Part shown: positions 1-64,000 of the stretch, in pieces
Layout: every line of letters begins with the position of its first letter
Numbering within the stretch: the stretch's first letter is position 1
Source of the DNA: Sipunculus nudus
Lineage: Eukaryota > Annelida > Sipuncula > Golfingiida > Sipunculidae
DNA: 64,000 nucleotides
Assembly: GCA_026874595.1 (NCBI GenBank)
Contig: CM049318.1
Span: forward strand, 26,376,956-26,440,955
Direction: 5' to 3'
Position numbers and translations under genes: made by a program
Notes under the pieces: model-generated
Seen by the model: only the letters and a program-made list of their open reading frames with translations
Told to the model about the DNA's origin: nothing
Databases searched by the model: none

Positions 1-591
1 GTTATTTGCAATATTTTTAAGTTCAATATTTCATGAATATACAATATCCCAAGGGGAAATAATCAAATATTGCGTAACTCTAATTTTAATTTTAAGTTTA
101 ATGTAAGCTATATTTTCTCTTTAAGATACTTCGAAAATGTTATAGTAAACTCGAAATAAGTAAGGGCATAGAATGAGAATCTGTTTTATTTTATATACGC
201 AACACTATCCAAAAAGAAGACCTTACTCTGTTATACTCTTAGCCCATTCCTCAATTTATAAAAGGGTTCCAAGTGTAACTGCAAAGTAAGGCTCAAATCT
301 TTGCATTTCATTTCTTACTATTATTTTCACTATCTAACTGTAAAGTTTAAAAAAAATTACTATACCATGCTCTCTCCTCATCCTTTATGTATTCACTGAT
401 CCTCCGCTCATTTTTGCACAGGCATTCTACAAAGACTGAGATTTGAACAGTGTACAGCATCTTATGAATATTCAACTACGCACCAACTAAATTAAGACTT
501 GTCATTCTCTTTTTAACTGTCATTCTTATAAACATGCTTGACGATAACACATAAAAATAAACTCCTCTTTTTTACATCAGAAATACTACAA

Positions 592-603
592 CATCTGCAG
601 ATG
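592..603. other. Central 12-bp palindrome CATCTGCAGATG (class A example)
   Basis: Perfect palindrome containing a PstI site and two E-box-like CANNTG words. It is present mid-monomer in class A; in class B one base changes it to CATCTGCAAATG, so the palindrome is lost. Confidence 0.75.
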
Positions 604-824
604 AACAAATGTGCCACAGTTTTAGTATAGTTAAATGTTTGATCGAGATTGCGTACTTCCAGGAATGTGAATAAAAGAATACGTAATGAGCATTTCGTAA
701 AGATGACAATTAACCTCAGTTTCATGTTTGATCCCGTTTTCATGCCACTCAATTAATCGCTCAAATTCGAATATGATAATATCAGAAGATCCAAACCATC
801 TATATAGCACCAAATGTAAAAAAT

Positions 825-888
825 GTTACTTCTGCTTATTTGGTCAAATCCGTATGGCGATCAAAAGAGTAGTGTACTCTTTCATTAT
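825..888. other. 64-bp A/B-invariant block with a perfect hairpin (example in M1)
   Basis: Segment from GTTACTTCTGC to TTTCATTAT reads the same in nearly all A and B monomers, although the flanks of both classes differ at many positions. It contains the inverted repeat AAAGAGTA-GTG-TACTCTTT at 864-882 (8-bp arms, 3-bp loop). The same block recurs once per monomer, for example at 1861-1924 in M2 with one change. A protein-binding site, a cruciform-forming site or simple homogenisation by gene conversion are all possible; no function is shown by sequence. Confidence 0.7.
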
Positions 889-1021
889 ATGCCAAAAGAA
901 CATATTGGATTGACCGAGCAAGCAGACAACATAACATTTGATTAATCAGATATTGCATTTTTCTGTTATTCTGTCAAGACGACATAAAAATTCACATGTA
1001 ATTCCATTAGGCATTTTTCAA

Positions 1022-1033
1022 CATCTGCAGATG
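1022..1033. other. Terminal 12-bp palindrome CATCTGCAGATG (all classes)
   Basis: The same palindrome sits immediately before the monomer start in essentially every copy, so class A monomers carry it twice (430 bp apart here) and class B once. PstI cutting would therefore give a ladder near 1 kb plus class-A-specific subfragments. Confidence 0.8.
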
Positions 1034-1035
1034 AA

Positions 1036-2071
1036 GTTATTTGCAATATTTTAAAGTTGAAAATTTGACGAATATACCATATCCCAAGGGGGAATGAATC
1101 AAATATTGCGTAACTCTACTTTTAATTTAAATTTAACGTAAGCTATATTTTCTATTTTAAAATACTTCGAAAATGTTATAGTTAACCCGAAATACGTAAG
1201 GGCATAGAATGAGAATCTGGTTTTTTTTCATATACGCAACACTTTCCAAAAAGAAGACCTTACTCTGTTGTACTCTTAGCCCATTCCTCAATTAATTAAA
1301 CGGTTACAGGTGAAACTGCAAAGAACGGCTCGATTCTGTGCATTTCATTTCTTACTATTATTTTCACTATCTAAGTGTTAAGTTTAAAAAATTTACTATA
1401 CCATGCTCTCTCCTCATCGTTTATTTATTCACTGATCCTCCGCTCATTATCGCACAGGTATTCTACAAAGACTGAGATTTGAACAGTGTACAGCATCTCA
1501 CGAATATTCAACTACGCACCAACTAAATTAAGACTTGTCATTCCTTTTTTAAATGTCTTTCTAATAAACATGCTTGACGATATCACATAAAAATAAACTC
1601 CTCATTTTTACATCAGAAATACTACAACATCTGCAAATGAACAAATGTGCCACAGTTTTAGTAGTTGAATGTTTGATCGAGATTGCGTAATTCCTGGAGA
1701 GTTAATAATAGATTACGTAATGAGCATTTCGTAAACAGGAAAATTAACCTCAGTTTCATGTTTGATCCCGTTTTTCATGACACTCAAACAATCGCTCAAA
1801 TTCGAATATGATCAAATCAGAGGAACCAAACAATCTATATTGAACCAAATGTAAAAAAATGCTACTTCTGCTTATTTGGTCAAATCCGTATGGCGATCAA
1901 AAGAGTAGTGTACTCTTTCATTATATGCCAAAAGAACATATTGGATTGACCGAGCAAGCAGACAACATAACATTTGATTAATCAGATATTGCATTTTTCT
2001 GTTATTATGTTAAGACGACATAAAAATTCACATGTAATTCCATTAGGCATTTTTCAACATCTGCAGATGAA
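1036..2071. repeat. Monomer M2, class B1 with class A tail
   Basis: B1 head and body, then a switch to A between about 1861 and 1924, inside the A/B-identical block. The tail carries ATTATGTTAAG instead of ATTCTGTCAAG, a tracer shared with M19, M25-M27 and M31-M32. The next monomer is B, as the tail type predicts. Confidence 0.92.
1712..1721. other. ATTACGTAAT palindrome (class B example)
   Basis: 10-bp palindrome in the middle of class B monomers whose core TTACGTAA matches the known PAR/C-EBP bZIP consensus. Class A reads ATACGTAAT here. Binding is inference only. Confidence 0.55.
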
Positions 2072-3105
2072 GTTATTTGCAATATTTTAAAGTGGAAAAT
2101 TTGACGAATATACCATATCCCAAGGGGGAATGAATCAAATATTGCGGAACTCTACTTTTAATTTAAATTTAACGTAAGCTATATTTTATATTTTAAAATA
2201 CTTCGAAATTGTTAGTTAACCCGAAATAAGTAAGGACATAGAATGAGAATCCGGGTTTTTTTTATATACGCAACACTATCCAAAAAGAAGGCCTTACTCT
2301 GTTATACTCTTAGCCCATTCCTCAATTTATTAAACGGTTACAGGTGAAACTGCAAAGAACGGCTCAAATCTGTGCATTTCATTTCTTACTATTATTTTCA
2401 CTATCTAAGTGTTAAGTTAAAAAATTTACTATACCATGCTCTCTCCTCATCGTTTATTTATTCACTGATCCTCCGCTCGTTATCGCACAGGTATTCTACA
2501 AAGACTGAGATTTGAACAGTGTACAGCATCTCACGAATATTCAACTACGCACCAACTAAATTAAGACTTGTCATTCCTTTTTTAAATGTCTTTCTAATAA
2601 ACATGCTTGACGATATCACATAAAAATAAACTCCTCATTTTTACATCAGAAATACTACAACATCTGCAAATGAACAAATGTGCCACAGTTTTAGTACTTG
2701 AATATTTGATCGAGATTGCGTAATTCCTGGAGAGTGAATAAAAGATCACGTAATGAGCATTTCGTAAACAGGAAAATTAACCTCAGTTTCATGTTTGATC
2801 CCGTTTTTCATGACACTCAAACAATCGCTCAAATTCGAATATGATCAAATCATAGGAACCAAACAATCTATATTGAACCAAATGTAAAAAAAATGTTACT
2901 TCTGCTTATTTGGTCAAATCCGTATGGCGATCAAAAGAGTAGTGTACTCTTTCATTATGTGCCAAACGAACATATTGGATTGACCGAGCAAGCACACAAC
3001 ATTACATTTGATTAATCAGATACATTATTTTTCTGATATTCTGTCAAGACGACATTAAAATTCACAGTTAATTCCATCAGGCATTTTTCAACATCTGCAG
3101 ATGAA
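2072..3105. repeat. Monomer M3, class B2
   Basis: Pure B2 with GTGGAAAATTT head, GCGGAACTC and GAATCCGGG. These marks and the length of 1,034 bp are shared with M20 (21577-22610), so the two are close copies. Confidence 0.93.
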
Positions 3106-4143
3106 GTTATTTGCAATATTTTTAAGTTCAATATTTCATGAATATACAATATCCCAAGGAGAAATAATCAAATATTGCGTAACTCTAATTTTAATTTTAA
3201 GTTTAATGTAAGCTATTTTTTCTATTTAAGATACTTCGAAAATGTTATAGTAAACTCGAAATAAGTAAGGGCATAGAATGAGAATCTGTTTTATTTAATA
3301 TACGCCACACTATCCAAAAAGAAGACCTTACTCTGTTATACTCTTAGCCCATTTCTCAATTTATAAAAGGGTTCCAAGTGTAACTGCAAGGTAAGGCTCA
3401 AATCTTTGCATTTCATTTCTTACTATTATTTTCACTATCTAACTGTAAAGTTTGACAAAAAATTACTATACCATGCTCTCTCCTCATCCTTTAGTGTATT
3501 CACTGATCCTCCGCTTATTTTTGCACAGGCATTCTACAAAGACTGAGATTTGAACAGTGTACAGCACAGCATCTCACGAATATTCAACTACGCACCAACT
3601 AAATTAAGACTTGTCATTTTTTTTTGAATGTCTTTCTAATAAACATGCTTGACGATAACACATAAAAAATAACCTCCTCTTTTTTACATCAGAAATACTA
3701 CATCTGCAGATGAACAAATGTGCCACAGTTTTAGTAGTTGAATGTTTGATCGAGATTGCGTACTTCCAGGAATGTGAATAAAAGAATACGTAATGAGCAT
3801 TTCGTAAAGATGACAATTAACCTCAGTTTCATGTTTGATCCCGTTTTAATGCCACTCAATTAATCGCTCAAATTCGAATATGATAATATCAGAAGATCCA
3901 AACCATCTATATAGCACCAAATTTTAAAAAATGTTACTTCTGCTTATTTGGTCAAATCCGTATGGCGATCAAAAGAGTAGTGTACTCTTTCATTATATGC
4001 CAAAAGAACATATTGGATTGACCGAGCAAGCAGACAACATAACATTTGATTAATCAGATATTGCATTTTTCTGTTATTCTGTCAAGACGACATAAAAATT
4101 CACATGTAATTCCATTAGGCATTTTTCAACATCTGCAGATGAA
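3106..4143. repeat. Monomer M4, class A, CACAG-insertion subtype
   Basis: Class A carrying a 5-bp tandem duplication (ACAGCACAGC at 3561-3570) and ATTTTAAAAAATG in place of ATGTAAAAAATG near 3921. Both tracers recur in M6, M8, M21 and M29 only. Confidence 0.93.
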
Positions 4144-5181
4144 GTTATTTGCAATATTTTAAAGTTGAAAATTTGACGAATATACCATATCCCAAGGGGG
4201 AATGAATCAAATATTGCGTAACTCTACTTTTAATTTAAATTTAACGTAAGCTATATTTTCTATTTTAAAATACTTCGAAAATGTTATAGTTAACCCGAAA
4301 TAAGTAAGGGCATAGAATCAGAATCTGTTTTTTTTTTCATATACGCAACACTTTCCAAAAAGAAGACCTTACTCTGTTGTACTCTTAACCCATTCCTCAA
4401 TTTATTAAACGGTTACAGGTGAAACTGCAAAGAACGGCTCGATTCTGTGCATTTCATTTCTTACTATTATTTTCACTATCTAAGTGTTAAGTTTAAAAAA
4501 TTTACTATACCATGCTCTCTCCTCATCGTTTATTTATTCACTGATCCTCCGCTCATTATCGCACAGGTATTCTACAAAGACTGAGATTTGAACAGTGTAC
4601 AGCATCTCACGAATATTCAACTACGCACCAACTAAATTAAGACTTGTCATTCCTTTTTTAAATGTCTTTCTAATAAACATGCTTGACGATATCACATAAA
4701 AATAAACTCCTCATTTTTACATCAGAAATACTACAACATCTGCAAATGAACAAATGTGCCACAGTTTTAGTACTTGAATATTCGATCGAGATTGCGTAAT
4801 TCCTGGAGAGTGAATAAAAGATTACGTAATGAGCATTTCGTAAAAAGGAAAATTAATCTCAGTTTCATGTTTGATCCCGTTTTTCATGACACTCAAACAA
4901 TCGCTCAAATTCGAATATGATCAAATCAGAGGAACCAAACAATCTATATTGAACCAAATGTAAAAAAAATGTTACTTCTGCTTATTTGGTCAAATCCGTA
5001 TGGCGATCAAAAGAGTAGTGTACTCTTTCATTATGTGCCAAACGAACATATTGGATTGACCGAGCAAGCAGACTACATTACATTTGATGAATCAGATACA
5101 TTATTTTTCTGATATTCTGTCAAGACGACATTAAAATTCACAGTTAATTCCATGAGGCATTTTTCAACATCTGCAGATGAA
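4144..5181. repeat. Monomer M5, class B1
   Basis: Pure B1 with GAATCAGAATCTG, ATATTCGATCGAG, AAAAAGGAAAATTAATCTC and GACTACATTAC marks. The same combination occurs in M7, M9 and M22. Confidence 0.93.
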
Positions 5182-6218
5182 GTTATTTGCAATATTTTTA
5201 AGTTCAATATTTCATGAATATACAATATCCCAAGGGGAAATAATCAAATATTGCGTAACTCTAATTTTAATTTTAAGTTTAATGTAAGCTATTTTTTCTA
5301 TTTAAGATACTTCGAAAATGTTATAGTAAACTCGAAATAAGTAAGGGCATAGAATGAGAATCTGTTTTATTTAATATACGCCACACTATCCAAAAAGAAG
5401 ACCTTACTCTGTTATACTCTTAGCCCATTTCTCAATTTATAAAAGGGTTCCAAGTGTAACTGCAAGGTAAGGCTCAAATCTTTGCATTTCATTTCTTACT
5501 ATTATTTTCACTATCTAACTGTAAAGTTTGACAAAAAATTACTATACCATGCTCTCTCCTCATCCTTTAGTGTATTCACTGATCCTCCGCTTATTTTTGC
5601 ACAGGCATTCTACAAAGACTGAGATTTGAACAGTGTACAGCACAGCATCTCACGAATATTCAACTACGCACCAACTAAATTAAGACTTGTCATTTTTTTT
5701 TGAATGTCTTTCTAATAAACATGCTTGACGATAACACATAAAAATAACCTCCTCTTTTTTACATCAGAAATACTACATCTGCAGATGAACAAATGTGCCA
5801 CAGTTTTAGTAGTTGAATGTTTGATCGAGATTGCGTACTTCCAGGAATGTGAATAAAAGAATACGTAATGAGCATTTCGTAAAGATGACAATTAACCTCA
5901 GTTTCATGTTTGATCCCGTTTTAATGCCACTCAATTAATCGCTCAAATTCGAATATGATAATATCAGAAGATCCAAACCATCTATATAGCACCAAATTTT
6001 AAAAAATGTTACTTCTGCTTATTTGGTCAAATCCGTATGGCGATCAAAAGAGTAGTGTACTCTTTCATTATATGCCAAAAGAACATATTGGATTGACCGA
6101 GCAAGCAGACAACATAACATTTGATTAATCAGATATTGCATTTTTCTGTTATTCTGTCAAGACGACATAAAAATTCACATGTAATTCCATTAGGCATTTT
6201 TCAACATCTGCAGATGAA
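5182..6218. repeat. Monomer M6, class A, CACAG-insertion subtype
   Basis: Near-identical to M4 and M8 by side-by-side reading, including the ACAGCACAGC duplication at about 5637. Confidence 0.93.
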
Positions 6219-7256
6219 GTTATTTGCAATATTTTAAAGTTGAAAATTTGACGAATATACCATATCCCAAGGGGGAATGAATCAAATATTGCGTAACTCT
6301 ACTTTTAATTTAAATTTAACGTAAGCTATATTTTCTATTTTAAAATACTTCGCAAATGTTATAGTTAACCCGAAATAAGTAAGGGCATAGAATCAGAATC
6401 TGTTTTTTTTTTCATATACGCAACACTTTCCAAAAAGAAGACCTTACTCTGTTGTACTCTTAACCCATTCCTCAATTTATTAAACGGTTACAGGTGAAAC
6501 TGCAAAGAACGGCTCGATTCTGTGCATTTCATTTCTTACTATTATTTTCACTATCTAAGTGTTAAGTTTAAAAAATTTACTATACCATGCTCTCTCCTCA
6601 TCGTTTATTTATTCACTGATCCTCCGCTCATTATCGCACAGGTATTCTACAAAGACTGAGATTTGAACAGTGTACAGCATCTCACGAATATTCAACTACG
6701 CACCAACTAAATTAAGACTTGTCATTCCTTTTTTAAATGTCTTTCTAATAAACATGCTTGACGATATCACATAAAAATAAACTCCTCATTTTTACATCAG
6801 AAATACTACAACATCTGCAAATGAACAAATGTGCCACAGTTTTAGTACTTGAATATTCGATCGAGATTGCGTAATTCCTGGAGAGTGAATAAAAGATTAC
6901 GTAATGAGCATTTCGTAAAAAGGAAAATTAATCTCAGTTTCATGTTTGATCCCGTTTTTCATGACACTCAAACAATCGCTCAAATTCGAATATGATCAAA
7001 TCAGAGGAACCAAACAATCTATATTGAACCAAATGTAAAAAAAATGTTACTTCTGCTTATTTGGTCAAATCCGTATGGCGATCAAAAGAGTAGTGTACTC
7101 TTTCATTATGTGCCAAACGAACATATTGGATTGACCGAGCAAGCAGACTACATTACATTTGATGAATCAGATACATTATTTTTCTGATATTCTGTCAAGA
7201 CGACATTAAAATTCACAGTTAATTCCATGAGGCATTTTTCAACATCTGCAGATGAA
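6219..7256. repeat. Monomer M7, class B1
   Basis: Near-identical to M5 and M9; a private change is TTCGCAAATG instead of TTCGAAAATG near 6350. Confidence 0.93.
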
Positions 7257-8293
7257 GTTATTTGCAATATTTTTAAGTTCAATATTTCATGAATATACAA
7301 TATCCCAAGGGGAAATAATCAAATATTGCGTAACTCTAATTTTAATTTTAAGTTTAATGTAAGCTATTTTTTCTATTTAAGATACTTCGAAAATGTTATA
7401 GTAAACTCGAAATAAGTAAGGGCATAGAATGAGAATCTGTTTTATTTAATATACGCCACACTATCCAAAAAGAAGACCTTACTCTGTTATACTCTTAGCC
7501 CATTTCTCAATTTATAAAAGGGTTCCAAGTGTAACTGCAAGGTAAGGCTCAAATCTTTGCATTTCATTTCTTACTATTATTTTCACTATCTAACTGTAAA
7601 GTTTGACAAAAAATTACTATACCATGCTCTCTCCTCATCCTTTAGTGTATTCACTGATCCTCCGCTTATTTTTGCACAGGCATTCTACAAAGACTGAGAT
7701 TTGAACAGTGTACAGCACAGCATCTCACGAATATTCAACTACGCACCAACTAAATTAAGACTTGTCATTTTTTTTTGAATGTCTTTCTAATAAACATGCT
7801 TGACGATAACACATAAAAATAACCTCCTCTTTTTTACATCAGAAATACTACATCTGCAGATGAACAAATGTGCCACAGTTTTAGTAGTTGAATGTTTGAT
7901 CGAGATTGCGTACTTCCAGGAATGTGAATAAAAGAATACGTAATGAGCATTTCGTAAAGATGACAATTAACCTCAGTTTCATGTTTGATCCCGTTTTAAT
8001 GCCACTCAATTAATCGCTCAAATTCGAATATGATAATATCAGAAGATCCAAACCATCTATATAGCACCAAATTTTAAAAAATGTTACTTCTGCTTATTTG
8101 GGCAAATCCGTATGGCGATCAAAAAAGTAGTGTACTCTTTCATTATATGCCAAAAGAACATATTGGATTGACCGAGCAAGCAGACAACATAACATTTGAT
8201 TAATCAGATATTGCATTTTTCTGTTATTCTGTCAAGACGACATAAAAATTCACATGTAATTCCATTAGGCATTTTTCAACATCTGCAGATGAA
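7257..8293. repeat. Monomer M8, class A, CACAG-insertion subtype
   Basis: Third consecutive copy of the M4/M6 type. It has private changes in the otherwise invariant block: TTGGGCAAATC near 8098 and CAAAAAAGTAGTG near 8120, the latter altering one hairpin arm. Confidence 0.93.
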
Positions 8294-9330
8294 GTTATTT
8301 GCAATATTTTAAAGTTGAAAATTTGACGAATATACCATATCCCAAGGGGGAATGAATCAAATATTGCGTAACTCTACTTTTAATTTAAATTTAACGTAAG
8401 CTATATTTTCTATTTTAAAATACTTCGAAAATGTTATAGTTAACCCGAAATAAGTAAGGGCATAGAATCAGAATCTGGTTTTTTTTCATATACGCAACAC
8501 TTTCCAAAAAGAAGACCTTACTCTGTTGTACTCTTAACCCATTCCTCAATTTATTAAACGGTTACAGGTGAAACTGCAAAGAACGGCTCGATTCTGTGCA
8601 TTTCATTTCTTACTATTATTTTCACTATCTAAGTGTTAAGTTTAAAAAATTTACTATACCATGCTCTCTCCTCATCGTTTATTTATTCACTGATCCTCCG
8701 CTCATTATCGCACAGGTATTCTACAAAGACTGAGATTTGAACAGTGTACAGCATCTCACGAATATTCAACTACGCACCAACTAAATTAAGACTTGTCATT
8801 CCTTTTTTAAATGTCTTTCTAATAAACATGCTTGACGATATCACATAAAAATAAACTCCTCATTTTTACATCAGAAATACTACAACATCTGCAAATGAAC
8901 AAATGTGCCACAGTTTTAGTACTTGAATATTCGATCGAGATTGCGTAATTCCTGGAGAGTGAATAAAAGATTACGTAATGAGCATTTCGTAAAAAGGAAA
9001 ATTAATCTCAGTTTCATGTTTGATCCCGTTTTTCATGACACTCAAACAATCGCTCAAATTCGAATATGATCAAATCAGAGGAACCAAACAATCTATATTG
9101 AACCAAATGTAAAAAAAATGTTACTTCTGCTTATTTGGTCAAATCCGTATGGCGATCAAAAGAGTAGTGTACTCTTTCATTATGTGCCAAACGAACATAT
9201 TGGATTGACCGAGCAAGCAGACTACATTACATTTGATGAATCAGATACATTATTTTTCTGATATTCTGTCAAGACGACATTAAAATTCACAGTTAATTCC
9301 ATCAGGCATTTTTCAACATCTGCAGATGAA
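8294..9330. repeat. Monomer M9, class B1
   Basis: Same subtype as M5 and M7, but it ends CCATCAGGC rather than CCATGAGGC and so resembles M22 at its tail. Confidence 0.93.
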
Positions 9331-10363
9331 GTTATTTGCAATATTTTTAAGTTCAATATTTCATGAATATACAATATCCCAAGGGGAAATAATCAAATAT
9401 TGCGTAACTCTAATTTTAATTTTAAGTTTAATGTAAGCTATTTTTTCTATTTAAGATACTTCGAAAATGTTATAGTAAACTCGAAATAAGTAAGGGCATA
9501 GAATGAGAATCTGTTTTATTTTATATACGCAACACTATCCAAAAAGAAGACCTTACTCTGTTATACTCTTAGCCCATTCCTCAATTTATAAAAGGGTTCC
9601 AAGTGTAACTGCAAAGTAAGGCTCAAATCTTTGCATTTCATTTCTTACTATTATTTTCACTATCTAACTGTAAAGTTTAAAAAAAATTACTATACCATGC
9701 TCTCTCCTCATCCTTTAGTGTATTCACTGATCCTCCGCTTATTTTTGCACAGGCATTCTACAAAGACTGAGATTTGAACAGTGTACAGCATCTCATGAAT
9801 ATTCAACTACGCACTAACTAAATTAAGACTTGTCATTCTCTTTTTAACTGTCATTCTAATAAACATGCTTGACGATAACACATAAAAATAAACTCCTCTT
9901 TTTTTACATCAGAAATACTACATCTGCAGATGAACAAATGTGCCACAGTTTTTAGTTGTTGAATGTTTGATCGAGATTGCGTACTTCCAGGAATGTGAAT
10001 AAAAGAATACGTAATGAGCATTTCGTAAAGATGACAATTAACCTCAGTTTCATGTTTGATCCCGTTTTAATGCCACTCAATTAATCGCTCAAATTCGAAT
10101 ATGATAATATCAGAAGATCCAAACCATCTATATAGCACCAAATGTAAAAAATGTTACTTCTGCTTATTTGGTCAAATCCGTATGGCGATCAAAAGAGTAG
10201 TGTACTCTTTCATTATATGCCAAAAGAACATATTGGATTGACCGAGCAATCAGACAACATAACATTTGATTAATCAGATATTGCATTTTTCTGTTATTCT
10301 GTCAAGACGACATAAAAATTCACATGTAATTCCATTAGGCATTTTTCAACATCTGCAGATGAA
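9331..10363. repeat. Monomer M10, class A
   Basis: Class A with the private pair GCACTAACTAA and TTTAGTTGTTGAATG, plus GAGCAATCAGAC; all three recur in M23 (24686-25719). Confidence 0.93.
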
Positions 10364-11404
10364 GTTATTTGCAATATTTTAAAGTTGAAAATTTGACGAA
10401 TATACCATATCCCAAGGGGGAATGAATCAAATATTGCGTAACTCTACTTTTAATTTAAATTTAACGTAAGCTATATTTTCTATTTTAAAATACTTCGAAA
10501 ATGTTATAGTTAACCCGAAATAAGTAAGGGCATAGAATGAGAATCTGGGTTTTTTTTCATATACGCAACACTTTCCAAAAAGAAGACCTTACTCTGTTGT
10601 ACTCTTAGCCCATTCCTCAATTTATAAAACGGTTACAGGTGAAACTGCAAAGAACGGCTCGATTCTGTGCATTTCATTTCTTACTATTATTTTCACTATC
10701 TAAGTGTTAAGTTTAAAAAATTTACTATACCATGCTCTCTCCTCATCGTTTATTTATTCACTGATCCTCCGCTCATTATCGCACAGGTATTCTACAAAGA
10801 CTGAGATTTGAACAGAGTACAGCATCTCACGAATATTCAACTACGCACCAACTAAATTAAGACTTGTCATTCCTTTTTTAAATGTCTTTCTAATAAACAT
10901 GCTTGACGATATCACATAAAAATAAACTCCTCATTTTTACATCAGAAATACTACAACATCTGCAAATGAACAAATGTGCCACAGTTTTAGTACTTGAATA
11001 TTTGATCGAGATTGCGTAATTCCTGGAGAGTGAATAAAAGATTACGTAATGAGCATTTCGTAAACAGGAAAATTAACCTCAGTTTCATGTTTGATCCCGT
11101 TTTTAATGACACTCAAACAATCGCTCAAATTCGAATATGATCAAATCAGAGGAACCAAACAATCTATATTAAACCAAATGTAAAAAAAAAAATGTTACTT
11201 CTGCTTATTTGGTCAAATCCGTATGGCGATCAAAAGAGTAGTGTACTCTTTCATTATGTGCCAAACGAACATATTGGATTGACCGAGCAAGCAGACAACA
11301 TTACATTTGATTAATCAGATACATTATTTTTCTGATATTCTGTCAAGACGACATTAAAATTCACAGTTAATTCCATCAGGCATTTTTCAACATCTGCAGA
11401 TGAA
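10364..11404. repeat. Monomer M11, class B1
   Basis: Pure B1, the longest standard monomer at 1,041 bp because of an expanded A run near 11180. TTGAACAGAGTAC near 10808 is private. Confidence 0.93.
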
Positions 11405-12435
11405 GTTATTTGCAATATTTTTAAGTTCAATATTTCATGAATATACAATATCCCACGGGGAAATAATCAAATATTGCGTAACTCTAATTTTAATTTTAAG
11501 TTTAATGTAAGCTATATTTTCTATTTAAGATACTTCGAAAATGTTATAGTAAACTCGAAATAAGTAAGGGCATAGAATGAGAATCTGTTTTATTTTATAT
11601 ACGCAACACTATCCAAAAAGAAGACCTTACTCTGTTATACTCTTAGCCCATTCCTCAATTTATAAAAGGGTTCCAAGTGTAACTGCAAAGTAAGGCTCAA
11701 ATCTTTGCATTTCATTTCTTACTATTATTTTCACTATCTAACTGTAAAGTTTAAAAAAAATTATTATACCATGCTCTCTCCTCATCCTTTAGTGTATTCA
11801 CTGATCCTCCGCTCATTTTTGCACAGGCATTCTACAAAGACTGAGATTTGAACAGTGTACAGCATCTCATGAATATTCAACTACGCACCAACTAAATTAA
11901 GACTTGTCATTCTCCTTTTAACTGTCATTCTAATAAACATGCTTGACGATAACACATAAAAATAACCTCCTCTTTTTTACATCAGAAATACTACATCTGC
12001 AGATGAACAAATGTGCCACAGTTTTAGTAGTTGAATGTTTGATCGAGATTGCGTACTTCCAGGAATGTGAATAAAAGAATACGTAATAAGCATTTCGTAA
12101 AGATGACAATTAACCTCAGTTTCATGTTTGATCCCGTTTTAATGCCACTCAATTAATCGCTCAAATTCGAATATGATAATATCAGAAGATCCAAACCATC
12201 TATATAGCACCAAATGTAAAAAATGTTACTTCTGCTTATTTGGTCAAATCCGTATGGCGATCAAAAGAGTAGTGTACTCTTTCATTATATGCCAAAAGAA
12301 CATATTGGATTGACCGAGCAAGCAGACAACATAACATTTGATTAATCAGATATTGTATTTTTCTGTTATTCTGTCAAGACGACATAAAAATTCACATGTA
12401 ATTCCATTAGGCCTTTTTCAACATCTGCAGATGAA
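11405..12435. repeat. Monomer M12, class A
   Basis: Pure class A. CCCACGGGG near 11453 (instead of CCCAAGGGG) and AGGCCTTTTTCAAC at the tail are both shared with M14. Confidence 0.93.
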
Positions 12436-13475
12436 GTTATTTGCAATATTTTAAAGTGGAAAATTTGACGAATATACCATATCCCAAGGGGGAATGAATC
12501 AAATATTGCGTAACTCTACTTTTAATTTAAATTTAACGTAAGCTATATTTTCTATTTTAAAATACTTCGAAAATGTTACAGTTAACCCGAAATAAGTAAG
12601 GGCATAGAATGAGAATCTGTTTTTTTTTTCATATACGCAAGACTATCCAAAAAGAAGACCTTACTCTGTTGTACTCTTAGCCCATTCCTCAATTTATTAA
12701 ACGGTTACAGGTGAAACTGCAAAGAACGGCTCAAATCTGTGCGTTTCATTTCTTACTATTATTTTCACTATCTAAGTGTTAAGTTTAAAAAAATTACTAT
12801 ACCATGCTCTCTCCTCATCGTTTATTTATTCACTGATCCTCCGCTCGTTATCGCACAGGTATTCTACAAAGACTGAGATTTGAACAGTGTACAGCATCTC
12901 ACGAATATTCAACTACGCACCAACTAAATTAAGACTTGTCATTCCTATTTTAAATGTCTTTCTAATAAACATGCTTGACGATATCACATAAAAATAAACT
13001 CCTCATTTTTACATCAGAAATACTACAACATCTGCAAATGAACAAATGTGCCACAGTTTTAGTAGTTGAATGTTTGATCGAGATTGCATAATTCCTGGAG
13101 AGTTAATAATAGATTACGTAATGAGCATTTCGTAAACAGGAAAATTAACCTCAGTTTCATGTTTGATCCCGTTTTTCATGACACTCAAACAATCGCTCAA
13201 ATTCGAATATGATCAAATCAGAGGAACCAAACAATCTATATTGAACCAAATGTAAAAAAAAAATGTTACTTCTGCTTATTTGGTCAAATCCGTATGGCGA
13301 TCAAAAGAGTAGTGTACTCTTTCATTATATGCCAAACGAACATATTGGATTGACCGAGCAAGCAGACAACATTACATTTGATTAATCAGATACATTATTT
13401 TTCTGATATTCTGTCAAGACGACATTAAAATTCACAGTTAATTCCATCAGGCATTTTTCAACATCTGCAGATGAA
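12436..13475. repeat. Monomer M13, class B1
   Basis: Pure B1 with CAGTTAACCC near 12579 and GAGTTAATAATAG in the middle; the latter is shared with M2. Confidence 0.93.
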
Positions 13476-14507
13476 GTTATTTGCAATATTTTTAAGTTCA
13501 ATATTTCATGAATATACAATATCCCACGGGGAAATAATCAAATATTGCGTAACTCTAATTTTAATTTTAAGTTTAATGTAAGCTATATTTTCTATTTAAG
13601 ATACTTTGAAAATGTTATAGTAAACTCGAAATAAGTAAGGGCATAGAATGAGAATCTGTTTTATTTTATATACGCAACACTATCCAAAAAGAAGACCTTA
13701 CTCTGTTATACTCTTAGCCCATTCCTCAATTTATAAAAGGGTTCCAAGTGTAACTGCAAAGTAAGGCTCAAATCTTTGCATTTCATTTCTTACTATTATT
13801 TTCACTATCTAACTGTAAAGTTTAAAAAAAAATTACTATACCATGCTCTCTCCTCATCCTTTAGTGTATTCACTGATCCTCCGCTCATTTTTGCACAGGT
13901 ATTCTACAAAGACTGAGATTTGAACAGTGTACAGCATCTCATGAATATTCAACTACGCACCAACTAAATTAAGACTTGTCATTCTCTTTTTAACTGTCAT
14001 TCTAATAAACATGCTTGACGATAACACATAAAAATAACCTCCTCTTTTTTACATCAGAAATACTACATCTGCAGATGAACAAATGTGCCACAGTTTTAGT
14101 AGTTGAAGGTTTGATCGAGATTGCGTACTTCCAGGTATGTGAATAAAAGAATACGTAATGAGCATTTCGTAAAGATGACAATTAACCTCAGTTTCATGTT
14201 TGATCCCGTTTTAATGCCACTCAATTAATCGCTCAAATTCGAATATGATAATATCAGAAGATCCAAACCATCTATATAGCACCAAATGTAAAAAATGTTA
14301 CTTCTGCTTATTTGGTCAAATCCGTATGGCGATCAAAAGAGTAGTGTACTCTTTCATTATATGCCAAAAGAACATATTGGATTGACCGAGCAAGCAGACA
14401 ACATAACATTTGATTAATCAGATATTGTATTTTTCTGTTATTCTGTCAAGACGACATAAAAATTCACATGTAATTCCATTAGGCCTTTTTCAACATCTGC
14501 AGATGAA
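13476..14507. repeat. Monomer M14, class A
   Basis: Pure class A, sister of M12 by CCCACGGGG and AGGCCTTTTTC. Private TTGAAGGTTTG near 14103. Confidence 0.93.
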
Positions 14508-15545
14508 GTTATTTGCAATATTTTAAAGTTGAAAATTTGACGAATATACCATATCCCAAGGGGGAATGAATCAAATATTGCGTAACTCTACTTTTAATTT
14601 AAATTTAACGTAAGCTATATTTTCTATTTTAAAATACTTCGAAAATGTTACAGTTAACCCGAAATAAGTAAGGGCATAGAATGAGAATCTGTTTTTTTTT
14701 TCATATACGCAACAGTATCCAAAAAGAAGACCTTACTCTGTTGTACTCTTAGCCCATTCCTCAATTTATTAAACGGTTACAGGTGAAACTGCAAAGAACG
14801 GCTCAAATCTGTGCATTTCATTTCTTACTATTATTTTCACTATCTAAGTGTTAAGTTTAAAAAAATTACTATACCATGCTCTCTCCTCATCGTTTATTTA
14901 TTCACTGATCCTCCGCTCGTTATCGCACAGGTATTCTACAAAGACTGAGATTTGAACAGTGTACAGCATCTCACGAATATTCAACTACGCACCAACTAAA
15001 TTAAGACTTGTCATTCCTATTTTAAATGTCTTTCTAATAAACATGCTTGACGATTTCACATAAAAATAAACTCCTCATTTTTACATCAGAAATACTACAA
15101 CATCTGCAAATGAACAAATGTGCCACAGTTTTAGTAGTTGAATGTTTGATCGAGATTGCGTAATTCCTGGAGAGTGAATATAGATTACGTAATGAGCATT
15201 TCGTAAACAGGAAAATTAACCTCAGTTTCATGTTTGATCCCGTTTTTCATGACACTCAAACAATCGCTCAAATTCGAATATGATCAAATCAGAGGAACCA
15301 AACAATCTATATTGAACCAAATGTAAAAAAAAATGTTACTTCTGCTTATTTGGTCAAATCCGTATGGCGATCAAAAGAGTAGTGTACTCTTTCATTATAT
15401 GCCAAACGAACATATTGGATTGACCGAGCAAGCAGACAACATTACATTTGATTAATCAGATACATTATTTTTCTGATATTCTGTCAAGACGACATTAAAA
15501 TTCACAGTTAATTCCATCAGGCATTTTTCAACATCTGCAGATGAA
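14508..15545. repeat. Monomer M15, class B1
   Basis: Pure B1 with GACGATTTCACAT near 15050, a tracer shared with M24 and M30. Confidence 0.93.
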
Positions 15546-16579
15546 GTTATTTGCAATATTTTTAAGTTCAATATTTCATGAATATACAATATCCCAAGGG
15601 GAAATAATCAAATATTGCGTAACTCTAATTTTAATTTTAAGTTTAATGTAAGCTATATTTTCTATTTAAGATACTTCGAAAATGTTATAGTAAACTCGAA
15701 ATAAGTAAGGGCATAGAATGAGAATCTGTTTTTTTTTTATATACGCAACACTATCCAAAAAGAAGACCTTACTCTGTTATACTCTTAGCCCATTCCTCAA
15801 TTTATAAAAGGGTTCCAAGTGTAACTGCAAAGTAAGGCTCAAATCTTTGCATTTCATTTCTTTCTATTATTTTCAATATCTAACTGTAAAGTTTAAAAAA
15901 AAATTACTATACAATGCTCTCTCCTCATCCTTTATGTATTCACTGATCCTCCGCTCATTTTTGCACAGGCATTCTACAAAGACTGAGATTTGAACAGTGT
16001 ACAGCATCTCATGAATATTCAACTACGCACCAACTAAATTAAGACTTGTCATTCTCTTTTTAACTGTCATTCTAATAAACATGCTTGACGATAACACATA
16101 AAAATAACCTCCTCTTCTTTACATCAGAAATACTACATCTGCAGATGAACAAATGTGCCACAGTTTTAGTATAGTTAAATGTTTGATCGAGATTGCGTAC
16201 TTCCAGGAATGTGAATAAAAGAATACGTAATGAGCATTTTGTAAAGATGACAATTAACCTCAGTTTCATGTTTGATCCCGTTTTAATGCCACTCAATTAA
16301 TCGCTCAAATTCGAATATGATAATATCAGAAGATCCAAACCATCTATATAGCACCAAATGTAAAAAATGTTACTTCTGCTTATTTGGTCAAATCCGTATG
16401 GCGATCAAAAGAGTAGTGTACTCTTTCATTATATGCCAAAAGAACATATTGGATTGACCGAGCAAGCAGACAACATAACATTTGATTAATCAGATATTGC
16501 ATTTTTCTGTTATTCTGTCAAGACGACATAAAAATTCACATGTAATTCCATTAGGCCTTTTTCAACATCTGCAGATGAA
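15546..16579. repeat. Monomer M16, class A
   Basis: Class A with a long T run (GTTTTTTTTTTATAT near 15728) where other A copies read GTTTTATTTTATAT, and TTAGTATAGTTAAATG near 16167 shared with M1. Confidence 0.93.
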
Positions 16580-16806
16580 GTTATTTGCAATATTTTAAAG
16601 TTGAAAATTTGAAGAATATACCAAATCCCAAGGGGAAATGAATCAAATATTGCGTAACTCTACTTTTAATTTAAATTTAACGTAAGCTATATTTTCTATT
16701 TTAAAATACTTGGAAAATGTTATAGTTAACCCGAAATAAGTAAGGGCATAGAATGAGAATATGGTTTTTTTTCATATACGCAACACTATCCAAAAAGAAG
16801 ACCTTA

Positions 16807-16820
16807 CTCTGTTGTACTCT
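16807..16820. repeat. Left target-site duplication of the LINE insertion
   Basis: CTCTGTTGTACTCT, identical to 18699-18712. The following T may extend it to 15 bp, which cannot be separated from the T run of the element tail. Confidence 0.93.
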
Positions 16821-16856
16821 TTTTTTTTTTTTTATATTGTTTTTTTTTTTTATATT
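16821..16856 (-). other. LINE 3' tail, two copies of an A-run plus CAATAT unit
   Basis: On the minus strand the element ends CAATAT-A12-CAATAT-A13. The first T after 16820 may belong to the target. The repeated hexamer between A runs suggests slippage during reverse transcription or an inherently repetitive tail. Confidence 0.85.
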
Positions 16857-16857
16857 G

Positions 16858-16863
16858 TTTATT
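16858..16863 (-). promoter_or_regulatory. Candidate polyadenylation hexamer AATAAA
   Basis: TTTATT on the plus strand gives AATAAA on the element strand, immediately before the CAATAT/A-run tail. Such a close position is unusual for cleavage downstream of the hexamer, so the role is tentative. Confidence 0.4.
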
Positions 16864-16974
16864 ATAAAACAGGATATATACATGCATAATCTATACATAT
16901 GTATGCGTACACAATCAAGTAACCATACAAACAAATTAAATTTCTTATGAAATTCCAGCTCTAAACAAAGGAAA

Positions 16975-16985
16975 GGGGGGGGGGG
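16975..16985. repeat. G11 homopolymer in the LINE 3' UTR
   Basis: Eleven consecutive G on the plus strand, the only long G run in an otherwise AT-rich window; its length may be uncertain because homopolymers are error-prone. Confidence 0.85.
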
Positions 16986-17070
16986 ATGTTACATCAATAT
17001 GAAAGGGTAAAATTAAACTACCATGTATTATACAATAAATTAAAAACAAGAGCTTAATTCAAAATTTAAC

Positions 17071-17400
17071 TCACAACCAAAAAAACTTAATTCAAGGTTA
17101 AACTCCCATAAGGTATACAAAATTATCTAAATTTAAACAACACCACCTAATATTACAATCAAAATTAACCTCACAACCCAAAACTTAATTTCGAATCAAA
17201 ATCCCATAATATATGCAAAGTTATCAACATTTAACAAAACAATACAAATGTGAAATATACCAATAATCTTACTATGAAACTATTCTAAATTTAAACGGAC
17301 ATAATGTATGCAAAAGTATCCAAATAAAATATTAACATGACAAAACATAACTTAAAATGTATCCATAACCTTACTTTAGATTTAAACGGACAAATCTGAA
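17071..17400. repeat. Diverged tandem repeats of about 95-100 bp in the LINE 3' UTR
   Basis: TCACAACC recurs at 17071 and 17171, CATA(A)T/GTATGCAAA-like words at 17107, 17205 and 17300, and TTTAAACGGAC at 17290 and 17391. About three degenerate copies fit. Tandem repeats in 3' UTRs are known in several LINE families. Confidence 0.6.
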
Positions 17401-17926
17401 ATCAAACGTCTATTACTAATGGAAAGATTTGACAAACTAAAATCTTTAGAAAAAGGATGAAAACCATCTGAAATAAAAACATTAAAACATAATTACAGAA
17501 AATGTTTCCAGGACACAATCAACTTAAGAAACTCTTAATCAAAAAGCAAGGAAATGACATGATTTGTAGTTTTACAAATTAATCTAAATAATATTAAATA
17601 TCTTTTCACGAGTAAAATTGTATATCCCAGAAAGAAAACTAATTTAAATAAATAGACCAAAATTCAATTGTTAATAATCTGGATTGTTTTGTCTATACCT
17701 GCACATTTACAGGAACTGAAAAGGAACATGATAATAGAAAATAGAAAATTTAAACTGTATACATTATTCCCCTATAATACATAGTCCTGTTTAAATCTTA
17801 ATCCTTTTCAATTTGTATCTAGAGTAATTTAAAATCGACTAAAATAAACTAAAATTGCCTATATTAATTTACAATCTTTCTCTTCATAATATTAATTTAA
17901 ACTATACTGTCATATCTAGAGTTACA

Positions 17927-18698
17927 TCAAACTTTTAAAGTCAAAACATTATCATCTACATCGCATAATGCACTGTTCTGGCACCAAAGATCTTTAAATA
18001 TCTTAAACCTCTGTTCACCACTACGTTTACTATAGATATATTCTTCCGTTATCCCATTTCTAACCGACGCATTAAAATAGCTCAAAATATTCAACTGTAT
18101 TGAATTTAATCTTTTGTTTCGATTCAACCACAATACATATTTTCCAGTATATAACAAAAAGTCTAACAGTAGAATGCACTTATTTGATAACTCCTTCCAC
18201 CTATGACTGAAACCAAAACAAAGAGTAAACATATTAAGCATAACCTTCTTTCCTGCTACTCGATAAAATAAGTCTTTCACAGACTCCCAAAATTTCTGCG
18301 CAGTTACACAATCTACAAAAACATGCAAATTACCCTCTGGTTTACCACATACATCGCATAGATTAGATATAACAATTTTACTCCTATGCAAATACACCAT
18401 GGAGGGAAGTACAAAATGTAAAAATTTCCAGTTCATATCAAGATGAAGTCTGTCGTTTAACTTTTTATAACAGCCAGTAAAAATATGTTTGGCCTCTAAA
18501 TGCTTGTTAAATATAGAGCGCCACCTATCGACACACTTCGGACTTTTTGTTGTTAACAAGTACCCATACAAAGTTTTCAGTTTAAATTTCGTATGATGCA
18601 AAATTTCATCTTTATCTTGTTTTATACCATAATAATAAACATAACCTGAATCTCTCCCTCTTCTCAATTCCGGTATCCAACTCTGTAGAATATTTTCT
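17927..18698 (-). pseudogene. LINE ORF2 C-terminal fragment with CCHC zinc-knuckle (zf-RVT-like)
   Basis: The open frame runs on the minus strand to a TGA at 17929-17927. Upstream it continues for about ten codons into satellite sequence, so those first residues (MRNGLRVQQ, with a TTG start) belong to the target and not to the element. Element-encoded residues are about 10 to 266 of that frame. Visible motifs: C124-x2-C127-x7-H135-x4-C140, the CCHC pattern of the zinc-binding domain downstream of the reverse transcriptase in many LINE ORF2 proteins, followed by VDC...FWESV and a GKYVLWLNRNKR stretch (about 195-206) typical of the same region. The catalytic reverse-transcriptase and endonuclease parts are absent, so it is a nonfunctional remnant. 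The frame has no internal stop, which suggests a fairly young insertion. No promoter is expected. Confidence 0.85.
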
Positions 18699-18712
18699 CT
18701 CTGTTGTACTCT
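18699..18712. repeat. Right target-site duplication of the LINE insertion
   Basis: CTCTGTTGTACTCT, identical to 16807-16820, followed directly by the rest of monomer M17 (TAGCCCATTCC). The same sequence occurs once, uninterrupted, at 20768-20781 in M19. Confidence 0.93.
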
Positions 18713-19507
18713 TAGCCCATTCCTCAATTTATTAAACGGTTACAGGTGAAACTGCAAAGAACGGCTCGATTCTGTGCATTTCATTTCTTACTATTATTTT
18801 CACTATCTAAGTGTTAAGTTTAAAAAATTTACTATACCATGCTCTCTCCTCATCGTTTATTTATTCACTGATCCTCCGCTCATTATCGCACAGGTATTCT
18901 ACAAAGACTGAGATTTGAACAGTGTACAGCATCTCACGAATATTCAACTACGCACCAACTAAATTAAGACTTGTCATTCCTTTTTTAAATGTCTTTCTAA
19001 TAAACATGCTTGACGATATCACATAAAAATAAACTCCTCTTTTTCACATCAGAAATACTACAACATCTGCAAATGAACAAATGTGCCACAGTTTTAGTAC
19101 TTGAATATTTGATCGAGATTGCGTAATTCCTGGAGAGTGAATAAAAGATTACGTAATGAGCATTTCGTAAACAGGAAAATTAACCTCAGTTTCATGTTTG
19201 ATCCCGTTTTTCATGACACTCAAACAATCGCTCAAATTCGAATATGATCAAATCAGAGGAACCAAACAATCTATATTGAACCAAATGTAAAAAAATGTTA
19301 CTTCTGCTTATTTGGTCAAATCCGTATGGCGATCAAAAGAGTAGTGTACTCTTTCATTATGTGCCAAACGAACATATTGGATTGACCGAGCAAGCAGACA
19401 ACATTACATTTGATTAATCAGATACATTATTTTTCTGATATTCTGTCAAGACGACATTAAAATTCACAGTTAATTCCATCAGTCATTTTTCAACATCTGC
19501 AGATGAA

Positions 19508-20540
19508 GTTATTTGCAATATTTTTAAGTTCAATATTTCATGAATATACAATATCCCAAGGGGAAATAATCAAATATTGCGTAACTCTAATTTTAATTTT
19601 AAGTTTAATGTAAGCTATATTTTCTATTTAAGATACTTCGAAAATGTTATAGTAAACTCGAGATAAGTAAGGGCATTGAATGAGAATCTGTTTTATTTTA
19701 TATACGCAACACTATCCAAAAAGAAGACCTTACTCTGTTATACTCTTAGCCCATTAATCAATTTATAAAAGGGTTCCAAGTGTAACTGCAAAGTAAGGCT
19801 CAAATCTTTGCATTTCATTTCTTACTATTATTTTCACTATCTAACTGTAAAGTTTAAAAAAAAAATTACTATACCATGCTCTCTCCTCATCCTTTAGTGT
19901 ATTCACTGATCCTCCGCTTATTTTTGCACAGGCATTCTACAAAGACTGAGATTTGAACAGTGTACAGCATCTCATGAATATTCAACTACGCACCAACTAA
20001 ATTAAGACTTGTCATTCTCTTTTTAACTGTCATTCTAATAAACATGCTTGACGATAACACATAAAAATAACCTCCTCTTTTTTACATCAGAAATACTACA
20101 TCTGCAGATGAACAAATGTGCCACAGTTTTAGTAGTTGAATGTTTGATCGAGATTGCGTACTTCCAGGAATGTGAATAAAAGAATACGTAATGAGCATTT
20201 CGTAAAGATGACAATTAACCTCAGTTTCATGTTTGATCCCGTTTTAATGCCACTCAATTAATCGCTCAAATTCGAATATGATAATATCAGAAGATCCAAA
20301 CCATCTATATAGCACCAAATGTAAAAAATGTTACTTCTGCTTATTTGGTCAAATCCGTATGGCGATCAAAAGAGTAGTGTACTCTTTCATTATATGCCAA
20401 AAGAACATATTGGATTGACCGAGCAAGCAGACAACATAACATTTGATTAATCAGATATTGCATTTTTCTGTTATTCTGTCAAGACGACATAAAAATTCAC
20501 ATGTAATTCCATTAGGCATTTTTTAACATCTGCAGATGAA
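19508..20540. repeat. Monomer M18, class A
   Basis: Pure class A; private AACTCGAGATAAG near 19656 and CCCATTAATCAA near 19750. Confidence 0.93.
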
Positions 20541-21576
20541 GTTATTTGCAATATTTTAAAGTTGAATATTTCATGAATATACAATATCCCAAGGGGAAAT
20601 AATCAAATATTGCGTAACTCTAATTTTAATTTTAAGTTTAATGTAAGCTATATTTTCTATTTAAGATACTTCGAAAATGTTATAGTAAACTCGAAATAAG
20701 TAAGGGCATAGAATGAGAATATGGTTTTTTTTTCATATACGCAACACTATCCAAAAAGAAGACCTTACTCTGTTGTACTCTTAGCCCATTCCTCAATTTA
20801 TTAAACGGTTACAGGTGAAACTGCAAATAACGGCTCGATTCTGTGCATTTCATTTCTTACTATTATTTTCACTATCTAAGTGTTAAGTTTAAAAAATTTA
20901 CTATACCATGCTCTCTCCTCATCGTTTATTTATTCACTGATCCTCCGCTCATTATCGCACAGGTATTCTACAAAGACTGAGATTTGAACAGTGTACAGCA
21001 TCTCACGAATATTCAACTACGCACCGACTAAATTAAGACTTGTCATTCCTTTTTTAAATTTCTTTCTAATAAACATGCTTGACGATATCACATAAAAATA
21101 AACTCCTCTTTTTCACATCAGAAATACTACAACATCTGCAAATGAACAAATGTGCCACAGTTTTAGTACTTGAATATTTGATCGAGATTGCGTAATTCCT
21201 GGAGAGTGAATAAAAGATTACGTAATGAGCAATTCGTAAACAGGAAAATTAACCTCAGTTTCATGTTTGATCCCGTTTTTCATGACACTCAAACAATCCC
21301 TCAAATTCGAATATGATCAAATCAGAGGAACCAAACAATCTATATTGAACCAAATGTAAAAAAATGTTACTTCTGCTTATTTGGTCAAATCCGTATGGCG
21401 ATCAAAAGAGTAGTGTACTCTTTCATTATATGCCAAAAGAACATATTGGATTGACCGAGCAAGCAGACAACATAACATTTGATTAATCAGATATTGCATT
21501 TTTCTGTTATTATGTTAAGACGACATAAAAATTCACATGTAATTCCATTAGGCATTTTTCAACATCTGCAGATGAA
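20541..21576. repeat. Monomer M19, chimera B-A-B-A
   Basis: The first 25 bases are B-like (ATTTTAAAGTTGAA), then A from about 20566, then B1 from between 20700 and 20721, then an A tail after the invariant block, with the ATTATGTTAAG tracer. GAATATGG and CTCTTTTTCACATC tie the B part to M17. It holds the uninterrupted paralogous version of the LINE target. Confidence 0.9.
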
Positions 21577-22610
21577 GTTATTTGCAATATTTTAAAGTGG
21601 AAAATTTGACGAATATACCATATCCCAAGGGGGAATGAATCAAATATTGCGGAACTCTACTTTTAATTTAAATTTAACGTAAGCTATATTTTATATTTTA
21701 AAATACTTCGAAATTGTTAGTTAACCCGAAATAAGTAAGGACATAGAATGAGAATCCGGGTTTTTTTTATATACGCAACACTATCCAAAAAGAAGGCCTT
21801 ACTCTGTTATACTCTTAGCCCATTCCTCAATTTATTAAACGGTTACAGGTGAAACTGCAAAGAACGGCTCAAATCTGTGCATTTCATTTCTTACTATTAT
21901 TTTCACTATCTAAGTGTTAAGTTAAAAAATTTACTATACCATGCTCTCTCCTCATCGTTTATTTATTCACTGATCCTCCGCTCGTTATCGCACAGGTATT
22001 CTACAAAGACTGAGATTTGAACAGTGTACAGCATCTCACGAATATTCAACTACGCACCAACTAAATTAAGACTTGTCATTCCTATTTTAAATGTCTTTCT
22101 AATAAACATGCTTGACGATATCACATAAAAATAAACTCCTCATTTTTACATCAGAAATACTACAACATCTGCAAATGAACAAATGTGCCACAGTTTTAGT
22201 ACTTGAATATTTGATCGAGATTGCGTAATTCCTGGAGAGTGAATAAAAGATCACGTAATGAGCATTTCGTAAACAGGAAAATTAACCTCAGTTTCATGTT
22301 TGATCCCGTTTTTCATGACACTCAAACAATCGCTCAAATTCGAATATGATCAAATCAGAGGAACCAAACAATCTATATTGAACCAAATGTAAAAAAAATG
22401 TTACTTCTGCTTATTTGGTCAAATCCGTATGGCGATCAAAAGAGTAGTGTACTCTTTCATTATGTGCCAAACGAACATATTGGATTGACCGAGCAAGCAG
22501 ACTACATTACATTTGATGAATCAGATACATTATTTTTCTGATATTCTGTCAAGACGACATTAAAATTCACAGTTAATTCCATCAGGCATTTTTCAACATC
22601 TGCAGATGAA
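21577..22610. repeat. Monomer M20, class B2
   Basis: Close copy of M3 (same length 1,034 bp, GTGGAAAATTT, GCGGAACTC). It differs by ATTCCTATTTTAAATG in place of ATTCCTTTTTTAAATG and by GATGAATCAG near the tail. Confidence 0.93.
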
Positions 22611-23647
22611 GTTATTTGCAATATTTTTAAGTTCAATATTTCATGAATATACAATATCCCAAGGGGAAATAATCAAATATTGCGTAACTCTAATTTTAAT
22701 TTTAAGTTTAATGTAAGCTATTTTTTCTATTTAAGATACTTCGAAAATGTTATAGTAAACTCGAAATAAGTAAGGGCATAGAATGAGAATCTGTTTTATT
22801 TAATATACGCCACACTATCCAAAAAGAAGACCTTACTCTGTTATACTCTTAGCCCATTTCTCAATTTATAAAAGGGTTCCAAGTGGATCTGCAAGGTAAG
22901 GCTCAAATCTTTGCATTTCATTTCTTACTATTATTTTCACTATCTAACTGTAAAGTTTGACAAAAAATTACTATACCATGCTCTCTCCTCATCCTTTAGT
23001 GTATTCACTGATCCTCCGCTTATTTTTGCACAGGCATTCTACAAAGACTGAGATTTGAACAGTGTACAGCACAGCATCTCACGAATATTCAACTACGCAC
23101 CAACTAAATTAAGACTTGTCATTTTTTTTTTAATGTCTTTCTAATAAACATGCTTGACGATAACACATAAAAATAACCTCCTCTTTTTTACATCAGAAAT
23201 ACTACATCTGCAGATGAACAAATGTGCCACAGTTTTAGTAGTTGAATGTTTGATCGAGATTGCGTACTTCCAGGAATGTGAATAAAAGAATACGTAATGA
23301 GCATTTCGTAAAGATGACAATTAACCTCAGTTTCATGTTTGATCCCGTTTTAATGCCACTCAATTAATCGCTCAAATTCGAATATGATAATATCAGAAGA
23401 TCCAAACCATCTATATAGCACCAAATTTTAAAAAATGTTACTTCTGCTTATTTGGTCAAATCCGTATGGCGATCAAAAGAGTAGTGTACTCTTTCATTAT
23501 ATGCCAAAAGAACATATTGGATTGACCGAGCAAGCAGACAACATAACATTTGATTAATCAGATATTGCATTTTTCTGTTATTCTGTCAAGACGACATAAA
23601 AATTCACATGTAATTCCATTAGGCATTTTTCAACATCTGCAGATGAA
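22611..23647. repeat. Monomer M21, class A, CACAG-insertion subtype
   Basis: Same subtype as M4, M6 and M8; private AAGTGGATCTGC near 22881 for AAGTGTAACTGC. Confidence 0.93.
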
Positions 23648-24685
23648 GTTATTTGCAATATTTTAAAGTTGAAAATTTGACGAATATACCATATCCCAAG
23701 GGGGAATGAATCAAATATTGCGTAACTCTACTTTTAATTTAAATTTAACGTAAGCTATATTTTCTATTTTAAAATACTTCGAAAATGTTATAGTTAACCC
23801 GAAATAAGTAAGGGCATAGAATCAGAATCTGGTTTTTTTTTCATATACGCAACACTTTCCAAAAAGAAGACCTTACTCTGTTGTACTCTTAACCCATTCC
23901 TCAATTTATTAAACGGTTACAGGTGAAACTGCAAAGAACGGCTCGATTCTGTGCATTTCATTTCTTACTATTATTTTCACTATCTAAGTGTTAAGTTTAA
24001 AAAATTTACTATACCATGCTCTCTCCTCATCGTTTATTTATTCACTGATCCTCCGCTCATTATCGCACAGGTATTCTACAAAGACTGAGATTTGAACAGT
24101 GTACAGCATCTCACGAATATTCAACTACGCACCAACTAAATTAAGACTTGTCATTCCTTTTTTAAATGTCTTTCTAATAAACATGCTTGACGATATCACA
24201 TAAAAATAAACTCCTCATTTTTACATCAGAAATACTACAACATCTGCAAATGAACAAATGTGCCACAGTTTTAGTACTTGAATATTCGATCGAGATTGCG
24301 TAATTCCTGGAGAGTGAATAAAAGATTACGTAATGAGCATTTCGTAAAAAGGAAAATTAATCTCAGTTTCATGTTTGATCCCGTTTTTCATGACACTCAA
24401 ACAATCGCTCAAATTCGAATATGATCAAATCAGAGGAACCAAACAATCTATATTGAACCAAATGTAAAAAAAATGTTACTTCTGCTTATTTGGTCAAATC
24501 CGTATGGCGATCAAAAGAGTAGTGTACTCTTTCATTATGTGCCAAACGAACATATTGGATTGACCGAGCAAGCAGACTACATTACATTTGATGAATCAGA
24601 TACATTATTTTTCTGATATTCTGTCAAGACGACATTAAAATTCACAGTTAATTCCATCAGGCATTTTTCAACATCTGCAGATGAA
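23648..24685. repeat. Monomer M22, class B1
   Basis: Same subtype as M5, M7 and M9 (GAATCAGAATCTGG, TTCGATCGAG, AAAAAGG). With M21 it is the single right-hand counterpart of the triplicated dimer at 3106-9330. Confidence 0.93.
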
Positions 24686-25719
24686 GTTATTTGCAATATT
24701 TTTAAGTTCAATATTTCATGAATATACAATATCCCAAGGGGAAATAATCAAATATTGCGTAACTCTAATTTTAATTTTAAGTTTAATGTAAGCTATTTTT
24801 TTCTATTTAAGATACTTCGAAAATGTTATAGTAAACTCGAAATAAGTAAGGGCATAGAATGAGAATCTGTTTTATTTTATATACGCAACACTATCCAAAA
24901 AGAAGACCTTACTCTGTTATACTCTTAGCCCATTCCTCAATTTATAAAAGGGTTCCAAGTGTAACTGCAAAGTAAGGCTCAAATCTTTGCATTTCATTTC
25001 TTACTATTATTTTCACTATCTAACTGTAAAGTTTAAAAAAAATTACTATACCATGCTCTCTCCTCATCCTTTAGTGTATTCACTGATCCTCCGCTTATTT
25101 TTGCACAGGCATTCTACAAAGACTGAGATTTGAACAGTGTACAGCATCTCATGAATATTCAACTACGCACTAACTAAATTAAGACTTGTCATTCTCTTTT
25201 TAACTGTCATTCTAATAAACATGCTTGACGATAACACATAAAAATAAACTCCTCTTTTTTTACATCAGAAATACTACATCTGCAGATGAACAAATGTGCC
25301 ACAGTTTTTAGTTGTTGAATGTTTGATCGAGATTGCGTACTTCCAGGAATGTGAATAAAAGAATACGTAATGAGCATTTCGTAAAGATGACAATTAACCT
25401 CAGTTTCATGTTTGATCCCGTTTTAATGCCACTCAATTAATCGCTCAAATTCGAATATGATAATATCAGAAGATCCAAACCATCTATATAGCACCAAATG
25501 TAAAAAATGTTACTTCTGCTTATTTGGTCAAATCCGTATGGCGATCAAAAGAGTAGTGTACTCTTTCATTATATGCCAAAAGAACATATTGGATTGACCG
25601 AGCAATCAGACAACATAACATTTGATTAATCAGATATTGCATTTTTCTGTTATTCTGTCAAGACGACATAAAAATTCACATGTAATTCCATTAGGCATTT
25701 TTCAACATCTGCAGATGAA
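24686..25719. repeat. Monomer M23, class A
   Basis: Shares GCACTAACTAA, TTTAGTTGTTGAATG and GAGCAATCAGAC with M10. Confidence 0.93.
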
Positions 25720-26759
25720 GTTATTTGCAATATTTAAAAGTGGAAAATTTGACGAATATACCATATCCCAAGGGGGAATGAATCAAATATTGCGTAACTC
25801 TACTTTTAATTTAAATTTAACGTAAGCTATATTTTCTATTTTAAAATACTTCGAAAATGTTACAGTTAACCCGAAATAAGTAAGGGCATAGAATGAGAAT
25901 CTGGTTTTTTTTTCATATACGCAACACTATCCAAAAAGAAGACCTTACTCTGTTGTACTCTTAGCCCATTCCTCAATTTATTAAACGGTTACAGGTGAAA
26001 CTGCAAAGAACGGCTCAAATCTGTGCATTTCATTTCTTACTATTATTTTCACTATCTAAGTGTTAAGTTTAAAAAAATTACTATACCATGCTCTCTCCTC
26101 ATCGTTTATTTATTCACTGATCCTCCGCTCGTTATCGCACAGGTATTCTACAAAGACTGAGATTTGAACAGTGTACAGCATCTCACGAATATTCAACTAC
26201 GCACCAACTAAATTAAGACTTGTCATTCCTATTTTAAATGTCTTTCTAATAAACATGCTTGACGATTTCACATAAAAATAAACTCCTCATTTTTACATCA
26301 GAAATACTACAACATCTGCAAATGAACAAATGTGCCACAGTTTTAGTAGTTGAATGTTTGATCGAGATTGCGTAATTCCTGGAGAGTGAATAATAGATTA
26401 CGTAATGAGCATTTCGTAAACAGGAAAATTAACCTCAGTTTCATGTTTGATCCCGTTTTTCATGACACTCAAATTATCGCTCAAATTCGAATATGATCAA
26501 ATCAGAGGAACCAAACAATCTATATTGAACCAAATGTAAAAAAAAAATGTTACTTCTGCTTATTTGGTCAAATCCGTATGGCGATCAAAAGAGTAGTGTA
26601 CTCTTTCATTATGTGCCAAACGAACATATTGGATTGACCGAGCAAGCAGACAACATTACATTTGATTAATCAGATACATTATTTTTCTGATATTCTGTCA
26701 AGACGACATTAAAATTCACAGTTTATTCCATCAGGCATTTTTCAACATCTGCAGATGAA
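25720..26759. repeat. Monomer M24, class B1
   Basis: B1 with TTTAAAAGTGG head, GATTTCACAT and CAAATTATCGC; same marks in M30, 6,221 bp further on. Tail reads CAGTTTATTCC, the form used by nearly all later B tails. Confidence 0.93.
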
Positions 26760-27795
26760 GTTATTTGCAATATTTTTAAGTTCAATATTTCATGAATATA
26801 CAATATCCCAAGGGGAAATAATCAAATATTGCGTAACTCTAATTTTAATTTTAAGTTTAATGTAAGCTATATTTTCTTTTTAAGATACTTCGAAAATGTT
26901 ATAGTAAACTCGAAATAAGTAAGGGCATAGAATGAGAATCTGTTTTATTTTATATACGCAACACTATCCAAAAAGAAGACCTTACTCTGTTATACTCTTA
27001 GCCCATTCCTCAATTTATAAAAGGGTTCCAAGTGTAACTGCAAAGTTAGGCTAAAATCTTTGCATTTCATTTCTTACTATTATTTTCACTATCTAACTGT
27101 AAAGTTTAAAAAAATTACTATACCATGCTCTCTCCTCATCCTTTAGTGTATTCACTGATCCTCCGCTTATTTTTGCACAGGCATTCTACAAAGACTGAGA
27201 TTTGAACAGTGTACAGCATCTCATGAATATTCAACTACGCACCAACTAAATTAAGACTTGTCATTCCTTTTTTAAATGTCTTTCTAATAAACATGCTTGA
27301 CGATATCACATAAAAATAAACTCCTCATTTTAACATCAGAAATACTACAACATCTGCAAATGAACAAATGTGCCACAGTTTTAGTACTTGAATATTTGAT
27401 CGAGATTGCGTAATTCCTGGAGAGTGAATAAAAGATTACGTAATGAGCATTTCGTAAACAGGAAAATTAACCTCAGTTTCATGTTTGATCCCGTTTTTCA
27501 TGACACTCAAACAATCGCTCAAATTCGAATATGATCAAATCAGAGGAACCAAACAATCTATATTGAACCAAATGTAAAAAAATTGTTACTTCTGCTTATT
27601 TGGTCAAATCCGTATGGCGATCAAAAGAGTAGTGTACTCTTTCATTATATGCCAAACGAACATATTGGATTGACCGAGCAAGCAGACTACATAACATTTG
27701 ATTAATCAGATATTGCATTTTTCTGTTATTATGTTAAGACGACATAAAAATTCACATGTAATTCCATTAGGCATTTTTCAACATCTGCAGATGAA
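26760..27795. repeat. Monomer M25, chimera A then B then A tail
   Basis: A head to about 27250, then B from TGTCATTCCTTTTTTAAATG, then an A tail with ATTATGTTAAG. AAGTTAGGCTAAAATC near 27044 is shared only with M31. Confidence 0.92.
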
Positions 27796-28831
27796 GTTAT
27801 TTGCAATATTTTAAAGTTGAAAATTTGACGAATATACCATATCCCAAGGGGGAATGAATCAAATATTGCGTAACTCTACTTTTAATTTAAATTTAACGTA
27901 AGCTATATTTTATATATTAAAATACTTCGAAATTGTTAGTTAACCCGAAATAAGTAAGGACATAAAATGAGAATCCGGGTTTTTTTTATATACGCAACAC
28001 TATCCAAAAATAAGGCCTCACTCTGTTATACTCTTAGCCCATTCCTCAATTTATTAAACGCTTACAGGTGAAACTGCAAAGAACGGCTCAAATCTGTGCA
28101 TTTCATTTCTTACTATTATTTTCACTATCTAAGTGTTAAGTTTAAAAAATTTACTATACCATGCTCTCTCCTCATCGTTTATATATTCACTGATCCTCCG
28201 CTCGTTATCGCACAGGTATTCTACAAAGACTGAGATTTGAACAGTGTACAGCATCTCACGAATATTCAACTACGCACCAACTAAATTAAGACTTGTCATT
28301 CCTTTTTTAAATGTCTTTCTAATAAACATGCTTGACGATAACACATAAAAATAACCTCCTCTTTTTTACATCAGAAATACTACAACATCTGCAAATGAAC
28401 AAATGTGCCACAGTTTTAGTAGTTGAATGTTTGATCGAGATTGCGTAATTCCTGGAGAGTGAATAATAGATTACGTAATGAGCATTTCGTAAACAGGAAA
28501 ATTAACCTCAGTTTCATGTTTGATCCCGTTTTTTCATGACACTCAAATAATCGCTCAAATTCGAATATGATCAAATCAGAGGAACCAAACAATCTATATT
28601 GAACCAAATGTAAAAAAATTGTTACTTCTGCTTATTTGGTCAAATCCGTATGGCGATCAAAAGAGTAGTGTACTCTTTCATTATATGCCAAAAGAACATA
28701 TTGGATTGACCGAGCAAGCAGACAACATAACATTTGATTAATCAGATATTGCATTTTTCTGTTATTATGTTAAGACGACATAAAAATTCACATGTAATTC
28801 CATTAGGCATTTTTCAACATCTGCAGATGAA
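27796..28831. repeat. Monomer M26, class B2 with A patch and A tail
   Basis: B2 with ACATAAAATGAG, AAAATAAGGCCTCAC and AACGCTTACAGG (shared with M27 and M32). A short A patch (GATAACAC...ACCTCCTC) lies near 28337-28370. Confidence 0.92.
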
Positions 28832-29867
28832 GTTATTTGCAATATTTTAAAGTTGAAAATTTGACGAATATACCATATCCCAAGGGGGAATGAATCAAAT
28901 ATTGCGTAACTCTACTTTTAATTTAAATTTAACGTAAGCTATATTTTATATATTAAAATACTTCGAAATTGTTAGTTAACCCGAAATAAGTAAGGACATA
29001 AAATGAGAATCCGGGTTTTTTTTATATACGCAACACTATCCAAAAATAAGGCCTCACTCTGTTATACTCTTAGCCCATTCCTCAATTTATTAAACGCTTA
29101 CAGGTGAAACTGCAAAGAACGGCTCAAATCTGTGCATTTCATTTCTTTCTATTATTTTCACTATCTAAGTGTTAAGTTTAAAAAAATTACTATACCATGC
29201 TCTCTCCTCATCGTTTATTTATTCACTGATCCTCCGCTCATTATCGCACAGGTATTCTACAAAGACTGAGATTTGAACAGTGTACAGCATCTCACGAATA
29301 TTCAACTACGCACCAACTAAATTAAGACTTGTCATTCCTTTTTTAAATGTCTTTCTAATAAACATGCTTGACGATATCACATAAAAATAAACTCCTCATT
29401 TTTACATTAGAAATACTACAACATCTGCAAATGAACAAATGTGCCACAGTTTTAGTAGTTGAATGTTTGATCGAGATTGCGTAATTCCTGGAGAGTGAAT
29501 AATAGATTACGTAATGAGCATTTCGTAAACAGGAAAATTAACCTCAGTTTCATGTTTGATCCCGTTTTTTCATGACACTCAAATAATCGCTCTAATTCGA
29601 ATATGATCAAATCAGAGAAACCAAACAATCTATATTGAACCAAATGTAAAAAAAATGTTACTTCTGCTTATTTGGTCAAATCCGTATGGCGATCAAAAGA
29701 GTAGTGTACTCTTTCATTATATGCCAAAAGAACATATTGGATTGACCGAGCAAGCAGACAACTTAACATTTGATTAATCAGATATTGCATTTTTCTGTTA
29801 TTATGTTAAGACGACATAAAAATTCACATGTAATTCCATTAGGCATTTTTCAACATCTGCAGATGAA
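28832..29867. repeat. Monomer M27, class B2 with A tail
   Basis: Second B2 in a row with the AAAATAAGGCCTCAC and AACGCTTACAGG marks; tail A with ATTATGTTAAG. Private TTACATTAGAAATAC near 29402. Confidence 0.92.
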
Positions 29868-30904
29868 GTTATTTGCAATATTTAAAAGTGGAAAATTTGA
29901 CGAATATACCATATCCCAAGGGGGAATGAATCAAATATTGCGTAACTCTACTTTTAATTTAAATTTAACGTAAGCTATATTTTATATATTAAAATACTTC
30001 GAAATTGTTAGTTAACCCGAAATAAGTAAGGACATAGAATGAGAATCTGTTTTTTTTTTTCATATACGCAACACTATCCAAAAAGAAGACCTTACTCTGT
30101 TATACTCTTAGCCCATTCCTCAATTTATTAAACGGTTACAGGTGAAACTGCAAAGAACGGCTCAAATCTGTGCATTTCATTTCTTACTATTATTTTCACT
30201 ATCTAAGTGTTAAGTTTAAAAAAATTACTATACCATGCTCTCTCCTCATCGTTTATATATTCACTGATCCTCCGCTCGTTATCGCACAGGTATTCTACAA
30301 AGACTGAGATTTGAACAGTGTACAGCATCTCACGAATATTCAACTACGCACCAACTAAATTAAGACTTGTCATTCCTATTTTAAATGTCTTTCTAATAAA
30401 CATGCTTGACGATAACACATAAAAATAACCTCCTCTTTTTTACATCAGAAATACTACAACATCTGCAAATGAACAAATGTGCCACAGTTTTAGTAGTTGA
30501 ATGTTTGATCGAGATTGCGTAATTCCTGGAGAGTGAATAATAGATTACGTAATGAGCATTTCGTAAACAGGAAAATTAACCTCAGTTTCATGTTTGATCC
30601 CGTTTTTCATGACACTCAAATAATCGCTCAAATTCGAATATGATCAAATCAGAGGAACCAAACAATCTATATTGAACCAAATGTAAAAAAAATGTTACTT
30701 CTGCTTATTTGGTCAAATCCGTATGGCGATCAAAAGAGTAGTGTACTCTTTCATTATGTGCCAAACGAACATATTGGATTGACCGAGCAAGCAGACAACA
30801 TTACATTTGATTAATCAGATACATTATTTTTCTGATATTCTGTCAAGACGACATTAAAATTCACAGTTTATTCCATCAGGCATTTTTCAACATCTGCAGA
30901 TGAA
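29868..30904. repeat. Monomer M28, class B with A patch
   Basis: Third B in the run: head TTTAAAAGTGG, GAATCTG followed by a long T run, A patch near 30411-30440, and a true B tail, after which an A monomer follows. Confidence 0.92.
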
Positions 30905-31940
30905 GTTATTTGCAATATTTTTAAGTTCAATATTTCATGAATATACAATATCCCAAGGGGAAATAATCAAATATTGCGTAACTCTAATTTTAATTTTAAG
31001 TTTAATGTAAGCTATATTTTCTTTTTAAGATACTTCGAAAATGTTAGAGTAAACTCGAAATAAGTAAGGGCATAGAATGAGAATCTGTTTTATTTTATAT
31101 ACGCCACACTATCCAAAAAGAAGACCTTACTCTGTTATACTCTTAGCCCATTTCTCAATTTATAAAAGGGTTCCAAGTGTAACTGCAAGGTAAGGCTCAA
31201 ATCTTTGCATTTCATTTCTTACTATTATTTTCACTATCTAACTGTAAAGTTTGACAAAAAATTACTATACCATGCTCTCTCCTCATCCTTTAGTGTATTC
31301 ACTGATCCTCCGCTTATTTTTGCACAGGCATTCTACAAAGACTGAGATTTGAACAGTGTACAGCACAGCATCTCACGAATATTCAACTACGCACCAACTA
31401 AATTAAGACTTGTCATTTTTTTTTAATGTCTTTCTAATAAACATGCTTGACGATAACACATAAAAATAACCTCCTCTTTTTTACATCAGAAATACTACAT
31501 CTGCAGATGAACAAATGTGCCACAGTTTTAGTAGTTGAATGTTTGATCGAGATTGCGTACTTCCAGGAATGTGAATAAAAGAATACGTAATGAGCATTTC
31601 GTAAAGATGACAATTAACCTCAGTTTCATGTTTGATCCCGTTTTAATGCCACTCAATTAATCGCTCAAATTCGAATATGATAATATCAGAAGATCCAAAC
31701 CATCTATATAGCACCAAATTTTAAAAAATGTTACTTCTGCTTATTTGGTCAAATCCGTATGGCGATCAAAAGAGTAGTGTACTCTTTCATTATATGCCAA
31801 AAGAACATATTGGATTGACCGAGCAAGCAGACAACATAACATTTGATTAATCAGATATTGCATTTTTCTGTTATTCTGTCAAGACGACATAAAAATTCAC
31901 ATGTAATTCCATTAGGCATTTTTCAACATCTGCAGATGAA
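30905..31940. repeat. Monomer M29, class A, CACAG-insertion subtype
   Basis: Fifth and most isolated carrier of the ACAGCACAGC duplication (about 31362). Its head has TTTTCTTTTTAAG and TTAGAGTAAAC (shared with M35) instead of the head seen in M4-M8, so it is itself recombinant. Confidence 0.92.
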
Positions 31941-32980
31941 GTTATTTGCAATATTTTAAAGTTGAAAATTTGACGAATATACCATATCCCAAGGGGGAAT
32001 GAATCAAATATTGCGTAACTCTACTTTTAATTTAAATTTAACGTAAGCTATATTTTCTATTTTAAAATACTTCGAAAATGTTACAGTTAACCCGAAATAA
32101 GTAAGGGCATAGAATGAGAATCTGGTTTTTTTTTCATATACGCAACACTATCCAAAAAGAAGACCTTACTCTGTTGTACTCTTAGCCCATTCCTCAATTT
32201 ATTAAACGGTTACAGGTGAAACTGCAAAGAACGGCTCAAATCTGTGCATTTCATTTCTTACTATTATTTTCACTATCTAAGTGTTAAGTTTAAAAAAATT
32301 ACTATACCATGCTCTCTCCTCATCGTTTATTTATTCACTGATCCTCCGCTCGTTATCGCACAGGTATTCTACAAAGACTGAGATTTGAACAGTGTACAGC
32401 ATCTCACGAATATTCAACTACGCACCAACTAAATTAAGACTTGTCATTCCTATTTTAAATGTCTTTCTAATAAACATGCTTGACGATTTCACATAAAAAT
32501 AAACTCCTCATTTTTACATCAGAAATACTACAACATCTGCAAATGAACAAATGTGCCACAGTTTTAGTAGTTGAATGTTTGATCGAGATTGCGTAATTCC
32601 TGGAGAGTGAATAATAGATTACGTAATGAGCATTTCGTAAACAGGAAAATTAACCTCAGTTTCATGTTTGATCCCGTTTTTCAAGACACTCAAATTATCG
32701 CTCAAATTCGAATATGATCAAATCAGAGGAACCAAACAATCTATATTGAACCAAATGTAAAAAAAAAATGTTACTTCTGCTTATTTGGTCAAATCCGTAT
32801 GGCGATCAAAAGAGTAGTGTACTCTTTCATTATGTGCCAAACGAACATATTGGATTGACCGAGCAAGCAGACAACATTACATTTGATTAATCAGATACAT
32901 TATTTTTCTGATATTCTGTCAAGACGACATTAAAATTCACAGTTTATTCCATCAGGCATTTTTCAACATCTGCAGATGAA
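31941..32980. repeat. Monomer M30, class B1
   Basis: Counterpart of M24 at +6,221 bp, same length 1,040 bp. TTTTTCAAGACACTC near 32677 (for TTTTTCATGACACTC) is private. Confidence 0.93.
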
Positions 32981-34016
32981 GTTATTTGCAATATTTTTAA
33001 GTTCAATATTTCATGAATATACAATATCCCAAGGGGAAATAATCAAATATTGCGTAACTCTAATTTTAATTTTAAGTTTAATGTAAGCTATATTTTCTTT
33101 TTAAGATACTTCGAAAATGTTATAGTAAACTCGAAATAAGTAAGGGCATAGAATGAGAATCTGTTTTATTTTATATACGCAACACTATCCAAAAAGAAGA
33201 CCTTACTCTGTTATACTCTTAGCCCATTCCTCAATTTATAAAAGGGTTCCAAGTGTAACTGCAAAGTTAGGCTAAAATCTTTGCATTTCATTTCTTACTA
33301 TTATTTTCACTATCTAACTGTAAAGTTTAAAAAAATTACTATACCATGCTCTCTCCTCATCCTTTAGTGTATTCACTGATCCTCCGCTTATTTTTGCACA
33401 GGCATTCTACAAAGACTGAGATTTGAACAGTGTACAGCATCTCATGAATATTCAACTACGCACCAACTAAATTAAGACTTGTCATTCCTTTTTTAAATGT
33501 CTTTCTAATAAACATGCTTGACGATATCACATAAAAATAAACTCCTCATTTTAACATCAGAAATACTACAACATCTGCAAATGAACAAATGTGCCACAGT
33601 TTTAGTACTTGAATATTTGATCGAGATTGCGTAATTCCTGGAGAGTGAATAAAAGATTACGTAATGAGCATTTCGTAAACAGGAAAATTAACCTCAGTTT
33701 CATGTTTGATCCCGTTTTTCATGACACTCAAACAATCGCTCAAATTCGAATATGATCAAATCAGAGGAACCAAACAATCTATATTGAACCAAATGTAAAA
33801 AAATTGTTACTTCTGCTTATTTGGTCAAATCCGTATGGCGATCAAAAGAGTAGTGTACTCTTTCATTATATGCCAAAAGAACATATTGGATTGACCGAGC
33901 AAGCAGACAACATAACATTTGATTAATCAGATATTGCATTTTTCTGTTATTATGTTAAGACGACATAAAAATTCACATGTAATTCCATTAGGCATTTTTC
34001 AACATCTGCAGATGAA
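32981..34016. repeat. Monomer M31, chimera A then B then A tail
   Basis: Counterpart of M25 at +6,221 bp with the same switch points and the private AAGTTAGGCTAAAATC. Confidence 0.92.
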
Positions 34017-35052
34017 GTTATTTGCAATATTTTAAAGTTGAAAATTTGACGAATATACCATATCCCAAGGGGGAATGAATCAAATATTGCGTAACTCTAC
34101 TTTTAATTTAAATTTAACGTAAGCTATATTTTATATATTAAAATACTTCGAAATTGTTAGTTAACCCGAAATAAGTAAGGACATAAAATGAGAATCCGGG
34201 TTTTTTTTATATACGCAACACTATCCAAAAATAAGGCCTCACTCTGTTATACTCTTAGCCCATTCCTCAATTTATTAAACGCTTACAGGTGAAACTGCAA
34301 AGAACGGCTCAAATCTGTGCATTTCATTTCTTACTATTATTTTCACTATCTAAGTGTTAAGTTTAAAAAATTTACTATACCATGCTCTCTCCTCATCGTT
34401 TATATATTCACTGATCCTCCGCTCGTTATCGCACAGGTATTCTACAAAGACTGAGATTTGAACAGTGTACAGCATCTCACGAATATTCAACTACGCACCA
34501 ACTAAATTAAGACTTGTCATTCCTTTTTTAAATGTCTTTCTAATAAACATGCTTGACGATAACACATAAAAATAACCTCCTCTTTTTTACATCAGAAATA
34601 CTACAACATCTGCAAATGAACAAATGTGCCACAGTTTTAGTAGTTGAATGTTTCATCGAGATTGCGTAATTCCTGGGGAGTGAATAATAGATTACGTAAT
34701 GAGCATTTCGTAAACAGGAAAATTAACCTCAGTTTCATGTTTGATCCCGTTTTTTCATGACACTCAAATAATCGCTCAAATTCGAATATGATCAAATCAG
34801 AGGAACCAAACAATCTATATTGAACCAAATGTAAAAAAATTGTTACTTCTGCTTATTTGGTCAAATCCGTATGGCGATCAAAAGAGTAGTGTACTCTTTC
34901 ATTATATGCCAAAAGAACATATTGGATTGACCGAGCAAGCAGACAACATAACATTTGATTAATCAGATATTGCATTTTTCTGTTATTCTGTCAAGACGAC
35001 ATAAAAATTCACATGTAATTCCATTAGGCATTTTTCAACATCTGCAGATGAA
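34017..35052. repeat. Monomer M32, class B2 with A patch and A tail
   Basis: Counterpart of M26 at +6,221 bp. GTTTCATCGAG near 34650 and CCTGGGGAGTG near 34672 differ from M26. Tail has ATTCTGTCAAG, not ATTATGTTAAG. Confidence 0.92.
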
Positions 35053-36090
35053 GTTATTTGCAATATTTCAAAGTTGAAAATTTGACGAATATACCATATC
35101 CCAAGGGGGAATGAATCAAATATTGCGTAACTCTACTTTTTATTTAAATTTAACGTAAGCTATATTTTCTATTTTAAAATACTTCGAAAATGTTATAGTT
35201 AACCCGAAATAAGTAAGGGCATAGAATGAGAATCTGTTTTTTTTTTTATATACGCAACACTATCCAAAAAGAAGACCTTACTCTGTTGTACTCTTAGCCC
35301 ATTCCTCAATTTATTAAACGGTTACAGGTGAAACTGCAAAGAACGGCTCGATTCTGTGCATTTCATTTCTTACTATTATTTTCACTATCTAAGTGTTAAG
35401 TATAAAAAATTTACTATACCATGCTCTCTCCTCATCGTTTATTTATTCACTGATCCTCCGCTCATTATCGCACAGGTATTCTACAAAGACTGAGATTTGA
35501 ACAGTGTACAGCATCTCACGAATATTCAACTACGCACCAACTAAATTAAGACTTGTCATTCCTTTTTTAAATGTCTTTCTAATAAACATGCTTGACGATA
35601 TCACATAAAAATAAACTCCTCATTTTTACATCAGAAATACTACAACATCTGCAAATGAACAAATGTGCCACAGTTTTAGTACTTGAATATTTGATCGAGA
35701 TTGCGAAATTCCTGGAGAGTGAATAAAAGATTACGTAATGAGCATTTCGTAAACAGGAAAATTAACCTCAGTTTCATGTTTGATCCCGTTTTTCATGACA
35801 CTCAAACAATCGCTCAAATTCGAATATGATCAAATCAGAGGAACCAAACAATCTATATTGAACCAAATGTAAAAAAATTGTTACTTCTGCTTATTTGGTC
35901 AAATCCGTATGGCGATCAAAAGAGTAGTGTACTCTTTCATTATATGCCAAAAGAACATATTGGATTGACCGAGCAAGCAGACAACATAACATTTGATTAA
36001 TCAGATATTGCATTTTTCTGTTATTATGTTAACACGACATAAAAATTCACATGTAATTCCATTAGGCATTTTTCAACATCTGCAGATGAA
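35053..36090. repeat. Monomer M33, class B1 with A tail
   Basis: B1-like body (CGATTCTGTGC, long T run) with A tail; private TTTTTATTTAAATTT near 35138 and TTAACACGAC near 36029. Confidence 0.92.
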
Positions 36091-37125
36091 GTTATTTGCA
36101 ATATTTAAAAGTGGAAAATTTGACGAATATACCATATCCCAAGGGGGAATGAATCAAATATTGCGTAACTCTACTTTTAATTTAAATTTAACGTAAGCTA
36201 TATTTTATATATTAAAATACTTCGAAATTGTTAGTTAACCCGAAATAAGTAAGGACATAGAATGAGAATCCGGGTTTTTTTTATATACGCAACACTATCC
36301 AAAAAGAAGGCCTTACTCCGTTATACTCTTAGCCCATTCCTCAATTTATTAAACGGTTACAGGTGAAACTGCAAAGAACGGCTCAAATCTGTGCATTTCA
36401 TTTCTTACTATTATTTTCACTATCTAAGTGTTAAGTTTAAAAAATTTACTATACCATGCTCTCTCCTCATCGTTTATTTATTCACTGATCCTCCGCTCAT
36501 TATCGCACAGGTATTCTACAAAGACTGAGATTTGAACAGTGTACAGCATCTCACGAATATTCAACTACGCACCAACTAAATTAAGACTTGTCATTCCTAT
36601 TTTAAATGTCTTTCTAATAAACATGCTTGACGATATCACATAAAAATAAACTCCTCATTTTTACATCAGAAATACTACAACATCTGCAAATGAACAAATG
36701 TGCCACAGTTTTAGTAGTTGAATGTTTGATCGAGATTGCGTAATTCCTGGGGAGTGAATAATAGATTACGTAATGAGCATTTCGTAAACAGGAAAATTAA
36801 CCTCAGTTTCATGTTTGATCCCGTTTTTTCATGACACTCAAATAATCGCTCAAATTCGAATATGATCAAATCAGAGGAACCAAACAATCTATATTGAACC
36901 AAATGTAAAAAAATGTTACTTCTGCTTATTTGGTCAAATCCGTATGGCGATCAAAAGAGAAGTGTACTCTTTCATTATGTGCCAAACGAACATATTGGAT
37001 TGACCGAGCAAGCAGACAACATTACATTTGATTAATCAGATACATTATTATTCTGATATTCTGTCAAGAATACATTAAAATTCACAGTTTATTCCATCAG
37101 GCATTTTTCAACATCTGCAGATGAA
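36091..37125. repeat. Monomer M34, class B2
   Basis: B2 body and B tail. CAAAAGAGAAGTG near 36951 breaks one hairpin arm; CAAGAATACATT near 37065 is private. Confidence 0.92.
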
Positions 37126-38165
37126 GTTATTTGCAATATTTTTAAGTTCAATATTTCATGAATATACAATATCCCAAGGGGAAATAATCAAACATTGCGT
37201 AACTCTAATTTTAATTTTAAGTTTAATGTAAGCTATATTTTCTTTTTAAGATACTTCGAAAATGTTAGAGTAAACTCGAAATAAGTAAGGGCATAGAATG
37301 AGAATCTGTTTTATTTTATATACGCAACACTATCCAAAAAGAAGACCTTACTCTGTTATACTCTTAGCCCATTCCTCAATTTATAAAAGGGTTCCAAGTG
37401 TAACTGCAAAGTAAGGCTCAAATCTTTGCATTTCATTTCTTACTATTATTTTCACTATCTAACTGTAAAGTTTATAAAAAAAATTACTATACCATGCTCT
37501 CTCCTCATTCTTTAGTGTATTCACTGATCCTCCGCTTATTTTTGCACAGGCATTCTACAAAGACTGAGATTTGAACAGTGTACAGCATCTCCCTTTAAAT
37601 TCAACTACGCACCAACTAAATTAAGACTTGTCATTCTCTTTTTAACTGTCATTCTAATAAACATGCTTGACGATATCACATAAAAATAAACTCCTCATTT
37701 TTACATCAGAAATACTACAACATCTGCAAATGAACAAATGTGCCACAGTTTTAGTAGTTAAATGTTTGATCGAGATTGCGTAATTCCTGGAGAGTGAATA
37801 ATAGATTACGTAATGAGCATTTCGTAAACAGGAAAATTAACCTCAGTTTCATGTTTGATCCCGTTTTTCATGACACTCAAATAATCGCTCAAATTCGAAT
37901 ATGATCAAATCAGAGGAACCAAACAATCTATATTGAACCAAATGTAAAAAAAATGTTACTTCTGCTTATTTGGTCAAATCCGTATGGCGATCAAAAGAGT
38001 AGTGTACTCTTTCATTATGTGCCAAACGAACATATTGGATTGACCGAGCAAGCAGACAACATTACATTTGATTAATCAGATACATTATTTTTCTGATATT
38101 CTGTCAAGACGACATTAAAATTCACAGTTTATTCCATCAGGCATTTTTCAACATCTGCAGATGAA
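37126..38165. repeat. Monomer M35, chimera A then B
   Basis: A to about 37672, then B (GATATCAC, AACATCTGCAAATG) to the tail, so an A monomer follows. Near 37590-37599 CCCTTTAAAT replaces the usual CATGAATAT-type sequence, a unique local change. Confidence 0.92.
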
Positions 38166-39199
38166 GTTATTTGCAATATTTTAAAGTTCAATATTTCATG
38201 AATATACAATATCCCAAGGGGAAATAATCAAATATTGCGTAACTCTAATTTTAATTTTAAGTTTAATGTAAGCTATATTTTCTTTTTAAGATACTTCGAA
38301 AATGTTATAGTAAACTCGAAATAAGTAAGGGCATAGAATGAGAATCTGTTTTATTTTATATACGCAACACTATCCAAAAAGAAGACCTTACTCTGTTATA
38401 CTCTTAGCCCATTCCTCAATTTATAAAAGGGTTCCAAGTGTAACTGCAAAGTAAGGCTAAAATCTTTGCATTTCATTTCTTACTATTATTTTCACTATCT
38501 AACTGTAAAGTTAAAAAAAAAAAATTACTATACCATGCTCTCTCCTCATCCTTTAGTGTATTCACTGATCCTCCGCTTATTTTTGCACAGGCATTCTACA
38601 AAGACTGAGATTTGAACAGTGTACAGCATCTCATGAATATTCAACTACGCACATACTAAATTAAGACTTGTCATTCTCTTTTTAACTGTCATTCTAATAA
38701 ACATGCTTGACGATAACACATAAAAATAACCTCCTCTTTTTTACATCAGAAATACTACATCTGCAGATGAACAAATGTGCCACAGTTTTAGTAGTTGAAT
38801 GTTTGATCGAGATTGCGTACTTCCAGGAATGTAAATAAAAGAATACGTAATGAGCATTTCGTAAAGATGACAATTAACCTCAGTTTCATGTTTGATCCCG
38901 TTTTAATGCCACACAATAAATCGCTCAAATACGAATATGATAATATCAGAAGATCCAAACCATCTATATAGCACCAAATGTAAAAAATGTTACTTCTGCT
39001 TATTTGGTCAAATCCGTATGGCGATCAAAAGAGTAGTGTACTCTTTAATTATATGCCTAAAGAACATATTGGATTGACCGAGCAAGCAGACAACATAACA
39101 TTTGATTAATCAGATATTGCATTTTTCTGTTATTCTGTCAAGACGACATAAAAATTCACATGTAATTCCATTAGGCATTTTTCAACATCTGCAGATGAA
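38166..39199. repeat. Monomer M36, class A
   Basis: Class A following a B-tailed chimera; expanded A run near 38513 and scattered private changes (CACATACTAAA, ACACAATAAATCGC, AATACGAATATG). Confidence 0.92.
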
Positions 39200-40233
39200 G
39201 TTATTTGCAATATTTTAAAGTTGAAAATTTGACGAATATACCATATCCCAAGGGGGAATGAATCAAATATTGCGTAACTCTACTTTTAATTTAAATTTAA
39301 CGTAAGCTATATTTTATATTTTAAAATACTTCGAAATTGTTAGTTAACCCGAAATAAGTAAGGACATAGAATGAGAATCCGGGTTTTTTTATATACGCAA
39401 CACTATCCAAAAAGAAGGCCTTACTCTGTTATACTCTTAGCCCATTCCTCAATTTATTAAACGGTTACAGGTGAAACTGCAAAGAACGGCTCAAATCTGT
39501 GCATTTCATTTCTTACTATTATTTTCACTATCTAAGTGTTAAGTTTAAAAAATTTACTATACCATGCTCTCTCCTCATCGTTTATATATTCACTGATCCT
39601 CCGCTCGTTATCGCACAGGTATTCTACAAAGACGGAGATTTGAACAGTGTACAGCATCTCACGAATATTCAACTACGCACCAACTAAATTAAGACTTGTC
39701 ATTCCTATTTTAAATGTCTTTCTAATAAACATGCTTGACGATAACACATAAAAATAACCTCCTCTTTTTTACATCAGAAATACTACAACATCTGCAAATG
39801 AACAAATGTGCCACAGTTTTAGTAGTTGAATGTTTGATCGAGATTGCGTAATTCCTGGAGAGTGAATAATAGATTACGTAATGAGCATTTCGTAAACAGG
39901 AAAATTAACCTCAGTTTCATGTTTGATCCCGTTTTTCATGACACTCAAATAATCGCTCAAATTCGAATATGATCAAATCAGAGGAACCAAACAATCTATT
40001 TTGAACCAAATGTAAAAAAAATGTTACTTCTGCTTATTTGGTCAAATCCGTATGGCGATCAAAAGAGTAGTGTACTCTTTCATTATGTGCCAAACGAACA
40101 TATTGGATTGACCAAGCAAGCAGACAACATTACATTTGATTAATCAGATACATTATTTTTCTGATATTCTGTCAAGACGACATTAAAATTCACAGTTTAT
40201 TCCATCAGGCATTTTTCAACATCTGCAGATGAA
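39200..40233. repeat. Monomer M37, class B2 with A patch
   Basis: B2 with the short A patch (GATAACAC...ACCTCC) near 39739-39770, ATCTATTTTGAACC and GACCAAGCAAGC; the last two recur in M41, M47, M51 and, for the first, M60. Confidence 0.92.
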
Positions 40234-41265
40234 GTTATTTGCAATATTTTTAAGTTCAATATTTCATGAATATACAATATCCCAAGGGGAAATAATCAAA
40301 TATTGCGTAACTCTAATTTTAATTTTAAGTTTAATGTATGCTATATTTTCTTTTTAAGATACTTCGAAAATGTTATAGTAAACTCGAAATAAGTAAGGGC
40401 ATAGAATGAGAATCTGTTTTATTTTATATACGCAACACTATCCAAAAAGAAGACCTTACTCTGTTATACTCTTAGCCCATTCCTCAATTTATAAAAGGGT
40501 TCCAAGTGTAACTGCAAAGTAAGGCTCAAATCTTTGCATTTCATTTCTTACTATTATTTTCACTATCTAACTGTAAAGTTTAAAAAAAAATTACTATACC
40601 ATGCTCTCTCCTCATCCTTTAGTGTATTCACTGATCCTCCGCTTATTTTTGCACAGGCATTCTACAAAGACTGAGATTTGAACAGTGTACAGCATCTCAC
40701 GAATATTCAACTACGCACCGACTAAATTAAGACTTGTCATTCTCTTTTTAACTGTCATTCTAATAAACATGCTTGACGATAACACATAAAAATAACCTCC
40801 TCTTTTTTACATGAGAAATACTACATCTGCAGATGAACAAATGTGCCACAGTTTTAGTAGTTGAATGTTTGATCGAGATTGCGTACTTCCAGGAATGTGA
40901 ATAAAAGAATACGTAATGAGCATTTCGTAAAGATGACAATTAACCTCAGTTTCATGTTTGATCCCGTTTTAATGCCACTCAATTAATCGCTCAAATTCGA
41001 ATATGATAATATCAGAAGATCCAAACCATCTATATAGCACCAAATGTAAAAAATGTTACTTCTGCTTATTTGGTCAAATCCGTATGGCGATCAAAAGAGT
41101 AGTGTACTCTTTCATTATATGCCAAAAGAACATATTGGATTGACCGAGCAAGCAGACAACATAACATTTGATTAATCAGATATTGCATTTTTCTGTTATT
41201 CTGTCAAGACGACATAAAAATTCACATGTAATTCCATTAGGCATTTTTCAACATCTGCAGATGAA
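40234..41265. repeat. Monomer M38, class A
   Basis: Class A; private GTATGCTATATT near 40337, CACCGACTAAA near 40717 and ACATGAGAAATAC near 40809. Confidence 0.92.
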
Positions 41266-42303
41266 GTTATTTGCAATATTTTAAAGTGGAAAATTTGACG
41301 AATATACCATATCCCAAGGGGGAATGAATCGAATATTTCGTAACTCTACTTTTAATTTAAATTTAACGTAAGCTATATTTTCTATTTTAAAATACTTCGA
41401 AAATGTTATAGTTAACCCGAAATAAATAAGGGCATAGAATGAGAATCTGGTTTTTTTTTCATATACGCAACACTTTCCAAAAAGAAGACCTTACTCTGTT
41501 GTACTCTTAGCCCATTCCTCAATTTATTAAACGGTTACAGGTGAAACTGCAAAGAACGGCTAGATTCTGTGCATTTCATTTCTTACTATTATTTTCACTA
41601 TCTAAGTGTTAAGTTTAAAAAATTTACTATACCATGCTCTCTCCTCATCGTTTATATATTCACTGATCCTCCGCTCGTTATCGCACAGGTATTCTACAAA
41701 GACTGAGATTTGAACAGTGTACAGCATCTCACGAATATTCAACTACGCACCAACTTAATTAAGACTTGTCATTCCTTTTTTAAATGTCTTTCTAATAAAC
41801 ATGCTTGACGATATCACATAAAAATAAAATCCTCATTTTTACATCAGAAATACTACAACATCTGCAAATGAACAAATGTGCCACAGTTTTAGTACTTGAA
41901 TATTTGATCGAGATTGCGTAATTCCTGGAGAGTGAATAATAGATTACGTAATGAGCATTTCGTAAACAGGAAAATTAATCTCAGTTTCATGTTTGATCCC
42001 GTTTTTCATGACACTCAAACAATCGCTCAAATTCGAATATGATCAAATCAGAGGAACCAAACAATCTATATTGAACCAAATGTAAAAAAAATGTTACTTC
42101 TGCTTATTTGGTCAAATCCGTATGGCGATCAAAAGAGTAGTGTATTCTTTCATTATGTGCCAAACGAACATATTGGATTGACCGAGCAAGCAGACAACAT
42201 TACATTTGATTAATCAGATACATTATTTTTCTGTTATTCTGTCAAGACGACATTAAAATTCACAGTTTATTCCATCAGGCACTTTTCAACATCTGCAGAT
42301 GAA
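41266..42303. repeat. Monomer M39, class B1
   Basis: B1 with private GAATCGAATATTTCG near 41326 and a tail mixing TACATTATTTTTCTG (B) with TTATTCTG (A-like). The tail ends CAGGCACTTTTC. Confidence 0.9.
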
Positions 42304-43333
42304 GTTATTTGCAATATTTTTAAGTTCAATATTTCATGAATATACAATATCCCAAGGGGAAATAATCAAATATTGCGTAACTCTAATTTTAATTTTAAGT
42401 TTAATGTAAGCTATATTTTCTTTTAAGATACTTCGAAAATTTTATAGTAAACTTGAAAAAAGTAAGGGCATAGAATGAGAATCTGTTTTATTTTATATAC
42501 GCAACACTATCCAAAAAGAAGACCTTACTCTGTTATACTCTTAGCCCATTCCTCAATTTATAAAAGGGTTCCAAGTGTAACTGCAAAGTAAGGCTCAAAT
42601 CTTTGCATTTCATTTCTTACTATTATTTTCACTATCTTACTGTAAAGTTTTAAAAAAAATTACTATACCATGCTCTCTCCTCATCGTTTATTTATTCACT
42701 GATCCTCCGTTCGTTATCGCACAGGTATTCTACAAAGACTGAGATTTGAACAGTGTACAGCATCTCACGAATATTCAACTACGCACCAACTAAATTAAGA
42801 CTTGTCATTCTCTTTTTAACTGTCATTCTAATAAACATGCTTGACGATAACACATAAAAATAACCTCCTCTTTTTCACATCAGAAATACTACATCTGCAG
42901 ATGAACAAATGTGCCACAGTTTTAGTAGTTGAATGTTTGATCGAGATTGCGTACTTCCAGGAATGTGAATAAAAGAATACGTAATGAGCATTTCGTAAAG
43001 ATGACAATTAACCTCAGTTTCATGTTTGATCCCGTTTTAATGCCACTCAATTAATCGCTCAAATTCGAATATGATAATATCAGAAGATCTAAACCATCTA
43101 TATAGCACCAAATGTAAAAAATGTTACTTCTGCTTATTTGGTCAAATCCGTATGGCGATCAAAAGAGTAGTGTACTCTTTCATTATATGCCAAAAGAACA
43201 TATTGGATTGACCGAGCAATCAGACAACATAACATTTGATTAATCAGATATTGCATTTTTCTGTTATTCTGTCAAGACGACATAAAAATTCACATGTAAT
43301 TCCATTAGGCATTTTTCAACATCTGCAGATGAA
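42304..43333. repeat. Monomer M40, class A with internal B tract
   Basis: A monomer with a B-type tract from about 42685 to 42768 (CATCGTTTATTTATT, CGTTATCGCACAGGTATTC, CTCACGAAT), flanked by A on both sides. Head marks TTTTCTTTTAAG and AAACTTGAAAAAAG are shared with M50. Confidence 0.9.
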
Positions 43334-44366
43334 GTTATTTGCAATATTTTAAAGTTGAAAATTTGACGAATATACCATATCCCAAGGGGGAATGAATCAA
43401 ATATTGCGTAACTCTACTTTTAATTTAAATTTAACGTAAGCTATATTTTCTATTTTAAAATACTTCGAAATTGTTAGTTAACCCGAAATAAGTAAGGACA
43501 TAGAATGAGAATCCGGGTTTTTTTATATACGCAACACTATCCAAAAAGAAGGCCTTACTCTGTTATACTCTTAGCCCATTCCTCAATTTATTAAACGGTT
43601 ACAGGTGAAACTGCAAAGAACGGCTCAAATCTGTGCATTTCATTTCTTACTATTATTTTCACTATCTAAGTGTTAAGTTTAAAAAATTTACTATACCATG
43701 CTCTCTCCTCATCGTTTATATATTCACTGATCCTCCGCTCGTTATCGCACAGGTATTCTACAAAGACTGAGATTTGAACAGTGTACAGCATCACACGAAT
43801 ATTCAACTACGCACCAACTAAATTAAGACTTGTCATTCCTATTTTAAATGTCTTTCTAATAAACATGCTTGACGATAACACATAAAAATAACCTCCTTTT
43901 TTTACATCAGAAATACTACAACATCTGCAAATGAACAAATGTGCAACAGTTTTAGTAGTTGAATGTTTGATCGAGATTGCGTAATTCCTGGAGAGTGAAT
44001 AATAGATTACGTAATGAGCATTTCGTAAACAGGAAAATTAACCTCAGTTTCATGTTTGATCCCGTTTTTCATGACACTCAAATAATCGCTCAAATTCGAA
44101 TATGATCAAATCAGAGGAACCAAACAATCTATTTTGAACCAAATGTAAAAAAAATGTTACTTCTGCTTATTTGGTCAAATCCGTATGGCGATCAAAAGAG
44201 AAGTGTACTCTTTCATTATGTGCCAAACGAACATATTGGATTGACCAAGCAAGCAGACAACATTACATTTGATTAATCAGATACATTATTTTTCTGATAT
44301 TCTGTCAAGACGACATTAAAATTCACAGTTTATTCCATCAGGCATTTTTCAACATCTGCAGATGAA
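43334..44366. repeat. Monomer M41, class B2 with A patch
   Basis: B2 with CAGCATCACACG near 43786, GTGCAACAG near 43941 and AAAAGAGAAGTG near 44192; all three recur in M51, 10,484 bp later. Confidence 0.93.
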
Positions 44367-45397
44367 GTTATTTGCAATATTTTTAAGTTCAATATTTCAT
44401 GAATATACAATATCCCAAGGGGAAATAATCAAATATTGCGTAACTCTAATTTTAATTTTAAGTTTAATGTAAGCTATATTTTCTTTTTAAGATACTTCGA
44501 AAATGTTATAGTAAACTCGAAATAAGTAAGGGCATAGAATGAGAATCTGTTTTATTTTATATACGCAACACTATCCAAAAAGAAGACCTTACTCTGTTAT
44601 ACTCTTAGGCCATTCCTCAATTTATAAAAGGGTTCCAAGTGTAACTGCAAAGTAAGGCTCAAATCTTTGCATTTCATTTCTTACTATTATTTTCACTATC
44701 TTACTGTAAAGTTTAAAAAAAAATTACTATACCATGCTCTCTCCTCATCCTTTAGTGTATTCACTGATCCTCCGCTTATTTTTGCAAAGGCATTCTACAA
44801 AGACTGAGATTTGAACAGTGTACAGCATCTCATGAATATTCAACTACGCACCAACTCAATTAAGACTTGTCATTCTCTTTTTAACTGTCATTCTAATAAA
44901 CATGCTTGACGATAACACATAAAAATAACCTCCTCTTTTTACATGAGAAATACTACATCTGCAGATGAACAAATGTGCCACAGTTTTAGTAGTTGAATGT
45001 TTGATCGAGATTGCGTACTTCCAGGAGAGTGAATAAAAGAATACGTAATGAGCATTTCGTAAAGATGACAATTAACCTCAGTTTCATGTTTGATCCCGTT
45101 TTAATGCCACTCAATTAATCGCTCAAATTCGAATATGATAATATCAGAAGATCCAAACCATCTATATAGCACCAAATGTAAAAAATGTTACTTCTGCTTA
45201 TTTGGTCAAATCCGTATGGCGATCAAAAGAGTAGTGTACTCTTTCATTATATGCCAAAAGAACATATTGGATTGACCGAGCAAGCAGACAACATAACATT
45301 TGATTAATCAGATATTGCATTTTTCTGTTATTCTGTCAAGACGACATAAAAATTCACATGTAATTCCATTAGGCATTTTTCAACATCTGCAGATGAA
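44367..45397. repeat. Monomer M42, class A
   Basis: A with CTTAGGCCATTCC, GCAAAGGCATTC, CAACTCAATTAAG and CCAGGAGAGTG; all recur in M52 (+10,484). Confidence 0.93.
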
Positions 45398-46514
45398 GTT
45401 ATTTGCATTATTTTAAAGTTGAAAATTTGACGAATATACCATATCCCAAGGGGGAATGAATCAAATATTGCGTAACTCTACTTTTAATTTAAATTTAAGT
45501 TCAATATTTCATTAATATACAATATCCCAAGGGGAAATAATCAAATATTGCGTAACTCTACTTTTAATTTAAATTTAACGTAAGCTATATTTTCTATTTT
45601 AAAATACTTCGAAATTGTTAGTTAACCCGAAATAAGTCCGGACATAGAATGAGAATCCGGGTTTTTTTATATAAGCAACACTATCCAAAAGGAAGGCCTT
45701 ACTCTGTTATACTCTTAGCCCATTCCTCAATTTATAAAAGGGTTCCAAGTGTAACTGCAAAGTAAGGCTCAAATCTTTGCATTTCATTTCTTACTATTAT
45801 TTTCACTATCTAACTGTAAAGTTTAAAAAAAAATTACTATACCATGCTCTCTCCTCATCCTTTAGTGTATTCACTGATCCTCCGCTTATTTTTGCACAGG
45901 CATTCTACAAAGACTGAGAATTGAACAGTGTACAGCATCTCATGAATATTCAACTACGCACCAACTAAATTAAGACTTGTCATTCCTATTTTAAATGTCT
46001 TTCTAATAAACATGCTTGACGATATCACATAAAAATAAACTCCTCATTTTTACATCAGAAATACTACAACATCTGCAAATGAACAAATGTGCCACCGTTT
46101 TAGTAGTTGAATGTTTGATCGAGATTGCGTAATTCCTGGAGAGTGAATAATAGATTACGTAATGAGCATTTCGTAAACAGGAAAATTAACCTCAGTTTCA
46201 TGTTTGATCCCGTTTTTCATGACACTCAAACAATCGCTCAAATTCGAATATGATCAAATCAGAGGAACCAAACAATCTATATTGGACCAAATGTAAAAAA
46301 AATGTTACTTCTGCTTATTTGGTCAAATCCGTATGGCGATCAAAAGAGTAGTGTACTCTTTCATCATATGCCAAAAGAACATATTGGATTGACCGAGCAA
46401 GCAGACAACATAACATTTGATTAATCAGATATTGCATTTTTCTGTTATTCTGTCAAGACGACATAAAAATTCACATGTAATTCCATTAGGCATTTTTCAA
46501 CATCTGCAGATGAA
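45398..46514. repeat. Monomer M43, chimeric B with 80-bp insertion
   Basis: 1,117 bp. An A-type 80-bp segment is inserted at 45499-45578. Then B2 (AAGTCCGGACATAG, GAATCCGGG), A between about 45735 and 45950, B again, and an A tail (CATCATATGCC). ATTGGACC near 46282 is a tracer seen again in M53 and M56. Confidence 0.92.
45499..45578. repeat. 80-bp partial duplication in M43
   Basis: Begins with the class A head (GTTCAATATTTC) joined to the B word AAATTTAA and ends at the next AAATTTAA, so the join shares TTTAA between partners. Equivalent insertions lie at 51775-51854 and 55983-56062. Confidence 0.9.
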
Positions 46515-47548
46515 GTTATTTGCAATATTTTAAAGTTGAAAATTTGACGAATATACCATATTCCAAGGGGAAATGAATCAAATATTGCGTGACTCTACTT
46601 TTAATTTAAATTTAACGTAAGCTATATTTTATATTTTAAAATACTTCAAAATTGTTAGTTAACCCGAAATAAGTAAGGACATAGAATGAGAATCCGGGTT
46701 TTTTTTATATACGCAACACTATCCAAAAAGAAGGCCTTACTCTGTTATACTCTTAGCCCATTCCTCAATTTATTAAACGGTTACAGGTGAAACTGCAAAG
46801 AACGGCTCAAATCTGTGCATTTCATTTCTTACTATTATTTTCACTATCTAAGTGTTAAGTTTAAAAAATTTACTATACCATGCTCTCTCCTCATCGTTTA
46901 TTTATTCACTGATCCTCCGCTCGTTATCGCACAGGTATTCTACAAAGACTGAGATTTGAACAGTGTACAGCATCTCACGAATATTCAACTACGCACCAAC
47001 TAAATTAAGACTTGTCATTCCTATTTTAAATGTCTTTCTAATAAACATGCTTGACGATATCACATAAAAATAAACTCCTCATTTTTACATCAGAAATACT
47101 ACAACATCTGCAAATGAACAAATGTGCCACAGTTTTAGTAGTTGAATGTTTGATCGAGATTGCGTAATTCCTGGAGAGTGAATAATAGATTACGTAATGA
47201 GCATTTCGTAAACAGGAAAATTAACCTCAGTTTCATGTTTGATCCCGTTTTTCATGACACTCAAATAATCGCTCAAATTCGAATATGATCAAATCAGAGG
47301 AACAAAACAATCTATATTGAACCAAATGTAAAAAAATGTTACTTCTGCTTATTTGGTCAAATCCGTATGGCGATCAAAACAGTAGTGTACTCTTTCATTA
47401 TGTGCCAAACGAACATATTGGATTGACCGAGCAAGCAGACAACATTACATTTGATTAATCAGATACATTATTTTTCTGATATTGTGTCAAAACGACATTA
47501 AAATTCACAGTTTATTCCATCAGGCACTTTTCAACATCTGCAGATGAA
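46515..47548. repeat. Monomer M44, class B2
   Basis: B2 with CATATTCCAAGGGG, GCGTGACTC, CTTCAAAATTG and GATATTGTGTCAAAACG; M54 and M57 carry the same set. CAAAACAGTAGTG near 47375 changes one hairpin arm. Confidence 0.93.
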
Positions 47549-48579
47549 GTTATTCGCAATATTTTTAAGTTCAATATTTCATGAATATACAATATCCCAA
47601 GGGGAAATAATCAAATATTGCGTAACTCTAATTTTAATTTTAAGTTTAATGTAAGCTATATTTTCTTTTTAAGATACTTCGAAAATGTTATAGTAAACTC
47701 GAAAAAAGTAAGGGCATAGAATGAGAATCTGTTTTATTTTATATACGCAACACTATCCAAAAAGAAGACCTTACTCTGTTATACTCTTAGCCCATTCCTC
47801 AATTTATAAAAGGGTTCCAAGTGTAACTGCAAAGTAAGGCTCAAATCTTTGCATTTCATTTCTTACTATTATTTTCACTATCTAACTGTAAAGTTTAAAA
47901 AAAAATTACTATACCATGCTCTCTCCTCATCCTTTAGTGTATTCACTGATCCTCCGCTTATTTTTGCACAGGCATTCTACAAAGACTGAGATTTGAACAG
48001 TGTACAGCATCTCATGAATATTCAACTACGCACCAACTAAATTAAGACTTGTCATTCTCTTTTTAACTGTCATTCTAATAAACATGCTTGACGATAACAC
48101 ATAAAAATAACCTCCTCTTTTTACATCAGAAATACTACATCTGCAGATGAACAAATGTGCCACAGTTTTAGTAGTTGAATGTTTGATCGAGATTGCGTAC
48201 TTCCAGGAATGTGAATAAAAGAATACGTAATGAGCATTTCGTAAAGATGACAATTAACCTCAGTTTCATGTTTGATCCCGTTTTAATGCCACTCAATTAA
48301 TCGCTCAAATTCGAATATGATAATATCAGAAGATCCAAACCATCTATATAGCACCAAATGTAAAAAATGTTACTTCTGCTTATTTGGTCAAATCCGTATG
48401 GCGATCAAAAGAGTAGTGTACTCTTTCATTATATGCCAAAAGAACATATTGGATTGACCGAGCAAGCAGACAACATAACATTTGATTAATCAGATATTGC
48501 ATTTTTCTGTTATTCTGTCAAGACGACATAAAAATTCACATGTAATTCCATTAGGCATTTTTCAACATCTGCAGATGAA
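47549..48579. repeat. Monomer M45, class A
   Basis: A with head TTATTCGCAATATT and CTCGAAAAAAGTAAG; close copies are M55 and M58. Confidence 0.93.
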
Positions 48580-49607
48580 ATTATTTGCAATATTTTAAAG
48601 TTGAAAATTTGACGAATATACCATATCCCAAGGGGGAATGAATCAAATATTGCGTAACTCTACTTTTAATTTAAATTTAACGTAAGCTATATTTTATATT
48701 TTAAAATACTTCGAAATTGTTAGTTAACCCGAAATAAGTAAGGACATAGAATGAGAATCCGGGTTTTTTTTATATACGCAACACTATCCAAAAATAAGGC
48801 CTTACTCTGTTATACTCTTAGCCCATTCCTCAATTTATTAAACGGTTACAGGTGAAACTGCAAAGAACGGCTCAAATCTGTGCATTTCATTTCTTACTAT
48901 TATTTTCACTATCTAAGTGTTAAGTTTAAAAAATTTACTATACCATGCTCTCTCCTCATCGTTTATTTATTCACTGATCCTCCGCTCGTTATCGCACAGG
49001 TATTCTACAAAGACTGAGATTTGAACAGTGTACAGCATCTCATGAATATTCAACTACGCACCAACTAAATTAAGACTTGTCATTCTCTTTTTAACTGTCA
49101 TTCTAATAAACATGCTTGACGATAACACATAAAAATAACCTCCTCTTTTTACATGAGAAATACTACATCTGCAGATGAACAAATGTGCCACAGTTTTAGT
49201 AGTTGAATGTTTGATCGAGATTGCGTACTTCCAGGAATGTGAATAAAAGAATACGTAATGAGCATTTCGTAAAGATGACAATTAACCTCAGTTTCATGTT
49301 TGATCCCGTTTTAATGCCACTCAATTAATCGCTCAAATTCGAATATGATAATATCAGAAGATCCAAACCATCTATATAGCACCAAATGTAAAAAATGTTA
49401 CTTCTGCTTATTTGGTCAAATCCGTATGGCGATCAAAAGAGTAGTGTACTCTTTCATTATATGCCAAAAGAACATATTGGATTGACCGAGCAATCAGACA
49501 ACATAACATTTGATTAATCAGATATTGCATTTTTCTGTTATTCTGTCAAGACGACATAAAAATTCACATGTAATTCCATTAGGCATTTTTCAACATCTGC
49601 AGATGAA
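48580..49607. repeat. Monomer M46, chimera B then A
   Basis: B2 to about 49020, then A to the end, switching in the conserved stretch around ATTCTACAAAGACTGAG. Starts ATTATTTGC instead of GTTATTTGC. Copies: M56 (first three quarters) and M59. Confidence 0.92.
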
Positions 49608-50641
49608 GTTATTTGCAATATTTTAAAGTTGAAAATTTGACGAATATACCATATCCCAAGGGGGAATGAATCAAATATTGCGTAACTCTACTTTTAATTT
49701 AAATTTAACGTAAGCTATATTTTCTATTTTAAAATACTTCGAAATTGTTAGTTAACCCGAAATAAGTAAGGACATAGAATGAGAATCCGGGTTTTTTTAT
49801 ATACGCAACACTATCCAAAAAGAAGGCCTTACTCTGTTATACTCTTAGCCCATTCCTCAATTTATTAAACGGTTACAGGTGAAACTGCAAAGAACGGCTC
49901 AAATCTGTGCATTTCATTTCTTACTATTATTTTCACTATCTAAGTGTTAAGTTTAAAAAATTTACTATACCATGCTCTCTCCTCATCGTTTATATATTCA
50001 CTGATCCTCCGCTCGTTATCGCACAGGTATTCTACAAAGACTGAGATTTGAACAGTGTACAGCATCTCACGAATATTCAACTACGCACCAACTAAATTAA
50101 GACTTGTCATTCCTATTTTAAATGTCTTTCTAATAAACATGCTTGACGATAACACATAAAAATAACCTCCTTTTTTTTACATCAGAAATACTACAACATC
50201 TGCAAATGAACAAATGTGCCACAGTTTTAGTAGTTGAATGTTTGATCGAGATTGCGTAATTCCTGGAGAGTGAATAATAGATTACGTAATGAGCATTTCG
50301 TAAACAGGAAAATTAACCTCAGTTTCATGTTTGATCCCGTTTTTCATGACACTCAAATAATCGCTCAAATTCGAATATGATCAAATCAGAGGAACCAAAC
50401 AATCTATTTTGAACCAAATGTAAAAAAAATGTTACTTCTGCTTATTTGGTCAAATCCGTATGGCGATCAAAAGAGTAGTGTACTCTTTCATTATGTGCCA
50501 AACGAACATATTGGATTGACCAAGCAAGCAGACAACATTACATTTGATTAATCAGATACATTATTTTTCTGATATTCTGTCAAGACCACATTAAAATTCA
50601 CAGTTTATTCCATCAGGCATTTTTCAACATCTGCAGATGAA
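49608..50641. repeat. Monomer M47, class B2 with A patch
   Basis: B2 carrying the ACCTCC A patch near 50150 and ATCTATTTTGAACC; M60 is the same type at +13,580. Confidence 0.93.
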
Positions 50642-51673
50642 GTTATTTGCAATATTTTTAAGTTCAATATTTCATGAATATACAATATCCCAGGGGGAAA
50701 TAATCAAATATTGCGTAACTCTAATTTTAATTTTAAGTTTAATGTAAGCTATATTTTCTTTTTAAGATACTTCGAAAATGTTATAGTAAACTCGAAATAA
50801 GTAAGGGCATAGAATGAGAATCTGTTTTATTTTATATACGCAACACTATCCAAAAAGAAGACCTTACTCTGTTATACTCTTAGCCCATTCCTCAATTTAT
50901 AAAAGGGTTCCAAGTGTAACTGCAAAGTAAGGCTCAAATCTTTGCATTTCATTTCTTACTATTATTTTCACTATCTTACTGTAAAGTTTAAAAAAAAATT
51001 ACTATACCATGCTCTCTCCTCATCCTTTAGTGTATTCACTGATCCTCCGCTTATTTTTGCACAGGCAATCTACAAAGACTGAGATTTGAACAGTGTACAG
51101 CATCTCATGAATATTCAACTACGCACCAACTAAATTAAGACTTGTCATTCTCTTTTTAACTGTCATTCTAATAAACATGCTTGACGATAACACATAAAAA
51201 TAACCTCCTCTTTTTTACATCAGAAATACTACATCTGCAGATGAACAAATGTGCCACAGTTTTAGCAGTTGAATGTTTGATCGAGATTGCGTACTTCCAG
51301 GAATGTGAATAAAAGAATACGTAATGAGCATTTCGTAAAGATGACAATTAACCTCAGTTTCATGTTTGATCCCGTTTTAATGCCACTCAATTAATCGCTC
51401 AAATTCGAATATGATAATATCAGAAGATCCAAACCATCTATATAGCACCAAATGTAAAAAATGTTACTTCTGCTTATTTGGTCAAATCCGTATGGCGATC
51501 AAAAGAGTAGTGTACTCTTTCATTATATGCCAAAAGAACATATTGGATTGACCGAGCAAGCAGACAACATACCATTTGATTAATCATATATTGCATTTTT
51601 CTGTTATTCTGTCAAGACGACATAAAAATTCACATGTAATTCCATTAGGCATTTTTCAACATCTGCAGATGAA
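50642..51673. repeat. Monomer M48, class A
   Basis: Class A; private CCCAGGGGG near 50689, GGCAATCTAC near 51064, AACATACCATTTG near 51566. Confidence 0.93.
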
Positions 51674-52787
51674 GTTATTTGCATTATTTTAAAGTTGAAA
51701 ATTTGACGAATATACCATATCCCAAGGCGGAATGAATCAAATATTGCGTAACTCTACTTTTAATTTAAATTTAAGTTCAATATTTCATTAATATACAATA
51801 TCCCAAGGGGAAATAATCAAATATTGCGTAACTCTACTTTTAATTTAAATTTAACGTAAGCTATATTTTCTATTTTAAAATACTTCGAAATTGTTAGTTA
51901 ACCCGAAATAAGTAAGGACATAGAATGAGAATCCGGGTTTTTTTATATACGCAACACTATCCAAAAAGAAGGCCTTACTCTGTAATACTCTTAGCCCATT
52001 CCTCAATTTATTAAACGGTTACAGGGGAAAGTGCAAAGAACGGCTCAAATCTGTGCATTTCATTTCTTACTATTATTTTCACTATCTAAGTGTTAAGTTT
52101 AAAAAATTTACTATACCATGCTCTCTCCTCATCGTTTATTTATTCACTGATCCTCCGCTCGTTATCGCACAGGTATTCTACAAAGACTGAGATTTGAACA
52201 GTGTACAGCATCTCACGAATATTCAACTACGCACCAACTAAATTAAGACTTGTCATTCCTATTTTAAATGTCTTTCTAATAAACATGCTTGACGATATCA
52301 CATAAAAATAAACTCCTCATTTTTACATCAGAAATACTACAACATCTGCAAATGAACAAATGTGCCACAGTTTTAGTAGTTGAATGTTTGATCGAGATTG
52401 CGTAATTCCTGGAGAGTGAATAATAGATTACGTAATGAGCATTTCGTAAACAGGAAAATTAACCTCAGTTTCATGTTTGATCCCGTTTTTCATGACACTC
52501 AAATAATCGCTCAAATTCGAATATGATCAAATCAGAGGAACCAAACAATCTATATTGAACCAAATGTAAAAAAAATGTTACTTCTGCTTATTTGGTCAAA
52601 TCCGTATGGCGATCAAAAGAGTAGTGTACTCTTTCATTATGTGCCAAACGAACATATTGGATTGACCGAGCAAGCAGACAACATTACATTTGATTAATCA
52701 GATACATTATTTTTCTGATATTCTGTCAACACGACATTAAAATTCACAGTTTATTCCATCAGGCACTTTTCAACATCTGCAGATGAA
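51674..52787. repeat. Monomer M49, class B2 with 80-bp insertion
   Basis: 1,114 bp with the insertion at 51775-51854. Unlike M43 it stays B through the middle and has a B tail; private CCAAGGCGG near 51723 and ACAGGGGAAAGTG near 52021. Confidence 0.92.
51775..51854. repeat. 80-bp partial duplication in M49
   Basis: Same join as in M43 and M53, in a monomer whose remaining sequence differs, so the insertion is older than the large duplication linking M43 and M53. Confidence 0.9.
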
Positions 52788-53817
52788 GTTATTTGCAATA
52801 TTTTTAAGTTCAATATTTCATGAATATACAATATCCCAAGGGGAAATAATCAAATATTGCGTAACTCTAATTTTAATTTTAAGTTTAATGTAAGCTATAT
52901 TTTCTTTTAAGATACTTCGAAAATGTTATAGTAAACTTGAAAAAAGTAAGGGCATAGAATGAGAATCTGTTTTATTTTATATACGCAACACTATCCAAAA
53001 AGAAGACCTTACTCTGTTATACTCTTAGCCCATTCCTCAATTTATAAAAGGGTTCCAAGTGTAACTGCAAAGTAAGGCTCAAATCTTTGCATTTCATTTC
53101 TTACTATTATTTTCACTATCTAACTGTAAAGTTTAAAAAAAAATTACTATACCATGCTCTCTCCTCATCCTTTAGTGTATTCACTGATCCTCCGCTTATT
53201 TTTGCACAGGCATTCTACAAAGACTGAGAATTGAACAGTGTACAGCATCTCATGAATATTCAACTACGCACCAACTAAATTAAGACTTGTCATTCTCTTT
53301 TTAACTGTCATTCTAATAAACATGCTTGACGATAACACATAAAAATAACCTCCTCTTTTTACATCAGAAATACTACATCTGCAGATGAACAAATGTGCCA
53401 CAGTTTTAGTAGTTGAATGTTTGATCGAGATTGCGTACTTCCAGGAATGTGAATAAAAGAATACGTAATGAGCATTTCGTAAAGATGACAATTAACCTCA
53501 GTTTCATGTTTGATCCCGTTTTAATGCCACTCAATTAATCGCTCAAATTCGAATATGATAATATCAGAAGATCCAAACCATCTATATAGCACAAAATGTA
53601 AAAAATGTTACTTCTGCTTATTTGGTCAAATCCGTATGGCGATCAAAAGAGTAGTGTACTCTTTCATTATATGCCAAAAGAACATTTTGGATTGACCGAG
53701 CAAGCAGACAACATAACATTTGATTAATCAGATATTGCATTTTTCTGTTATTCTGTCAAGACGACATAAAAATTCACATGTAATTCCATTAGGCATTTTT
53801 CAACATCTGCAGATGAA
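52788..53817. repeat. Monomer M50, class A
   Basis: A; counterpart of M40 at +10,484 (TTTTCTTTTAAG, AAACTTGAAAAAAG) but without its internal B tract. GACTGAGAATTG near 53222 shared with M43. Confidence 0.92.
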
Positions 53818-54850
53818 GTTATTTGCAATATTTTAAAGTTGAAAATTTGACGAATATACCATATCCCAAGGGGGAATGAAGCAAATATTGCGTAACTCTA
53901 CTTTTAATTTAAATTTAACGTAAGCTATATTTTCTATTTTAAAATACTTCGAAATTGTTAGTTAACCCGAAATAAGTAAGGACATAGAATGAGAATCCGG
54001 GTTTTTTTATATACGCAACACTATCCAAAAAGAAGGCCTTACTCTGTTATACTCTTAGCCCATTCCTCAATTTATTAAACGGTTACAGGTGAAACTGCAA
54101 AGAACGGCTCAAATCTGTGCATTTCATTTCTTACTATTATTTTCACTATCTAAGTGTTAAGTTTAAAAAATTTACTATACCATGCTCTCTCCTCATCGTT
54201 TATATATTCACTGATCCTCCGCTCGTTATCGCACAGGTATTCTACAAAGACTGAGATTTGAACAGTGTACAGCATCACACGAATATTCAACTACGCACCA
54301 ACTAAATTAAGACTTGTCATTCCTATTTTAAATGTCTTTCTAATAAACATGCTTGACGATAACACATAAAAATAACCTCCTTTTTTTACATCAGAAATAC
54401 TACAACATCTGCAAATGAACAAATGTGCAACAGTTTTAGTAGTTGAATGTTTGATCGAGATTGCGTAATTCCTGGAGAGTGAATAATAGATTACGTAATG
54501 AGCATTTCGTAAACAGGAAAATTAACCTCAGTTTCATGTTTGATCCCGTTTTTCATGACACTCAAATAATCGCTCAAATTCGAATATGATCAAATCAGAG
54601 GAACCAAACAATCTATTTTGAACCAAATGTAAAAAAAATGTTACTTCTGCTTATTTGGTCAAATCCGTATGGCGATCAAAAGAGAAGTGTACTCTTTCAT
54701 TATGTGCCAAACGAACATATTGGATTGACCAAGCAAGCAGACAACATTACATTTGATTAATCAGATACATTATTTTTCTGATATTCTGTCAAGACGACAT
54801 TAAAATTCACAGTTTATTCCATCAGGCATTTTTCAACATCTGCAGATGAA
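53818..54850. repeat. Monomer M51, class B2 with A patch
   Basis: Counterpart of M41 at +10,484, same length; private GGAATGAAGCAAAT near 53873. Confidence 0.93.
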
Positions 54851-55881
54851 GTTATTTGCAATATTTTTAAGTTCAATATTTCATGAATATACAATATCCC
54901 AAGGGGAAATAATCAAATATTGCGTAACTCTAATTTTAATTTTAAGTTTAATGTAAGCTATATTTTCTTTTTAAGATACTTCGAAAATGTTATAGTAAAC
55001 TCGAAATAAGTAAGGGCATAGAATGAGAATCTGTTTTATTTTATATACGCAACACTATCCAAAAAGAAGACCTTACTCTGTTATACTCTTAGGCCATTCC
55101 TCAATTTATAAAAGGGTTCCAAGTGTAACTGCAAAGTAAGGCTCAAATCTTTGCATTTCATTTCTTACTATTATTTTCACTATCTTACTGTAAAGTTTAA
55201 AAAAAAATTACTATACCATGCTCTCTCCTCATCCTTTAGTGTATTCACTGATCCTCCGCTTATTTTTGCAAAGGCATTCTACAAAGACTGAGATTTGAAC
55301 AGTGTACAGCATCTCATGAATATTCAACTACGCACCAACTCAATTAAGACTTGTCATTCTCTTTTTAACTGTCATTCTAATAAACATGCTTGACGATAAC
55401 ACATAAAAATAACCTCCTCTTTTTACATGAGAAATACTACATCTGCAGATGAACAAATGTGCCACAGTTTTAGTAGTTGAATGTTTGATCGAGATTGCGT
55501 ACTTCCAGGAGAGTGAATAAAAGAATACGTAATGAGCATTTCGTAAAGATGACAATTAACCTCAGTTTCATGTTTGATCCCGTTTTAATGCCACTCAATT
55601 AATCGCTCAAATTCGAATATGATAATATCAGAAGATCCAAACCATCTATATAGCACCAAATGTAAAAAATGTTACTTCTGCTTATTTGGTCAAATCCGTA
55701 TGGCGATCAAAAGAGTAGTGTACTCTTTCATTATATGCCAAAAGAACATATTGGATTGACCGAGCAAGCAGACAACATAACATTTGATTAATCAGATATT
55801 GCATTTTTCTGTTATTCTGTCAAGACGACATAAAAATTCACATGTAATTCCATTAGGCATTTTTCAACATCTGCAGATGAA
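54851..55881. repeat. Monomer M52, class A
   Basis: Counterpart of M42 at +10,484; reads the same at all marks checked. Confidence 0.93.
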
Positions 55882-56998
55882 GTTATTTGCATTATTTTAA
55901 AGTTGAAAATTTGACGAATATACCATATCCCAAGGGGGAATGAATCAAATATTGCGTAACTCTACTTTTAATTTAAATTTAAGTTCAATATTTCATTAAT
56001 ATACAATATCCCAAGGGGAAATAATCAAATATTGCGTAACTCTACTTTTAATTTAAATTTAACGTAAGCTATATTTTCTATTTTAAAATACTTCGAAATT
56101 GTTAGTTAACCCGAAATAAGTCCGGACATAGAATGAGAATCCGGGTTTTTTTATATAAGCAACACTATCCAAAAGGAAGGCCTTACTCTGTTATACTCTT
56201 AGCCCATTCCTCAATTTATAAAAGGGTTCCAAGTGTAACTGCAAAGTAAGGCTCAAATCTTTGCATTTCATTTCTTACTATTATTTTCACTATCTAACTG
56301 TAAAGTTTAAAAAAAAATTACTATACCATGCTCTCTCCTCATCCTTTAGTGTATTCACTGATCCTCCGCTTATTTTTGCACAGGCATTCTACAAAGACTG
56401 AGAATTGAACAGTGTACAGCATCTCATGAATATTCAACTACGCACCAACTAAATTAAGACTTGTCATTCCTATTTTAAATGTCTTTCTAATAAACATGCT
56501 TGACGATATCACATAAAAATAAACTCCTCATTTTTACATCAGAAATACTACAACATCTGCAAATGAACAAATGTGCCACCGTTTTAGTAGTTGAATGTTT
56601 GATCGAGATTGCGTAATTCCTGGAGAGTGAATAATAGATTACGTAATGAGCATTTCGTAAACAGGAAAATTAACCTCAGTTTCATGTTTGATCCCGTTTT
56701 TCATGACACTCAAACAATCGCTCAAATTCGAATATGATCAAATCAGAGGAACCAAACAATCTATATTGGACCAAATGTAAAAAAAATGTTACTTCTGCTT
56801 ATTTGGTCAAATCCGTATGGCGATCAAAAGAGTAGTGTACTCTTTCATCATATGCCAAAAGAACATATTGGATTGACCGAGCAAGCAGACAACATAACAT
56901 TTGATTAATCAGATATTGCATTTTTCTGTTATTCTGTCAAGACGACATAAAAATTCACATGTAATTCCATTAGGCATTTTTCAACATCTGCAGATGAA
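55882..56998. repeat. Monomer M53, chimeric B with 80-bp insertion
   Basis: Counterpart of M43 at +10,484, including AAGTCCGGACATAG, ATTGGACC and CATCATATGCC. Confidence 0.93.
55983..56062. repeat. 80-bp partial duplication in M53
   Basis: Exactly 10,484 bp after the M43 insertion, carried along by the large duplication. Confidence 0.9.
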
Positions 56999-58032
56999 GT
57001 TATTTGCAATATTTTAAAGTTGAAAATTTGACGAATATACCATATTCCAAGGGGAAATGAATCAAATATTGCGTGACTCTACTTTTAATTTAAATTTAAC
57101 GTAAGCTATATTTTATATTTTAAAATACTTCAAAATTGTTAGTTAACCCGAAATAAGTAAGGACATAGAATGAGAATCCGGGTTTTTTTTATATACGCAA
57201 CACTATCCAAAAAGAAGGCCTTACTCTGTTATACTCTTAGCCCATTCCTCAATTTATTAAACGGTTACAGGTGAAACTGCAAAGAACGGCTCAAATCTGT
57301 GCATTTCATTTCTTACTATTATTTTCACTATCTAAGTGTTAAGTTTAAAAAATTTACTATACCATGCTCTCTCCTCATCGTTTATTTATTCACTGATCCT
57401 CCGCTCGTTATCGCACAGGTATTCTACAAAGACTGAGATTTGAACAGTGTACAGCATCTCACGAATATTCAACTACGCACCAACTAAATTAAGACTTGTC
57501 ATTCCTATTTTAAATGTCTTTCTAATAAACATGCTTGACGATATCACATAAAAATAAACTCCTCATTTTTACATCAGAAATACTACAACATCTGCAAATG
57601 AACAAATGTGCCACAGTTTTAGTAGTTGAATGTTTGATCGAGATTGCGTAATTCCTGGAGAGTGAATAATAGATTACGTAATGAGCATTTCGTAAACAGG
57701 AAAATTAACCTCAGTTTCATGTTTGATCCCGTTTTTCATGACACTCAAATAATCGCTCAAATTCGAATATGATCAAATCAGAGGAACAAAACAATCTATA
57801 TTGAACCAAATGTAAAAAAATGTTACTTCTGCTTATTTGGTCAAATCCGTATGGCGATCAAAAGAGTAGTGTACTCTTTCATTATGTGCCAAACGAACAT
57901 ATTGGATTGACCGAGCAAGCAGACAACATTACATTTGATTAATCAGATACATTATTTTTCTGATATTGTGTCAAAACGACATTAAAATTCACAGTTTATT
58001 CCATCAGGCACTTTTCAACATCTGCAGATGAA
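56999..58032. repeat. Monomer M54, class B2
   Basis: Counterpart of M44 (+10,484) and near-copy of M57; keeps the intact hairpin where M44 has CAAAACAG. Confidence 0.93.
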
Positions 58033-59063
58033 GTTATTCGCAATATTTTTAAGTTCAATATTTCATGAATATACAATATCCCAAGGGGAAATAATCAAAT
58101 ATTGCGTAACTCTAATTTTAATTTTAAGTTTAATGTAAGCTATATTTTCTTTTTAAGATACTTCGAAAATGTTATAGTAAACTCGAAAAAAGTAAGGGCA
58201 TAGAATGAGAATCTGTTTTATTTTATATACGCAACACTATCCAAAAAGAAGACCTTACTCTGTTATACTCTTAGCCCATTCCTCAATTTATAAAAGGGTT
58301 CCAAGTGTAACTGCAAAGTAAGGCTCAAATCTTTGCATTTCATTTCTTACTATTATTTTCACTATCTAACTGTAAAGTTTAAAAAAAAATTACTATACCA
58401 TGCTCTCTCCTCATCCTTTAGTGTATTCACTGATCCTCCGCTTATTTTTGCACAGGCATTCTACAAAGACTGAGATTTGAACAGTGTACAGCATCTCATG
58501 AATATTCAACTACGCACCAACTAAATTAAGACTTGTCATTCTCTTTTTAACTGTCATTCTAATAAACATGCTTGACGATAACACATAAAAATAACCTCCT
58601 CTTTTTACATCAGAAATACTACATCTGCAGATGAACAAATGTGCCACAGTTTTAGTAGTTGAATGTTTGATCGAGATTGCGTACTTCCAGGAATGTGAAT
58701 AAAAGAATACGTAATGAGCATTTCGTAAAGATGACAATTAACCTCAGTTTCATGTTTGATCCCGTTTTAATGCCACTCAATTAATCGCTCAAATTCGAAT
58801 ATGATAATATCAGAAGATCCAAACCATCTATATAGCACCAAATGTAAAAAATGTTACTTCTGCTTATTTGGTCAAATCCGTATGGCGATCAAAAGAGTAG
58901 TGTACTCTTTCATTATATGCCAAAAGAACATATTGGATTGACCGAGCAAGCAGACAACATAACATTTGATTAATCAGATATTGCATTTTTCTGTTATTCT
59001 GTCAAGACGACATAAAAATTCACATGTAATTCCATTAGGCATTTTTCAACATCTGCAGATGAA
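58033..59063. repeat. Monomer M55, class A
   Basis: Counterpart of M45 (+10,484), including TTATTCGCAATATT at its head. Confidence 0.93.
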
Positions 59064-60094
59064 ATTATTTGCAATATTTTAAAGTTGAAAATTTGACGAA
59101 TATACCATATCCCAAGGGGGAATGAATCAAATATTGCGTAACTCTACTTTTAATTTAAATTTAACGTAAGCTATATTTTATATTTTAAAATACTTCGAAA
59201 TTGTTAGTTAACCCGAAATAAGTAAGGACATAGAATGAGAATCCGGGTTTTTTTTATATACGCAACACTATCCAAAAATAAGGCCTTACTCTGTTATACT
59301 CTTAGCCCATTCCTCAATTTATTAAACGGTTACAGGTGAAACTGCAAAGAACGGCTCAAATCTGTGCATTTCATTTCTTACTATTATTTTCACTATCTAA
59401 GTGTTAAGTTTAAAAAATTTACTATACCATGCTCTCTCCTCATCGTTTATTTATTCACTGATCCTCCGCTCGTTATCGCACAGGTATTCTACAAAGACTG
59501 AGATTTGAACAGTGTACAGCATCTCATGAATATTCAACTACGCACCAACTAAATTAAGACTTGTCATTCTCTTTTTAACTGTCATTCTAATAAACATGCT
59601 TGACGATAACACATAAAAATAACCTCCTCTTTTTACATCAGAAATACTACATCTGCAGATGAACAAATGTGCCACAGTTTTAGTAGTTGAATGTTTGATC
59701 GAGATTGCGTACTTCCAGGAATGTGAATAAAAGAATACGTAATGAGCATTTCGTAAAGATGACAATTAACCTCAGTTTCATGTTTGATCCCGTTTTTCAT
59801 GACACTCAAACAATCGCTCAAATTCGAATATGATCAAATCAGAGGAACCAAACAATCTATATTGGACCAAATGTAAAAAAAATGTTACTTCTGCTTATTT
59901 GGTCAAATCCGTATGGCGATCAAAAGAGTAGTGTACTCTTTCATCATATGCCAAAAGAACATATTGGATTGACCGAGCAAGCAGACAACATAACATTTGA
60001 TTAATCAGATATTGCATTTTTCTGTTATTCTGTCAAGACGACATAAAAATTCACATGTAATTCCATTAGGCATTTTTCAACATCTGCAGATGAA
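59064..60094. repeat. Monomer M56, chimera B-A-B-A with a fusion junction
   Basis: Matches M46 up to about 59771-59796, then becomes the tail of M43/M53 (TTTTTCATGACACTC, ATTGGACC, CATCATATGCC). This is the join that starts a tandem second copy of the 3.1-kb block M54-M56. Confidence 0.92.
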
Positions 60095-61129
60095 GTTATT
60101 TGCAATATTTTAAAGTGGAAAATTTGACGAATATACCATATTCCAAGGGGAAATGAATCAAATATTGCGTGACTCTACTTTTAATTTAAATTTAACGTAA
60201 GCTATATTTTATATTTTAAAATACTTCAAAATTGTTAGTTAACCCGAAATAAGTAAGGACATAGAATGAGAATCCGGGTTTTTTTTATATACGCAACACT
60301 ATCCAAAAAGAAGGCCTTACTCTGTTATACTCTTAGCCCATTCCTCAATTTATTAAACGGTTACAGGTGAAACTGCAAAGAACGGCTCAAATCTGTGCAT
60401 TTCATTTCTTACTATTATTTTCACTATCTAAGTGTTAAGTTTTAAAAATTTACTATACCATGCTCTCTCCTCATCGTTTATTTATTCACTGATCCTCCGC
60501 TCGTTATCGCACAGGTATTCTACAAAGACTGAGATTTGAACAGTGTACAGCATCTCACGAATATTCAACTACGCACCAACTAAATTAAGACTTGTCATTC
60601 CTATTTTAAATGTCTTTCTAATAAACATGCTTGACGATATCACATAAAAATAAACTCCTCATTTTTACATCAGAAATACTACAACATCTGCAAATGAACA
60701 AATGTGCCACAGTTTTAGTAGTTGAATGTTTGATCGAGATTGCGTAATTCCTGGAGAGTGAATAATAGATTACGTAATGAGCATTTCGTAAACAGGAAAA
60801 TTAACCTCAGTTTCATGTTTGATCCCGTTTTTCATGACACTCAAATAATCGCTCAAATTCGAATATGATCAAATCAGAGGAACCAAACAATCTATATTGA
60901 ACCAAATGTAAAAAAAATGTTACTTCTGCTTATTTGGTCAAATCCGTATGGCGATCAAAAGAGTAGTGTACTCTTTCATTATGTGCCAAACGAACATATT
61001 GGATTGACCGAGCAAGCAGACAACATTACATTTGATTAATCAGATACATTATTTTTCTGATATTGTGTCAAAACGACATTAAAATTCACAGTTTATTCCA
61101 TCAGGCACTTTTCAACATCTGCAGATGAA
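60095..61129. repeat. Monomer M57, class B2
   Basis: Copy of M54 at +3,096; head reads GTGGAAAATTT and GTTTTAAAAATTT replaces GTTTAAAAAATTT near 60438. Confidence 0.93.
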
Positions 61130-62159
61130 GTTATTTGCAATATTTTTAAGTTCAATATTTCATGAATATACAATATCCCAAGGGGAAATAATCAAATATT
61201 GCGTAACTCTAATTTTAATTTTAAGTTTAATGTAAGCTATATTTTCTTTTTAAGATACTTCGAAAATGTTATAGTAAACTCGAAAAAAGTAAGGGCATAG
61301 AATGAGAATCTGTTTTATTTTATATACGCAACACTATCCAAAAAGAAGACCTTACTCTGTTATACTCTTAGCCCATTCCTCAATTTATAAAAGGGTTCCA
61401 AGTGTAACTGCAAAGTAAGGCTCAAATCTTTGCATTTCATTTCTTACTATTATTTTCACTATCTAACTGTAAAGTTTAAAAAAAATTACTATACCATGCT
61501 CTCTCCTCATCCTTTAGTGTATTCACTGATCCTCCGCTTATTTTTGCACAGGCATTCTACAAAGACTGAGATTTGAACAGTGTACAGCATCTCATGAATA
61601 TTCAACTACGCACCAACTAAATTAAGACTTGTCATTCTCTTTTTAACTGTCATTCTAATAAACATGTTTGACGATAACACATAAAAATAACCTCCTCTTT
61701 TTACATCAGAAATACTACATCTGCAGATGAACAAATGTGCCACAGTTTTAGTAGTTGAATGTTTGATCGAGATTGCGTACTTCCAGGAATGTGAATAAAA
61801 GAATACGTAATGAGCATTTCGTAAAGATGACAATTAACCTCAGTTTCATGTTTGATCCCGTTTTAATGCCACTCAATTAATCGCTCAAATTCGAATATGA
61901 TAATATCAGAAGATCCAAACCATCTATATAGCACCAAATGTAAAAAATGTTACTTCTGCTTATTTGGTCAAATCCGTATGGCGATCAAAAGAGTAGTGTA
62001 CTCTTTCATTATATGCCAAAAGAACATATTGGATTGACCGAGCAAGCAGACAACATAACATTTGATTAATCAGATATTGCATTTTTCTGTTATTCTGTCA
62101 AGACGACATAAAAATTCACATGTAATTCCATTAGGCATTTTTCAACATCTGCAGATGAA
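61130..62159. repeat. Monomer M58, class A
   Basis: Copy of M55 at +3,097; head TTATTTGC rather than TTATTCGC, and AACATGTTTGACG near 61662 is private. Confidence 0.93.
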
Positions 62160-63187
62160 ATTATTTGCAATATTTTAAAGTTGAAAATTTGACGAATATA
62201 CCATATCCCAAGGGGGAATGAATCAAATATTGCGTAACTCTACTTTTAATTTAAATTTAACGTAAGCTATATTTTATATTTTAAAATACTTCGAAATTGT
62301 TAGTTAACCCGAAATAAGTAAGGACATAGAATGAGAATCCGGGTTTTTTTTATATACGCAACACTATCCAAAAATAAGGCCTTACTCTGTTATACTCTTA
62401 GCCCATTCCTCAATTTATTAAACGGTTACAGGTGAAACTGCAAAGAACGGCTCAAATCTGTGCATTTCATTTCTTACTATTATTTTCACTATCTAAGTGT
62501 TAAGTTTAAAAAATTTACTATACCATGCTCTCTCCTCATCGTTTATTTATTCACTGATCCTCCGCTCGTTATCGCACAGGTATTCTACAAAGACTGAGAT
62601 TTGAACAGTGTACAGCATCTCATGAATATTCAACTACGCACCAACTAAATTAAGACTTGTCATTCTCTTTTTAACTGTCATTCTAATAAACATGCTTGAC
62701 GATAACACATAAAAATAACCTCCTCTTTTTACATCAGAAATACTACATCTGCAGATGAACAAATGTGCCACAGTTTTAGTAGTTGAATGTTTGATCGAGA
62801 TTGCGTACTTCCAGGAATGTGAATAAAAGAATACGTAATGAGCATTTCGTAAAGATGACAATTAACCTCAGTTTCATGTTTGATCCCGTTTTAATGCCAC
62901 TCAATTAATCGCTCAAATTCGAATATGATAATATCAGAAGATCCAAACCATCTATATAGCACCAAATGTAAAAAATGTTACTTCTGCTTATTTGGTCAAA
63001 TCCGTATGGCGATCAAAAGAGTAGTGTACTCTTTCATTATATGCCAAAAGAACATATTGGATTGACCGAGCAATCAGACAACATAACATTTGATTAATCA
63101 GATATTGCATTTTTCTGTTATTCTGTCAAGACGACATAAAAATTCACATGTAATTCCATTAGGCATTTTTCAACATCTGCAGATGAA
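62160..63187. repeat. Monomer M59, chimera B then A
   Basis: Copy of M46 with the full A tail that M56 lacks; starts ATTATTTGC. Confidence 0.93.
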
Positions 63188-64000
63188 GTTATTTGCAATA
63201 TTTTAAAGTTGAAAATTTGACGAATATACCATATCCCAAGGGGGAATGAATCAAATATTGCGTAACTCTACTTTTAATTTAAATTTAACGTAAGCTATAT
63301 TTTCTATTTTAAAATACTTCGAAATTGTTAGTTAACCCGAAATAAGTAAGGACATAGAATGAGAATCCGGGTTTTTTTATATACGCAACACTATCCAAAA
63401 AGAAGGCCTTACTCTGTTATACTCTTAGCCCATTCCTCAATTTATTAAACGGTTACAGGTGAAACTGCAAAGAACGGCTCAAATCTGTGCATTTCATTTC
63501 TTACTATTATTTTCACTATCTAAGTGTTAAGTTTAAAAAATTTACTATACCATGCTCTCTCCTCATCGTTTATATATTCACTGATCCTCCGCTCGTTATC
63601 GCACAGGTATTCTACAAAGACTGAGATTTGAACAGTGTACAGCATCTCACGAATATTCAACTACGCACCAACTAAATTAAGACTTGTCATTCCTATTTTA
63701 AATGTCTTTCTAATAAACATGCTTGACGATAACACATAAAAATAACCTCCTTTTTTTTACATCAGAAATACTACAACATCTGCAAATGAACAAATGTGCC
63801 ACAGTTTTAGTAGTTGAATGTTTGATCGAGATTGCGTAATTCCTGGAGAGTGAATAATAGATTACGTAATGAGCATTTCGTAAACAGGAAAATTAACCTC
63901 AGTTTCATGTTTGATCCCGTTTTTCATGACACTCAAATAATCGCTCAAATTCGAATATGATCAAATCAGAGGAACCAAACAATCTATTTTGAACCAAATG
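63188..64000. repeat. Monomer M60, class B2 with A patch, cut by the window end
   Basis: First 813 bp only. Same type as M47 at +13,580; the array continues past the window. Confidence 0.93.

Follow-up and report, generated by a model that had tools for sequence, protein, structure and literature searches.

A satellite array of Sipunculus nudus raises the question of whether the joints between tandem repeat units can be protected from recombination. The stretch of DNA analysed, hereafter the window, is 64,000 nucleotides long (C13:26376956-26440955, plus strand) and lies inside one satellite array on contig C13 of the S. nudus assembly. Its monomers fall into two classes, A and B, and the tail of one class is followed by the head of the other. 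We asked whether this tail-to-head rule reflects a property of the junction or a consequence of the way in which the array is rearranged and cut into units.

The assembly totals 1,426.5 Mb in 153 contigs, of which C13 represents 70.9 Mb, and the array spans ~0.74 Mb of C13 with an interruption of ~14 kb. An internal conserved box, searched for in the whole genome with at most three mismatches, gave 685 forward matches and 1 reverse match; among the matches listed, the first stood at 26,247,519 and none between 26,333,299 and 26,347,819. The satellite persisted at C13:26,986,955, and the junction core was absent from the 10-kb piece inspected at C13:26,990,956-27,000,955. Exact matches to the junction core numbered 508 on the forward strand and 0 on the reverse strand of the whole genome, and the 100 matches listed were all on C13. 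The single orientation and the C13-only matches listed suggest that the array is restricted to one chromosome. Below, the "A/B block" is the part of the array from C13:26,348,013 onward, which contains the window. The first satellite of this block seems, when read by eye, to start mid-monomer beside unrelated DNA (L001, ~position 6720).

As a separate observation on the same assembly, contigs C60, C61, C62, C66, C72, C74, C75, and C89 look bacterial and carry cox1, with scores of 418.8-420.4 bits over nine matches in a family search. C61 is 2.2 Mb long, and its cox1 shared no more than 58% identity with any of the 80 relatives listed from a bacterial collection. These contigs are perhaps symbionts or contamination. 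A short cox1 fragment on C5 was taken for a mitochondrial insertion.

Throughout the window the monomers are arranged in tandem, head-to-tail, and all in one direction:

1..64000, plus strand: satellite array of 60 monomers, mostly ~1,035 bp, of classes A and B, with the unit start set at GTTATTTGCAATATTTT

Fifty-five of the 60 monomers are intact at 1,028-1,041 bp, three measure 1,114-1,117 bp, M60 is cut by the window end, and M17 is 1,036 bp long once an inserted LINE is removed. Classes A and B are ~8% apart and mostly alternate; an alignment of the two consensus sequences, 1,044 columns long, shows differences in 98 columns, 81 of them through substitution. Tandem Repeats Finder, which could detect periods only up to 500, did not report the array. 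Neither tRNA genes in the 64-kb window nor Rfam families in window positions 1-20600 were found, and the satellite array is non-coding. The junction palindrome CATCTGCAGATG recurs within A monomers ~604 bp from their start, for instance near window positions 591-604, and this internal copy is perhaps the remnant of a shorter, older unit.

The monomers on which the argument turns are the following:

3106..5181, plus strand: example A-B dimer read from the class strings, M04 (A throughout) followed by M05 (B, with a B tail)
16580..19507, plus strand: M17, of class B, into which a non-LTR retrotransposon fragment (16820-18698) is inserted, with a target-site duplication of 13 bp
16820..18698, minus strand: LINE 3' fragment in M17, with a T-run at 16820 and a 270-aa frame containing a zf-RVT domain
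20541..21576, plus strand: M19, a multiple chimera with ~25 bp of B head, then A to column 152-185, a B body, and an A tail from 813-824
26760..29867, plus strand: M25-M28, from class painting
42304..63187, plus strand: segment with a period of 10 monomers, from a best lag of 10,484, the monomer spacing, and an identity run
45398..46514, plus strand: M43, a long monomer (1,117 bp) that opens with ~100 bp of B head, followed by a restart, several switches, and an A tail
51674..52787, plus strand: M49, a long monomer (1,114 bp) with a restart as in M43 and B from there to the end
55882..56998, plus strand: M53, a long monomer (1,117 bp) built like M43 and lying 10,484 bp downstream of it

The zf-RVT domain (PF13966) in the LINE frame scored 29.2 bits against a cut-off of 27.5 (E 1.5e-06), and the fragment is probably 5'-truncated. 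In the long monomers, the restart adds ~80 bp; in M43, as read by eye, the A head is entered near its base 20, at the shared letters TTTAA.

Class was assigned site by site ("painting"). We chose 78 diagnostic columns and used 76 of them after collapsing a 3-bp indel; leading partial monomers were excluded, one long monomer (26453736) that could not be split was treated whole, and the painted pieces contain no N. The 60 predicted monomer starts were recovered at the conserved head. As had been claimed, at the level of the class that directly adjoins the junction, an A tail led into a B head, or a B tail into an A head, at all 59 window junctions. From the final diagnostic site of the tail (column 1016) to the first one of the next head (column 17), class switched at none of the 59, whichever of the three settings was used. 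When the rule was read over the end stretches of monomers, as majority class over 150 columns, it stood at 56 of the 59 junctions and failed at three, namely, M18-M19, M42-M43, and M52-M53. The last two failed because the restart in M43 and M53 overwrote most of the first stretch in scoring. With the same majority reading, 137 of the 144 junctions in a 160-kb contiguous stretch alternated and 7 did not.

The chimeric character of the monomers, which the original prediction had put forward, was also apparent. M19 does begin with ~25 bp of B head and changes from B to A between alignment columns 23 and 26. M25 starts as A, becomes B at columns 429-514, and is A again after a second switch at 824-897. 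M26 and M27 stay B until they switch to A tails at 824-897, and M28 has both a B head and a B tail. The B-B-B runs thus proved to be chimeras as proposed, with B bodies and A tails in M26-M27 and M32-M33, each run being closed by a B-tailed monomer (M28 and M34). Hybrid monomers keep a normal length, M19 and M25 measuring 1,036 bp each.

An unbroken record over 59 junctions has to be read against the size of the target. At the junction, the zone without diagnostic markers covers 45 of the 1,044 columns. The window holds 29 switches in total, or 12 that are distinct by gap and direction, from which 1.25 or 0.52, respectively, are expected in the 45-column junction gap. Moreover, if a 45-column zone is slid along the monomer, it is free of switches in the window at 55% of positions, so an equally unbroken rule would appear at over half of the other cut points. 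If the cut were placed inside columns 429-514 or 824-897, the rule would fail 8 or 9 times in the window. The apparent rule depends on the cut point, and the break-free record of the window is unremarkable, being no more than chance.

We then searched the whole genome for junctions with 73-base patterns, allowing at most two mismatches. The matches comprised 291 A-to-B, 264 B-to-A, 8 A-to-A, and 8 B-to-B junctions, all forward; of the 571 scored, 555 alternate and 16 join the same class. The lists of A-to-A and B-to-B matches are complete, those of A-to-B and B-to-A matches give at most 100 places and may miss places on contigs other than C13; the 571 include a few left-part junctions and fall short of the ~617 suggested by the block length, and the unscored ones may hide more breaks. 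Twelve of the sixteen same-class places were fetched in ten pieces, two (26489922 and 26693788) lay in pieces already painted, and two (26321629 and 26533335) were seen by pattern only. Nine of the 571 (1.6%), eight of them painted, were clear breaks in the A/B block and belong to about four lineages:

C13:26566474, plus strand: two consecutive A monomers, all sites A but one; painted
C13:26618175, plus strand: A tail of a B-to-A chimera, then a whole A monomer; painted
C13:26904708, 26956423, 26980243, and 26982305, plus strand: four related copies of an A tail joined to a short A head; painted
C13:26489963 and 26520962, plus strand: B tail, then B head; painted
C13:26533376, plus strand: B-B junction, the third exact pattern match; pattern only

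The three B-B matches in the A/B block are identical across the 73-base pattern. The original prediction had held that the junction is never recombined out of register, and had named A-to-A or B-to-B junctions, at appreciable frequency in this or neighbouring segments of the array, as the observation that would speak against it. Such junctions do occur, and the nine clear ones in the same block contradict the claim.

The seven other same-class matches were left out of this count, four for mixed tails and three for lying in the left part of the array. At 26656535 and 26788141, A tails with a two-site B patch precede a B head, and the rule is kept. The place at 26705162 is ambiguous, since two A-type sites separate a B tract from the A head behind it, and that at 26693788 was called a break only at the lowest error setting. 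The matches at 26305254, 26307327, and 26321629 belong to the older left part; on the first two of these, which were painted, the A/B labels fit poorly.

A junction may be broken now and then and still be sheltered to some degree, and the distribution of switches along the monomer bears on this. The painted sample consisted of the 160-kb contiguous stretch, which includes the window, and nine 10-kb pieces, 50 kb apart and chosen blind to breaks; a tenth piece fell outside the array. In all, the sequence analysed amounted to under 40% of the array of ~700 monomers, the window included. It yielded 221 junction passages and 142 class switches, plus seven restarts in long monomers. The 150 columns on either side of the junction held 39 of the 142 switches, against 40.8 expected, and showed no depletion. 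In the 45-column junction gap, one switch was seen over the 221 passages, against 6.1 expected from all switches or 1.9 from the 44 distinct ones; under other error and rate settings, the count was one or two. The raw expectation amounts to 2.8% per junction, and the whole-genome figure of 9/571 is also below it. Copies of one and the same event inflate the raw counts. Only the gap figure, not the 150-column one, leans toward a shortage of switches, and a mild shortage at the junction may exist. Breakpoints depart from strict uniformity, since 22 switches cluster in the gap 429-514 and 16 in the gap 824-897. The junction zone is among the least variable 7% of 25-column zones, and the longest conserved zone of the monomer, columns 846-869, lies inside the gap 824-897 with its 16 switches.

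We compared these counts with a simulation in which the copies of an A-B dimer array exchanged sequence at offsets of whole monomers; the chance of a breakpoint rose in proportion to gap length, and the junction was unprotected. The offset distribution and the equal gain and loss were our choice. Each of 300 runs was stopped when neighbors shared class at 0.235 of sites (0.24 was reached on average). Simulated junctions were broken in 1.3% of cases (5-95%: 0.3-2.8%), against 1.6% observed. Break-free windows made up 61% of simulated 60-monomer windows and 52% of real 64-kb placements. Given the breaks elsewhere in the block, there is no strict junction protection; both the spread of switches and the simulation speak against strong protection.

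What, then, was the founding unit? In the 160-kb stretch, the same-class fraction was 0.235 at lag 1 vs 0.691 at lag 2. Mean identity among 145 monomers was 0.912, 0.952, 0.926, and 0.943 at lags 1 to 4, likeness being higher at even than at odd lags, and the contrast faded by lags 7-9. Larger periods were superimposed: best partners with at least 98.5% identity occurred most often at lag 13 (36), then at lag 2 (13) and lag 10 (13). In the window, M51-M55 repeat M41-M45 10,484 bp further along, at 98.5% identity or more, a 5-monomer run at lag 10 starting from C13:26420289. Past M45/M55, the two copies of the segment diverge, and M49 is long while M59 is not. These patterns suggest that an A-B dimer most likely founded the A/B block and that larger stretches were copied locally later.

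The left part of the array has another structure. In one 10-kb piece (C13:26249956-26259955), we found a unit of four monomers of 1,041, 1,017, 1,031, and 1,890 bp, ~4,979 bp in all. Three of them share 90-92% identity with A and equally with B; for the fourth, of 1,890 bp, the identity is ~81% to both. The 1,890-bp monomer seems to contain ~850 bp of foreign-looking DNA, with a partial copy one unit earlier. The proposal that the 2.07-kb dimer is ancestral agrees, for the A/B block, with the alternation and the lag-2 likeness; for the whole satellite it is not supported, since the left part, in the one 10-kb piece sampled, shows a different four-monomer unit.

From the sequence patterns, we consider it very probable that the block is a dimer-founded array reshaped by unequal exchange or conversion, with neither strict nor strong protection of the junction. 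An A-B dimer would first have been amplified into an array. Copies would then pair in the 1,035-bp register while displaced by whole monomers, allowing unequal exchange and conversion. An exchange between A and B at a homologous position x with an odd displacement would create one chimeric monomer that switches at x and leave the other joints untouched. The sequence "A tail then B head" would be retained automatically, because joints are unaffected unless x falls within the 45 columns around the cut point. The tail-to-head rule would accordingly hold for nearly any cut point, with breaks whose frequency scales roughly with the length of the marker-free zone. Repeated local duplication would spread chimeras with a B body and an A tail as runs and as repeats of ~10 and ~13 monomers.

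Nothing in the data requires junction protection, and the explanations that depart from this model fared as follows. A box made of the palindrome CATCTGCAGATG and its flanks might be closed to out-of-register recombination, with a bound protein as one conceivable shield; chimeras would then arise only inside monomers. The clean window junctions, the single gap switch against 6.1 expected by raw count, and the low variability around the junction fit such a shield. Its strict form is already contradicted by the nine breaks in the same block, the lack of depletion within 150 columns argues against it, and so do the 16 switches in the gap around the longest conserved zone; moreover, about one 64-kb window in two should be free of breaks. 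We regard shielding as very unlikely. A milder version, in which the 45-column junction box (the conserved palindrome and its flanks) is a cold spot of about two- to four-fold for A/B exchange and the rest of the monomer recombines freely, is improbable as well, if a shade less so.

Two further explanations question the record itself. Some or all same-class junctions could be assembly joins between near-identical repeats: stretches related at lags 10 and 13 are hard to assemble, and the sameness of the three B-B matches over 73 bases is compatible with such joins. Yet, the A tail with a short A head recurs at four places that differ at several letters, which a single misjoin would not give, and we find this explanation even less credible than shielding. 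Least plausible of all, to the point of being extremely unlikely, is a mixing of A and B monomer by monomer, with no dimer founder and with alternation arising secondarily. The B-B-B runs and an A-A pair speak for mixing, but 555 of 571 scored junctions alternate, and a random order would give a same-class fraction of about one half instead of the values observed at lags 1 and 2. We therefore retain the model of a dimer-founded array rearranged by displaced exchange.

In the open-licence literature, searched other than by species name, we found no paper that describes this 1,035-bp repeat, nor any match to a 1,035-bp PstI satellite. The unequal crossover model of Smith (1976) reportedly predicts periodic arrays and chimeric units without protecting any point. 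It is a general model and does not concern this satellite, with which it shares the periodic arrays and the chimeric units. The array analysed here is a clear dimer-based satellite with layered rearrangement, and as such it is useful for testing models of unequal exchange.

The closest likeness is to human alpha satellite. Its suprachromosomal families 1 and 2 consist of dimeric J1J2 and D1D2 arrays in which D1/D2 hybrid monomers occur, and in which the alternation is breached in places, for instance by a D1D1 dimer (PMC4496801). The S. nudus array likewise has two alternating classes organized as a dimer, higher-order amplification, hybrid monomers, and same-class breaches. Unlike alpha satellite, it has a monomer of ~1,035 bp, far from the ~171 bp that characterize alpha satellite, and it is seen on one contig; the comparison is one of organization. 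According to a review, hybrids usually keep the monomer length, and whether one is present depends on where the monomer is taken to start (PMC9549924). This start-site dependence is the same point as the cut-point dependence of the rule here. The array is an ordinary dimer-based satellite with hybrid monomers, a familiar kind of organization, and it illustrates how a structural rule of a satellite can look strict and yet follow from the cut point and the sample size.
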